Shown here in pieces: positions 1 to 64,000 of a stretch of DNA of 64,000 nt. The notes under the pieces were generated by a model. That model had not been told where the DNA came from, made no database searches, and worked only from the letters and a program-made list of their open reading frames with translations. Position 1 is the stretch's first letter. Every line of letters begins with the position of its first letter. Location: NCBI GenBank assembly GCA_020466095.1, contig CM035809.1:2990302-3054301 (forward strand), read 5' to 3'. The translations under genes and the position numbers were made by a program. Origin of the DNA: Chlorops oryzae. Its lineage: Eukaryota > Arthropoda > Insecta > Diptera > Chloropidae.

Positions 1-592
1 AAATGCCTATGAAGGAAAAACCAATAAAGCTTAAAACAAACGTATGTCCTATTTTGACCGAAAAGGACCATTATGTAAAGTACCGTTGAGAGCGTACGAA
101 TTTTGCGTTTCATAAACTTGTTGCAAAGTGTAAAAGTTTGAAAATGAATAAATATCCACTAAAACCACAAACAATTGAAAACTGAACACAACGCAAAGAA
201 GTGCGATCTATCAGCTGATTTCTCGTTCAGCTGGACACATGGCTTGACACATATACGTCGAAATATTTGCTATTGTGCCCTTTTACATTAGGGCAACTAT
301 TGCCGGTTAATGGCGAGACAAAGCGCGGGGATGTAGAGAAACTATCCCTCCGCCCTTCGTCTCGACCATAATCAAAAAAATTGCCGGCAATAATTGCCCT
401 AATGTAAAAGGCCACATTAGGGCCATTTAAAGGCAAAATGGCCAATTAGGACGAAATGCCCGCAGAATGCCCTAGTTAGTTTAAATGCCTTATTAGAGCA
501 AAAATAAGTAATAAATTCTTTAACAGGGATAATATAAGGGAAAAGCTTTAAAGAAAGAGTTGAAAGTCTTTTTTTCCTATTAGGTTAGGAAA
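1..592. other. Non-coding edge with one small palindromic repeat
   Basis: No coding region can be supported here. Phrases such as 'cctattttgaccg' and 'gccctagttag' resemble the repetitive interior of the element copies at 593-5351 and 54656-55765, so the missing 5' part of the first copy may lie here, but no terminal repeat could be identified. The only clear structure is the palindromic repeat at 279-411. Confidence 0.5.
279..411. repeat. Palindromic MITE-like repeat with 28-bp arms
   Basis: Arms at 279-306 and 384-411 are inverted copies with one mismatch in 28 bp, around a 77-bp spacer. The arms contain the phrase 'gccctaatgtaaaagg'. This is typical of a small fold-back MITE. No target duplication was recognised and no other copy of these arms was seen in the window. 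Confidence 0.6.
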
Positions 593-1331
593 TGAAGCAA
601 ATTCGACTTTGTGGCCCGATTTTACGTTCCGCCATGTCTTTCGAATGGCGGATTGAGAATTCTCCCTCTGCATCTGTTTTTTCTATACGTAAAATAATAG
701 GGGTATTCATAATGGCATCGGAAAATAGTAAAGTAAGAAAATCGGAAAATTTTATCTGCTTAAAAAGTTGTGAAAGATACAAAGAAAATTTTAAAAAATT
801 TTAAGTAGTCGCAATTTTCCGATTTTCCGACTTTCCAACGTTTTTAACACGCCTTTGTGAATATCCCTAATTTGTTTAAAAGAAACATTTTTTTAATTCA
901 CATCAATGAGATGGCCCCTGAAAAATTAAAAAGTACAAGGAACACTTTCACAATAAATCCAAGCTCCCATGTACATTAAGGTTTTATGAATCGCAAAATA
1001 TTTTTTAATCAAGTCCATATTTTATTTATTATTCATTTCATAAGACATACTTGATAGAAAATCTTTGGTTCATTCCCAGCAAACATTTGCATAAGCTTTT
1101 TACAAAGGTGCTTACTATTCATTTGTTTCCAAGAAATTTTCCAAACTTTTTCCAAGCATATATGTGCTATATTAAATTCGCAAACATTTCCCAAACGCTT
1201 TCCAAATGTGTTTGGGAAACGTTAAATTTCTCAAGTACTTCGCAAATCCGTACATACATCGTACATACATACGAAGTGTCTACAGTTCGATTTTTTCGAA
1301 CGTTAATATATTAATTCTAGCACGCGCGAAT

Positions 1332-1440
1332 GAGATCTCTCGGTAGCGTAATGGGAGCGTGTTGCGATTTGTAACCTGGAGGGCTCGAGTTCGATTCCTG
1401 TCGCGGGCGAAAAAAGATTGTGGAAAAATTGGGACGTAGA
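1332..1440 (+). repeat. tRNA-derived SINE-like copy
   Basis: A tRNA-like head has an A-box-like 'ggtagcgtaatggg' and a B box 'gagttcgattcct' at 1387-1399. It is followed by 'gattgtggaaaaattggga', which recurs after the tRNA-like head at 14137-14210. A shared head plus shared tail on two otherwise unrelated flanks points to one SINE family rather than chance tRNA fragments. It does not fold into a convincing functional tRNA. Confidence 0.6.
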
Positions 1441-1655
1441 AAGATTTCTGAGGTAAAATTTGAAGTTGGCAGTTATAAATTTGGGTTCTTATCCGGTCGT
1501 CAGAAACGTAATGCATACACATGTGCTTAAAAAAAAATTTTTTTATTTTTATAAATGTTTGGATGAAAGCTAGATATTCCTCTTAGTTTTGAAATATTAT
1601 TTAAATGTTATATTATCTACCCAAGTATTCAAAAAAAAAAAAAAAAAAAAAAAAA

Positions 1656-1715
1656 CCCTCGCCGCAGCGGGGATTGAACCCGCCTACATCAGATTGGTAC
1701 TGCTTGTTTAGGCTT
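1656..1715 (-). repeat. tRNA-like SINE head, minus strand
   Basis: The reverse complement of the B box is visible ('ggattgaacccgc'), followed by an A-box-like region towards 1715. It abuts a 25-nt A run on the plus strand. Probably a 5' SINE fragment; a functional tRNA is unlikely because the acceptor ends do not pair. Confidence 0.4.
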
Positions 1716-1946
1716 GGAAAATATTTAATTCGATTGCTTGGATTTATATGTTTTCCAATCTGAAATCCAATTGAATAAAAAGGGAGCCGTTTTGGTTATT
1801 TACACTTGAATTCCAAATAAATTCCAACACTTGGATCCAAGCCTTTTGTTTGCGGGCGCAAGTTACTTCCAATTGTTTAGTAAGCGTAAATGTTTGCTGG
1901 GTTGTTGCTTTGAAGTAATACGTATGAGTGAGCAAGATATTATCTA

Positions 1947-2250
1947 CCCAGCGGGAAGTTTGTTCTTCGATTACCTTATTCGTCGAGGAAGTCTTCGATG
2001 AAAGAGTCATAGGAGAATGCTTCGAAGAAAAAGGTAAGGGAAGCGGAAAATTTATTGCTCACATAGTCGTCGTAGACTTTTTGATGAGGGGTTCGTCATA
2101 GAATTCTTCAACAAAGAAGTAAGCGAAAGAGGTAACGAACGAATTTTCAATGACATCGCCGTGTTAATTTTCATCAACGCGGGTAAGTGGTAGACATTTG
2201 TTGTATCGATTACCTCGCTCGTTTACCAATGTCTACCTTTTCCCGCTGGG
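1947..2250. mobile_element. MITE with TIR CCCAGCGGGAA and TA target duplication
   Basis: CCCAGCGGGAA at 1947 is inverted at the right end (TTCCCGCTGGG ending 2250). TA flanks both ends (1945-1946 and 2251-2252). Removing it joins sequence that matches the intact family copy near 55413. At 304 bp it has no coding capacity. Its termini resemble those of the autonomous element at 27350-37743 (CCCAGCAGGC), which may mobilise it; that is inference. Confidence 0.75.
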
Positions 2251-2266
2251 TACAGGGCCGGATTAT

Positions 2267-2299
<33 letters not shown>
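2267..2299 (+). repeat. 33-nt guanine homopolymer
   Basis: An uninterrupted run of 33 G lies 14 bp inside the left end of the hAT element. It is followed by G/C-rich repeats containing 'ccaccacgtggggg' twice. Runs this long are unstable and often mis-sized in assemblies, so the length is uncertain. Confidence 0.9.
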
Positions 2300-2302
<3 letters not shown>

Positions 2303-3572
2303 GGGGGCCAGTGGCACCGGGCCTCCACCACGTGGGGGCCTCCACCACGTGGGGGCCCCCACCAGCAGTGATCAAATTAATTTTTTTTATTTATTATAGT
2401 TTTCAAGATATTCAGTAACTACTCTCTTAAAATTTTCACTTGTTTATACGGTTATTCAGTGGACTTAAGAATTGAAAAAACCCTATTATCAATCACAAAA
2501 CGTACTTTTGCTAACAATCAATCTGTCGTTTAGTGAAAATATGCTACATAGTAAATTTTATTTTATAATATTCGCTCTACTCAGAGTCGCACTTGACCGC
2601 TTTTTCGTGGAGCATCGGATTTGTGTTGCGGAGCAAGTGATTTTATGACGATTTATTTTAACCCTTTCGCCCTTACTGAGACAATACGTCGAAGCAATTT
2701 TCAACTCTTCATAACTTCTTTATTACTTCCAATATTTCTATATTTGAAAAATTCCAATAAGGCCGTAAGTATTCTATGTGGTGAAATTGCCATATGTATG
2801 TGGTGGAAACAAGTATAACGAAATAAGTCTGAAAGATCATTATAAAAAGCAGTGATGCCTGATCAGCAGATTTTCGGCTAGATCTAGCAGATTTTGAAGT
2901 TGGACAGCGGAGAAAAATGCATTCTTGCGGTTAGCAAAAAATCGAGCGGAATTTTTTCCGTACATTTTTAACCGAATTTGAATTACATGTTCTGTGGTCG
3001 TGCGCAAAAAGACCAAAAAAAATTTATGTTCCATTTGTCCTCACCGAGCAGAGAAAAAATAATTCCCCTGATCTGGGAATAATGGTCCACTACTTGTGAA
3101 CATATACCTACCAGAAGTTGTTTTCAACTGTTGGTGAGGTTTTCAGAAAGTCTGTGCGAGCAAGTGAAATTCAAATATCATGTCTCTGACAAACAACTTG
3201 TATTTTTTTTCTATTAGTAACCTTTCTTATCATACGAATTTCTGAGACAGAAACATTTTTTTAAGAAAACTACTCTTCTTATTCGAGAATAAAACTGCTA
3301 TTTTTGAACTAACCGCAAAAAACTGTTGCCAATTTTTCAGCGAAATATTCCGCTGAATGTATCCAAAAAATATATTATACACATGTATTTTATAATTCCG
3401 CGGAGATTCCGTTAAATTGGCAACCACGTCGCAGAATCTAGAGGAAAGTGAAGAACTCCCTAGCAGAATTTAATATAACCGATCTGGCAACTTTTATAAG
3501 AAGTTATCGAATTTTTTGCACATTCTAATAAGTAGGGATGGGTATCGAGCATTAGAATGTCGATATCGTATA

Positions 3573-4247
3573 CAGGCGCGGCGGAACACCAAAAATCGGA
3601 GTGGGTAGTAGTCATGGCACCATGCGACAGCAAAAAAATTATTTTTACTTCATTTATTATAACAATACAATTTATTAAACACATATTAAAAAAGTATTCT
3701 CCTTAGCTTATAAAAAATAAACAAATAGAAATCCTTACTGTGGTACATTGCAACTCATTTAACTCAATTTCTAATAGAATATGAGTGAAAATTTCTCAAG
3801 TGGGCCACATTTTTTTCGATGGTCGGATTTTCGATTTTTTTTATATCACAATAACCAGTAATAAATACAAGTTGAACAGTTTTGCGAAATTCGAATTTTA
3901 ACGATAGTTATTGTCAATATTTTTTTTCGGCATGAAATTGGTTTTTTTTTTTATGCATCTGTTCAAGATTTTGATATTTTTCGTTATGGAATATTGTACA
4001 TATAACACACAATATAAAAAAATTGAAGCTTTTATCGAAGCTCTTTGGTTGTATGTTGTATATTCGTTTACGTTTCAGCATTGCGGACGCTTGTACAGTA
4101 AAATGTAGCTCTTTCCTTTTTTTAGAAGATTCTGCAAAAAATTTTTCTTTAGAAATTTTGAGTAAGTTTCGGACTGGGTAATTACCTATACCCTAAAAAT
4201 CGGACTGGGTAGTAGCCCCATACTACCCACACCTTTCGCCGGGCCTG
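3573..4247. mobile_element. hAT-type non-autonomous element nested in another hAT
   Basis: The ends read CAGGCGCGGCG (left) and CGCCGGGCCTG (right), inverted with one mismatch. ATCGTATA is duplicated directly outside (3565-3572 and 4248-4255), an 8-bp TSD. The phrase 'cggactgggtagtag' or 'cggagtgggtagtag' occurs near both ends. No transposase is visible in the 675 bp. Confidence 0.8.
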
Positions 4248-4698
4248 ATCGTATATCGCCCGGATTGTTTATAAAGTCGAAATGATATGTCAAATTTTCG
4301 ACTTTAATATGTCGATATATCGATATATCGCGGATATATATATATATATATATGAAGCACCAAATAAACATTCAATCCGCCTGATCAATCACCCGTGTAC
4401 GTGTTGATGTACACTTACCCATACAATTGACATCATGCATCAGTGTACCACACCCAATAAGCACAGCGAGTTCGAATCGAATTCGAATTCGTGAGGGAGT
4501 AACCTTTTTACGCGGTTCGTATTTTTATCGAATTTTTTATCGTTTACGAACCTAAGCGAACCGATTCTTGAATTGTTTTCGAATAAAAAAGTGACTTTTT
4601 TTCAATGTAAAAATCAAATAAGAGTCTAATTATAAGACTACTTTGGAAAAAAAATAAAAAAAAATGTTTCCAATGCTGCTTATCACAACTCTTTTAAA

Positions 4699-4772
4699 TC
4701 CGCGCTGTGAGATTTGAACCGCGAACCTCTCGATTACTAGTCATCTGCTTACCCATTACACCGTCGTTGCCG
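4699..4772 (-). repeat. tRNA-like SINE head, minus strand
   Basis: The inverse B box 'gatttgaaccgcg' and an A-box-like block near 4750-4765 have tRNA-like spacing. It lies inside the hAT element at 2253-5015. The end stems do not match well, so a SINE or tRNA pseudogene is more likely than a working tRNA. Confidence 0.45.
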
Positions 4773-5351
4773 AATTGAGATGACTGCATTTTTTTCGTTT
4801 ATAAGTTAACGTTGATCCTATATTTTTATCGAATGCCTCTCGATAAATAAACAAAATGTGAACGTTGAAAAATATTTTCATTCTTATAATTGATAACCTT
4901 TCTACAAACACATTTTCTGCTATTGTGTGAAATTTCATCCTATATCTTTCAATTAACAGAGGGGCCACCACCATTCTCTGGCCCCCGGGCCCCCGGCAAC
5001 CTTAATCCGGCTCTGGCTGGGTATTTATATATCTCTCTCCCTTTTCGTCGTTTCGTTTTCGATTCGTTCGTTTCATTTCATTCTATGCCCAATTTAGATT
5101 AAAATTTGGTAATTTCGAACTCTTTGCGACCTATTTTTGGTCGAAAGGCCTTCTCAATACCCTCAAATTAAAGACGAAATGCCCTTTTATGCCCTATTAT
5201 TACCGCCAAACTACTTCGATTCTATTACCCACTTACGTCGAATGGACGTCGTACGGACGTAATTATGCCCTATTTAGGGGAGGGCAAAGAAAATATTCTG
5301 CCCTAAAATAGGTAAGAAATTACCAATTTGGGAACTATTTTGCTAATTGGG

Positions 5352-5796
5352 TTTTCATTGAAAAACGATTATAGAAATGATCGTGACCGCGTCGATTAGT
5401 GAAGATATTTTCATACATTAAAGGTAGCATTTAAAATTCATACAAGATCCCTTAAACTGTGTCTGGTTTAATGATACAGATTTCTCTTCTTATTTTACTG
5501 TCCTATAGAGCTGTAAAAATGCTAAATTTTACACTACTCGAGTGTATTCGTTATTCTTCGTCAAGTAATCGTTACTAAGTACTAATTATATTTTTCCAAA
5601 TATTGTTGCATGAATAATTCAATTTTGATAACGTAATCAAAAATCTCTCATGCTCTTTGAATCTTCACCCAGTATTTAGTAACCAAATATCAACTCAACT
5701 CATTCTACTACCATACGGTTTTGTGCACCCATTACATTAGTACTTTATTACTCTGGCAACCATCAGATGGCATGTGTGCAAGAAAAGTTCTAGTAA
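5352..5796. other. No feature recognised
   Basis: AT-rich non-coding DNA between the end of the first element family copy and the tandem MITEs. No terminal repeats or plausible exons were recognised. Confidence 0.5.
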
Positions 5797-6255
5797 GTCG
5801 GCTTCTACATTGAACGATTATCGACGCGATTTTCACAACGATTTTTTCAAATTCCCTTTTGAAATTGTCTTCTGTCGGTGTTCGCTTCTACACTACACGA
5901 TTTGCAAGCAACCGATTTATACTTTGTTGTGTTTTTCTTATGACATCCGTTTATTGGATTTATGCGAATTAAGTAAGTAAGTAATAAAATAAGTGGTTGT
6001 GACGCATTTTAAAATATATAAATTAAATTAGAATGGATTCAGACACTTCATAAAAAATTATTCGAACAATTCTTTGAAACTGTTTTCCGTTCTACGAACG
6101 GCGGGAAAGGCAACTGTCAAAAATCGGCATGGAAATCGACGACATGGCTAGTACAAACGATTTTGACCGCTTCACTTTCGTCTCTCCTCCCTTGCCAACA
6201 AACGCAAAAATCGGTGAGTGCTGTTGGCCGACAATCGTCCAATGTAAAAGTAGAC
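5797..6255. mobile_element. PIF/Harbinger-like MITE, tandem copy 1
   Basis: Starts GTCGGCTTCTACATTGAACG and ends with the diverged inverse of it (CGTCCAATGTAAAAGTAGAC). TAA lies directly before (5794-5796) and after (6256-6258), a 3-bp TWA-type duplication typical of PIF/Harbinger elements. There is no coding capacity. It differs from copy 2 mainly by an 8-bp extra block in an 'aagtaagtaag' stretch at about 5969-5985. Confidence 0.75.
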
Positions 6256-6258
6256 TAA

Positions 6259-6709
6259 GTCGGCTTCTACATTGAACGATTATCGACGCGATTTTCACAA
6301 CGATTTTTTCAAATTCCCTTTTGAAATTGTCTTCTGTCGGTGTTCGCTTCTACACTACACGATTTGCAAGCAACCGATTTATACTTTGTTGTGTTTTTCT
6401 TATGACATTCGTTTATTGGATTTATGCGAAGTAAGTAATAAAATAAGTGGTTGTGACGCATTTTAAAATATATAAATTAAATTAGAATGGATTCAGACAC
6501 TTCATAAAAAATTATTCGGACAATTCTTTGAAACTGTTTTCCGTTCTACGAACGGCGGGAAAGGCAACTGTCAAAAATCGGCATGGAAATCGACGACATG
6601 GCTAGTACAAACGATTTTGACCGCTTCACTTTCGTCTCTCCTCCCTTGCCAACAAACGCAAAAATCGGTGAGTGCTGTTGGCCGACAATCGTCCAATGTA
6701 AAAGTAGAC
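6259..6709. mobile_element. PIF/Harbinger-like MITE, tandem copy 2
   Basis: Near-identical to copy 1 with only a few substitutions. It follows directly with TAA shared between the copies, and a third TAA at 6710-6712. The arrangement TAA-element-TAA-element-TAA suggests insertion of one copy at the target duplication of another, or unequal exchange between the duplications. Confidence 0.75.
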
Positions 6710-6804
6710 TAACGAGATACTTCCATCAGTAACGAGACGTTATTGATTACTGACTAGAGTAATCGTTACTTTTACAGAATAGTAACGATATTTTACAGCT
6801 TTAC

Positions 6805-9602
6805 CAGTGATGTTAGATGCACCATAATTATGGTATCTCTACCATAATTTTACCCCTTTTACCATATACCATAGAAAGGTGTGATGGTATCCCATAGATA
6901 CCATAATTTCGAGATTCAGTCGAAGTTCAAATTTTTCGATTTTTCAAAATATTTTTTCTCATTTTCTTTAAATGTAACTACTCTCAATACTCTTCTGGTA
7001 GATTATTAACAACAATGCTACCACTCATTCCTTATAAGCCATGAAAAGTACTTGATAACAGCTGATTTTCTTTCATGTAGCTTTCCATTATAACGGTTCT
7101 ATATGCTTTTCCCAGAAGCAGAGGCAAGTCGAATAATCAGGGATTTTGTTTTAAACTAAATGTCAGATTCAGAAAGTTGCGAAATACCTGACACTCCGCC
7201 TAAAAAAGTCAGGAAAACCAAAACAGCGCAGAAATTTGTCGCAAACTGGCTGTCGGAGGAAAAATTCAAAAATTGGCTCGTGAGGGTTCCAGAGGATGCC
7301 TTTAAAGCAAAATGCAACCTATGCAATCAGATTCTAACCGCGGATTCATCAGTGCTGATGTCTCATAGAAAATCAGTGAAGCACCAATCAAGGGAGAATC
7401 CTATTTTATCAAAAAACTCCAAAAAATAACGAATTTTATGAAGAGTAATGACAAACATAACACATCGGAAAGCAAGGCGACGATCGCAGAGATCCAATTG
7501 GCAGGCTTTTTTGCTGAAAATAACGTTCCGCTAAGTTTAATGGATAAACTCGTTCCCACTTTGAAGAACATCTTCCACGATTCGTTAATCGTTGAGAAAT
7601 TGGCCTTGAAAAGAGTGAAAGCAACTGCAATCGTCACGAACGTCATTGGTGAAAGTGAGAAATTTGAATTGACGCAGCGATTGAAGAACACAAAATTTAG
7701 TATTCTCACAGATGAGTCTACGGATATCTCCGCTACAAAAACAAGTTGTTTTATAATTCGTTACTATGATGAAATGGAAGGCAAAATTGTGAGTAAATTT
7801 TGGGAGTTGTCACAGGTTTTTACGGGCGACGGACTTACTACCAGTGCTACTGCGGAACATTTGTATACCGTTCTTGTTAAAAGCTTTACGGATCGGGGTA
7901 TTCGAATGGATAACATCATTGGATTTGGCTCAGACGGATGTAATGTAATGATGGGAGAATTTAATTCAGTAGCAAGCAGACTGAAACGAGATTTCCCAGG
8001 AATTTTTATTTTCAAATGCATATGTCATTCACTACATTTAGCTGCCAGTCATGCATGTAAACAACTGCCACGTACAATTGAAGATCTAGCTCGGAATGTG
8101 CATATTTTTTTTCATGCAAGCGCAAAGAGACTGGCTGCATTTTCTCAATTTCAAACTTTTACAGAATCCCCTGTTCATGCATTGCTCCATCCGTCTCAAA
8201 CTCGGTGGCTGTCATTGACTTCAGTCGTGGACAGGATGCTGGAGCAGTGGTCAGCATTACAACTATATTTCATACAACACAGACTGGAGGAAAAAATAGT
8301 GATAGCTGAGACTATTCACAACAGCTTACAAGATCCTTTCAATAAATTATATTTCTTTTTCTTAAAATGGGCATTACCACAGTTCTCACGAGTCAATAAG
8401 TACTTTCAGTCAAGTAAAGTGGTTCTAACAGACATACATGACAAAATGACAGAACTGTACAAAGAGCTTCTTTGCTCGTACATGAAGAGAGGTTATGTGG
8501 TTCAAACGGATTTGACACAAATAGATCCTAAGGAAAGCTCACAGTTCCTTGCCAACTGCCGAATGTATTTGGGTGTTGACGTGATGAATGAAATGCAGAA
8601 ACGAATTTTTATTGAGGAAAAAGAGTTAACCAACTTTTTCCTAGAAAAATGCAGAAAGTTTTTAATTCAAGCATGTCTTGATATAAAAAAACGGTATGAT
8701 TTTGAAAACCCTATTTTGAAACAGATTAAAGTTTTTAAGCCTGCTGCAGCCCTGTCCCACACTACAAGAGATTCAGTGCCCACCCTCGTCCCATTACTCA
8801 CATCGCTACCAAGAATCTGCAAAAGTTACGATTTCCAAGTCATTGACAACGAATGGCGTCGGCTGCCTTTTCATAATTTCGACGAGAAGGAGAAAAAGCG
8901 CATGTTTGAATTGGACATAGATGCTTTTTGGAGCGAGCTATCAACCTTGAAGAATGATGACGACGGAGGTATATATCTGTTCCGTAATCTCTCGATGATT
9001 GCGTTGGAAAGTTTGTCCCTTCCACATTCCAATGCTGACAGTGAACGAATATTTTCCAAAATTAATTTAATCAAAACCAAGTCAAGGAACAAGTTAATAA
9101 CTCCCACTATAAATGGTTTGGTTCTATCAAGTCAGAACGTGAAGTCTTCTGGAGGAAGCTCGACTTTCACGCCTTCACAGGACATGTTGTCCAGAATGAA
9201 TAGTCGTTATTTGTACCAAAATAAGAAAGGGAATGAAGAGAGGGTAATTGTTGAGATGAATCAGTCTTCCACTTTTTCTACAGTTGTTACTGAAATCACA
9301 AAAGGAGCAGATGAAGAGAACCAGCTGATTTATGAATCTGATGATGAAATAACGTTTGGTGGTTATTAGCTCTGGAAGTAACAATTTCCCAATTTTTTTA
9401 ATTTCTTTTAATAAAAAAATATAGTGAGATTTTAAAGTCAATAAAAATGGCCTTATAAAAATCATATCTTTTAATTTTTCATTTGGCATTAAATATTTTT
9501 GTATTTAAGTTTTATCATCTTGTGATACCATAATTTTGGTTCAAATACCATAATTTCGGGTTGGTGATACCATAATTCAGACTTCTCCGTCTGGCAACAC
9601 TG
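6805..9602 (+). mobile_element. hAT transposon, almost intact, 8-bp TSD
   Basis: The termini are CAGTGATGTTAGA (left) and the inverse of CAGTGTTGCCAGA (right). AGCTTTAC is duplicated exactly outside (6797-6804 and 9603-9610). Both subterminal regions are filled with 'accataatt' repeats in both orientations, likely transposase binding sites by analogy with other hAT elements. It encodes one transposase (7160-9369) with a single frameshift. Perfect target duplications and long coding capacity suggest a fairly recent insertion. Confidence 0.9.
7160..9369 (+). pseudogene. hAT transposase with one frameshift
   Basis: The first frame (7160-7429, 89 aa) holds a BED-like zinc finger: CNLC followed by H and H in 'SHRKSVKH'. 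It stops at 7427-7429, and the protein continues in another frame from about 7438 to 9369 (643 aa). The second part shows the RNase H-fold core seen in hAT transposases: 'LTDESTD' (about residue 92, first Asp), 'FGSDGCNVM' (about 166, second Asp), the C-H motif 'CICHSLHL', and the hAT C-terminal dimerisation block 'SNADSERIFSKI' near residue 545. The break lies in an A-rich stretch (7406-7427), where a one-base indel is plausible. The start is the first ATG after the left terminal region. Without the shift the protein would be about 735 aa, a usual hAT length. Confidence 0.9.
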
Positions 9603-9610
9603 AGCTTTAC

Positions 9611-10963
9611 TGACCTAGCCTCTATCACTAACCAAATAATATTATTTGTTTAGTGCCTATACATTCACATTTCAAATCGATTTTTCTCGTAAAACAGAAA
9701 AGTTAAATTAAGTCGTTTTGCCAGTCAAGCACAGAATTAAGTGCTTAGGACCTTCCTCTCGACCTTTCCATTTAATTTTGTTTAGCTCTTTTATGCTATG
9801 TTTGCGCTTCAAGATATTTTTACGTGTTTCCTTAATATATGTATGTTATAGTTTTTTGTTGTCATCAAACAGCCTCATTATCATTTACAATATAATAAAT
9901 TCATCAAAGAATTTGAGAAAAAGAGTTACTTTCATTTGAAGTTTTCATTCAATTGAGTTGATACTTCCGCGCAAAAGGGGGAATAAATTTGCCATTGATT
10001 TCGTGTCGAGAAAATGCTTCAATAGTTTTTCAATTCCATTCAATAAGTAATTAAGCTACTCTCAAATATTCAATTGTTCTCTTATTCTTAGACGACACGT
10101 GACATGGCAACACGTGAATAAAATGCTTCGTTATGACTTCGGAACACGCGAGTTTCCATCTCTACTCTTCTACCCTCTTCAAAATTTATTACAAGTTCCT
10201 TAATTGCTGAGACATTCGACGTTTAAAAAACAATTGGATGAAATAAAAATGAAGGCAGAAAGTACTTTGCTGTGCAAAAGAAATGAATAATCAAAAAAAT
10301 TTACATTTAAATGAAGGAATTTCTTTTCATGGGCTTTTAGTGGCACTTAATTTAATTTTCCCTTGCTTTAATGAATTTCGGGAACCATTTTATTTTCTCT
10401 AAAAATAGATTCATCATCCCATGAAGGTTTTCGTTGCTTTAAACAAAAAAACCTTTCAAATAAAAAGCGGCTTTTTAATGCAATTTAATTAAGCTCAAGT
10501 CATAAAGTATCAAAAGAAAACCATTTAATCCTAACCTATTTTCCGGAAAATGAATTCATCACAGTTTTATGTGGAGAAGTGTAAGGCTAGCTTTCAATTA
10601 AGAAGATAGGCTTAGTATTTACATTGCTCCGAATTTGTCTTTTGATTTCACTAAATTTTGTTTAAACAGTTCAGTCCTTGGGGTGAAGTCGTATCTTTCG
10701 AATCCGTCCACGAAGCGATGCTCACTTTTAAATCGTCAAATTTTTATTGAAAAATTTAATAAAGGTATTTTGTGTGGAAAAACAGCCAAGCGTGCTCACC
10801 TTCCAACGATTCAATTCATTGAACATCATGTGAGCAGCTATTAATGAAATTAAAGCGCGGCTTATGCTTGAATAGATAAATTTATAAAAGATTTTAGAAT
10901 TTTCTGGGAATCTGCTGCAGCTTTATTCATATCCTTACACTCCAGGACCTTCTTCAAATGTTA
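9611..10963. other. Non-coding; contains one arm of a distant inverted duplication
   Basis: No gene is recognised. The stretch of about 10217-10705 aligns, in reverse complement, with about 59497-59978. The best block, around 10300-10375, contains 'ggaatttcttttcatgggct' in both. Alignment over the whole arm is gapped. Neither copy shows coding or terminal repeats, so the nature of the duplicated sequence is unknown. Confidence 0.55.
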
Positions 10964-11660
10964 AACAAGTCAGAGTGCTATAGTCAGGCGAGCCTGACAA
11001 TAAAATACCCGACACGGACACACATGCTCAAATAATTTTTAATATCAAGAGGTGTTAAGGCCATAGCGGGACCCATATACCGGCCTTTTTTTATATATGA
11101 AAACCGCCCCTTTGACACGCCCACTTTTTCAATTCTCTTTATAATTCTAATCGAAGGCTTAAATATACGCTCAAATTCTAAGTTTTATTGAACTATTTCG
11201 AAAAAGTAAGACTTTGAGGCAGCTTTGAGATTTTTGTGACAGACCCTAGTACTGGAGATACCCTTAATAATATACCTATCAAAGAAATTTTTGGAGAGGA
11301 TGTTTATGGCTACAAAGGAAGCATAAGCGCCAAAATTCGTTCAAGTCACATTTGAATTTCGGGTGTAGGAGAGAATTTTCGAAAAACGCCCTTCTACCAC
11401 GCCCACTTTTTTAATTTTTTTAAATCATAGTATTTGCCTTTAAACATGTTAAATACCAAATTTCATCAAAATATCTTGAAAAACTTCGATTTTAGAGCAG
11501 TTTTTGTGATTTTCGTAACAGACCCTAGTACTGGAGGTACCCCTAAAAATGGTCCGATCGGCTCCATTCTCGAACTTGTTCTTACTCATGTCCCCGTTAG
11601 CACGCATACCAAGTTTCTTCCTCCTCGCGCCATGCCAGAAAATAAGGGTTAATCGTAACT
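10964..11660 (+). mobile_element. DINE-1/mini-me-like (Helentron-associated) element, 3' truncated
   Basis: Starts with 'aacaagt' and 'atagtcaggcgagcctgac', like the copies at 48549, 57019 and 62252. It has the shared blocks 'cagaccctagtactggag' (twice) and 'cacgcccac', and lacks the GTCY tract and the 'gtgtcgggtataaaaa' end. The last part resembles the second subfamily seen at 50471-51658, so it may be a recombinant. Confidence 0.7.
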
Positions 11661-13870
11661 TGTGAGGTGAAAGGTGTTTCCTCCACTTTATTTAACTTTA
11701 GTAGAAAATCCTCCCACTTTCAAACGCTTTAGGAAAATTTATGAAAAACGATGTAGCCTCGTAACAATAAAGATAACTGATGAATTCTCGTTTCAATTAC
11801 TCAAAACCTGGAACCAATAAATTCTCGTCAAAGTTTTAAACAGCGGAATGCGTTGAAAACCTGTGTCTGATAATCCCTCGCAAGGATATCAATTTTTTCT
11901 CAAGGAGTTCAGCTGGTCTTTTCTGCATTGTTGATTTAAGGATTTTTGATTGCCATTGTCTTGGATTGTTAAACACTAAAAGGAAGATTCTCTCACTCCA
12001 CTAGCGATTTCAATTTTTCTCTTCGTGTCAAAAATTTTTTGGTGAATATCTGAGATGGAATTAATGATTTCTTATAATCTTTTCCATCTGTCCAAATCAT
12101 TTTACGCAATTTAATGAATGTTTTTGCTTTGATATGTCTTTTCTTATATCATTAAATTATTTCGAATTTATCTTAGAATGAGACTGAGAAAGTAACACGA
12201 AAAGTCTTCATTTCTGAAAAATGTCCCTTTTTGATTGCTCCAAGTGTTTTGCGTCATTAGCCGTTGGAAACTGTAAGGACTCCATCGATCGTAGAAAAAA
12301 AATCAAATGAAATTTTATCACAAATAAGAAAAAGACTATTGCTTCACTTGTAAATAAAGGAAAAAGACTTCCACGAGGTACAGCTAAAAGCAGCTGAGGG
12401 ACCCCCATCAATCGAAACTCATCTGAAATGTTTCCCATTATAGAATGGATTTTTCCATCACATTAAAATCTTAAACAAGATACGCTGCCATTGCTAAATC
12501 TGCTTAAGTTTGCTTAAATATGTTTGACTTAGGGAAACTAAGGAAATATTCTTCTTCCAATTTTCTATGACATTTAACAAGCTGCCTTGATTGAATTTGC
12601 TCTTTGTCTGACACTTTTCACTAAGTTTTATTGGAGATTTCCTGTGATGTTTCCCATGATATTTTCCAATTCTTTCGACTTCGATTTGTGATGTGAGTTC
12701 TTCTGAATTCCTTAGATGTGGACACACAGCTATAAGAGGGTAAGTAAAAATTTGTATAAGCGACAATACAATAAAAGAAGTTTCTCCAAGTGCCCTCTTT
12801 AACGAATCTGTGAGGGCGAAGCTACACGTCATCGTCACATTCTTCCCAGTCGAACTATTTAATTGACCATTTAGCCTGACGGAACACGTAACCATTCAAT
12901 GGGCTATTAATGCAGGAGCTATAAAAGTTGCAATTTAGACAAAATAACTTTTCTTAAGTATCTCTTGCGACGTGATTTTACTCATCTTTTGCAAGCCAAA
13001 ATGCGTAAAAGCGAAACAGTTTTCATGTAGGAACCTACATTTTCACGAACCTGATCAGCGATTATTTCAGTTTATTCGCGAAGAAACGATTTGTAGGTAC
13101 TCCTATGTCGGTGAAATTGCAGAGAATTTAAATAAGCGTTTACTTGAAATTGTAGAACCGAAATCTAAAACAAGTAAGAAAGCTTGCTTAAGTTTTTAAG
13201 CAAAAAATAGACATACCTAGATTTTCTAACTATGTTTTGAATTCGAAGTTTCTGCGCGTTTTCGTATAGGAATTTCGATAAGCCAATATCTGTGGTCGCG
13301 TTGTATCCAATTGGAACTTATAGAAAGAAATTCTCTTTGGTGGTTTCTTGACAAAACATAAAGAAATTTTTTGTCCAGAGCACAGCAAAGCTACAAACAA
13401 ATCCCTGCAAATTATTGATCGCCTCCAGTCATAAACATTCCTTGAGCTATAACAAAGGCTAGAATCCAATTTAAGCCTAAAAACTTTGGAAGTCCCAACC
13501 CATAATGTGCTTCTTTGAGTACGTATATATGTACATTAGAATTGCGAGAAAAATACAAACGGCTAAAAAATTGCTTAAAAAGTTTAACAACAAGCAATCC
13601 GATTATAGAATTTTTTCGTACTTTTTCCCGGTTTTGGCTTATATTTAAGCTGAAATATTCTATATGAAAGTTAAACCATATTTATTGCTCCTAATTTCCG
13701 TGTGTGATATTTGCACAATTCAGAATTTCAACTCATATGCTCACCTGTGGACGCTGCCTCTGTTGAAAAACTAAAGTTCAAACAAAACTTTATTTAGTTG
13801 CTCATAATTTCTCAGTTTCATATGTCCCACATTTTACAGAGTGCTCTCAGCTTCATAGAGGGGATTAAAC
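11661..13870. other. No gene recognised
   Basis: About 2.2 kb of AT-rich DNA. Open frames up to 133 aa occur (for example 12494-12895, minus strand) but show no family motif, signal peptide or exon structure that could be defended. Confidence 0.45.
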
Positions 13871-13871
13871 A

Positions 13872-14012
13872 GTAATACATTTCGATAATGAAACTTTTTT
13901 TTGTAGGCTAGGGAGGCGTGGAGATGTGCTATGGGAACGATTTTTTCTCTTCCCCGTGCGTCTCTTGACAACAACAAAATTTTTTTCTATCGAAATGTCT
14001 TACAGTGTTAGA
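13872..14012. repeat. Small inverted-repeat (MITE-like) sequence
   Basis: 'acatttcgata' at about 13880 and 'tatcgaaatgt' at about 13989 are inverted, with further partial pairing outside ('acagtaat' against 'cttacagtgtt'). The target duplication is not clear. The interior, with 'cgtctctt', loosely resembles the MITEs at 5797-6709, so it may be a distant relative. Confidence 0.35.
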
Positions 14013-14136
14013 ACGAAACATCCCTATCGGAATTTAGGCAATCAGATTGAAAAAAATATGTTATACAATTAGTTGAAAATCAATTAATTGAGATTCATGA
14101 ACTTTAATACAATATATTAAATCTACATATATTCGA

Positions 14137-14230
14137 TCTCTCCGTGGCGTAGCGCATAGCGATTGCGCTTAGCAATCCGAAAGCTGGAGTTCGAATCCAG
14201 TTGCAGGCAAAAATAAGATGTGGAAAAATT
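14137..14230 (+). repeat. tRNA-derived SINE-like copy
   Basis: The tRNA-like head has A box 'gtggcgtagcgcatagcg' and B box 'gagttcgaatccag'. It is followed by 'gatgtggaaaaattggga', the same tail as at 1332-1440. Shared head plus tail supports a common SINE family. Confidence 0.6.
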
Positions 14231-14746
14231 GGGAATTGAAAGAAGCAGGTAAATTTTAAATATTAAGGAAAATTTTGATTATCTCATGGAGGAGAAAAGA
14301 AGCTGCCACCCATACTGTAAAGTTTCAATCCTTTCTTCAAAAACCTCATACACAAGCTTTTTGAAAAAGTCCTATAAGTTACATAGAAGTTTTCTTTTTT
14401 TATTATTTTGAATAAAATGTTTGGTTGAAAACATATTATTCTAAGTTTGTTAACTATTATTTAAATGTTAGGATTATTATTATCTATGTTCGTGGCAGAA
14501 CGATTAAAAGATAAAAGAGAGATTAAGATTAGCTTGAGCGCCAGCAAAAAGCATGGAAGCACTTACATATGGTGATTTTCCAACCGCCAGTAAACGTTGT
14601 ATCGGACTATTTGAATTAAACCAAATAAATGTATTTCGAGAGATTTTTATTCTTTGTTGAGATCCGTTGAGGTATAATTCCAAGGGGATAATATAATTAC
14701 AAGGGGGTTGGGACTCTTGCCTAGAGTATATCCAAAAGACGGAACA
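14231..14746. other. No feature recognised
   Basis: AT-rich sequence between the SINE-like copy and the inverted-repeat unit. Nothing further is recognised. Confidence 0.4.
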
Positions 14747-15162
14747 ATTCTAGTTGCTGGCCGTTTCTGGGATCTTTTTTTTTGGTCCCAATCTATGGGA
14801 AATGACTCCCTGACTCCAAATCCTCTAGTTTGCCTCTAGTTTAGGAGATATCACGTTTTGAAAATCGCCAAAAAACGTACTAATTTTTACACTATCTTGA
14901 CATTTGCGTAGTTGCCACTTATTCGAAATTCGTGTGTGTTGCAAAATTCAAATATTTTATGCAAATTGTTGCCATACGTGTAAAAAAATATAAAAATTTT
15001 AACCTGCTTTTTAGCTTTTGAGCATTAATGTGAAACTGAGATATATTAAAGATTATGGAAAATAATTTGTTTTAGGGGTTTTATTTCTTAAAAATACAGT
15101 TAAAAAATTGGCGAGAGCAGTGGCGAGGAGGACGACGACAGCACTGGAGGAGAAGATTAAAA

Positions 15163-15219
15163 GGTCCTTTTCAGGACCACCAATCGGCTCTTTTCAGAGC
15201 CACCAAACGTTGGAAAAGA
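15163..15219 (+). promoter_or_regulatory. Two histone mRNA 3'-end stem-loops and a purine-rich downstream element
   Basis: GGTCCTTTTCAGGACC at 15163-15178 and GGCTCTTTTCAGAGCC at 15186-15201 each form a perfect 6-bp stem with a TTTC tetraloop followed by ACCA. This is the consensus bound by SLBP in replication-dependent histone mRNAs. 'ggaaaagaga' at 15210-15219 resembles the histone downstream element that pairs with U7 snRNA. No histone coding sequence lies upstream; the nearest frame ends in a short acidic run before a TAA at about 15158. Confidence 0.75.
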
Positions 15220-15280
15220 GAATTTAGAGAAATAGTGATGTGTTTTGTGTTGTGGAGAAAAAAGCGCCGCAGGCGAAAAA

Positions 15281-15319
15281 ATTTTATGAAAAATCGCGCG
15301 CGCGATTTTTCATAAAAAT
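15281..15319. repeat. Near-perfect palindrome with alternating CG centre
   Basis: The two halves meet at 15299/15300 and read 'atgaaaaatcgcgc' and its inverse. The (CG)n centre and A/T arms could extrude as a cruciform. It is flanked by two copies of 'gcgccgcaggcgaaaaa'. Confidence 0.8.
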
Positions 15320-15890
15320 TTTTCATGTTTTCTCAAAAATTGAAAAAAGTGTATCGTTTAGAGAGCGCCGCAGGCGAAAAATTTTTTCTCAAAAATGAAA
15401 AAGAAATTTGGGGCAAAAAACAAGTGCAATTACAGTTTTCAGTAATAATAATAAAAAAAAAAAAAAACTATTTCCCAAGTTTGAGAATTATTTTATAAAT
15501 ATTTCCCACAATATGGCTCATATTTTCCCACTTTTTTATTATCCACCTATGAAATCTACCAATTGGTAGATTTTTCAAAATAAAACGTCTGGCAACACCA
15601 CAACCATTTGTCAGTCTGTGTTCACAATGTTTACATTGCATTTTCATACAAACTTTAAAGGTCGATATCTCCTAAACTAGTGGCGACCGACAAAAACGGA
15701 TTGCAGATTTGGAATCAGGAGGCCATTCTACATATACATACCGAGTTTCAACCCAGAAACGGCCAGCAACTAGAATTATGCCCAAAAGACTTTTCGATGA
15801 ACGTAGATTGCAGTAAAATTGAAAGAAGAAAAAATTCCTTTCTCTTTGATGTCCAATTTGTTCCGTTCGTCGAAATTCAAAAGAAGAAGT

Positions 15891-16649
15891 TGTTGTGAGT
15901 CTCTCCCAAACTCACATGTGGTCACCTTAAACCGAGAGCAAAAGGCAGTGACCTGCATTTATGAATTTCTACTTCAAGGTGATTCCATGCTACTCAAAAG
16001 CACTGTCCAGCGTAAATTGCTGACAAATGCAAACATGCAGTTCGGCCGCTGGTAACAACAACAACACCGGCACAGTATAAGCACGATTGACAAACATCAG
16101 CACTACAACAGCAAATGCACAATTGCAATTCGATCGCTGGCAACAACAAAAACAACTCCACTAAGTGAACGGAAGTAAAGGCAACAACAACAGTATGGCA
16201 ATGTTGGTACAATTGCAGGTGAAGGTCGCGGTCAAGATTATGCAATATGTTCTGGAAGAATCGACGACGATCGCGGATCATGGGAATATTCAATATTGTA
16301 AGATCAGCAATATTGATCTATAAAAACGGAGCTTCGACGACTGGAAGCTCAGACTCAATCTGAGACTCAACTTCGACTTCTTCTGCGAGCGTACTCACCC
16401 ACGGGCCACGACGTCAGAAGCATAGGGCAGTTTCAAGTTAGGATAAGTAATTCTGTTTAGACCTAAGGATTCAAACCTTAAATAAAAGGATTAAACCTTA
16501 GATAAAATATTTTATTTAAAAGGAAATATAGGAACTATTATTCGCTCGACACTGTCTGAGCGCTTGGTTTCCTATATCTCAGCATTGGAATAAAGGAACG
16601 TTTATACGCTCGACCCCGTCTGAGCGCTTCACTTCCTTAGATTCCAACA
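15891..16649 (+). repeat. 5' LTR
   Basis: 759 bp. It matches 43226-44891 with few substitutions. It has a 73-bp block (about 16039-16111, containing 'acaacaacaacacc') that the 3' LTR lacks, and it lacks the tandem insertion found in the 3' LTR. Its 3' half carries 'cgctcgacactgtctgagcg' and 'cgctcgaccccgtctgagcg', a near-duplicate pair around 16550-16630. Confidence 0.9.
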
Positions 16650-16672
16650 TTATTTGGCGCAGCCGGTTTTCG
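16650..16672 (+). promoter_or_regulatory. Candidate primer binding site
   Basis: 'tggcgcagccgg' begins four bases after the 5' LTR end, where a tRNA 3' end should anneal to prime minus-strand DNA synthesis. Which tRNA is used cannot be settled by eye. Confidence 0.6.
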
Positions 16673-17298
16673 ACTGACTTTCAGTTGGATGAGAACTCAG
16701 TTTTCCTCAAAGCTTTGAACAAAATTATATTGATCGCTATGCAGCTTGGCGCATTTTGCTAAGTTGGAATTGTGTCAATTTTAATTAGCGACTAGTTGCT
16801 ACCACAGGGCAAAAAAGCTTATTATGCTGCATGCGAGATTGTAATTTTTGAGCAAAGATTGTATTGTCAAGGATATCTTGCCAATATATCTGGGCAAAAA
16901 GCTTAGAAGAGATATTGAAACATACATGAACGGCTATAAACGAATTTCGCCTGTGATTGGAATTGTGTCAATTTTAATTAGCGACTAGTTGCTACCAAAA
17001 ACAGCCGATCAATTCATTAGCACGATTGTATGGTAAAACACAGGTCAATATTTTTTAACGCAAGTAAATATTTTTTGAATCCTGGCGTCTGGGCAGAATT
17101 ATTGAAATAATATTTGTTTTACAAGAATCGACGGTAGCAGTTACCAAGCACAAGAAAATTAAATCAACGATTTCACCAAGCAATGTGGCGCAGAATAACG
17201 AAAATTAAAATGGTAAGTACAACAGAAAATTATTTACTATAACCACATTGAGTCCCTGCTTATTATTTTTGATTTTACGGGAAATATAATTAAACCTT
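16673..17298 (+). other. 5' leader of the LTR element
   Basis: Non-coding leader between the primer site and gag. A block of about 39 bp containing 'gcgactagttgctacca' occurs twice, 195 bp apart (16764-16802 and 16959-16997). No splice donor could be assigned with confidence. Confidence 0.6.
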
Positions 17299-19126
17299 AT
17301 GGCCAAAGAACTAGATGCGTTAAAAGACAAACTAAAATTATTCGAAACTGATTCCGAAGAAGTTCTTAGAGAAGCAAGGGAGTTAGCACGAGAATCAATT
17401 TTGAGCAAGGAAATTTCGAAATTAGTAAAGGATCAAGCAGTGCTGGGTCAATTTTCAAAATTAGGGAAAGCTACGTTTTTAATTAATCAAATCAAAAATT
17501 CAGTAAGTGTTGCGGAACAGGCCACAGAGAACAAAATTCAGATATTAGAAGAGTCAATACAGGGTTTAACAAGAGAGTGCAAAAAATTAAGAGCACAGAT
17601 TGACGTACAGAATAATTTGATTGACGAATCTGAAAGGGATAACCAAGAACTAAGAGAATCACTAAGTAAGGCCGTCGGTAATAAGTTAGCAGAAACAGTG
17701 GAAAAAGACAAAGCACGCTTAAAGGAAAGCGAGGAGGAAGTAAGATATTTGAAACAGGAAGTTAAACAGCTTAAGACAGCATTAAAAAACTTTTGTAACA
17801 CCGCAGCCTCTCCTAACCCAGGCCAATCGCGAAAACTAAGGACAACTAGCTCAAACACAGATAATCTCGCTCTCCCCACAGTCCAAAACGTAGTTCCACT
17901 TAACGAAAATTCCTTAACACCCACAACTACTGCTCAGCATATTATTCCTACAATCAAGACAACTAGCCCCAGCACAGATAATCTAACAATCCCAGCATCC
18001 TCCCCATCCCATCATACAATACGTATAAATATGGCCACCAATATGCAGGTAGACGAATTGATGGGAAAAGTAAATAACCTCGTTCCATATTTTTCAGGCA
18101 CTAACAATGCCGATTTATATCTAGAAGTTGATAGATTTGTTAATGGAATTGGATTATTGAAAAGCGTAGTAGGGAACAGCAATATAAGCGACATACTTGG
18201 TTGCATAAAAAACAGACTAGCAGGCAAAGCTTACGAAATTGTCTCAAAGAGAATAATAAACAATCTGGATGAGTTAAATGACGTCATAAAATCAGAATTT
18301 TTGAAAAAACGAAGCTTAGAAACAATCAGATATGAAATTGCATCCGCAAAGCAGCAGAGTACTGAAAAGGTTTCGGAGTTTGGTAGGAAGATAGAATCTT
18401 TATTGCGTGAAGCCGAAGAGCTTATTAGGGAATCGTGGAACCGTACTGAAGCAGTAGCATTGCTACACGACTACCAGAAATTAGGAAAAAAATAAATTTA
18501 TTTTTGGTATTCAGGACCCCTTTTTACGAAACAGACTCGAGGGCGCAGAACATGAATCACTATTTACTCTTATAAAATTAGCGCAGACGACGGAAGAGCG
18601 ACATGAGGAAAATAGTAAAATTGGATATTCTGATCATTTCATAAATAAACAAACCCCAGTAGCCATACATCAAGCTCGGTGTTCATTTTGTAACGTAGAA
18701 GGCCATACTTGGGATGTTTGCGTGCAAAGAAAAAATACGCCCTATTGCGGTAGTTGTGCTCAATATGGGCACACCACTAATGCGCAATGTAACGTAAAGA
18801 ATACTCCCATACAAAATTGCGGTTTTTGCGGAAAAACGGGACACTCCGAAAAAAATTGCTATGCGAAAATTAAAAATTTATTTTGTAACGTCTGTCAGTT
18901 AAAGGGTCATGAAACAAATCCGTACTGCAGGCAGGGGCACAAAAACAAACAAGCTAATCAGAACAATTCACAAACGAGAAATAGCGATCGCAATACTAAT
19001 AACAATCGAAGCGCCCCAACAATGAATAAAGCCATTCAATGTTTTAAATGCTCGCAACCGGGTCATATTGCAAGAAATTGTCCGAATAATCAGGGAAACC
19101 CCTCGCGGCCCGGTCTCGGCCATTAG
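17299..19126 (+). pseudogene. gag: gag (capsid/nucleocapsid) with one frameshift
   Basis: The first frame (17299-18495) starts MAKELDAL. It has a long heptad-like coiled coil, a low-complexity Thr/Pro stretch, then a capsid-like region (about residues 250-398). The frame shifts in the A run at 18484-18491. The second frame runs to 19126 and carries five CCHC-type zinc knuckles, the first at about 18676 ('CSFCNVEGH') and the last 'CFKCSQPGHIARNC' near 19042. Gag packages the element RNA. Five knuckles is more than most insect gypsy elements have. The pol frame follows at -1 relative to this second frame, consistent with ribosomal frameshifting at the gag-pol junction. Confidence 0.8.
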
Positions 19127-19170
19127 ACCGGAATGCCAGCAGCAAACAAGAGTCTCTGAGGCCAATTCAA

Positions 19171-22035
19171 ATGAGAAATTCAGAAAAAGCAATATATAAA
19201 GACGAATTAAAGGAGCTAGATATAAATAAAATTTTTTTAGATGATGTTGACAAAAAAACGATCAGTATAAATTTAAATTGTAATAAATCAGAGAAAAAAA
19301 GAATAATGAGTTCAAGAATCTTAAGTAAAAAAGAACTCTCATTAAAGAAAAATCAAAAGCAAAAGCGAAGAGTGCATTTTAACGAGAATATGAGTTTTCA
19401 TTTTTACGAGAGTTCAATGCCAATTGTAAATGCAGAATCAGAAAAAACGGTTGAAGATAAAAAGAGTAAAAACGAAGATAGAAGTCAATTTCGAAAATTA
19501 TTTTTATCTTTTGTGTTACCTTTTTTAGCAGCCATAAGCGAAAAATTTTCTATTTTGCGCAATCAAACTTGGGAATGGCTAAAAGAACGAAAGAAGCACC
19601 CCTGTAGGAACCTGATTCGAAATAATCCCAAATCTTTTAATAAACAATGTTCAGGCTTAGTGTCAGACGACGCGTTTATAGTATTTCCTAATCGACAAGC
19701 TATAAACGATGAGGTAACTCTGTTAGTGGACACTGGAGCTGACACTAGTTTAATTAAATGGGAAGCGTTAAAAAATGTAAATAACATTTATGAATCGGAA
19801 ACCAAGAGTTTAGTGGGAGCCTTCGGAGGCACCGTTAGGAGTAAAGCAATTATAGACATTGGTCATACAAATAATGAAGAGTTGAATTTTAAGTTTCACG
19901 TTTTACCAAAGGGTAGTAAAATTCCGGGAGATGGACTATTAGGCAGAGATGGGCTCTGGAAAAAATCAGTAATAGATACCATAGATAAAGAAATTAAATT
20001 TTTCAAAAATGGCAAAGAAATTGCTTCACTTCCACTTGTTAGTTCCACTTATAGCAGTCGGGTTTGTACTATTAAGCCAGTCACGATCCGTGCTAGGACA
20101 GCGAGGGCAAGAGAAATATGCGCAGAGAAATTTTCCGGAGAAATCGTTATACAAAAAAGGGAAATTATGCCTAACGTTTTCGTAGGAGGTACAATTACGG
20201 AAATTTTAAAGGGAAAGGGCTATGTGCCAATGTTGAACGCAAATCACACGGATGTTCGAATAGAATCCAGTGAATTAGAATATGACTGTGGCACAGAATT
20301 TGAAAGTTTGGACGTTCCAAACATTAATCAATTACAAGAAGGGTGTAATGAGAATAATCGTTTTAACTTTTTGATGAACGCAGTAAATTTTGATAAAAAT
20401 CTTAATAAAGATGAATTGCATTCCATAAAAAAAATATTTAGAGACTATACCGATATATTTCTTTTGCAAGGAGACAAACTTTCATACACTACGGTATTGA
20501 GTCATGAAATTCCTACGGAAGCAGGAAAAGCCCCAATTAATAGTAGACAGTACAGGCTGCCGGAACATCAAAAAGCGGAAATAAATTCACAGGTTAACAA
20601 AATGTTGGCAGACAACATAATAAAGCCAAGCAAATCACCTTGGAATTCGCCCATAATTTTAGTTCCAAAAAGGACAGGAAAAGATGGCGAGAAAAAATGG
20701 AGACTAGTAGTTGACTTTAGAAAATTAAATGAAATGACTCTTAAACAAGTTTTCCCTATTCCGAGAATAGATGAAATCCTAGATCAATTGGGATGTAGTC
20801 GCTATTTTTCTACACTTGACTTAGCTAGTGGCTACCATCAGGTGGTGGTTGACGAAAAAGATAGACAAAAAACAGCTTTCAGCACAGGTATAGGCCATTT
20901 CGAATTTATAAGAATGCCTTTCGGTCTCACGGGAGCACCAGCAACGTTTCAAAGAATTTTGAATAGTATTTTGACTGGTCTTCAGGGAATTGATTGCTTT
21001 GTTTACCTTGACGACATTGTCATCTACGCCAGAAATTTAGATGAACACGATATTCGACTAAGAAATGTTTTTGACGTTTTAAGGGAAAATAATCTTAAAC
21101 TCCAAACAGAAAAATGTCAATTCCTGAAGAGAGAAGTAGTTTACTTAGGGCACAAATGTTCAGAATCAGGTGTTTTACCTGATCCAGCAAAAGTAGAATC
21201 CGTTAAAAATATTAAACCACCCAAAAATATTAAAGAACTGCAGTCATTTCTCGGCTTAATCAATTATTATAGAAAGTTTATACCCGAGGCAGCCAAAATA
21301 TCCTTACCATTAACAAAATTATTAAGAAAAGAAGAGAAATTTATTTGGAATAAGCATTGCCAAGACGCAATGGAGAAATTGAAAGAAGCAGTGACAAGCC
21401 CCCCTATACTACAATATCCTGATTTTGAAAAGTTATTTATTCTTACAACAGACGCCAGCAACGAAGCATTAGGTGCAGTATTGTCGCAAGGTGAGCCAGG
21501 ACAGGATCTGCCAATATACTATGCGAGTAGGGCACTTAGTGCAACCGAAAAACGATATTCCACGATAGAAAAAGAATTTTTGGCAATAGTTTGGGCAGTT
21601 AAAAATTTTAGAACATACCTATTAGGCAAACATTTCAAAATTTATACCGACCATAAACCACTTAAAGGCATAGCGAATTTAAAAGACCAAGATACCAGAT
21701 TGGGCCGTTTCCGATTGAAACTTTTAGAATACGATTTTGAAATCCTTTACAAACCCGGAAAAAATAACCTTAATGCAGATGCACTAAGTAGACTCCCAAG
21801 TTCAGAAACACCAATAGCAGTAGTAACCAGATCAATTTCAAAAACAAAACCAGAAGAATTCGATACGTCAACAACTGTAAGCCCGAGTGAGAATTATAAC
21901 GAAGATACGGCAGTTGTGCTAACGGATCCAACAGAGATACAAAAAATTATAAAAATTTTCCATGACAGTCCAATAGGAGGCCATAAAGGGTTTTTGAAAA
22001 CATACTTTCGTGTCAGAAAACAATTTAAATGGGAA
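19171..22035 (+). CDS. pol: pol: protease, reverse transcriptase, RNase H and start of integrase
   Basis: Aspartic protease motif 'LLVDTGADTSLI' lies at about residue 186. The RT core includes 'VDFRKLNE' and the catalytic 'FVYLDDIVIYA' near residue 610. RNase H shows 'TTDAS' near 760, 'EKEFLAIVWAV' and 'YTDHKPL'. The integrase zinc region begins with 'HDSPIGGH'. The order PR-RT-RH-IN is that of Ty3/gypsy, and the motifs resemble the 17.6/297 group of insects. The frame is open throughout until the element inserted at 22036; the extra residues after that come from the insertion. Start is the first ATG after the gag stop, though the natural product is probably a gag-pol fusion. Confidence 0.92.
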
Positions 22036-23473
22036 CCCAAGCGACACAGATATCAAATTTGGAGAGTATTCTTAGACATAAAACTCTTTGAATGCTCTTT
22101 AGAAGGTCTTTGGAAAACTTAATGTCTTTGAAAACTCTCTGAAAAGTATAATAAAAACTTAAAAAAATATATTGTCTCAAACAACTCTTTCAAACGTCTT
22201 TAGAATACTTCAAAAATCGTATGTCTTAGAAAGCTCTCAATAAACTCTTTGAACAGCGTCCGAAGACCGATTTCCGATAACGTTTTTTTTAACTCTTCGG
22301 AAACTCTCATATTGGTATTTCAAAGAGGTAACACAAACATATTTAGAAAACTCTTCAAAACACATTTTAAAGAGCTTTGTGAGAGTAGGCCTCTATATTC
22401 CTGTTTATAAAGACCTTTCAGAGATTTTCAGTGACGTCACGTCTTTGGAAACTCTTACAAAGAACTTATTGAGAGGGAATAGTGAGTCATTACATTTTAT
22501 TGTTTGTTTTTGACTTTTTTTTTCATTTACGCAGGGTTGACATTAACAAGTGAGAACCGAAATAACAAAAGCAAAATCAAAATGCAGCTCTTACCAGGGG
22601 TGTTATTTAGCTTGAAACGAAAAAATTCTGATGCAACTCTAAATTTGTCTGCTCATTATTGAGACCTTTAACTCTTCAGAAGGTCTTCAAAAGACATTTG
22701 GAAATCCGCCATATTTTTGGGTCTAAGTTGCATGTTGTTTATTTTTAAACAATCAACCAAAACTTTTTTTATGCTTTATGAAAATGTTGATTTCAAATTA
22801 AAAAGGGAAAATGCCTGAAATAAGTTTTCTATTATTACAGAATAAAATTTAAAAAAAAACGGAAAGAAATTTAAAAAAATAACGATTTTTAAACTTAAAT
22901 ATTTTTGCAAAACATTAATATTTTAAAGGCGCGTGAAAATTTAGTGGGGTAGAATATATCATATTGCCGATGAACTGATATCCGTTTTCATTTTTATGTT
23001 CAAATAATCGAGATATTTCATTACAATTTTTAATATTTTTTTATTACATTATAATCTCCACACGTGTCCTTTTGTGTTCAAAATATTTCCAACATTGAAT
23101 ATGTAGGACGTCTTTTGTGTTTCTTCTTAAAGAAAATGAAATAGGATATATTTTATAAAACGTATGAGCATATTTGCGTCCCTATCACGCACACTGACTG
23201 ATGATGACATAATAATTCAGTCTTTCAAAGAACTCTTAAAGATGTTTTAAAGATCTTTCAAAGAGTTCTCAAAGACTTCCTAGAGAGAAAACTGATTGTT
23301 TTTTAAGTCTCTAAAAACTCTCATAAGGCCCCTAAGCCCCGCCTTTTTGCGTCCTTTTAGTCTTTAGAAGGTCTTCAAGAGCGCTCAAAGAGCTTTTCTG
23401 AGAGCATTAGCTCTCATTAATTAGTCTCTGAGCGCTCTTGAAGACCGTTTAAAGACAAGTTGTGTCGCTTGGG
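22036..23473. mobile_element. Non-coding DNA transposon inserted in integrase, TIR CCCAAGCGACACA
   Basis: CCCAAGCGACACA at 22036 is inverted at the right end (TGTGTCGCTTGGG ending 23473). AA is duplicated outside (22034-22035 and 23474-23475). Removing the element and one AA joins the two integrase parts in the same frame, so the boundaries are exact. Both subterminal regions consist of many variants of 'ctctttgaaa' and 'gtctttaga'. No gene lies inside the 1438 bp. The CCCAAR end and 2-bp duplication match other elements in the window. Confidence 0.85.
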
Positions 23474-23475
23474 AA

Positions 23476-24320
23476 GGCATGCAGAAGCACATAAAGGATT
23501 ACATAGACTCATGCCAACTTTGCCAAAAGAATAAAAGTTCCCGCGTAGAAAAATTTCCTATGGCTATAACCAATACTCCCCACAGACCGTTTGATAAAGT
23601 ATTCATGGATATAGTTGGTCCGCTTCCGCTCTCATCAAGAGGGAATAAATACATACTTACATTTTTAGACGATTTTTCTAAATATTTCATTTGCGTGGCC
23701 ATACCAGATGCCGAAGCATCAACTGTGGCAAGAGCCTTTTTTAATGAAATAATTGCCAAATTTAATATCCCAATGGTGCTCTTGAAAGAAGTCACCGGCC
23801 CCTTGCGGAATTCCTTCGAAATTTTGTCAATGAGGATGGCACGAATTGGGATGAATGGTTGCACCACGCTATGCACGTGCATAACAACACAATACATTCA
23901 TCCACTAAACAAACACCCAGTAGAACACTTTTCGGTTTCGATTTCGAAATTCCAATTAAATTAAAGCATAAACCTGGTCCTTTGTATAATCCCGACGATT
24001 ATAGCAAAATTTTGAAGTACCAAATTCAAAGAAGCTATGAAATTGTTAGACAAAATCAAAAATCTGCAAAAGAAAAGTCAAAGATATATTATGACAAAAA
24101 TTCAAAAGAAAGAAAGTTCAAAATAGGAGATAAAGTTTGGCTAAAAAATCAAAACAGACAAAATAAATTTTCACCCATTTGGGAGGGACCATTTGAAATA
24201 ATTTCCATACCTTCTCCGGCAAATGTACGATTACTTATTAAGGGAAAAAAGAAAACCTACCACAAAAATTTGATAAAATTAGACCATAGTAAAAAGGAGA
24301 AAACGTATATCGTAGAACAT
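23476..24320 (+). pseudogene. Integrase, with an internal deletion and frameshift
   Basis: After the insertion the zinc-binding pair 'CQLCQ' completes the HHCC domain. The first catalytic Asp is in 'VFMDIVGPL'. At about 23774 the frame changes and the stretch that should contain the second catalytic Asp is missing. In the new frame the conserved Glu lies at 23784-23786, then 'DKVWLK' and the GPF-type module 'WEGPFEI' near 24180. Integrase inserts the DNA copy into the host genome; this one should be inactive. The second frame runs straight on into the phosphatase without a stop. Confidence 0.85.
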
Positions 24321-25181
24321 GTAACAACACCAAGGGAAAAGTGTAATCATGAGAGATTAATTTCAAACGATGAAAAGGTTGCGGAAGAATATTTCACTCT
24401 CCCAGAACTAGGGGACCAAGCAAACATAAAAAATTTCCTAAAAAACAAACCAAAAAACAGATACTCAAATGTCCCCTGTCTTGATCACAGTAGGGTGAAA
24501 CTATCTAACAGACATAAGCATGACTACATTCACGCCAATTATGTTGATGGGTTTTTTAGAAAAAAAGAATACATTGCAACACAGGGTCCACTTAAAAATA
24601 CACTAAACGATTTTTGGCAAATGATTTGGGAACAAAACTGTGTTAATATAACCATGCTAACGAAAGTCCTTGAACATGAGCAGGAAAAATGTTACCAATA
24701 TTGGGGAAAGAGAAGAAATGACATAATTAAAACAGAAAACTTCAATGTTAAAACTTTAGACAGAATAGTGAACAGAAATAGTGTTAAATCCCAAATAGAA
24801 TTGAAAAATCTGAAAACAAAACAATCAAGAATCATCAATCATTGGCAATATACAGGTTGGCCCGATAACGGCACACCAAATACATATGCTCTACTAAACT
24901 TCTGGTTACAGATAAAAGCACAGCAAAAAATCTCTGAAAAGAAAAATAAATATTCAAAAATGGTCATACATTGTAGCGCAGGCGTCGGCCGAACCGGCAC
25001 ACTGATTGCGCTGGACATAGCCATTGACACTCTAAGAGCAGGTCTGAAATACAACATTCAAAAAATAATAAATAAAATTCGCCAAGAGCGAGCGCATGCC
25101 GTCAATTGCATCCAACACTACAACTTTTTAGTAAAAGCATTGTCCATTCATTACCTGGCAACCGATAAAAATCAAGAATAA
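24321..25181 (+). CDS. Protein tyrosine phosphatase domain fused to the integrase C-terminus
   Basis: Counting from 23859, residues of about 180-435 form a classical PTP domain. It shows 'KNRYSNVPCLDHSRVKL', 'DYIHANYVDG', 'EYIATQGPL', 'DFWQMIWEQ' and the WPD loop 'GWPDNGTP' (general acid D336). The signature 'HCSAGVGRTGT' has nucleophile C372 and R378. All three catalytic residues are kept. By eye, the Q-loop position usually held by Gln appears as Asn (N416) and the second Gln as His (H420). These enzymes remove phosphate from phosphotyrosine. It is read in the integrase frame with no stop between the integrase C-terminal module and the PTP, so it would be made as part of Pol. It has no introns, as expected of a cDNA capture. 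The source is probably an insect PTP gene, but a viral one is possible. Confidence 0.88.
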   Translation, partial: VTTPREKCNHERLISNDEKVAEEYFTLPELGDQANIKNFLKNKPKNRYSNVPCLDHSRVKLSNRHKHDYIHANYVDGFFRKKEYIATQGPLKNTLNDFWQMIWEQNCVNITMLTKVLEHEQEKCYQYWGKRRNDIIKTENFNVKTLDRIVNRNSVKSQIELKNLKTKQSRIINHWQYTGWPDNGTPNTYALLNFWLQIKAQQKISEKKNKYSKMVIHCSAGVGRTGTLIALDIAIDTLRAGLKYNIQKIINKIRQERAHAVNCIQHYNFLVKALSIHYLATDKNQE

Positions 25182-25243
25182 AACGATGAAGTAAAAGAAA
25201 CGAAAAGCTAGAAAATGATAAGTTTTCCCTTTCCACAAACTGA

Positions 25244-25654
25244 ACAAGCAATGCAGAAAAGCTCTCGGTAGATAATAACGCCCTTATTACCTTCTCCAAT
25301 TGCAGTATAACCATAGGAAATGAAAAGTTCTTTAATATGAAGTCAATTATGGAGGAGAAATATTTTTGTGCAGAAAATTCGACATCAAATGTCAATAATA
25401 CACCTATCATATTTGAAGATATAGTAGTAAACAGCTTTAAGAACAGACCATTTATAAAAGAACTTCAATTCCACCAGAACATGTCATATGGTTTTAGCGG
25501 AACACTTCTTCTTTTAATTGTAGGAAGCATCATAGTATTCTTTATATTACTAAAAAGAAAATCCGTTAAAGTAGAAATAAAACAAGATATCATACCAGAA
25601 ATAAAAAAGAAATATAGCATAAGAACAATACGTTTAAAGCCTGAAACTTTTTGA
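25244..25654 (+). CDS. Env-like membrane-anchored remnant
   Basis: The frame is open from the TGA at 25241-25243; the first ATG is at 25337. The ATG form is 105 aa with an N-terminal ectodomain containing Cys and several N-x-S/T sites, one hydrophobic segment 'SGTLLLLIVGSIIVFFILL' (about residues 54-72) and a basic 30-residue tail. Position after pol and a single C-terminal membrane anchor match the C-terminal part of an errantivirus envelope protein. The large N-terminal part is absent, and the phosphatase lies where it would begin. A possible splice acceptor ('ccttctccaattgcag') precedes it. Not expected to mediate entry. The family call is inference from position and topology. Confidence 0.55.
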   Translation, partial: TSNAEKLSVDNNALITFSNCSITIGNEKFFNMKSIMEEKYFCAENSTSNVNNTPIIFEDIVVNSFKNRPFIKELQFHQNMSYGFSGTLLLLIVGSIIVFFILLKRKSVKVEIKQDIIPEIKKKYSIRTIRLKPETF

Positions 25655-25938
25655 ACCACTCATCTCATTGGCTTTATGCAATTTGCAATTATTTTCCCAT
25701 CCAAAAGCAAAACAAAAAAAAAAAAAAAAAAAAAAAAAAAAGCAAAACGTAATTAAATGTAAGAAGTCATACGACAAAAGACGGAAATGCATAAAGGTGT
25801 CAAATATCCAAATGTGGTTTTTCGAGCAAGCAGCAGTAGGGGCTCAATGTTTAATTTTTAGTCTTTTATCTTTCTTTCAGGAAAAATATCAAGCGGAGAG
25901 CAGCGAAAAATCAGCAAGTTGGTATATGCACATCTAAC
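25655..25938 (+). other. Spacer with long A run
   Basis: Lies between the Env-like remnant and the protease gene. It contains an A homopolymer of about 30 nt at 25712-25740 and otherwise no recognised signal. Confidence 0.5.
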
Positions 25939-26760
25939 ATGTCACATATGTGTTCGTATAGAATGGGAAAAAGAATTTCATTTTTAAAACATGAAGAATA
26001 TGAAGAACTAATTAAAGGTAAATGGTTAACAGATATTCATGTCAACGTTTTCCTAAACTGGATTCTAAGATACCATAAACTTGAAAAAAGAATCCATGTA
26101 TTTGATTCATTCGCGTACGAAGGACTTAGAACAGCTAGAAAAGCAAATAATAAGCAGATATGGGAATTAAGAATTAATACGATAATAAAAAGGGTTGCCA
26201 TGAAGGCATATGAACACTTCATTTTCCCAATTTGTCAGAACAATCACTGGATGCTCGTTATAATAGTAGAGGGCAAAATATTTGTATTAGACTCCCTGCG
26301 ACCAAACGATATAGAGGAAATAGGAAAGACAATAAATTTTTTTTAAATTAAAGTAAGATCCATAATTTTTGGCAATTTCAAAGGCGATTTTAAACTATCT
26401 TACCCAAATTGTCCGCAACAAGAGAATCATGTGGACTGTGGGATTTATATTTTGAAATTCGCCTATGAATTCTGTGCGACTATAAAAAAAGAAAAACCGT
26501 TCAATCCAATAAATTTCGATATGGAAAATGGATCGCTTCAAATAGGTAGAGCGTATCTTGGGGCATTGTTAAAAAAATGGGAATGCGAACAAAATTCCAT
26601 AACACAATTTGAAAGAGAAACCCTGTTGGGAATATTGAAAGAAATGAAGAAGAATAAAACTACAAAGAAAACGAAAAAAGAAAAACAAGTAAAATTAAAT
26701 GGGAAGATTTTTTACTTATTAATAACTAGACAGAATAAGTTTGAAATAAAATGTTTATGA
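25939..26760 (+). pseudogene. Ulp1/C48-type cysteine protease with one in-frame stop
   Basis: The frame from ATG 25939 stops at 26344-26346 (TAA after a T run) and continues in the same frame to 26760, so one base change would account for the break. Motifs fit the C48 (Ulp1/SENP) fold: 'WLTDIHVNVFLNWI', the His motif 'NNHWMLVIIV', the Asp in 'IFVLDSL', and after the stop the Gln and Cys in 'PQQENHVDCGIYIL'. These proteases cleave SUMO or similar tags; viral relatives mature virion proteins. The C-terminal 60 residues are Lys-rich. It lies inside the LTRs after the Env-like remnant, so it belongs to the retroelement. An adenain-type role in particle maturation is possible but not shown. Confidence 0.75.
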
Positions 26761-27244
26761 AGAAAATATAATCTAAAATATTAAACATACGAATTTTAAA
26801 GTTTTTGCAACATCGGTTTAATCTCATTTTGTAAGTGTACCTTTATGGGTAAAGAGCACCATGCCTTGATAGAACCAGGAGGGACTCAGGGCACATAATC
26901 TGTATTTTTATTATTTTTTAGGTTAACCAAGGAATCCGACCACAAAAGCGATAGCGAGCCGGTAGAGCAAGCAAAGCTAAATAAATTGGTAAATATAAAC
27001 AAGTATATACAAATATTCACAAAATATTTTTATATACCGAAAAACGTTTAATTCAAAATCAATACCTTGAAAGCATAGGTATTTTTGCGTTTATAAAACA
27101 CTTTTTACTGTTTGAACGAAAAAAAAAAAAAAAAAAAAAAAAAAAACAAATATATATATATATATATAAAATAAATAAATAAAAATTACGAGAAAAAGTA
27201 AATCACAAATTTCTATCAATTTTTAATTACGGTGACGGGTACAT

Positions 27245-27283
<39 letters not shown>

Positions 27284-27332
27284 AATATATGTATTATATT
27301 CACAGACAAAAACCTCAAAGTATAGGTACCTA
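26761..27332 (+). other. Non-coding 3' region of the LTR element, left part
   Basis: Contains A runs at 27120-27146 and 27250-27281 and a short (TA)n at 27151-27167. No frame of interest. It is continued after the nested transposon at 42446. Confidence 0.5.
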
Positions 27333-27897
27333 CCCAGCAAAACAAGCTACCCAGCAGGCAAATATGTCCAGCAGGACAAAGACATCAGTGATTTCACCGA
27401 TTCATATTGGTGACTAGTCACGCATGATCCCTTGAGGGATGTTTCCCCGTAGCAGTCACAGTGTTGTTGACGGAAAGAAACTGATGACAATTATGTATGA
27501 ATGTTGCCAATTTGACGAAAATTATATTTTTGTGAGTGTAAGATATGGAAGTTTATTATTCTTGAATGGTGCATTTCAAATTTTGTTGGTTTTTTACGTA
27601 AAACAAAACAACAACAACAAAATGTGAATATTCTTTGATATTATTTGTATTGTATTATTGTATTATTTGTACATACAATATGAAAAATAGCTGAATAAGG
27701 TAGGTAATTTTAGTTTGGAAGTAGTATATTTTTGATTCACCTAATATAAGATATCATAAGTTGGCAACATTGCAGTCGAGTGATCACATTTCGCAAGTTC
27801 GTGGAAGCGTGGAAGCAAGTTCGTCGAAGTGAAAAAAGAAAATTAAACATAAAAAGTGAGTAAAATATATTCAAATTTAAATAAATCAATCAAAAAA

Positions 27898-29811
27898 ATG
27901 GAAAGGGGTTTTAGCCGAAGTAATTTAAAACGTTTGGCTAACAAGAAATATAATAAAGTGATGGCCGCAAGTGAAAAGCGTGAATCGGTGGAAGAAAAAA
28001 AAGGAGAAGAAGAAGCAGAAGTGATGCAGCAGTTTTTGCAATCTCCTGAAGATGCGTTGAAGAAATCGCTGCCGTGCTCATCGTCTGCGCAAATTCCGAC
28101 TGTTCAAGCGGATAGCTTTGAAGTGGACGCCAAATCTTTTAATTCTTTGACAGAAAAGCTAAGACAGTGGTTCCTTAAATTCAATCCCAGTAGAGTGTCA
28201 TTTGAAGCGCTTCTAAAGATTTTAAATGAAGAGGGCCTTGATGTACCACTTTCCGAGAAAACTATAGTGAAACCCAAACTAATCGGTGAAGTTAGTGTTG
28301 TAGAGCCAGGCACATATATGCACATAGGCATCGAAAATCCAATTAAATTTTTTTTACAAAACTTGAACCGAGATTCTTTTATAGAAATAATTCATTTAGA
28401 TATTGGGATTGATGGTCTTCCTCTTTTTAAAAGCTCAAAACAGAGCATTTGGCCCATCCTCGTGCACGCTATCAATATACCAAATTGCAAAGTTTTTATG
28501 GCCGGTGTTTATTTAGGGAAAGGAAAACCAAATAGTGTTGATGAGTATATGCAGAAATTTGTAGAAGAAATGAAACATTTAATGCTTCATGGAATAAACT
28601 TTGGTGAGAAAAATTATAAAGTTTCAATTCGTGCCTTCATTTGCGATGCTCCAGCTCGAGCGTTTTTGTGTGGAGTGAAAGGGCATAACTCTTTGCATGG
28701 GTGCAGTAAATGCCAACAAGTAGGAAGCAGAATAGAAAATGTTGTGACCTATAGCACAAGTATTTCTTCATTAAGAACTGATGATAATTTTAAAAATCGA
28801 GCCGATTTGTGTCACCATTTAGACCAATTTAAGTTTCGAAAAATCTCACTTGAAAATTTGGGTATTAAAATGGTGACACAATTCCCTTTGGATCCGATGC
28901 ACTTGCTTGATTTGGGTGTAACTCGCAAAATAATAACTTGCATTGTTAAAAATCATACAAAATACCAACTAAGTCCCAGACAAAGGAAAGATATTTCCTT
29001 GAGACTAATATCTCAAACCTCTTGCATGCCTTCAGAATTTGCTCGAAAGCCAAGAGGTATTGATGAAGTGCACATGTGGAAAGCAAGCGAATTTCGACAA
29101 TTTGTTTTGTACACGGGAATAGTAGCCTTAAAAAGTATCGTGCATGAAGATATGTACTACCATTTCCTCTTGCTACATTGCGCGTATCGCTTACTTTCGT
29201 CTAAAAAAAGTTACACATCAAATTTAAATGCCGTTGAAAGTATGTTAAACGATTTTGTCCTTTTTTTCCCGAATGTTTATTTAAGCAAACATGTAACATA
29301 CAATGTACATAACATATTGCATCTTGTACAATGCGTAAAAGACATTGGTTTTGTTCATGAATTCACGGCATATAAATTTGAAAATTTCCTCCAGCACATA
29401 AAAAAAATAATAAAGAAACCCACCCAAATATTGCAACAAATTAACAAACACTTTAGTGAGCAATGCTTTTTCGCCAACACAGTGGAGTATGGGTTCAGGC
29501 GGAACAAAAAAGGGCAAATTATTTCATTTTCAAACAAGCAATTTAAGCTAACCCTACGTCATCCCAATAATTATTGCTGCAAACAGCCTTCCATTCCGTT
29601 CAAAATTATAGATTTTAGACAAATAGATGGGAAATATTTTGTAATTGGCAGCAGGTTTTTAAATATAAGAAGTTTTTTTGTGGAGCCCATAGATTCAAAG
29701 GAAATGCTAGGGATACTACTTACGTCTCAAGAAACTTCTGAAACCGAAGAAATGTTTAGCATTGAAGAAATCCAATATAAAAATGTATGCTTAGAGTATG
29801 GAGAGTCTTTA
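27898..29811 (+). pseudogene. Tnp2-like (CACTA/EnSpm) transposase, interrupted near its 3' end
   Basis: The ATG at 27898 (MERGFSRSNLKR) is preferred because the homologous protein at 38216 starts with a similar basic segment. Conserved blocks: 'IHLDIGIDGLPLFKSS' with 'WPIL' shortly after, 'FICDAPARAF' followed by a C-x2-C pair (CSKC), 'FPLDPMHLLDLGVTRKI', 'NVHNILHL' and 'AYKFENFLQHIKK'. These parallel the Transposase_21/tnp2 family, and D, D and E in IDG, CDAP and KFEN are the likely catalytic acids. The non-LTR element inserted after 29811; eleven more codons including the stop lie at 35359-35391 and fit the C-terminus of the homologue. The apparent extra C-terminus up to 29892 comes from the insertion. 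Confidence 0.8.
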
Positions 29812-29938
29812 TTATTATTATTATTATATGGGGGCTCTGTGCGCACCGCGACCCATAATGAATCTATTGTGCTACCCCCAGGGTTGTCTTAATTATTTAT
29901 CCTTAGGCTCTTTATATATTTGAGCACTGTGGACGGTT

Positions 29939-32900
29939 TTAAGACAGACCAAAATTTGTAGGGGGCGACAAGCGCCTCCCAAAGTTGAGGATTCTGCGGC
30001 TGGCCAGAGATGGACAGTCACAGAGAATGTGTTCTGGCGTTTCTTCATCCATTTCACAAAACCGGCATTTCGATTCGTTCGATAGGCCTATCTTTTTGAG
30101 ATGATATCTCAATTTGCAGTGCCCTGTGAAGTATTCGGTAAGGATCTTTAAATCTTTTCTTCCGAGATACAGTAATCTCTTGGAGATTAGTTTGTTGGGA
30201 GTGATGAATCTTTTGGCCTGTCTTTGACCTTTTGATTTCATCCAGGAAGTATGAAAACACTTATCCTCCCAATTTCTGAGTAATTCTGCACAGTATGACT
30301 TCTGAAGTGTACAGAAAGGTTCAGGCCCGATGAGGCGTCTTTGAGCTCCCCGTTTGGCGAGGCAATCTGCCCTTTCGTTCCCTTCGTATCCCTCATGGCC
30401 TGGGACCCACCAAAGTGTTACTTTGTTGTGGTTCCCGAGGTCATTGAGGAGATTGAGGCAATTCTCTACTAGTCCAGATGAGATGTTAACAGCCCTTAAG
30501 GCTAGAAGAGCAGCCTGGCTATCAGACATTATATGGATACTGCTCCCCTTTGTCTTCCTCTTCAGACATTCGCGGACGCAGATTTCAATCGCATATAATT
30601 CTGCCTGAAATATGGTTGGGTATAGACCCATTGGTACTGCTTTCTGGAATCTAGGTCCCAAGATACCTGCACCTGTACTTCCATTTTCAAGTTTGGATCC
30701 ATCTGTGTACCAGATTTGTGATCCTTTCTCTATGTGAAGTAAGACGTTTTTGAATTCGCTTCGTTCAGGAATTATTACCTTGTACTTGCGGTCAAAACGC
30801 AATATACGTTGTATTCGGTCTGGCATCTTCATTATTGGGTCCTCAGATACATTCAACAATATCGAGAGGTGCCCTTGAAGATCCCCACTTTTGAGATTTG
30901 GCACTTTGTGCAATCTTAAAGCGCTTGCACATGCCTCTCTCTGAATTTGGATAGTGAGAGGGGGGATGCCGGTGATGACACCCAGCGCATCTGTGGGGCA
31001 GGTTTTCATTGCCCCTGTGATGCTCCCACACACTAGTCTGTGTAGCTTGCCCAGTTTGGCTTCCGCGGTCCTTTGTCTGACCTTTGGCCACCATACAAGG
31101 GCAGCATATGTAATTATTGGTCTAACAATCGTAGTGAAAGACCAATATGCCATTCGTGGGGAAATTCCCCACGTCTTGCCATGGAGCCTTTGGCACACAT
31201 AAAGCGCCTTTGAGGCTTTGCTGACAACATGGTCTAGGTGCGAGTTCCAGCTCAGCCTTCTGTCTAGGATCACTCCCAGATAGGAGGCTTCATCGCTGAA
31301 TTGAATGTAGTTGCCCAGAATTGTGGGACTAAAGAGATTGGTCTTAGTCCTTTTAGTAAAGGGCACTAGCTTTGTTTTGTTCGTCTGAACAGTGAGACCC
31401 TTTTCATCACACCAGTTTGTGACCAGTTGAAGGGCCGTTTGCATGCGAGATGAGATGGTAATGTCATCCCAGCCGGCTACACAAATGACGAGGTCATCTG
31501 CATAGCCCTGCGCTGCAAATCCCTGCTCTTGAAGGTGGTTGAGGAGATCGTCAATGACTTGTATCCATAGTAGGGGAGAAAGTACTCCGCCTTGAGGACA
31601 ACCTCTAGCTGCATTGATCGACTGATTTTTACCTCCTAATTCAGTGGATATTTTCCTGTTTTTCAACATATTTAGTATCCAATTAGCTATTAGGGGTGGG
31701 ATAGCTTTTTGGTACATGGCTGTTTCGATAGCTTCGAAAGAGGTGTTATCGAAAGCCCCCGAGATGTCTATGAATGCACAGAGGGCTATTTGCTTTGCCA
31801 GTATAGCCTTTTCTATTATAGTAGTGAGGCTGTGTATGGCAGTCACAGTTGATTTACCAGGTTGGTAGGCAAATTGTTGTTTGTTCAGTGGTTGGTACTT
31901 CAGACAGTCTCGTCGTATGTACTGATCAATGAGTTTTTCCATTGTTTTAATGAAAAAGGAACTGAGGCTTATAGGCCTGAAGGCCTTAGGACTGTGTTTA
32001 TTTGTTTTCCCCAGTTTGGGAATGAACACTACTTTCACCTCGTTCCAGTTTGATGGAATATGAGCCATTAATAAGCTGGCTTTAAATATTCTCACCAGTG
32101 GAGTTGTAATAAGCCCAGCACCCTGCTGAAGCAGGCATGGGCGGATGCCGTCCGGGCCCGGCGATTTATATGGGCTGAAAGTTGAAATTGCCCACTGTAC
32201 CGTATGGGAGTTAATTATTTTCCCCGCAAGACTTCTGGCTCTACCATTTGCTGCATTTGTTATGACAGCTGTTTGGCAAGGACGTTCAAACGCAGGAACG
32301 CAGCCAGGGAAGTGAGTTTCCAACAAGAGTCTTCCTGTCTCACGGATCGTTGACGTAAAACTACCATCTGGCCTCCTGAGGGTACCGAGGCCGTTTGAGT
32401 GATCCATCGCAAGAGCCTTTTGGAGGCGATACATATCAGGGAGATTTGACACCCTGCTGCAGTTTTCCCTCCATGTGGCCCTTTTGGATTTTCTCAATTC
32501 TTTATTGTATTCTGTAAGGGCTGCCTTGTAGGCGGTCCAGTCGCCTGTTCGCTTTGCCCTATTGAAGAGCTTCCTGGTGCTACACCTGAAATTCTCAAGT
32601 GTTTTGTTCCACCATGGGACGTCCCTTTGCGCCTTTTTGGCTTTCTGCGGGCAGCTCTTCTCGAACGCTTGTTTGAGACTACTCTGCAGAAGTTTAGCTT
32701 CTATCTCAAGCTCATAGGTCGAATTAATCGCACTATCTGAGCAGTTTATCTTCTGTTCTACACAGAAGCGGAAATTTTCCCAATTGGTTTTCTTTGGGTT
32801 ACGGTAAACTTGGAACTCCTCTGTAGGAGCATCTATGTCGAACATAATATGTTTATGATCTGACATAGAGACTTCTTTTGAGACGTGCCAGTTTGAGATA

Positions 32901-33511
32901 ACAGACAACAAGTTAGGACTGGAGAGAGTTAAGTCAAGGACCTCTCCCCTTGTGACATTAACAAATGTCGGCTCGTTACCCCGGTTTAGAATATTTATGT
33001 TTTTACTAATAATATATTCTAATAATGACTCACCCCTTAAATTGATGTCGGTGCTACCCCATGTCGTGTGATGGGCATTCGCATCACAACCGACTAGCCA
33101 TTTCAGGTTCCTCCTGCTGCAGTACTCCTCTAGGGCCAGTAGTTCCCTTGTGGGTATTTGATCGCTGTCACCAGGAAGGTAGGCCGACGCTAGCACCACC
33201 TCTTGTTCTCCCCTGAGCGTAGGGATCTTTGCAATTACTGCCACCAGATCCTGTGAACAAAGCTCTGAAATGAGGAGAAAGTTAATTTTGTTCCTTATGA
33301 TGATTGCAGTTCTAGGTCTGCAGTGATTTTTGGCAAAGACTAACTTACCATCGCGAAGGTTGAGGCCTTTGACGGTCCCACCGTGAACCCAGGGTTCCTG
33401 GACAAGTGCTATGTCCAGTCCCTCTTTTGTGAACCTCCTGCTTAGGACATCCGAGGACGCCTTTGCATGGTGGAGGTTCACTTGTATGGCCTTGATTTTC
33501 CTTGGGAGCAT
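29939..33511 (-). CDS. ORF2: endonuclease, reverse transcriptase, RNase H
   Basis: About 1190 aa. The ATG at 33511 is chosen because it lies two bases after the ORF1 stop (TGA CC ATG), suggesting reinitiation. The N-terminal APE-type endonuclease shows 'LVQEPW', 'GCDANAHH' and 'SDHKHI'. The RT has 'FIPKLGK', 'FRPISL', 'PQGGVLSPLLW' and the catalytic 'GYADDLV'. RNase H has 'YTDGSK', 'ELYAIEI', 'SDSQAAL' and 'WVPGHEGYEGNERAD'. The C-terminus carries a CCHC-like 'CRFCEMDEETPEHILC'. It nicks the target and primes cDNA synthesis on the element RNA. No stops or frameshifts, so this copy may be competent. Confidence 0.95.
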   Translation of the reverse strand: MLPRKIKAIQVNLHHAKASSDVLSRRFTKEGLDIALVQEPWVHGGTVKGLNLRDGKLVFAKNHCRPRTAIIIRNKINFLLISELCSQDLVAVIAKIPTLRGEQEVVLASAYLPGDSDQIPTRELLALEEYCSRRNLKWLVGCDANAHHTTWGSTDINLRGESLLEYIISKNINILNRGNEPTFVNVTRGEVLDLTLSSPNLLSVISNWHVSKEVSMSDHKHIMFDIDAPTEEFQVYRNPKKTNWENFRFCVEQKINCSDSAINSTYELEIEAKLLQSSLKQAFEKSCPQKAKKAQRDVPWWNKTLENFRCSTRKLFNRAKRTGDWTAYKAALTEYNKELRKSKRATWRENCSRVSNLPDMYRLQKALAMDHSNGLGTLRRPDGSFTSTIRETGRLLLETHFPGCVPAFERPCQTAVITNAANGRARSLAGKIINSHTVQWAISTFSPYKSPGPDGIRPCLLQQGAGLITTPLVRIFKASLLMAHIPSNWNEVKVVFIPKLGKTNKHSPKAFRPISLSSFFIKTMEKLIDQYIRRDCLKYQPLNKQQFAYQPGKSTVTAIHSLTTIIEKAILAKQIALCAFIDISGAFDNTSFEAIETAMYQKAIPPLIANWILNMLKNRKISTELGGKNQSINAARGCPQGGVLSPLLWIQVIDDLLNHLQEQGFAAQGYADDLVICVAGWDDITISSRMQTALQLVTNWCDEKGLTVQTNKTKLVPFTKRTKTNLFSPTILGNYIQFSDEASYLGVILDRRLSWNSHLDHVVSKASKALYVCQRLHGKTWGISPRMAYWSFTTIVRPIITYAALVWWPKVRQRTAEAKLGKLHRLVCGSITGAMKTCPTDALGVITGIPPLTIQIQREACASALRLHKVPNLKSGDLQGHLSILLNVSEDPIMKMPDRIQRILRFDRKYKVIIPERSEFKNVLLHIEKGSQIWYTDGSKLENGSTGAGILGPRFQKAVPMGLYPTIFQAELYAIEICVRECLKRKTKGSSIHIMSDSQAALLALRAVNISSGLVENCLNLLNDLGNHNKVTLWWVPGHEGYEGNERADCLAKRGAQRRLIGPEPFCTLQKSYCAELLRNWEDKCFHTSWMKSKGQRQAKRFITPNKLISKRLLYLGRKDLKILTEYFTGHCKLRYHLKKIGLSNESKCRFCEMDEETPEHILCDCPSLASRRILNFGRRLSPPTNFGLS

Positions 33512-33513
33512 GG

Positions 33514-34929
33514 TCACTTCGTGACCTTGAAGGCGCGTTTAGCGACCTTCTTGCTCCTACCGGATGCCATGACTCTTTCTTCCTGTGTCCTACCTCGCCC
33601 TTGCCCTTTACGCCCTGGGTATGGGTTCACAGGTGGGCGTAGAAAGGGCTTGGCGATGGGAGCCAGTGAAGATGGGGTGGATGTAGGAGGGGGACGTTTA
33701 CGTCCTGCGCTCTCCTGTGATGCTGGAGCTGTGTTTGTTCCCGAGCTCTGGGCTTCCCGTGAGCAACTAGGTCGCTCTTCGGATGCCTTTGGGACAGCAT
33801 CACCACCGCTTGCTACGGCCTTGGTTTTCGGGTGAATCTTCGCCCTGCCAAAGCCGTAGTTTATCTTGCAGTCCATCTCAGTCAGGTTTTTGGCTGAGAT
33901 AGGGTCCATTGACAGCGTTAGCTCTATTGAGGCACCTTTTTGCGCCCTGTTGAGCACCCGCCAGTCTGCGACCCTTAGGCCGGTGTTTTGGCCTTGGACT
34001 AAAGATAGGATATCTTCGTTGGAGGTTGTCTGCCTCTCTGGGAAATATCCTATAAATATTTGTGGACGAGGAATGTCCTTCTCCTCCACAAGTTTGAGAT
34101 TGGCGTCCTTCCACGGCGATAAGGCTCCTAGGTTGACCTTAAGCCAGTTTGCCGTCTCAGGACCCGAACAGATTACAGACAACCATCCTGGTCTGAAAGT
34201 ACATCCATTGAAGGAGGGCTTCATTGAGCCCGATTTCAATTGACGCACTCTGTCCAGGATGGCTCCCTGTACTTGGGAGAGCTGCTGCGTGGACCAGGTG
34301 GTATGGGGATAGTCCGACGGCATAATCCCCATCCTGATGCCCGCTGCGCTGGCCGACTTCACCACCTTAGAGGCTTTGGGCTCCTTTGCTGGTGCAACTA
34401 ATGTTCCCGGGTGCTTTCCAGCTTCGGACCTCACGTCCGGCGGTCCCATCTGCCTCTTGGGGGTGTTCTGTGGTGGCGTAGTGAATGAGCCCTCAGATCG
34501 GTCCCTTTTCTTCGCCGCTTGTAGAGACAGTGCCATCTCTTTCTTTCCTTCCGCCATTGGCAGCTTAGCCAGCCTTTTGGCTTCGTCAAGGCACAGTCCT
34601 TTAGAGACGTAGAACTTTTGCCGTCTGCGCTCGGCCCCACAAGCTTTGTCAGGCTTCGGCATCTTGCCAGTTCTGTCTTTGGACGGGGAAGCAAGCAAGG
34701 CGTCTTCCTCGTCAGTAGGGATTCGCTCTACCTGCCCGGTAGGATCTACATCCATTTGGTTAGGTTGAGCCTCTACTGAAGATTGCTCCACTCCTGTAGG
34801 AATAGATTCTATTTGAATTGGTGCAGTCTCCATTTGTTCATTGATTCCAGTGGGCAATTGCTGCCCTTCGGAATCGCCGAAAATTTGTTGCACAAGTGCA
34901 TTTGTGTTTAAATTATTTGTTGAGTCCAT
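33514..34929 (-). CDS. ORF1 of the non-LTR element
   Basis: About 471 aa from the ATG at 34929. The N-terminal third is acidic and Gln/Pro-rich. A Lys/Arg-rich middle follows, then a folded C-terminal region with 'IFIGYFPE', 'RVADWRVLNRAQKG' and 'ASIELTLSMDP', resembling the DUF4780-type domain found in insect retrotransposon ORF1 proteins. No CCHC knuckles were seen. The tail is very basic. It probably binds element RNA. Directly upstream of ORF2 on the same transcript. Confidence 0.85.
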   Translation of the reverse strand: MDSTNNLNTNALVQQIFGDSEGQQLPTGINEQMETAPIQIESIPTGVEQSSVEAQPNQMDVDPTGQVERIPTDEEDALLASPSKDRTGKMPKPDKACGAERRRQKFYVSKGLCLDEAKRLAKLPMAEGKKEMALSLQAAKKRDRSEGSFTTPPQNTPKRQMGPPDVRSEAGKHPGTLVAPAKEPKASKVVKSASAAGIRMGIMPSDYPHTTWSTQQLSQVQGAILDRVRQLKSGSMKPSFNGCTFRPGWLSVICSGPETANWLKVNLGALSPWKDANLKLVEEKDIPRPQIFIGYFPERQTTSNEDILSLVQGQNTGLRVADWRVLNRAQKGASIELTLSMDPISAKNLTEMDCKINYGFGRAKIHPKTKAVASGGDAVPKASEERPSCSREAQSSGTNTAPASQESAGRKRPPPTSTPSSLAPIAKPFLRPPVNPYPGRKGQGRGRTQEERVMASGRSKKVAKRAFKVTK

Positions 34930-35358
34930 AAATGTTCCCACGAGTAATGAGGAAATAAACTGTCACCCGAAGCAGAGCCTCATGCTCCGGGAAGGCTAAA
35001 TAAAACCAGAGGTCGCCATGTATCTGGAGTACGCCGTTTGCGAGGCAGTAACGTTGCAACATCCATCCTGTAGGCACGGTGACGATTAACACCTTTAGGA
35101 TTACGGGTTTTATCGAGTTTTCCTCTCTAGATCCGCCATATTTAGCACAGTTACACAAGCTTCCAGGGAGATGTCCACTGTGCAATACAGAAGACATTAT
35201 CCCAGGAAGCTTGTGTGACCCGCAGGGGCACCTCGAGCAGGATGTGACTCTTCGTCACGTATGGTCGGTCTTAGGGCGTCGTGGACTCCCTCTGGTTCGT
35301 CAGTCACGTCAACGTGTGAACATGGCCAATGAGCCTTAGCCCCCATGGAGAGTCTTTA

Positions 35359-35391
35359 GTAATACTTCCTCTTACGCACAATTTAAATTAA
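35359..35391 (+). pseudogene. Separated last codons of the inner transposase
   Basis: Follows the right copy of the 14-bp duplication. Read in the transposase phase it gives ten residues and a TAA at 35389-35391, comparable in length and character to the C-terminus of the outer transposase. Cut off from the rest of the gene by the non-LTR insertion. Confidence 0.7.
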
Positions 35392-35688
35392 TGCATTGAT
35401 ATTTGCATAGTTCCTATTAAATTCATTTTATGAATTTCGATTCCGCCCACCAAAATCCAACCTCCCGAATGCATTCAAAAATCATCAAGATCATTCAAAC
35501 ACCCACTCAAACATCATTCAAACATAAAATTTCACACATCCATTCACACATCCAATTTCAAATCCGTTCACCAAACACCTTAAATACTTTATATATGTAC
35601 GTAAATCTTTACTAAAGATATTATATAATACAAATATTAATAAATTCATACATGTTGAATATTTTTAGTTAGCCAAATACGATCAAAA

Positions 35689-36725
35689 ATGGAATCTAAA
35701 AGGAGACGTTATTCCATGAAATCTTCTGAGTTTAAAAAATCTCAAAATTTAAATGAAAACGCACATTTTGAATGCACAATCGAAAGTAAGTACATATTAC
35801 ATTTTTTCTAATTATGTACAAATTACTTATGTATATTTTTCATATCTTCTTTAGATGCAATCATCGAAGAACACAATGAAGAGCCTAATTTCGAGAATGC
35901 CAATGCACTTCGATTCAATGAAATGGAAAAAAAAATAATAGGTAAGTTGTTAACATTTTGTTTAATTTCTATTCACTTTTTAACAAAATATTGAATTTAA
36001 ATGTGCATTTCAGACCACATCAATTGCAAAATGGATGCAATTATGAAAATTCAATGCGAAACTTTCTCAACAGTGCAACAATTGGTGAAAAAAAATTTAG
36101 TTGTGCCTCCAAAGATGTTTCCGATAAAAACAGAAGAAGAACTTCACGAAATTAATTTAAAAATGGAGTGTGACGACGAACTATATGTGAGTAAGCTTTA
36201 AAGCATCAAAGCAAACTTCAAAGCCTTATTGGAAACATAAAGATCTTTAGTTTAAATTTTTATGAAGAATGCAAACAAAACCCCAACATATCATATATAT
36301 TATTTAAAAATTTATTTAATTTTTATACAACATTGCATTCACTTCAATTATAATGTTTTTTCATTTTCCGGCACTTTCAGATATCGTCTTTGAAATCGTT
36401 GCTCGGACCAAGCGGAGTAAAAAAGAATCTGGAAAATGTCATAGACATGAAATTAATTCTAAATATGAATTTCGATGGAATTCACGGCAAAAAACCATTC
36501 AAACAGTATCGTGGCTTATATAATGGGATGTATCGTAAGTTAAAATTTTACACAAATTTTCAATATTGCATTAATTACAACAACCTTCTTATATTGCTAG
36601 GAGCTTTGCATTACGAGGGCTTTTCGGAAGCCGAATTTAGAAACGACTTGCGCGCCGCCTTCAAGCTTAATAAAAATAAGCATTTCAAAAGCCAACGCAG
36701 AGCAAAACTTACAAAAACCCAGTAG
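35689..36725 (+). CDS. DUF4806-type accessory protein of the inner transposon, five exons
   Basis: Exons are inferred at 35689-35785, 35855-35941, 36014-36186, 36381-36534 and 36601-36725, all with GT-AG borders. The sum is 636 bp, encoding 211 aa and a stop, with no internal stop. The N-terminus starts MESKRRRYSMKSSEF. The middle is predicted helical. The C-terminal 90 residues match the DUF4806 pattern: 'GIHGKKPFKQYRGLYNGMY' then 'ALHYEGFSEAEFRNDLRAA' and a basic end with 'KHFKSQRR'. DUF4806 proteins are common in insects and of unknown function. Here the gene lies between a transposase and the right terminus, like the DNA-binding helper protein of plant CACTA elements; that role is inference. 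Confidence 0.8.
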
Positions 36726-36784
36726 AGGAAAAATCGTAAACTACCACTCCTTACATTCAAGTTAACACTTTATATAAGTGACAA

Positions 36785-37430
36785 CGATCGAGCTTTATTT
36801 TTGTATTAAATTTTAAAGTAAACCCCAGTTTATGCCAATGAAGAGGCCAGTTAAGTTTTAGAATCTATTAAGTCAACACTGCCTTTATATAACGATAAGG
36901 AACGAGCTTTATTTTTGTATTAAATTTTAAAGTAAACCCTAGTTTATGCCAATGAAGAGGCCAGTTAAGTTTTAGAATCTATTAAGTCAACACTGCCTTT
37001 ATATAACGATAAGGAACGAGCTTTATTTTTGTACTAATTTTTAAAGTAAACCCTAGTTTATGCCAATGAAGAGGCCAGTTAAGTTTTAGAATCTATTAAG
37101 TCAACACTGCCTTTATATAACGATAAGGAACGAGCTTTATTTTTGTATTATATTTTAAAGTAAACCCTAGTTTATGCCAATGAAGAGGCCAGTTAAGTTT
37201 TAGAATCTATTAAGTCAACACTGCCTTTATATAACGATAAGGAACGAGCTTTATTTTTGTACTAATTTTTAAAGTAAACCCTAGTTTATGCCAATGAAGA
37301 GGCCAGTTAAGTTTTAGAATCTATTAAGTCAACACTGCCTTTATATAACGATAAGGAACGAGCTTTATTTTTGTACTAATTTTTAAAGTAAACCCTAGTT
37401 TATGCCAATGAAGAGGCCAGTTAAGTTTTT
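36785..37430 (+). repeat. 116-bp tandem repeat, nearly six units
   Basis: The phrase 'gagctttatttttgta' recurs about every 115-116 bp, with 'atgccaatgaagaggccag' in each unit. Units differ by few bases. It lies after the DUF4806 gene near the right end of the inner transposon, outside the subterminal 'gtcac' repeats. Confidence 0.9.
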
Positions 37431-38215
37431 TTAAGCATTGTTTTTTTTTTAATTTTCATTTTAAATTACATTTTTTTATTTAAACCTTTAATAATACAAA
37501 TAAAAATTAAACTAAAAACTACTGCTCGTTTCATTTCCATTCCGTATCGCTCCCTCCAGCATGACTATGTCCTGCTGGGAGTCACTAGTGACTTTTTCTA
37601 ATTCCACGATGACATGTCACTAATTCAGTCACTGTCAGTTTGTGTACAAATGTCATGCTGCGCGTCATACGAATCGTCATGCATGGCGGATCCAAAGTCA
37701 CCCTGACATCATTGATTCTGTCAGGGGGACATTGCCTGCTGGGTACCTAGATGCACTAATACATATGCATGTTTTCGAACGTCACTCACACATGCAAACA
37801 GGCGGAAACGGAGGCATTTTGGTGATGTTCACATGCCAAAATTGGTACTCGTTGTAAGAAATAATGAAAAACGCATTTCATGGCATTTAATGGCTTTTTA
37901 AGAGTAAAGTTGTCTTAAAAAGTTATAAAAAGAATTATAACATACATGAAAATTAAAATTATCAAAATCTGAGGTTGATTTGGACGAATATTTTTTGCAA
38001 GCACCGAGTACTTTTTTTGTTAATACCAAGTACTTACTTACGAAAAAAAAAATCCTGATCTTACATCTCTAAAATAGTATACATTCATCAAAAGCCACGC
38101 GTTCAAGAGCACATTAAATTTTAAAGTAAGTGAATGTTTTAACTTAATCAATAAAAATACAATATTTTAAATAATTTCTTCCATAAATTATTTTAGGCAG
38201 CAACAAGTAAGTGCC

Positions 38216-40120
38216 ATGAAGAGAAGTACTTTATATTGTTACAAATGGAAGCTAAAGAAGAAGTACGAAAAGGAGAATTGTCGGCCAGAAGATGAAATAA
38301 ATTTGCCAGAAGAGCAGAACGTAGTAACAGAAGAGGAGAACGTGGCAACAGAAGAGAATAGAGCAACAGGAGGAAGCTACGATGAACAGGAATTTACAGC
38401 ACAGGATTTGTATAATTTAGAAAATTTAGGGGAAACAGTAGAAGAAAAAAGTAGCACAATACGGGATGAAGTTAAAAAATGGGCTATACGGAATAATGTG
38501 CCTCATGCACATACCACTGACCTTTTAAAATCATTGGCCAAAGCAGGTGTTTCTGGCCTACCTTCTACCGCAAAAACTCTGCTAGGGGGACATTCACAAA
38601 GAATGCCAAACATTAGACAAATGGAACCTGGCGAATTCTGCTATTACGGCATACAAAACCACTTTTTCGCTAGAATTTACGATTCTTTACGGAATGTAAA
38701 TGAAATTCATTTAGATATTGGTATAGATGGGCTAGCATTGTTTAAAAATTCACGTAGAACACTATGGCCAATTTTAGGTTCCGTTGTAGGTTTTTCAAAC
38801 ATTAAGCCGTTCATTATAGGGTGTTTTTCTGGAATAGGTAAACCTAAATGTCCAAATGATTTTTTAACAGAGTTCGTTGAAGAAGTAAAAAGTCTACAAG
38901 AAAGTGGTGTAAAAATGGGAGACTCCCTTTTTAAAAAATTTTCATTAAGACTTTTCACATGTGATGCACCAGCACGTGCTTTTGTGACAGGCGTTCAATC
39001 TCACACCGGTAAAAATAGTTGTCCAAAATGTTTTCAAAAAGGTACATACACACAAAATAGAGTTTGTTTTTCAAAAATTGTCGCTGAATCCAGAACAGAT
39101 GAAAACTTCACCTTAAGGCAGGATCAAAGTCATCACACAAATTCATTTAAAAATGTTTGTAATATCTTAGAAAGTATAGATGTTAAAATGGTTACACAGT
39201 TTCCAATTGATGCGATGCATTTAATTGATCTTGGAGTAACAAAAAAGTGGTTGCTTTTAGCCTTAAAAAAAACTGACATAGACCGAATGGATGAAAAACT
39301 TTTGATTTTGTCTAATTCAGTTCCATCTGATTTTGGTAGGTCTTGCCGTTCTTTGAAGGATGTTAATATATGGAAAGCAACAGAATTTAGGCAATTTTTA
39401 CTATACAGTGGAATTTATGTTCTCAAAGATAATATAAGTGAAATTTTATACAATAACTTCTTGTTATTGCATACTGCAATAAGGCTTCTGTGTTGTCCGA
39501 AAACTCATATGTCCGAACTAAAAGTTGCCCAAGAGATTTTGGAAGAGTTTGTTCACTCCTTTGGAAATATTTTTGGAGATCATCTAGTTAGTTTCAACGT
39601 ACATGGGTTGCTACATTTAACTGAGTGCGTAAAGCTTTATGGGCCACTTGATAATTTTTCCGCCTATAAATTCGAAAATCATATGCAATATTTAAAAAAA
39701 ATTATTCGCAAACCAAATCAGGTGCTTCAACAAATATTTTATAGAAGTAATGAAATAGATACTAATGAGGAATTCGCAACGACCTCTAATTCACGTTTTC
39801 GTTTTTATGTAGATTTTGTAAAAGAAAAAGATTCGTTCTGTTGCATAAAAAACATTGGGCCAATAAAAGTAGTATCTGTGGGCTCAAAGGATGGTAGAAG
39901 AACAGTTTGGGGGTATCCTTTTCAACATAGCAGAAGCTTTTTCGAATACCCTGTAAATTCATTAAATGCCTTAGGAATTTCAATTGGAAGTAGATTGAAG
40001 GAAAATATGAAGGTTTTTCTAGAAGATGATATATCATACAAATATTTTTCCGCCAATATGCAAAATAAAGAATTTTTGTTGATTCCAATATTACATCAGG
40101 TCTTTCATGCTTTCAACTAG
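38216..40120 (+). CDS. Tnp2-like transposase of the outer transposon, intact
   Basis: 634 aa from the ATG at 38216. Clearly homologous to the inner transposase along its length but well diverged. Blocks: 'IHLDIGIDGLALFKNS' with 'WPILG' near residues 162-185, 'TCDAPARAF' near 249, a C-x2-C pair ('CPKC'), 'FPIDAMHLIDLGVTKKW', 'NVHGLLHL' and 'AYKFENHMQYLKK' (E near 487). The same order occurs in CACTA/EnSpm Tnp2 proteins. The N-terminal 80 residues are Lys/Glu-rich and probably disordered. No stops or frameshifts, so it could still be functional although its own element is split by the inner one at the left end. Confidence 0.85.
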   Translation: MKRSTLYCYKWKLKKKYEKENCRPEDEINLPEEQNVVTEEENVATEENRATGGSYDEQEFTAQDLYNLENLGETVEEKSSTIRDEVKKWAIRNNVPHAHTTDLLKSLAKAGVSGLPSTAKTLLGGHSQRMPNIRQMEPGEFCYYGIQNHFFARIYDSLRNVNEIHLDIGIDGLALFKNSRRTLWPILGSVVGFSNIKPFIIGCFSGIGKPKCPNDFLTEFVEEVKSLQESGVKMGDSLFKKFSLRLFTCDAPARAFVTGVQSHTGKNSCPKCFQKGTYTQNRVCFSKIVAESRTDENFTLRQDQSHHTNSFKNVCNILESIDVKMVTQFPIDAMHLIDLGVTKKWLLLALKKTDIDRMDEKLLILSNSVPSDFGRSCRSLKDVNIWKATEFRQFLLYSGIYVLKDNISEILYNNFLLLHTAIRLLCCPKTHMSELKVAQEILEEFVHSFGNIFGDHLVSFNVHGLLHLTECVKLYGPLDNFSAYKFENHMQYLKKIIRKPNQVLQQIFYRSNEIDTNEEFATTSNSRFRFYVDFVKEKDSFCCIKNIGPIKVVSVGSKDGRRTVWGYPFQHSRSFFEYPVNSLNALGISIGSRLKENMKVFLEDDISYKYFSANMQNKEFLLIPILHQVFHAFN

Positions 40121-40134
40121 ACTTAACATCCGCA

Positions 40135-41476
40135 ATGGCTTCCGGAGATGACAAAAGCTTTCCCATCAAAAAAAGATGCTTTGAAGTATCCATGCCGTAT
40201 GCTAATAGAGGTAAGTCAATGATTTTATAAATTGATATTTTCTTAGGTTACTTCGGAATTTTTGTATTTCGTTTCGTAATTTTATTATAATATTTCTAAA
40301 TATAACAAACTAATAAATTCTTTCTTTTCTTCAGAAAATATTCCGACGTCTAATTTTAATATACTTAATATAAACGCGCCCACAAACACTGTTCAGTATT
40401 CTACGCATACGCACTCCAGCCAACACGGTACTATACCTTTCTTTAGAATATTGTTTAAACTATCACTTAACAATTACGATTTTTCCAGAAATCACAAGCT
40501 TACTCTGTAATATAATAGAGAACCAGAAACGCATGCAGGAGCAGCTTAACAGTGTGCAAACGTTTTGTGATCGGCAACGAGACCTTGACAAAATTCTACG
40601 CGAAAACTTGGTAATATCAAAGGAAACATTTAAAACTGTGAAAAAATTGTTTGGAGAAGGGCTTTCGCAGCTTGAGGAGGAAATGGGAGGTTTTCTGCCA
40701 CTGTCAGCGCTTTGCGAAGCAGAGCAACTAGAAGAAAAACTCAAAGACAAAGCCAACGAAGCTGCAATGGTAACTTTCAAAAATTCAAAATTACCAAATT
40801 TCAAAATACAATCTTTGTTTCACTTTAAAAAAGTTTTGAGTTCTATAATTTTTTCATAAAATGCAACCTTTTTTTATTTTTATTTTAGAAAACTTACTTA
40901 ATAAGTAAAAAGGGAAACCAACCCCTAGATATGCTCTTCAGGAGACTGATAACAGATGAGATTGTGGATTTATATAATTGGGATGGACGATGCGGCAAGA
41001 AAATTCTGAAAAAGTACAAATTGTTTGGAATTGTGTTGCGTGGTGAGTTTTTGCTTAACACAATTAAATTTTTCTCAAGTAATGAAATGGTTCGGAATTG
41101 TAACTTTTATTTCAATCGCTTTATTTGTATATTGCTCTATAAGTATTTCGGCGAATTCGATGATTCCTAATTCATCCTGATGAAGGCGGAAACGAATTTG
41201 CCGAAATACGTATAGAGCAATATACAAATAAAGCGATTGAAATAAAAGTTACAATTCCGAACCATTTCATTACTTGAAATATTTTCAACGCAGCATACTC
41301 GAAAAACACAAAACATAAATTTTTCTCTCTTATAAAAAATTATCTTTAAAGATGTGTACTGCAACTTGGAAACAAAGGAATTCGAGTCCCAAGTTAGGAA
41401 GTCCATTGATTTGGCGCACAACCGGTTCAAACAAAGAAAATTGAAGGATCAGTCCAAATTGGTAGAAGCCGATTGA
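40135..41476 (+). CDS. DUF4806-type accessory protein of the outer transposon, five exons
   Basis: Inferred exons are 40135-40210, 40335-40427, 40489-40769, 40889-41042 and 41352-41476, total 729 bp (242 aa). All junctions are GT-AG and in frame. The third exon encodes a helical, Gln/Glu-rich segment. The last two exons are 154 and 125 bp, exactly as in the inner element, and encode the DUF4806-like end: 'IVDLYNWDGRCGKKILKKY' followed by a Phe/Arg/Lys-rich tail. The start lies 15 bp after the transposase stop, so the two genes may share a transcript. The fourth intron contains a hairpin repeat (41076-41276). Confidence 0.75.
41076..41276. repeat. Long hairpin (arms about 85 bp) in the last intron
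   Basis: 41076-41160 is the inverse of 41192-41276 with only a few mismatches, around a 31-nt loop. The right half contains 'ctgatgaaggcgg' and 'gccgaaa', which resembles the conserved core of a type I hammerhead ribozyme (CUGAUGA, stem II, GAAA), but the other stems could not be confirmed. Palindromic units of this kind occur in Penelope-like and fold-back elements. Confidence 0.75.
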
Positions 41477-42443
41477 ATGGATGCACCTTATATTACTACA
41501 GCAGTATATTAGTTTTTAAATGTTTTATTTTCCCGTTAGAAGTTGGGTTTTTCTTTTATATTTTAGTATGTAAGTTTTTGAATTTTTATTTTCCCCGTAG
41601 ACTTTGTTGTTTTTTCTTGTTTTAAGTTTTTAACTTTTTTTATTTGACATGAAGAATTTGCTTTTTTTCCTTCACTTTTTTCTTTAAAAATAAAATGAAC
41701 TGAACTTTTTATTTACGTAAACTTTTTGTAATTTAATATATAAGTAAAAATGAAGTTATGTAAAACATAAGTCTGAAAACATGCCAATCATTTAATATTG
41801 AAAAAAGGCTGTGATATTTAACCATTATTTACAACTTTTTCTCATAAAAACAAATTTAAGAAGACCTAAAAACGAAATAATCCTTGAAAATTGTGATAGC
41901 ATATAATATAAAAATAGAATACGAATTTTTTTTACTTTAACTATTGAAATAACATGCTTATTTTGTTATGTATTTAAATATTTTTTATTATATTTTGAAA
42001 TAAAAAAAAAACAATTAAATTGCATTCTTTGAAATTTTTATATACACATATGGTGAGAAGGTATAATGTGGATTTAATACGCTTATATTATGCATAAAAT
42101 ATTTCTTCAATACGCGTATTGTACATATATAATACGCATTTCATACGCGAAATACATTTCTTAAAAACTCGTATAATGCATGCAATACAATTCTTCAATA
42201 CCCGCATTGGGCACATTAAATACGCATATAATCCGTGTTTAATATGTCAATAATGTTTAGCCACCATGAGTTGAAAAGAGATGACCAAATATAGATATCA
42301 TACAAGTTAGAGCGAGAGCGCTGCTACATGCATACAAAACAATCAAGTATAAATCTCTATTCGCCCATTTACGTTTGACTAAGAGAATATGCGTATCGCT
42401 ACGGGTTTTGAACTACTTTAATATGCGTACTTTCTTTGTTGGG
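41477..42443 (+). repeat. 3' non-coding and subterminal repeats of the outer transposon
   Basis: AT-rich. From about 42060 to 42430 variants of 'aatacgcgtattg' and 'aatacgcatat' occur at least seven times in both orientations, ending at the terminal repeat. Such arrays are candidate transposase binding sites. Confidence 0.65.
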
Positions 42444-42445
42444 TA

Positions 42446-43225
42446 ACAAAACTTTTGTTTTTGAAACTCTTATAAAGAAAGCACAATTTAAGAAAAGTAA
42501 TGAAAAAAAAAAAAAAAAAAGTATTATAAAAGAAAATTTGAAATTGAACAATAAAAAGTAAATGATAAAGTATATATAATTGTTAAACAAGCTGCAAGAA
42601 AATGAATTCAAAACATTATATAGATAATAAGAAAATATACTATTAATTAATTTTATATATTAGATTTAAGCCCAAAGAATGGCGTGGATACGCACTATCG
42701 AAACAGCGGGAGTATCGCTTAAACAACAGCAGTGGTATACATCGAACACGCATCGACATAAATTTCACGATTCATCATTTGCCTAAAAACAACGTCTTCA
42801 CCAGCATTAGGCAAACATCTAAAACTCTTAACAACCATTAAAAGACAATCACCTTAAACGCTTCAACATTGTCTCCTTTGAATCATGAAGCAACCGAGCA
42901 ACAGTAACGATGCATACTGTACACATCATATGTTAACATTTTTCGTTCATTCATATCGTATGCAACTAATACGCGACTTCATTAAGAAGGGGAAAGGAGG
43001 GAGTCAAGGTTGCCCCTCAATTAAAAGTTCTGAACAATCTGCCTGCATTATTTTTCTTCAAACAACGTCTATGTGATAACAACTTTCAACAGCAACATTA
43101 ACATGAAAATCATCTAGTAAAATCTCAACCGCCGCAGTTTAATCGAACTGATGCATGACAAAAAAACATCCAGTTCGGAGTTTTCTATCGTCGCCTTGTT
43201 GCAACTTTCTTCAAAGGGGGAGGGA
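42446..43225 (+). other. Non-coding 3' region of the LTR element, right part, with polypurine tract
   Basis: Resumes the LTR element after the nested transposons. No gene of confidence. It ends in 'aaagggggaggga' (43213-43225), a polypurine tract directly next to the 3' LTR, where plus-strand synthesis would be primed. Confidence 0.75.
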
Positions 43226-44891
43226 TGTTGTGAGTCTCTCCCAAACTCACATGTGGTCACCTTAAACCGAGAGCAAAAGGCAGTGACCTGCATTTATGAA
43301 TTTCTACTTCAAGGTGATTCCATTCTACTCAAAAGCACTGTCCAGCGTAAATTGCTGACAAATGCAAACATGCAAACAGCAAATGCACAATTGCAATTCG
43401 ATCGCTGGCAACAACAAAAACAACTCCACTAAGTGAACGGAAGTAAAGGCAACAACAACAGTATGGCAATGTTGGTACAATTGCAGGTGAAGGTCGCGGT
43501 CAAGATTATGCAATATGTTCTGGAAGAATCGACGACGATCGCGGATCATGGGAATATTCAATATTGTAAGATCAGCAATATTGATCTATAAAAACGGAGC
43601 TTCGACGACTGGAAGCTCAGACTCAATCTGAGACTCAACTTCGACTTCTTCTGCGAGCGTACTCACCCACGGGCCACGACGTCAGAAGCATAGGGCAGTT
43701 TCAAGTTAGGATAAGTAATTCTGTTTAGACCTAAGGATTCAAACCTTAAATAAAAGGATTAAACCTTAGATAAAATCTAATTCAATTGCCAAAAATTACA
43801 TTTTTCACTATAAGCGAAAAATGAGAGACCAAAAAGCCCAAATAACAATTCAAAAATGAAATATTCAGATGGTCAAAAAATAACAATTAACAATAAGGCG
43901 GGCACGCCAATGGTGTATATATATGCACAATTTAGCCGACCTACCTCACATCGCTGAGGTGGTCAGAGTGGCTAAGGTGTTGGTTAAAGATACCTGATGA
44001 TGAACCTGTAAGCTAGGTTCGAAACCGGTCGTATCGGCTTTCCACACTTCTCGGCAATTTATGAAAAATAAATTTTTTCAATTGCCAAAAATTACATTTT
44101 TCACTATAAGCGAAAAATGAGAGACCAAAAAGCCCAAATAACAATTCAAAAATGAAATATTCAGATGGTCAAAAAATAACAATTAACAATAAGGCGGGCA
44201 CGCCAATGGTGTATATATATGCACAATTTAGCCGACCTACCTCACATCGCTGAGGTGGTCAGAGTGGCTAAGGTGTTGGTTAAAGATACCTGATGATGAA
44301 CCTGTAAGCTAGGTTCGAAACCGGTCGTATCGGCTTTCCACACTTCTCGGCAATTTATGAAAAATAAATTTTTTCAATTGCCAAAAATTACATTTTTCAC
44401 TATAAGCGAAAAATGAGAGACCAAAAAGCCCAAATAACAATTCAAAAATGAAATATTCAGATGGTCAAAAAATAACAATTAACAATAAGGCGGGCACGCC
44501 AATGGTGTATATATATGCACAATTTAGCCGACCTACCTCACATCGCTGAGGTGGTCAGAGTGGCTAAGGTGTTGGTTAAAGATACCTGATGATGAACCTG
44601 TAAGCTAGGTTCGAAACCGGTCGTATCGGCTTTCCACACTTCTCGGCAATTTATGAAAAATAAATTTTTTCAATTGCCAAAAATTACATTTTTCACTATA
44701 AGCGAAAAATGAGAGACCAAAAAGCCCAAATAACAATTCAAAAATAAAATCTTTTATTTAAAAGGAAATATAGGAACTATTATACGCTCGACACTGTCTG
44801 AGCGCTTGGTTTCCTATATCTCAGCATTGGAATAAAGGAACGTTTATACGCTCGACCCCGTCTGAGCGCTTCACTTCCTTAGATTCCAACA
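43226..44891 (+). repeat. 3' LTR with tandem insertion
   Basis: Same sequence as the 5' LTR from TGTTGTGAG to CCAACA, minus a 73-bp block. A 966-bp insertion (43779-44744) enlarges it to 1666 bp. Followed by AAGT, the duplicated target. Confidence 0.9.
43779..44744 (+). repeat. 296-bp tandem array with tRNA-like segment, inserted in the LTR
   Basis: Units start at 43783, 44079 and 44375, with a partial fourth at 44671. The spacing is exactly 296 bp and the units look identical. Each holds a tRNA-like segment with A box 'tggtcagagtggctaagg' and B box 'ggttcgaaacc', best matching a type II (Leu/Ser-like) layout. TAAAATCT is duplicated on both sides (43771-43778 and 44745-44752). The 5' LTR is uninterrupted at this point, so the array was acquired after integration or only by this LTR. 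Confidence 0.8.
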
Positions 44892-44895
44892 AAGT

Positions 44896-45097
44896 GAATA
44901 GAATTCAAAAACAAAGGCCAGATTTCACAAAGAGCCAAAAAAGCTAAAAAATCCAAATTTGAGCAAAAGCTCGCTAAAAAAAGAGTTAAATTGTTAATTT
45001 TCGCCAGGTGGCTACTTTAACATCGATTACTGCAAGTTTAAACCACTCGCGTAAGAAATCTGACGTAAACAATCTACTTTTGCCCTCCAAAAAAAAA
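44896..45097. other. No feature recognised
   Basis: Right flank of the LTR element; non-coding and AT-rich. Confidence 0.4.
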
Positions 45098-45170
45098 CCC
45101 TTGCCTGAAGGGGATTTGAACTCACCGACATCGGATTGTTATGCTATGTTCTCACTACACTGAGCGAACG
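45098..45170 (-). repeat. tRNA-like SINE head, minus strand
   Basis: The inverse B box 'gggatttgaactcac' and an A-box-like region near 45155-45165 have tRNA-like spacing. Similar to the copy at 1656-1715 in sequence and in following an A run. Confidence 0.45.
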
Positions 45171-46131
45171 TAACCATGATTTTTTTAAAAGGGCGCATTG
45201 TTATTCACAGTCCTTTTGATTTTCGAGCGAAACAAAAATTTCAAAAAAAAAATGGTTGAGTCAACAACATTTTTGGTTGATTCAAAGGAAAAATGTTTAA
45301 TTACATTTCTTTTCGTTCGGTATAATTCTCATTTGTTTTATAAAATAAGCCATATAAGATATGTATTCATCTTAGAACTTTTTAAGCATTGCGAAAGCAG
45401 TCACCAAAACGGAGTGACGAAATCGGATGAAGTCCATCCGATGTCTATTTTTTGGGTCATGTTCAGCAGAGTGCTCTATGGCCATTTGCTTTGAACGTTA
45501 ATTAATTTTTTTTTGACATTTCTTCTTGTGTAGGTATTTTTTTGGAATTTTTTTAAAAAATATCTTGTCATTTCAACAATGTCCATGGTTGGTTCAACAA
45601 TTTAAATTTAAATCCATTTTTGAAAATTATCATTTCAATTCACCCCGAAATATGGTTGATTCAAAAGGAAAATTTTTTATATTTTCAACAAGAAAAATTG
45701 TTAAAATTAAAAATATTCGTTGTTGAAGCCGTTTTGTATGTTTTTCCTTTTGATTTAACCAGTTTTCTGGTTGATTTTTTTCTCTGTGTAGGCCGGGTTA
45801 GGGTTATCGGCGAAACCCAGGGTTTCAAATGTCAAAACGCATATAAAAAAAATCATCTAATATGGTTTCCAGACTATTGCGTTAAACTGAATTTAGTACC
45901 TTAAGTAGACTTTAGTAGTGAGTTTAAACTGAGTTTAGGGTATTTAAATTCAGAAATAAACTCATGAGTTTAGGCATTCGTTGCTGCAACCCTTACATTT
46001 CACTACCTTTTTTGACAACGATGAAAATACCTGTTTGCTTCTTTTTTCAAATCTTTAGAGGTGAAATGAATTTTCGTTTGTTTTAATAATAAAAATAAAT
46101 AAAATATCTTTCTCCCCACATAATCTTGTTT
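45171..46131. other. Non-coding with repeat-like phrases
   Basis: 'ggttgattcaaa' and similar phrases recur at 45278, 45653 and elsewhere. From 45790 a block 'ccgggttagggttat' begins that may pair with 'caacaccgggt' at 46428, suggesting a diverged terminal-repeat element around the SINE at 46132-46200. Not resolved. Confidence 0.3.
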
Positions 46132-46200
46132 TCGCCCGGATTCGAACCTCAGCCATTCGGGTTCCAAGGCGGAGGCTTATCCACTACACCACGATATCTT
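46132..46200 (-). repeat. tRNA-like SINE head, minus strand
   Basis: The inverse B box 'ggattcgaacctc' is perfect, and the inverse A box 'ccactacacca' lies at the expected distance. The ends do not pair as an acceptor stem, so a SINE or tRNA pseudogene is favoured. Confidence 0.5.
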
Positions 46201-46481
46201 TTCGATCAATCAAAGCAAACATCTAATTTAAGTTCGAACAGGCGTGTGAGCTCGTAAACTCAGAATTTACAGTTTGAAAGGGTATTTTCTAAATTCAACT
46301 TAAGGAGCTAAATTCAGATTTTAAGTTGACAGTCTGGAAGTCATATAACCCGAAAATAAACCCCGGGTTAACATTTAACTCTGAGGTTAGCGCAGAGTTG
46401 CATTTGAAATTTTCAGTTACATTTGCCAACACCGGGTACAAAAACCGGGTAAAAAATTAATACGACACTGGCAGGAAGCTT

Positions 46482-46718
46482 TCACGTGCAGAAAATGAGT
46501 GGGGAAGGATGCACGTATTTGGATATGTAAATTTTAATCACAGGTCGTGGAACGTTTTGTGATGCCGCTTTCACTATTAGCTCCATTAATCTTTTTTTGT
46601 TCCTGCGGATATTGTAATGGTCTTCTAATATTGTTGCTTCCAATATTCCTTTGGCTTTTTCAGCTTCTTTAAACATTTCTAATAAAGCAAATTCCATTTT
46701 TATTTGCAATTTCTCCAT
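46482..46718 (-). CDS. Small open frame, helical, function unknown
   Basis: 78 aa starting MEKLQIKMEFALLEMFKEAE. The first 60 residues are strongly helical and charged. Not recognised as any family. It could be an exon of a mobile-element protein or a chance frame. It lies 250 bp downstream of the peritrophin-like gene on the same strand. Confidence 0.2.
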   Translation of the reverse strand: MEKLQIKMEFALLEMFKEAEKAKGILEATILEDHYNIRRNKKRLMELIVKAASQNVPRPVIKIYISKYVHPSPLIFCT

Positions 46719-46971
46719 GGGAAAAAGTCAGAGTTTAAATTAGTTGTTACTTTAAATCAATCAGTTGTTCCATTAATTTAAAATTAGTTGAAACTCCTAA
46801 AGGGATTTCCTAAAATTATCGCGTTTAATTCAAACACATACATAGATATCTCAGGACGATCCCACAATTTTTGAAGCAACGAAACGAAAATACTCAAAGT
46901 GAAAATTTTTTCTCCGTCTTTAATTGAATTTTTTCCATAGTTTAAGTTATTTCTCACTTTATTTTATTTTT

Positions 46972-47469
46972 TCAATTGGATGTTATAAGTCCATAAGTGC
47001 ATACACGTTGTTCTTCATTGAACGTAAAGTTGAACGGGCATTGTTGAATTAAAAGGTATCCATCGAGGCATTGATAGAAATATTTTCGGTTTTCCGGATA
47101 CGGAAGGAAGCCGGAAACGCCCCTTCGACAAGTGTCACGTGGCGAAGACTCCGTAGATGTCGGTTGAGAAGTTCCCGCTGATGATGTCCATGGGGGTGGC
47201 ATTGTAGTTGGTAACTGTGGAGCTGTCGACGCAGTTACATCAGTCGCTTGGCATTCATAACTGGCATCACATCCACTGTCAGTGCACAGTATTGAATTTT
47301 CACCATCGCAATATATCCACGGGTAGGCACAACTCGTATTTGTGTTAGCTACAAAATTCCCATTCGCCTGAGTCAAACATTCCTCAAAAACACTCCCGTG
47401 GACCATAGTGCCAAGAAGTACCAAAACTAAAAATCCCAATCCGCAGAAAAAGCCGTACGAAGAGACCAT
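46972..47469 (-). CDS. Secreted peritrophin-A-type chitin-binding protein
   Basis: 165 aa. A hydrophobic signal peptide covers about residues 1-25 (FLVLVLLGTMVHG). Residues 31-73 hold six cysteines in a small Cys-rich region. A Ser/Thr/Pro-rich linker (about 75-112) is likely O-glycosylated. Residues 114-157 form a CBM14 (peritrophin-A) domain: C114, C134, C144 and C157 with C-x9-C-x12-C spacing and aromatic residues (YFYQC) that stack on chitin. Such proteins bind chitin in the peritrophic matrix or cuticle. Single exon from the first ATG. AATAAA-type signals follow the stop immediately (about 46955-46962, minus strand). The only convincing host gene in the window. Confidence 0.85.
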   Translation of the reverse strand: MVSSYGFFCGLGFLVLVLLGTMVHGSVFEECLTQANGNFVANTNTSCAYPWIYCDGENSILCTDSGCDASYECQATDVTASTAPQLPTTMPPPWTSSAGTSQPTSTESSPRDTCRRGVSGFLPYPENRKYFYQCLDGYLLIQQCPFNFTFNEEQRVCTYGLITSN

Positions 47470-48548
47470 CTTGCTTGAGTAGCCAGAAAAATACTGTCTT
47501 ATGATATATCCAAATGTTCAATTAAAATATGGATTAGGGTCTGACTTTTTAGTATCGATTGAATGAAGCAGTACGTGTCGTGGAGAGGAGTGCTGATTCA
47601 GGTCAATACGTTTGAAACACGTCGACGATAGGCCTTTGCGTAGTGGAGTTCAAGCGTATCTATCGCTTTCCGTTGGTAAATATATTTCTGGATTCACTGA
47701 ATGGCGTTTTTAGAGGTTCAGGCCTGTAGTGAAATGAGTACAATTCCACGATTTGCCATTATTACAAGCATCCGTTTTTGGTTTGAATATTAAAATCGAT
47801 TAGAGGAGAATTTAAATAAATATTTTGCATCAAGAGGGTCATATATTTTGAAAATTTAAACTATGCGCGGATGTCTACCGAAGAATAATTCCATCTTTTA
47901 TGGGCACGGGTCCAGGTCAGCCCATTTTGGGCAGTTTTCTTTGTATGAGTTGAAGCGCCTTGTGCCATCGACCACGACCGAAAATTTTACCATCGACTCC
48001 GTGACAAAAGAATGTGGGCACAATTGAATGCTTTATCTTAACATGTCAAGAAACAGATTTAATTAACCGCTTTCGGTTCAGTCATTTGCCCTGGTTCTAT
48101 TTATCTCTACAAAATTTATATCAGTCTTACAAATTTCATTAGATTTTACGAAATGTTTTTGAAACTTTTATCACTGACGCGAAGTTATTTTATAACGAAT
48201 CACCCAATGTCGAATGTGTATTGCATTGGAGCGTACAAATGTATATAGCAGGGTATATTAAATGAGCAGAGCATATGTAGCAGACATCAAAAATAGTGGT
48301 GAAATAAATTCGACATAATTTATTGCCAATTTATTACCCCAACAAAAAATGTATTACACTTGCGAATCAAAAGTTATAACTAATTCTGCCAGCTTAAATT
48401 TAAATTAGCAGACTCTCATCAAAAAATTTAAAAGTTATTAAAATTACGTTCCTTATATTTATTGGTAATTTAATACCCAAACAAAAAACCAACAAGTGAG
48501 TATAAAGCTAGGGCTGCAGTTCTGCTAGAAATGCAAAACTTCATGTAA
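47470..48548. other. Upstream region of the peritrophin-like gene; nothing else recognised
   Basis: No coding region is seen. A TATA-like 'tatatcat' lies about 40-50 bp upstream of the ATG on the minus strand, but core promoter elements cannot be assigned with confidence. Confidence 0.4.
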
Positions 48549-49682
48549 AACAAGTAAGGGTGTTATAGTCAGGCGAGCCTGACAATAGCACACCCGACAC
48601 AGACACACATGGTCAAATAATTATACCCAGCGTAAGCGGGGTATATTAGTTTTGTGCGAATCTTGTAACAGGGAGAACTAAGCTCCGGAGATATAGACAT
48701 ATATATATAGAAATGATCAGGATCAAAAACTGAATCGATTTAGACATGTCCGTCTGTCCGTCCGTCCGTCCGTCCGTCTGTCCGTCTGTCCGTCTGTCTG
48801 TCTGTCCGTCTGTCCGTCCGTCCGTGGTCGGATCTCCTCCGAAACGGCTGGACCAATCAAGTCGAAATTTTGCACACAGGTATATCGGGATCCGAGTATG
48901 ATCCTAAGTAAAAATGGAAGACATCCGCCCACTGCCACGCCCACAAATGAATATAATGTGTTTTCAGTAAAATGCTTGTAACTTGCGAACCACTCAACAC
49001 ATTCCATTGATATTTGGTGTACTGGTAAACTACAAAAAGGGACATATCCTGGCAAAAAATGGACGCCGCCCTCCGTGAGCCGCGCCTACAAATAAGCCCA
49101 CAAATAAGGGCTTATCGTAACTTCCGAAGTAAAAGGCGTAGAAGCTTCAAATTCGCAACATGGGTTCACCAAGGCGAATGAAAGGTGTAGGGAAATAATT
49201 TATGTTGCCCTCCTACTGCCACGCCCACAAATAGAGAAGCAAAACATAGTGCGCTCATAATGTCGGGACGCTGGGTATTTCAAAGTCGGGCTTGACCGAC
49301 TTTAGCTTTCTTACTTGTTTTTAATATCAAGAGGTGTTTAAGGGCATAAGGGGCCCCATATACCGACTTTTGTTAAATTTCTATATGAAAACCGCCCTTT
49401 TTCCACGCCCACTTTTTCAATTTTTTTTGGAATTCTAATCTTACCCTTATATTTACGCTCAAATTCGAAGTTTCATTGAAAATATTTCAATGAAGTCCGC
49501 TTTTGAGGCATTTTTTGGATTTTTGTGACAGACCCTAGCACTGGAGGTACCCCTAAAAGTGGTCCGATCGGGTCCATTCTCGAACTTGTTCTTACTCATG
49601 TCCCCGTGAGCACGCACACCAAATTTTGTTAAGATAGCTCAACTCCTTCGATAAGAAACCTGTATAAAGCCGGATGGACAGA
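48549..49682 (+). mobile_element. DINE-1/mini-me-like element (type 1), split by another
   Basis: Starts 'aacaagtaagggtg' and 'atagtcaggcgagcctgac'. The second half (49321-49682) has the type-1 blocks 'aatatcaagaggtg', 'cagaccctagcactggag' and 'tcttactcatgtccccgtg'. It is interrupted at 48623-49320 and breaks off into an inverted segment at 49683. Confidence 0.75.
48623..49320 (-). mobile_element. Helentron-associated element (type 2) inserted in type 1
   Basis: On the minus strand it starts 'aacaagtaag' and ends at 'atacccagcgtaag', like the plus-strand copy at 50471-51658. The GTCY tract (48752-48826) and '(ta)n' near 48700 are the two microsatellite regions described for mini-me elements. 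Insertion lies between T residues with no longer duplication, as reported for Helentrons. Confidence 0.75.
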
Positions 49683-49790
49683 CAAAATTTGGTGTGCGTG
49701 CTCACGGGGACATGAGTAAGAACAAGTTCGAGAATGGACCCGATCGGACCACTTTTAGGGGTACCTCCAGTACTAGGGTCTGTTACGAAA
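49528..49790. repeat. Long inverted repeat, arms about 100 bp
   Basis: 49528-49628 and 49682-49787 are near-perfect inverted copies of the type-1 block 'cagaccctag...gcacgcacacc', separated by about 55 nt. Transcribed from either strand it would form a long hairpin. It seems to be two type-1 fragments joined head to head; the minus-strand fragment continues to about 49945. Confidence 0.85.
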
Positions 49791-49975
49791 ATCACAAAAA
49801 CTGCTCTAAAATCGAAGTCATTCAAGATATTTTGATGAAATTTGATATTTGAACATGCTTAAATGCAAGTAATACGATTTCAAAAAATTAGAAAATTGGG
49901 CGTGGCATACGGGCGTTTTTCAAAAATGGTCTCCTACACCCGAAATACCAATGGGAATTGATCAACCGTCTCCGC

Positions 49976-50050
49976 AGGGTGCGATAGCTCAGTGCTTTAA
50001 ACTGTAACTCGATAGTCGTGAGCTTCGGGGTTCTATCCCTGCTGGCGGCG
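49976..50050 (+). repeat. tRNA-like SINE head
   Basis: A box 'gcgatagctcagtgc' and a B-box-like 'ggggttctatccct' with tRNA-like spacing. The acceptor ends do not match, so not a convincing functional tRNA. Confidence 0.45.
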
Positions 50051-50287
50051 GGAATTTTTCTGCATTTTTTTTTTGATTACAGTTTTTTTTTTGTTCAGAG
50101 TGTAGTTGTTTTGGAAGACAAATATTTTCTGCTAAATTTTTAAGGTTTTAATTTATTTAATTTTTTTTTTAATGGTTCATTTTCAAGCAAAAAATTTTGG
50201 GAGTGAAACAATTCCTTAAGCACGTTCCCCAAAACTTGAGCAACCATAAGCTCAAGTGAGCATTTTGACAAACAAATTAAATTCGTT

Positions 50288-50362
50288 CCTTTAGCCTAAT
50301 CGTTAAGACGTTCGCCCAGCGAAGTGGAGGTCAGCGGTTCAAGGCTCGGCCCGAGGCGAGAA
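50288..50362 (+). repeat. tRNA-like SINE head
   Basis: A box 'tagcctaatcgttaagacg' and B box 'cggttcaaggctcg', followed by an A-rich tail with 'gagatgaaagagaaaaag'. Probably a short SINE. Confidence 0.5.
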
Positions 50363-50470
50363 AATTTAAAGAGATGAAAGAGAAAAAGATTTAAATAGAA
50401 ACAAATAAATAAAGAAAAAATATAATAATTTAATAAAAAAATAAAAAAAATATTAATAAAAGAAGATAAA

Positions 50471-51658
50471 AACAAGTAAGAAGGCTAAAGTCGGTCAAGC
50501 CCGACTTTGAAATACCCAGCGTCCCGACATTATGAGCGCACTATGTTTTGCTTCTCTATTTGTGGGCGTGGGAGTGGGAGGGCAACAAAAATTATTTCCC
50601 TACACCTTTCATTCGCCTTGGTGAACCAATGTTGCGAATTTGAAGCTTCTACGCCTTTTACTTCGGAAGTTATGAAAAATCTCCATTTGTGGGCGTGGCA
50701 GTGGGCGGGCTACATAAAATTTTTACCTACACCTTTCATTCGCCTTGGTGAACCTATGTTGCGAATTTGAAGCTTCTACGCCTTTTACTTCGGAAGTTAC
50801 GAAAAATCTTTATTTGTGGGCGTGGCAGTGGGCGGGCCACAAAAAATTTTTTCCTACACCTTTCATTCGCCTTGGTGAACCTTTGTTGCGAATTCGAAGC
50901 TTCTACGCCTTTTACTTCGGAAGTTTCGAAAAATCTTTATTTGTGGGCGTGGCAGTGGGCGGGCCACAAAAAATTTTTTCCTACACCTTTTATTCGCCTT
51001 GGTGAACCTATGTTGCGAATTTGAAGCTTCTACGCCTTTTACTTCGGAAATTATAAAAATTCTCTATTTGTGGGCGTGGCAGTGAGCGAGCTACATAAAT
51101 TTTTGTTCCTACACCTTTCATTTGCCTTGGTCAACCTATGCTGCGAATTTGAAGCTTCTACGCTTTTTACTTCACAAGTTACGATAGGCCCTTATTTTTG
51201 GGCTTATTTGTGGGCGTGGCTCGAGGAGGGCGGCGTCCATTTTTTGCCAGGAAATGTCCCTTTTCGTAGTTTACCAGCACACCAAATATCAATGGAATGT
51301 GTTGAGTGGTTCTCAAGTTACAAGCATTTTATTGAAAACACAATAAAAATCATTTGTGGTCGTGGCAGTGGGCGGATGTCTCCCATTTTTTCTTAGGATC
51401 ATACTCGGACCCCGATATATATGTGTGCCAAATTTCGACTTCATTGGTCCAGCCGTTTCGGAGGAGATCCGACCACGGACGGACGCACAGACGGACGGAC
51501 GGACGGACGGACGGACGGACAGACGGACATGTCTAAATCGATTCAGTTTTTGATCCTGATCATTTCTATATATATATGTCTATATCTCCGGAGCTTAGTT
51601 CTCCCTGTTACAAGATTCGCACAAAACTAATATACCCCGCTTACGCTGGGTATAAAAA
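50471..51658 (+). mobile_element. Helentron-associated element (type 2) with internal tandem array
   Basis: Starts 'aacaagtaagaaggc' and ends 'cgcttacgctgggtat'. The 5' part has 'gtcggtcaagcccgac' and 'atacccagcgtcccgac', and the end pairs with the latter as a subterminal inverted repeat. Five units of about 127 bp (starting near 50561, 50689, 50815, 50942 and 51069; each with 'tgtgggcgtgg' and 'cgccttttacttcgg') are expanded compared with the copy at 48623-49320. A GACG/GACA tract lies at 51478-51528. Confidence 0.8.
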
Positions 51659-52983
51659 GTCAAAGCAAAAAATTAATTTTTTTTCCCAGTCGCTGGTGAC
51701 AGTTGCTTTAACCGCGAGACAGTTATATGAACCATCAGGTAGTTATATCCTTATTGACTGTGTTTTTACTGTTGAATTGACCGCTACTACACATAAGCTA
51801 AAAATTAACGGTGAACTCGGTTATTTTAACCTGCTATTTCAGTAAATTAACTACCTTTTTCTCTCGGTGTATCAAACTGGCGATGAAATGAGGCTGAGTA
51901 TTGTTGACAAAACAAAAATGTTTTTTGAATTATTTACCTTGCACCATATTTTTGATCTTGACAAATCAAAAAATGTATTGCACAAGGATTAAAACTTTTC
52001 AAGCATTCACAAAAAATTTTCGATTTGCCTTATCTTATGCTCATATGTGGATCCATCATCTTTCAGAAGCCAGACTAATAGTGTGAGACACTTTGTTTTA
52101 TTTGTTTTTTTTTAAACATGATAATGTTGCAGGAATTTTTGAGCGCAGCAGATGTTTTTATATTCGCCATTTCCAAACAAAGTAACGTTTTTGTCGCGTC
52201 CGTAGTATTGTATCTAATTGACCATCGGATCTCCACAGAATGCTTTTGAAAAATTTTACAGTATGAACACACTTTCGTGCAATTCATGCAGAATTTGAAC
52301 AAGAAATTATTCCATCCCCATTTTCATGGAGAGCCCCTGCTCTCGAGTACCATTTGCTTCCATTGGGATTTAAGTTATTTGCCCGACAAATGCTCATGAA
52401 TCAACAGTGTTTTAGGAGTGATGAATTTGTAGAAAATTCCGATAAATTTATGTGGCAATTAGTTCGTCAAAGCGTCTTTAGCATTCTTCGTAATGATTCC
52501 ATACCAACGCAATATATTTTTTGCCCCTTAAGATTCTCTGGGAAGAATAATGAGTTTAGAAGAAGGAGTGGTTAAGGCAGCAATTAAGGGCAGCTTAGAG
52601 TGGAAAGCACTAAAAGAGCACACGGGTGATCCAAACATCAATCACAACACGAATGAAGAAGCAGGAAAACGAAAGGTTTTCGCCTGTATTTCCCATCATC
52701 TGGACTTGCTTTGATTCACAGAAATCTTGTGCTATTTTTAAAATCTAAGTGAAAGGGAAATCCAGGAAGCCCAAAAATTTATACGCTCGAAGAAAGGGGC
52801 TGTCATTTTGAACCTCAAGAAGATGCGACACGAATGTGCTCGTATTGGTATATTAGTTGCTTTGAACATTTCAATTATAAATTTAATTCAAAGAAATATG
52901 CTTTACGAGTCTATTCAAGCATAAAATATTTATAGCAAAAGTGCTTTCATTCAAAACGAACAAATAAATAGTTAGGGTACTAT
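51659..52983. other. No feature recognised
   Basis: Non-coding or unassigned. A frame at 52340-52575 has protein-like composition (RQMLMNQQCFRSDEF) but no recognised family, and its ends look like neither start nor splice sites. Confidence 0.4.
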
Positions 52984-53277
52984 GGGGCCGTCCATATATT
53001 ACGTCAGCATGTTTTTGACCATTTTAGACCCCCTCCTCACCCTTATCATCAATCGTAATCAAACAAATCCCCCGCCCCCCCACGTTTGACATCATCTTTG
53101 ATCCCTTTATTATTTCACAAACAAATAGAAATTTAATATAGTTTTACTGTTTTCTTATAAGATAGAGATGATGACGTGATCATTGCGAATTGACCCCCCT
53201 CCTCTCATCATAAAGCGTCATCATTCGCGAGACCCCCTCCTCGCCCCTGTATGATGACGTAGTATATGGACGGCCCC
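52984..53277. mobile_element. MITE with TIR GGGGCCGTCCATA
   Basis: GGGGCCGTCCATATATTACGTCA-like left end and its inverse at the right (TATGGACGGCCCC ending 53277). TAT lies on both sides. The interior repeats 'gaccccctcctc' and its inverse. 294 bp, non-coding. Ends of this type are seen in MITEs of many insects. Confidence 0.7.
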
Positions 53278-53397
53278 TATGGACAGACAAGCCATGCAGT
53301 GAAATGTCTAACAAAGATGAAAGCTTAGTTATTCATATTTGTAAAACAGGTCTCAAAACAATGGCCATTAAGACAAATTTTCATGAAGTTTTCAAAA

Positions 53398-53806
53398 CTT
53401 AAGGGCCCTCATATGCCGATTTCAGTTTCTTTATTGAAACCAGTTCTTTCCCACGCCCACTTTTTCGATTTTTGGATACATAATCACAGGCTTATACATA
53501 ACCTTGACTTTAAAAACTCATTAAAATACTACAAATATTTAAGATTTTGAAGCGGTTTCCGTTATTTTCATGACAGACCCTAGTATTGGGAGTTCGCTTA
53601 AAAATGGTCTAAACTTGTTCTTACTCATATCTCCACCACAACTCTCATAAAATTTTGTCAAGGTAGCTCAACTCCTTCGATAAGAAAACTGTATACAGTC
53701 AGACGGACGGACGGACACGTCTAAATCGAGTCTCCTGATGACGCTGTAATATTTCTGTGTCTTGCCGACAATCGCACAAACCTTATTTACGCTCGACACA
53801 GAGTGT
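53398..53806 (+). mobile_element. DINE-1/mini-me-like fragment (type 1, 5' truncated)
   Basis: Contains 'catatgccgatttcag', 'cccacgcccac', 'cagaccctagtattggg', a short GACG tract and ends near 'cgacacagagtgt', the type-1 3' block. The 5' third is missing. Confidence 0.7.
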
Positions 53807-54655
53807 TTAACAGTTCTGCTATAAACTGCTAGCCAGATAATTTTGAGTATTTTGCTTCCCTAATCTTTCGATCCTCAAAAAGAAATTATTTTTCAAAATT
53901 CATATCAAATCGCATAGATACAGGAACAACTGAGCCCCTTAAAAAAAATTACCCTTTCACGCTTCTGTGTTCCCTATTTGAAAAATCAATGAATAACAGG
54001 TACAAATACTGGGAGCTGCAGCTAATGAGGTGTCCCACGAAGCATTACAGCCAAGAGATACAATACTTTAGTGAGGAAGTCGAAATAAAACCAATCGTGA
54101 ACATATTTAAGTCTGACTAAGAAACGATTTTGGTAAAATTTCTCAAGAATTCCTCATATTGAATAAAAACAATTTGCATGTTGAGGTCCAAAAAGCTTTC
54201 CATTTATTTGAGTTTAGTTTACGACGTGAAAAGCAAAGTATATTTTTGTATAATTTTCCAAGAAATAATTGAGCTTTTCAAATTGAAATTGGTTAAACTT
54301 TTTTAGTATTTAAACGAAACCATCCGACTGACTGGAAATATTGCAATCATTTGAGATCGTTTGTAGTTTACTTGGTCCTTCTTCAAACGAAGTCACTGTA
54401 AAGTCGACAAGGAAGGCGAATTAAAAGTTCATTTCAGCGATTGTAGTTTAAATGTGAAATATTTGAGACTGCATTTTCCACAGTTCATAAATTTTTCCCC
54501 TGTTAAATTTTCCTCACCACACGAAAAATTTCTTTTATTTCACTAACTTAAAAATTGTAATGAACAATTTAGAAAAGCCATGTAGAACATTCTCTGTTGG
54601 CAAAGTGCGAATTATCCTTAATTTAGAATTTTTAGAGAAGAAATGCAGAAGCAAA
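53807..54655. other. No feature recognised
   Basis: AT-rich DNA without recognisable genes or repeats. Confidence 0.4.
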
Positions 54656-55765
54656 CCCAAGCAGCAAAATAGAGCGATTCGACCAGCAGCAAGTCGAATC
54701 GACCTATTTTGGTTGAAAATACCCTATTTCTGACCTATTTTCCGGCCTTAAATATGACCTAACTTAAAAGTCCGTTTCGAAGGTCCAAATTACCTCTATT
54801 CTACCTATTTCATGACTTCAAAGTCGCTTCGACTTCCAAGTCGATTTTTGGTCGAAAATAGGTAAAAAATTCCCTATTGAGTGACTTAAAATTGACTTAA
54901 CTTTGAATTCCAAATTAGGTAATTTTTCAAGGCAAACAGACCAATTTTTTGACTAAAATTCGACTTTAAAGTCCGTTTGACTTATAGGGCGAAATAGGGT
55001 CAAAAGTTGACTTATTTTGTTGCATGCTTCGACTTCAAAGTCGAGCGGACTTGATTTTTGGACTTCATAGTCGGTTTGACTTTAAAGTCGAAATAGGTCA
55101 AAATAGGTCGAGCTCCGCCATGTTTTTCGAATGGCAAATTGAGAATTATTCTTCTGCATATGTTTTTTCTTTAAGAAAAACAATTTTTTTCAAGCAATAT
55201 TTATTTAATTTCCATCAATGAGAAAGCCCCTTAAAAATGAAGAAGTAGAAGGAACACTTTCACGAAAAATCTCAGCGGGCATATGTTTTTGGGATTTATT
55301 AAACGCAAAATAATTTTTAATGAAGTCCATATTTTATTTATTATTTATTTCTTAAGACACACGAAGAACAAAATCTCTCGTTCATTTCTGCTTTCGAGTA
55401 ATACGAATGACTGAGTAAGATATTATGTATTTATATCTTTCTCTGTTACTCTCTCTCTCACTTTTTTCGTTTCCTTTTACGTTCTCTTTCGTTTTACTCA
55501 TAAGTCCAATTAGGTCGAAAATTGGTCATTGCGACTTCTTTTCGACTAATATTAGGTAAACGGACTTCTTTTCGCCCTGACTTTGAAGTCGAAATGCCCT
55601 ATTATGACCTATTATTACCGCCAATCGACTTCCAATCTATTCCCCACTTACGTCGACTCGACGTCGAATGGACGTAATTTCGACCTATTTAGGTTAGGTC
55701 AAGTAAATATTCTGACCTAATATAGGTACGAATTTACCAATTTTCGACCTATTTTGCTACTTGGG
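54656..55765 (+). mobile_element. Best-preserved copy of the CCCAAG-terminated non-coding element
   Basis: The left end CCCAAGCAGCAAAATAG and the right end, inverted, CCCAAGTAGCAAAATAG are near-perfect terminal repeats enclosing 1110 bp. The interior has dense repeats of 'gacctattt', 'aaataggtc' and 'gacttcaaagtcg' in both orientations, especially in the outer 350 bp on each side. No open frame. The target duplication is short or ambiguous ('aa'). Homologous to 593-5351. Confidence 0.8.
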
Positions 55766-57018
55766 AACTCCACTGAAGATAGAGTCGCTTCAATATGCTT
55801 GAAGGTCCAAGAAGTCTCTATATATGTTACCAGTTTAAGAACACAGCCCAATCTTTCCACATTTCGGAAAACAATTTTAAAATTTGAAATTTTGAAGTCG
55901 AATTTCAATTCTGAGTTCCTGGAAAAGGCGCCATGAACTTCGCATGGAATTCAATTGAAAATTCAACGTACTTGGAATGTTTCATTTTCCAATTTTTTTT
56001 AAATAAATTCAATTTAAGGTTTGCTTCTTAAACGTTTTGATTGAATTGGAATATTTGCACATGTGGCCTCAATTTCTCTGGAGCATTCAATCGGAATTGG
56101 TTTTAAATTCTCGAATCACTGAAATACTTGAACTTAGAAAAGCAAGCTAAGCGTGGAGCTTTGAAAAATTCTGTGAATGCAGCTGTTGAGTTGTATGAGT
56201 CGATGAAATGTCGAAATTATATTAACACATACATATACTTAGTTTCAGGTTGATGGATTGCACTCATCCATTTGTTAACGCTTGCAGTCCTTGAAAGTGG
56301 AAATAAAAATTGGGTCTTTATTGGGAGGGCGTATGTTCATAAATGAAAGGGATGCCACACCACACCACAAGTTCTCGAGAAAAGGTAGATGGATGCGTCA
56401 AAATCCAAAAAGATGACTAATTTAAAGTCATCATTCATGTCATTTTCAGTGCAGGTATGTATGTATCTGACATTAAACATAAACAAAGTCAGTGCAAAGT
56501 TTTTCCACCTGTCACTATCGGTGACATTTGTAACCCAAATCGCTTGAATGATAACCATTTCCCGTAAGCCTTTTTAAGTGTTCATTTGCAGGATAAGAAA
56601 CGAACTCATGAACAGCAAAAGAATGGGACTAGAGCATTAAAAACAAAATTTGCCACTCCGTTAACTCAGAGCTTTCGTTTTGTTCCTTAGATTGAAATAT
56701 ATATGCGAAAATAAATCAAAATGTAATCCCCTTCAAAATTTAAATTTAACATATTCAAATAAACATTCAGACTTTAGAATCCTTCCACCTGGAGCATTTT
56801 TGGTGGAATTAAATTTGGACAAAACTTTCGAGACTTTTCAGCCTGCTGACGAATGTGAAAACAGGAAAAATATTTGCATACAGCCCAAGGTATTATTTTT
56901 AGTCAGAATAAATATGAATATTTCATACATTTTCCATTCGACTTGTTTTATTCTAATGTTCGCTCCATAAGCATAACAAAAATATTCCTATTTCGAAATT
57001 CGAATAAATTTAAATATA
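55766..57018. other. Mostly featureless; one possible exon
   Basis: Apart from the candidate exon at 56691-56889, no gene or repeat was recognised. Confidence 0.4.
56691..56889 (+). CDS. Candidate internal exon of a Cys-containing protein, unknown
   Basis: A pyrimidine-rich acceptor ('gttttgttccttag') precedes 199 bp open in one frame, ending at 'cccaag' before 'gtatta'. The translation has 'YICENKSKCNPLQ', 'LPPGAFLVELNLDKTF' and 'ADECENRKNICIQPK', with four cysteines and a protein-like composition. No family was recognised and no partner exon was found. It could be chance. Confidence 0.25.
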
Positions 57019-57572
57019 AACAAGTAAGGGTGTTATAGTCAGGCGAGTCTTACAATAGAATCCCCGACACAGACTCACATGTTCAAATAGTTTTTAATAT
57101 CAAGAGGTATTTAAGGCCATAAGGGGCCCCATATACTGACTTTTGTTAAATTTCTTTATGACAACCGCCCCTTTGCCACGCCCAATTTTCAATTTTTTTA
57201 AAATTCTAATCAGAGGCTTAAATATACTCTCAAATTTTAAGTTTCATTGAAATATTTGGAAAAAGTCAGATTTTGAGGTAGTTTTGAGATTTTTGTGACA
57301 GACCCTAGTACTGGAGGTACCTTTAAATATGGTCCGATCAGTTTCATTCTCGAACTTGTTCTTACTCATGTGCCTGTGAGTACGCATACCAAATTCAAGA
57401 TAGCTGTAACTGTAAAACTGTATACAAACAGAGAGACAGACACGCGGACGGAGATTCAACTCCTGGTGACGTTGATCATTTCTATATATATTTTGTATGG
57501 TCTATTTCAACTGGTTCTGGGTGTAACAGACAACTAGCACACAAACGCACAGAGTGTGTTGGGTATAAAAAC
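57019..57572 (+). mobile_element. DINE-1/mini-me-like element (type 1, short form)
   Basis: Starts 'aacaagtaagggtg' and ends 'gtgttgggtataaaaa'. It has 'aatatcaagaggtat', 'cagaccctagtactggag' and 'gatcatttctatatatat'. It lacks about 300 bp of the centre found in the copy at 62252-63127. Confidence 0.8.
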
Positions 57573-58562
57573 TGCTTAGAACACAGAAAACTCAGAGAAT
57601 TCAATAAAAATTCGTTCAAACCAAAAATCTTTGGCATTCATTTCTTGGTTTTTCCAGTTGCCATTTTCAATATTAATATACAGAAGCTTTTCTTTGAAAT
57701 TTATTACGTTTTACTAATCCCTGGAAAATATATATTTCTTAAAAATGAATCCTATTCAAACTATGATGAGACATGTTTACCTTGAAGCAAGCTGTTTCCA
57801 TTCTTCTCTTCCATTACGTTTCTTAAGTAAAAAATAATCACTTAAGCTCTTCTTTAAAATGTTTTGTAAGATACTTCAATAAAATTTTCCGGATTGGAAT
57901 CAATGCTCTCGATGCAGTTTTCTCTTGCTATGAAGACCTGAATAGTAGTTTTATTGGAAAGAAACACTTTGGTTGTGGCCAAGTGTTGAGGGGATTAAGT
58001 CCGTACATCAATCGTCCTCTGCGTTGTTTGTTGCTTTGCAATATGAAGCGCTTGATGCATCCTTACTTGTTTCATACGAGCATAATAATTTTTGTGATTT
58101 TGTGCTTATGACTGTACAGAAGTTTCTATACATCACAGCCCCGACAACTAAAGTGGCACAACTCGAAATTTTTTATTCATCAGAAAACGCGAAAAACAAA
58201 ATGCGTCGCAGTGTCAATCAAAGCAATAAGAAAGACATGTCGGCTCGTTTTCGGCCTTTTACAATAACAAAAACGGAATAGAATTTTTCGTGCAGGCAGA
58301 CAGGTGACTTATGAACAAGATTCATTGCATAACTAGAAATTCACATATTTTAAGTTGTGTCACTTTACTTGCCGTGGTGCGACATGTTGAGAGAAGATCA
58401 CTTAAGGCAAACATTTGATTTTAACGTTGAGTAGGAAATTCGAGCAAAAATATATGTGTGAATTTATTCAATTAATCGGCCAAGAGCTGGTCAGCAATGT
58501 ATATGAAAGTATCTATAAGGACCCAAGCCTTCATTACAATAAGGCAGTAGCAGTGTTCTAAG
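57573..58562. other. No gene recognised
   Basis: A 102-aa frame at 57973-58281 shows no family motif and no splice context. Otherwise AT-rich non-coding DNA. Confidence 0.4.
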
Positions 58563-58759
58563 CACTGTTGCTAGTTTTTTAGGGGAATATTCTCCTGCAT
58601 GAATCAAAACAAGGCCTAAATTCCCTAAAATTTGAAATCTTTCAATAACAAAAACTCGGTCCCATAAAATTTTCCCTGACCACTAAATGCACTAAGATCT
58701 CACTGCAGAGCATAGATTTCTTTGAATTGAGGGGAGATTCCCCTAAACTGGCAGCAGTG
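58563..58759. mobile_element. hAT-type MITE, 8-bp TSD
   Basis: The ends CACTGTTGCTAG and the inverse CTGGCAGCAGTG are terminal repeats, and the pairing continues through 'ttaggggaat'. GTTCTAAG is duplicated outside (58555-58562 and 58760-58767). 197 bp, non-coding. Confidence 0.75.
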
Positions 58760-58767
58760 GTTCTAAG

Positions 58768-61096
58768 TCAGCTGATATTTTCGAGCACGCTTTTTGATAT
58801 GGAGTCAATTATAGTACGGCAGTGGCAGTGCGCAGCGCTGCTCTCGAGACCATCGCTCACTTGCATTTCTTCTATTCTCTCGATTATTACTTTACTCCCT
58901 GCAGTTCTGTAGGTGTCGATTGGGCATTCTTGAAGAACCTACCGAACAACTCCGTATATGGGTACTTACTGCACTGAACCTATAGTAAGCGAACGCCGAA
59001 CCACCGAGCAGAAAAATGTATGCAAACGCAAGCTATAGAAAGGGTAAATGAAAAATGAAAAACTTCGATTATGCTTCCCATTTCACCCTTTTCGTTGGAT
59101 CGCGGTAAACGATTTGGTGGCGATTGACCCATTTTGCAGTCATACAAAACACGAAATGATGAAGTACATTGCTTAGGGTTGACAAAGTGAGTAGAGGTGG
59201 TTTCGTGGATTAAGGTTTCGACTTTCATTTTCTGATGTGTTTTTATGCAGATTATATAAGTTATAATATTCCGGTTCACATAAATCATTAGCCTATAACT
59301 TTTTGTCATATCTATATTAGATGGCATTGTTACATTTGTTTCAGATTCTCCATATCTTGTGTGTTTAGCTCCATTAATGCGTAATGGTCTTTCTCTCTCA
59401 TTCACCAGTGCTATTTGCTTTTGTAACCTACTATTTTAAACTATTTTACAAGTGTTTAATGGAAACTTTCCGTACTCAAAGATAATTAAATCAAAACTCT
59501 GGAGGGTACAACCTCACCGCAAAGATTCAACTTCATCAAAAATTAATGAAATCAAAAGACTAATTTGAAGCAAATTCTTAAACCTCTCCACTAAAAATTA
59601 CTGTAAAAAGCTGTGATGAATTCGTTTCCCAGGATGCAAATAGGATTACAGGTTTTTCGTTCGGTTGTTTTTTTTACGATTTGAACTTATTTTAATTGCG
59701 TAGAAAGGTCGCGTTTTTTGTTAAAGGTTTTATTGTTTTAAGCAACCAAAGCCTTCAGAGGATAACGAATCTTAATTTAAGGCAAATTAAATTGTCCTCG
59801 AAGCTCATTAAATCAAGGGAAAATAAAATTAAGTGCTACTAAAAGCCCATGAAAAGAAATTCCTTCATTTATATGTAAAGTAATTTTTTTATTTATTTAT
59901 TTTTTTGACAGAGCAAAGTATTTTCTTCCTTTTATTTTATGAGCTTCAATTTGTGTTTTATTAAACCTTAAATTTATCTTTAGACATGAAGTATATTTTG
60001 AAGAAAATTCGTCTCTTTAAGGGAAATGGAGGCGGAAGCTTGCGTGCTGAAATATAATAATGAAGCATTTAAGCCACTTTTGATGTGTTATTTGTCGCCT
60101 AAGAATAGAAGAGGGACAAGATTTTAAAAAGAAGTTGGCTCATTGAATGCAATTAAGACACTTGTGTGGCACTTTGTTTTCCTCAGAAAATTGTTTTCAA
60201 TGGTTAATTTATTCCACCTTTGATGCCAACAAGAACCATGAAATATGTTGGGGAAAACCCTCAGCTCTTAAATAAGCACTTAACCAATTTCCTTCGATTG
60301 TTTTTCTTCGAAACCATTATAATATTCTTTGAAATTAACTGTTGAAGCATTTAGAGAAATGCTTTTGCTAATGACTCTTCCGCATAAAAAAGGGTCCATA
60401 AATTTTTTTTTATTTATAATTAAATCTGGAACCCTACACATTTTGTTGTGATCATTTGGATTGCCCAGCTTAAATCACTTCGCCTTTTGGAAATCCTTCA
60501 AATAAAACTCTTTACAGAAAGGCTAAATTTCTATAAACTAACTCCTTGGGTACCAAATTATAAAACAATTATATTTTCTAAGTTGCCTTTGGACCTTTCA
60601 GCGTGATAGAAAAGGACTCAAAATATCTTTTCTGTCATCATAAAATCATGCCTCAAAATGATGGTCTGGATATTTGTCTGTGCGTTTTTTCACCATGGGC
60701 ATCGGACTCACTTCCAAAATATCACAAAAAAGTCCATATATTTTCCTGAAATTTGACGGCACTCCAAATCCGAAGAGTTGCTTTATTAGGCTCAATGAAA
60801 CAACGTCATTTGAACAAATGAGCAAATAAAGTCTGTCTTTGTTTGTATCCATTGTGGCCCTCAACAGTTGCTTCGTCAATTAAATTAACTTCCATTGCTC
60901 TTGAAAGCACCATGTGATGAGTTCACTTAAGCACACCTAGAAGCAGCAGATGATTTTGTCCATCTACAGCTCCTTAAAGCATACAAGCAGAAATGGACAC
61001 TCAATCGCATCACAATGGGTTTGTAACTTAAACCACATCAACAGATTCACGGTTGTTAAACGCAATTCCCCACTCCCTTAAACGAGAACTAGTTCC
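58768..61096. other. Non-coding; contains second arm of the distant inverted duplication
   Basis: The stretch of about 59497-59978 aligns in reverse complement with about 10217-10705. No gene is supported elsewhere. Frames at 58980-59405 and 60646-60879 (minus) have no recognised motif. Confidence 0.45.
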
Positions 61097-61345
61097 AACG
61101 TCAACAGTATTTATGGACGCTGTCATTTGAGAAACTGTACTTTCAAGAGGTATAGTTCATCTTTATTGACCATGTCAATAACGTGTCTCGTTATAAAGCG
61201 AAAGAGTACTCCTTTTGTCTGCCTAATAGAACCGACGTCAAAAGTTCATCAATAGTTTTTCAGTCTACTGTTGACATTCAATGACAAATCAATGTTAAAT
61301 GTCAATAACGCAAAGCATTGCGTCAGTAGTACTGTTGACGCAGTC
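61097..61345. repeat. Diverged inverted-repeat sequence
   Basis: 'cgtcaacagta' near 61098 and 'tactgttgacg' near 61330 are inverted. 'gtcaataacg' and 'tgttgacatt' recur inside. Could be an old MITE; no clear target duplication. Confidence 0.3.
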
Positions 61346-61494
61346 AGTAGAGAAAGAAAATAGATTCAATATTTCATTTCCTGCAGGGATGTTTCTGCAT
61401 TTCACCAACATTGATAAATGCATTGGGCATGAGCATATAGTACTATATGGGTATGAGTCATGATACCGAAAAGTCTTTTTATTGCTTTTAAGGC

Positions 61495-62040
61495 TAGACG
61501 GTCTTTACACTATGCGTGTTCACCCTGGGTGAGCACGCAAGGGCAACGAGCTTTTGGGCAAGCGGAATAGAGAAGTCAGCGCGGTAGACAAACACGCAAG
61601 ACCAGCTAAGAGCTGTTATACACGAGCGTTTTTTCACTCGCGTGTCGAGTTTGTTGGACGGCGGTATAGAGATGTAAGCGGGGAAGTTAAACATGCAAGA
61701 GCAGCGAATTTCAGGCGTGTTTTTGACAGTTGCTTTGCTCGCTTTCGCATGATTGAATTTTTAGCAAGGAAAGAAAGCAACTTTTACGTTACGAAGGAGC
61801 AGAGGAAGGCAATGGGCCGCTCAATCGTCTGAAACACGCAAGCAGAAAGTCTATCAAAATATCAACGTGTATAAGGAGTATGATTTACGTAGCAGTTTCG
61901 AAAGGAAATTCGCAATAACACGCGCGTTAAAACACGCTCGTGTATAACAGCTCTAAGCTCAGGGGTGCTTTTGACATTTTGCTTTGATTGTTTTCGTTAT
62001 TTTGACATTTATTTTCATATTGTTTTCAAATTCGGAGCGT
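61495..62040. mobile_element. Older MITE copy interrupted by a younger copy of the same family
   Basis: The sequence around the inner element ('gcggaatagagaagtcagcg', 'aaacacgcaagaccagct', then 'caggggtgcttttgacat') parallels the interior of the inner copy ('gcggtatagagatgtaagcg', 'aaacatgcaagagcagcg', 'caggcgtgtttttgacag'). The outer ends are not sharply defined. Confidence 0.6.
61611..61952. mobile_element. MITE with 19-bp TIR and CTAAG target duplication
   Basis: Starts AGCTGTTATACACGAGCGT and ends with the exact inverse. CTAAG is duplicated outside (61606-61610 and 61953-61957). 342 bp, non-coding. The exact ends and duplication show a recent insertion into the older relative. Confidence 0.8.
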
Positions 62041-62251
62041 TGAAGAAGTATTTAAAATATCGGTTGCGGAAAAAAAAATTTTTAATTTTGTGAAGAAATA
62101 AAATAATATAGGTATATCCTTATATAAAGTGGAACATTTACTTAACGCTTCTCCTCTGTTTTAGTGAAATAGATCTAATTTTGAGTTAATTTGAGTCAAG
62201 TTTATGAGTCTACATAAGTAGTGCATTGAAAATAACATAAAAATATTTTTA

Positions 62252-63127
62252 AACAAGTAAGGGTGTTATAGTCAGGCGAGCCTGACAATAGAATACCCGA
62301 CACAGACACACATGTTCAAATAACATTTAATATCCAGAGGTGTTTAAGGCCATTAGAGGCCCCATATACCGACCTTTGATAGATTTTTTTATGAAAATCG
62401 CCCTTTTGCCACGCCCACTTTTCCAATTTTTTTGAATTCTGATCGGGGGCTTAAATATACGCTCAAATTCTAAGTTTCATTAAAATATTGCAAAAAAGTC
62501 CGATTTTAAGGCAGTTTTGGGATTTTTGTGACGACCCTAGTACTGGAGGTACCCTTAAAAATGGACCGATCAAGAAAATTTTTTGGAAGGATGTTTAAGG
62601 CTACAAAGGAAGCATAAGTGCCAAATTTCGTTCAAGTCCCATTTGAATTTCGGGTGTAGGAGACAATTTTCGAAAACCGCCCTTCTGCCACGCCCACTTT
62701 TCCAATTTTCGGAAATAATATTACTGGCCTTTAAATATGATCAAATATCAAATTTCATCAAAATATCTTGAAAAACATCGGTTTTAGAGCAGTTTTTGTG
62801 ATTTTCATAACAGACCCTAGTACTGGAGGTACCCCTAAAAATGGTCCGATCGGGTCCATTCTCGAACTTGTTCTTACTCATGTCCCCGTGAGCACGCATA
62901 CCAAATTTTGTCAAGATAGCTCAATTTCTTCGATAAGATAACTGTATACAAACAGACGGACAGACGGACAGACGGACAGACGGACGGACATGTCTAAATC
63001 GAATCTCCTGGTGACACTGATCATTTCTATATATATTTTGTATGGTCTATCTCGACTAGTTCTGGGTGTTACACACAACCACACAAACGCAATATACCCT
63101 CGACACAGAGTGTGTCGGGTATAAAAA
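62252..63127 (+). mobile_element. DINE-1/mini-me-like element (type 1), complete copy
   Basis: Starts 'aacaagtaagggtg' and 'atagtcaggcgagcctgac', and ends 'gtgtgtcgggtataaaaa'. 'acccgacacagacacac' near the start and 'gagtgtgtcgggt' at the end are subterminal inverted repeats. It has two 'cagaccctagtactggag'-type blocks, a GACG/GACA tract at 62955-62991 and 'gatcatttctatatatat'. Best copy for defining the family here. Confidence 0.85.
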
Positions 63128-63253
63128 CTTACCTTTGTTATCTCTAAGGAATATAAATAATGTAATATTTTGAATTGTCTGGAAAACATGAAATGTTATC
63201 GAAACAGAGCAGAAGAGTTGAGGGCTTCAATTTTAATGTACGATATGTAGGAA

Positions 63254-63763
63254 ATGTGGAACAAGGAACTGATACAGGACCTAATTGAAAAATATCAAGG
63301 ATATGAGGTCCTATACAACACGCGCCATCCAGATTACATGAATCGGGTCAAACGTTCGGATGCGCTCTTTCAAATCTATAGACATTTAAAAGAAAAAAAT
63401 GAGAAAGTAACAATAGAAAGCATAAAAAGCAAAATTCACACGCTCCGAAGCCAATATGTGAAGGAGTTGCGGAAAATTACTGTCAGCAAGAGAAGTGGTG
63501 CAGAAGTTGAAGATATTCATACTCCAAAGCTGTGGTGTTTCGATCAATTGCAATTTTTGAAATCATATTGCTCCACAAGAAAAGCTAAATCAAACATTTC
63601 CAGTGTAAGCTGTCACAATTATTATTATTTATTTTATTACTATATTTATTACTAAATGTATTCATTTCAGAAAAATTTAGATGAAAATAATTCTTTTACG
63701 GATGGGATGTCGAATTCATTGGACTCGGATTTAAATGAAGAACCTTCAACGTCTAGAAAGCGA
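63254..63763 (+). CDS. MADF-domain protein, two exons, probably of a PIF/Harbinger-type transposon
   Basis: Exon 1 is 63254-63604 and exon 2 is 63671-63763, with GT-AG borders and the phase kept. If the last donor is not used the frame stops at 63788. Residues 1-100 form a MADF domain: 'WNKELIQDLIEKY' near the start, 'LYNTRHPDYMNRVKR', 'LRSQYVKELRK', 'KRSGAE' and 'PKLWCFDQLQFLK'. MADF domains bind DNA. A Ser/Asp/Glu-rich linker follows. The neighbour on the opposite strand is a DDE transposase tail, the pairing expected in Harbinger-like elements, where a MADF or Myb-like protein helps the transposase. It could also be an ordinary host MADF gene. Confidence 0.75.
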
Positions 63764-63776
63764 GTAAGTGGGTACA

Positions 63777-63909
63777 TTACAATTTAGATTCTTGCCAGTC
63801 TGAATTTCCTTCTTGATTGAAGTACTCTTGAAAGCCTTGCCGAATAGACTGCGCCGCTCCTCTTGTATTTGATGGATGTTCACCAATTGAATCCTCAGAT
63901 CTTGTACCC
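63777..63909 (-). CDS. C-terminal end of a PIF/Harbinger (DDE_4) transposase, runs off the window
   Basis: On the minus strand the frame ends 'GFQEYFNQEGNSDWQESKL' before TAA at 63777-63779, preceded by 'RGAAQSIRQ'. This matches the ending typical of PIF/Harbinger nucleases (a basic helix, then YF-x2-EG-x3-WQ). Upstream of about 63909 the frame is closed, suggesting a splice acceptor or a break. The rest lies beyond the right edge, or is absent. Confidence 0.6.
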
Positions 63910-64000
63910 AGTTAACGATGGCAAAAACAAGTAGCTTTCGCTTTGCTGGCTCAACAAATTATGTAACAGGCAACAGGTTTTTGTATACAACTCGACATTC

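What the first reader, a model, noticed from the sequence alone, without database searches (positions are those of the whole stretch)
15891..44891. Errantivirus-like LTR element with a tyrosine phosphatase, Env remnant and C48 protease downstream of integrase
Seen: matching LTRs, AAGT duplication, polypurine tract, gag and pol, then in the same strand and inside the LTRs an intact-looking PTP domain, a one-TM protein and a Ulp1-like protease. Known: errantiviruses carry env after pol; neither PTP nor C48 protease is a standard gypsy gene. Inference: a captured signalling enzyme and protease may alter host signalling or particle maturation, replacing most of env.
Basis: partly seen in the sequence, partly recalled or inferred. 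Interest (0 to 1): 0.92.

Follow-up and report, generated by a model that had tools for sequence, protein, structure and literature searches.

The report
Insect retrovirus carrying a tyrosine phosphatase
A family of retrovirus-like elements in an insect genome carries a captured protein tyrosine phosphatase fused to the end of its replication enzymes, in many copies with an envelope gene and a SUMO-type protease behind it, which suggests that these elements carry an enzyme that meddles with cell signalling.

Summary
A gypsy/errantivirus-type LTR element lies at 15891-44891 (duplication AAGT; LTRs 99.6% alike in aligned blocks) with gag, pol, a PTP domain, a truncated Env and a C48 protease. 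The PTP is no separate gene: it is the C-terminal domain of Pol, in frame behind integrase. It is no one-off: the window's PTP has 150 listed genome matches, 32 at 91% identity or more, and one further copy holds PTP and C48 between the same LTRs. INT and PTP share a frame in 22 of 26 fetched places, in seven families. The 13 element PTPs put in a tree form one clade. Catalytic Cys, Arg and Asp are kept in 30 of 30 rows, but the Gln of the second catalytic step is lost in 30 of 30, as in bracovirus-type PTPs. An outside protein, P0121, has the same fusion. Env and C48 co-occur with PTP elsewhere, so PTP did not replace Env. C48 also sits in gypsy lineages without PTP. Two transposase genes and a LINE inside the LTRs are nested insertions. 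Likely reading: a phosphotyrosine-directed enzyme, perhaps slow or trapping, made in Gag-Pol and carried in the particle; target unknown.

The parts
15887..15890 (.). AAGT target-site duplication, left
   Evidence: Sequence; matches 44892-44895
15891..16649 (+). 5' LTR (TG...CA)
   Evidence: 40 genome matches at 98-100% listed, itself included, of 1289 candidates
17290..18495 (+). gag, first part
   Evidence: matches gag frames in L034 (36%) and, over parts, L017, L018 and L023 (45-59%)
18485..19126 (+). gag, nucleocapsid part with zinc knuckles, in another frame
19090..22122 (+). pol: protease, RT, RNase H, start of integrase (H2C2)
   Evidence: Pfam
22036..23473 (.). TIR-flanked insert interrupting the integrase
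   Evidence: 13-bp perfect inverted termini; integrase zinc-binding profile split around it
23425..23964 (+). pol: integrase zinc-binding end and core
   Evidence: Pfam
23766..25181 (+). pol: integrase C-terminus fused in frame to the PTP
   Evidence: One 471-aa frame
24411..25178 (+). classical PTP catalytic domain; WPD at 24858-24866, HCSAGVGR at 24969-24992; Asn at the place of the second-step Gln
   Evidence: Pfam E 3.4e-72; model pLDDT 94, pTM 0.91; motifs
25244..25654 (+). Env remnant: C-terminal stump with one hydrophobic segment
   Evidence: 58% to Env residues 373-504 of L009
25855..26760 (+). C48/Ulp1-like protease, one in-frame stop at 26344-26346; His, Asp, Gln and Cys signatures present
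27333..42443 (.). Nested 15.1-kb insertion (not part of the LTR element): two Transposase_21/DUF4218-like ORFs, a LINE, a 114-bp satellite
   Evidence: Absent at the matching place of L037 and L038; no match to either transposase ORF in the 36 other loci then held
42444..43225 (+). the element's own 3' region, ending in the polypurine tract
   Evidence: 93% and 91% matches in L037 and L038; sequence
43226..44891 (+). 3' LTR, enlarged by a tandem 296-bp unit (43781-44743)
44892..44895 (.). AAGT target-site duplication, right

Best explanation
This is a broken, fairly young copy of an errantivirus-like (gypsy, Metaviridae) element from a lineage that captured a classical protein tyrosine phosphatase and fused it in frame to the C-terminus of integrase. 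Shown: the fusion, its recurrence, one PTP clade in this genome, kept first-step catalytic residues, loss of the second-step Gln, sequence constraint, and co-occurrence with Env and a C48 protease. Inferred: the PTP is made as the tail of Gag-Pol, is therefore packaged in the particle (free after viral proteolysis, or tethered to integrase), and acts on tyrosine-phosphorylated host proteins in the producing or newly entered cell, by dephosphorylating them or, with its Gln lost, by holding them, in a way that favours assembly, entry or soma-to-germline passage. The C48 protease, more widespread among gypsy elements of this genome, would remove SUMO from host silencing or nuclear proteins.
For: INT and PTP in one frame in 22 of 26 fetched places and in P0121. 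31 of the matches listed sit in frames over 1500 aa with no stop in the match, among them window-family copies of 1542, 1583, 1587 and 1587 aa. PTP tree: 13 element rows one clade, 97/95. pN/pS of PTP 0.26-0.55 between families and 0.16-0.63 within. Cys, Arg and the Asp of W(P/A)D in 30 of 30 element rows, 27 distinct places. Confident PTP model, TM 0.84-0.91 to the 50 solved PTPs listed, PTPN9, VE-PTP and PTPRG among the first. Family D has Pol-PTP without an Env or C48 match in 7 of 7 loci, 6 of them with frames of 1507-1618 aa, so the PTP is kept where Env is not seen. Insect-virus PTPs are known or proposed effectors (bracovirus, passages of PMC3573978) or virion parts (baculovirus, abstract of PMC3320614).
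Against: No expression, packaging or enzyme data. The Gln that serves the second catalytic step (recalled role, from PTP1B) is absent in 30 of 30 element rows and in P0121, against presence in 32 of 37 other rows that are not bracovirus-type, so turnover may be slow or nil. PTP changes faster than RT (dN 0.21-0.55 against 0.02-0.13), and within families the integrase C-terminus of B and C gives 0.48 and 0.57, so within-family ratios prove little. Ten LTR pairs of 6.1-7.5 kb with the window's LTR hold no listed window-family PTP, so many copies spread without it. The fetched sample was chosen from the PTP ranking. P0124, which groups with this genome's PTP families on the RT tree (92/99, not starred), has no PTP domain. 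4 of 26 places have INT and PTP out of frame.
Confidence: 0.55

Rival explanations
1. The PTP is a binding or structural extension of integrase: it folds and may hold a phosphotyrosine or another host partner (for example to aim integration or packaging), but catalysis is not what is selected.
For: Second-step Gln lost in 30 of 30 element rows; family D has WAD and HCAAGIGRTC. Baculovirus PTP acts as a virion structural protein without need of activity (abstract of PMC3320614). Bracovirus PTPs without activity are proposed to trap phosphorylated proteins (passages of PMC3573978). Fusion to integrase would suit a targeting module, as chromodomains do (recalled).
Against: Cys, Arg and Asp of the first step are kept in 30 of 30 rows across families at 44-67% identity; a pure binding module need not keep them.
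Confidence: 0.3
2. The PTP is cleaved from Pol and acts on the element's own proteins (Gag, integrase or Env tail), that is, on particle maturation and not on host signalling.
For: It is made beside integrase; linkers of 25-42 aa separate the two in the in-frame places.
Against: PTP, Env and C48 change faster than RT, as host-facing proteins often do; I know of no tyrosine-phosphorylated Gag in these elements (recalled, not searched).
Confidence: 0.13
3. One-off insertion or assembly join of a host PTP and protease behind pol.
For: The window copy is broken and holds nested insertions.
Against: Recurrence in 26 fetched places at the same site, one clade; second copy with PTP and C48 between the same LTRs; P0121 elsewhere. 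Joining the element PTPs with host gene L002 is rejected, p 0.00025.
Confidence: 0.01
4. On origin, compatible with the above: two independent captures of a PTP by related Pol lineages (this genome's clade and that of P0121), a recurrent advantage.
For: P0121's PTP does not group with the others and shares at most 39% with any row. P0124 without PTP groups with this genome's families apart from P0121 on the RT tree (92/99, not starred).
Against: One clade of all fusions is not rejected, p-AU 0.387; P0121 is a long branch; P0124 may have lost the domain; P0121 shares the loss of the second-step Gln.
Confidence: 0.35

Closest known systems
Errantiviruses / insect gypsy endogenous retroviruses
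   Same: LTRs, 4-bp duplication, gag, pol, Baculo_F-like Env in relative L009 (Pfam E 5.9e-7)
   Different: Pol ends in a PTP; a C48 protease lies behind Env; neither is a standard part (recalled), and the searches made gave no report of either
Bracovirus and ichnovirus PTPs (polydnaviruses)
   Same: Single classical PTP domain carried by an insect virus; TM-score to 0.92 with a Microplitis bracovirus PTP, second to an unnamed entry F4ZGM5 at 0.93; 37% identity to a Cotesia vestalis bracovirus PTP; both fit PTPN9 best among listed single-domain solved PTPs; both lack the second-step Gln (3 of 3 bracovirus-type rows)
   Different: Polydnavirus PTPs are separate genes of DNA circles (partly recalled); here a Pol domain. 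Common origin neither shown nor rejected (p-AU 0.145)
Baculovirus ptp
   Same: Captured host phosphatase in an insect virus, virion-associated (abstract, PMC3320614)
   Different: A gene of its own in a DNA virus; of the dual-specificity type (recalled, not tested)
Orchid Gypsy elements with an AlkB RNA demethylase
   Same: Gypsy lineage that fixed an extra catalytic domain (abstract and section 12 of PMC9289625)
   Different: Separate ORF, plant host, RNA demethylase; no phosphatase is named in the section read
Bdelloid LTR elements with ORF3 enzymes
   Same: Extra enzymes behind pol, shared between retroelement types (abstract of PMC5408684)
   Different: GDSL esterase, DEDDy exonuclease and dUTPase, not PTP or C48
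Ginger1 DNA transposons and C48-bearing Cryptons
   Same: Mobile elements with an Ulp1/C48 protease; Ginger1 has it behind a gypsy-type integrase (passages of PMC2836005 and PMC3212892)
   Different: DNA transposons; here C48 is a separate ORF of an LTR element and the integrase tail is a PTP

Membership tests
Errantivirus / gypsy-type Metaviridae | LTRs with short target-site duplication and polypurine tract | tested here: met
Errantivirus / gypsy-type Metaviridae | pol order protease, RT, RNase H, integrase | tested here: met
   in the window the integrase is interrupted
Errantivirus / gypsy-type Metaviridae | Env related to baculovirus F | tested here: met
   Met for relative L009 (Pfam Baculo_F 28.9 bits, cut-off 24.1); the window holds only its C-terminal stump, with no Pfam match of its own
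Errantivirus / gypsy-type Metaviridae | RT groups with named errantiviruses | not tested
   No named errantivirus rows were in the RT tree
Classical protein tyrosine phosphatase | PTP fold, HCx5R and the Asp of the WPD loop | tested here: met
Classical protein tyrosine phosphatase | Gln of the second catalytic step (Q262 of PTP1B, numbering recalled) | tested here: not met
   Asn in the window; Ser, Asn, Pro or Thr in the other 29 element rows
Classical protein tyrosine phosphatase | Phosphotyrosine phosphatase activity | not testable with these tools
   Needs protein
C48 (Ulp1/SENP) peptidase | C48 domain with His, Asp, Gln and Cys | tested here: met
   Pfam; motifs; the window copy has one in-frame stop
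C48 (Ulp1/SENP) peptidase | SUMO as substrate | not testable with these tools
   Sequence similarity to SENP and Ulp proteases only
Polydnavirus PTP family | Common descent with bracovirus PTPs | tested here: inconclusive
   Tree and AU test; shared Gln loss

The most novel reading that the evidence does not exclude
A retroviral lineage has made a tyrosine phosphatase a lasting domain of Pol, delivered in each particle with integrase, and has tuned it into a slow or substrate-holding form by losing the second-step Gln, as bracoviruses did. Paired with a de-SUMOylating protease, it forms a two-enzyme accessory set that resets tyrosine signalling in the entered cell and undoes SUMO-dependent silencing; it is kept in a family where Env is not seen, and was possibly captured twice.
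Probability: 0.3. Interest if true: 0.92.

Novelty: new variant of a known kind. Interest (0 to 1): 0.8.

Why it matters
Vertebrate retroviruses are known for taking kinases as oncogenes at the cost of replication (recalled); a phosphatase fixed in Pol of many families would be the mirror image, and would open a testable question of what tyrosine signalling does for insect endogenous retroviruses. It would add a retroelement to the insect viruses that use PTPs (polydnaviruses, baculoviruses). The loss of the same Gln in the element PTPs, P0121 and bracovirus-type PTPs is a concrete lead on how such viral PTPs work. C48 in at least three gypsy lineages of one genome points to SUMO as a recurrent host-virus interface.

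Tried and rejected
Tried and rejected: (1) One-off insertion, rejected by recurrence. (2) PTP as replacement of Env, rejected because both co-occur. (3) The two transposase ORFs as element genes, rejected: L037 and L038 lack the block at the matching place. (4) The 296-bp unit in the 3' LTR as a tRNA gene: ARAGORN and Rfam found nothing. (5) A fold of the whole 471-aa frame from one sequence was useless (pLDDT 33) and not used. (6) A first dN/dS script stopped with an error after RT and INT; one search replaced it. (7) Genome counts with Env, RT and transposase as queries did not complete. (9) Nine of ten literature searches bore on novelty; one search was on bracovirus PTPs. They list titles and starts of abstracts only, which joined the key terms, I looked at the passages of all three papers listed (PMC5704228, PMC3856412, PMC5016936), and they speak of baculovirus, bracovirus or human PTPs, not of a PTP in an LTR element. 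Only open-access PMC papers are reached.
Full report
What is in the window. The window is C4:2990302-3054301 of an unnamed 442-Mb genome. Its host two-domain receptor PTP (L001) groups with that of Clunio (Diptera) at 100/95 among the few arthropods used, so the host is probably a fly (inference). A gypsy-type LTR element lies at 15891-44891: 5' LTR 15891-16649, 3' LTR 43226-44891, AAGT on both sides, a polypurine run before the 3' LTR. The aligned LTR blocks (402, 149 and 148 nt) hold 3 mismatches, so the insertion is young; I give no date, because no rate was measured. The 3' LTR lacks 67 nt that the 5' LTR has and is enlarged by a tandem 296-bp unit.

Coding parts. gag is split over two frames. 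pol 19090-22122 holds protease, RT and RNase H; the integrase is interrupted by a TIR-flanked insert and goes on at 23425. The integrase C-terminus and a complete classical PTP domain share one frame, 23766-25181 (Pfam E 3.4e-72). Behind it lies the C-terminal stump of an Env: it aligns to residues 373-504 of the 509-aa Env of relative L009, whose Env matches Baculo_F. Then comes a C48 protease with its catalytic signatures but one in-frame stop.

What is not part of it. Between the C48 gene and the 3' LTR lies a 15.1-kb block (27333-42443) with two Transposase_21/DUF4218-like ORFs (weak Pfam matches, below cut-off; 37% alike) and a LINE on the other strand. In copy L037 the sequence on its left and right is contiguous; in the window it is flanked by TA on both sides and its ends read CCCAGCAAAA... 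and ...TTTGTTGGG. L038 is also contiguous there. It is a nested insertion.

Recurrence. Pfam PF00102 gave 151 matches, only the best of 596 candidates being scored and some being host genes. By my count of that table 31 sit in frames over 1500 aa with no stop in the match. The window's own PTP gave 150 rows (565 candidates), 32 at 91% identity or more, two of which are neighbouring pieces of one place; among the 32 are stop-free frames of 1542, 1583, 1587 and 1587 aa. I fetched 26 distinct PTP-bearing places, chosen from the PTP ranking (so they cannot tell how many gypsy elements lack a PTP). INT and PTP are in one frame in 22 of 26; L006, L014, L016 and L021 are not. In 23 of them about 6 kb behind the PTP could be read: matches to L009's Env and C48 in 8, Env alone in 2, C48 alone in 4, neither in 9; a strongly diverged Env or C48 could be missed. 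All 7 loci of family D have neither.

The same LTR. Of 40 listed LTR matches (1289 candidates), 12 neighbour pairs lie within 30 kb; the window's own enlarged 3' LTR is not in that list. One pair (C1:91650449-91671583) holds a PTP 100% identical in the listing and a C48. One (C331) holds a truncated PTP at 98.9% over 87 residues (L037). Ten, of 6.1-7.5 kb, hold no listed window-family PTP. One of these, sampled over its last 2.2 kb, keeps the element's own 3' region without a C48 match, as a deletion derivative would. These ten tell against the PTP being needed in each copy; they would have to move in trans. Six of the 32 window-family PTPs have a listed C48 downstream: two at 854-882 nt, three at 2940-2967 nt and one at 2994 nt from a PTP match that ends at residue 139. 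The window, with about 840 nt, shares the short, Env-deleted form.

Other lineages. L034 (RT 71-75% to the window) has no PTP match; its C48 follows integrase directly and a weak Env match, cut by the locus end, comes after. L032, L033 and L035 (RT 33-46% over pieces) also carry C48 and no PTP match. C48 is thus older or more mobile than the PTP among these elements, and its place differs.

Descent of the PTP. In a 55-row tree the 13 element PTPs form one clade (97/95). Families by PTP (grouped by eye): A window; B L003-L008 and L012-L017; C L009, L022, L026, L029; D L010, L011, L025, L027, L028, L030, L031; E L018; F L019, L021, L023; G L020, L024. Joining with host gene L002 is rejected (p 0.00025), with bracovirus-type PTPs not rejected (p 0.145), with P0121 not rejected (p 0.387). 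Among listed solved single-domain PTPs the best match is PTPN9, as for a bracovirus PTP; no PTPN9 row named as such was in my tree. P0121 (1622 aa, JGI metagenome, contig 7035 bases) has RT, RNase H, integrase and PTP in one protein; its RT is 71% and its integrase C-terminus 63% identical to the window. P0124, without PTP, groups with this genome's families apart from P0121 (92/99, not starred), so one gain with a loss and two captures both remain possible. RT pairs the window with L019, whereas PTP pairs it with L020 and L024 and its integrase C-terminus is most like theirs (89-90%): families have recombined within pol.

The active site. In an alignment of 30 element rows (27 distinct places) with 42 others, His, Cys and Arg of HCx5R and the Asp of the WPD loop are kept in 30 of 30; family D has WAD. 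The Gln of the QTxxQ motif that serves the second catalytic step (role recalled) is lost in 30 of 30: Asn in A, C and G, Ser in B and E, Thr in F, Pro in D. P0121 has Thr, and the three bracovirus-type rows Ile, Pro and Leu. Of the other 38 rows 37 have a residue there, and it is Gln in 32. So the element PTPs keep what forms the phosphoenzyme and lack what speeds its release: they may be slow enzymes or traps. Whether the shared loss with bracovirus-type PTPs is descent or convergence is open.

Constraint. By Nei-Gojobori counts of my own script, pN/pS between families is 0.05-0.14 for RT, 0.07-0.19 for integrase C-terminus, 0.22-0.34 for Env, 0.26-0.55 for PTP and 0.48-0.50 for C48; synonymous sites are saturated in most pairs, so these are rough upper values. 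Within families PTP gives 0.16 (B, 66 pairs), 0.36 (C, 6), 0.27 (D, 21), 0.28 (F, 3), 0.63 (G, 1); integrase C-terminus gives 0.48 (B), 0.57 (C), 0.11 (D) and 0.14 (G); pairs are not independent and some copies are broken. The PTP is constrained between families but changes several times faster than RT, like Env. The model of the window's PTP is confident (pLDDT 94) and close to PTPN9, VE-PTP and PTPRG and to polydnavirus PTPs.

How it most likely works. Because the PTP lies in frame behind integrase, it should be made as the tail of Gag-Pol and go into the particle. That is inference from anatomy. What it acts on is open. Polydnavirus PTPs are thought to act on host signalling and haemocyte behaviour (passages of PMC3573978), and the baculovirus PTP is a virion protein (abstract of PMC3320614); I think host-directed action most likely. 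For C48 I propose removal of SUMO from silencing factors, since SUMO is used in piRNA-guided silencing in Drosophila (recalled). The Ginger authors suggested that Ulp1 domains may play a part in transposition (passages of PMC2836005).

Novelty. Extra enzymes in LTR elements are known (AlkB, esterase, exonuclease, dUTPase: abstracts of PMC9289625 and PMC5408684). A recent insect endogenous-retrovirus study has no occurrence of 'phosphatase' in its main text (PMC12992720), nor has a study of the Env-less MDG1 group (PMC11952523). C48 is known in Ginger, Mutator and Crypton DNA elements (passages of PMC2836005 and PMC3212892). The literature searches named in Tried and rejected gave no report of a PTP or C48 in an errantivirus. 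I therefore call it a new variant of a known kind.

Noticed in passing
window 27333-42443: 15.1-kb insertion flanked by TA with short imperfect inverted ends, carrying two 37%-identical Transposase_21/DUF4218-like ORFs (27853-29892, 38171-40120), an ORF without Pfam match (40374-40859) and a 114-bp satellite (36666-37535); possibly one large DNA transposon with two transposase genes
   Followed up: partly
window 29939-35254 (-): LINE with endonuclease, RT and RNase H and a DUF4780 ORF, nested in that insertion
   Followed up: partly
window 22036-23473: 1.4-kb element with 13-bp perfect TIRs and many short internal repeats, inside the integrase
   Followed up: partly
window 43781-44743: 296-bp unit repeated head to tail inside the 3' LTR, copies identical over the stretches compared; a part looks like a tRNA-derived SINE by eye, but ARAGORN and Rfam gave nothing
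   Followed up: partly
L034, L032, L033, L035: Gypsy elements without a PTP match but with C48, in L034 placed directly behind Pol; C48 spread over at least three Pol lineages
   Followed up: partly
P0146, P0147, P0149 and element PTPs: Bracovirus-type PTPs lack the second-step Gln just as the element PTPs and P0121 do
   Followed up: partly
L018: A second integrase C-terminus copy lies downstream of the PTP (3783-4328), a duplication or nested copy
   Followed up: no
window, L019, L020, L024: RT and integrase/PTP parts of pol point to different nearest families: recombination within pol
   Followed up: partly
10 LTR pairs, e.g. C1:104592110-104599591: 6.1-7.5 kb elements with the window's LTR and no listed PTP, probably deletion derivatives moved in trans
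   Followed up: partly
window 7369-9369: 666-aa hAT-transposase-like ORF outside the element (weak Pfam match)
   Followed up: no
window 50426-51187: 127-bp tandem repeat; a repeat of the same period lies in L011 at 3435-3911
   Followed up: no
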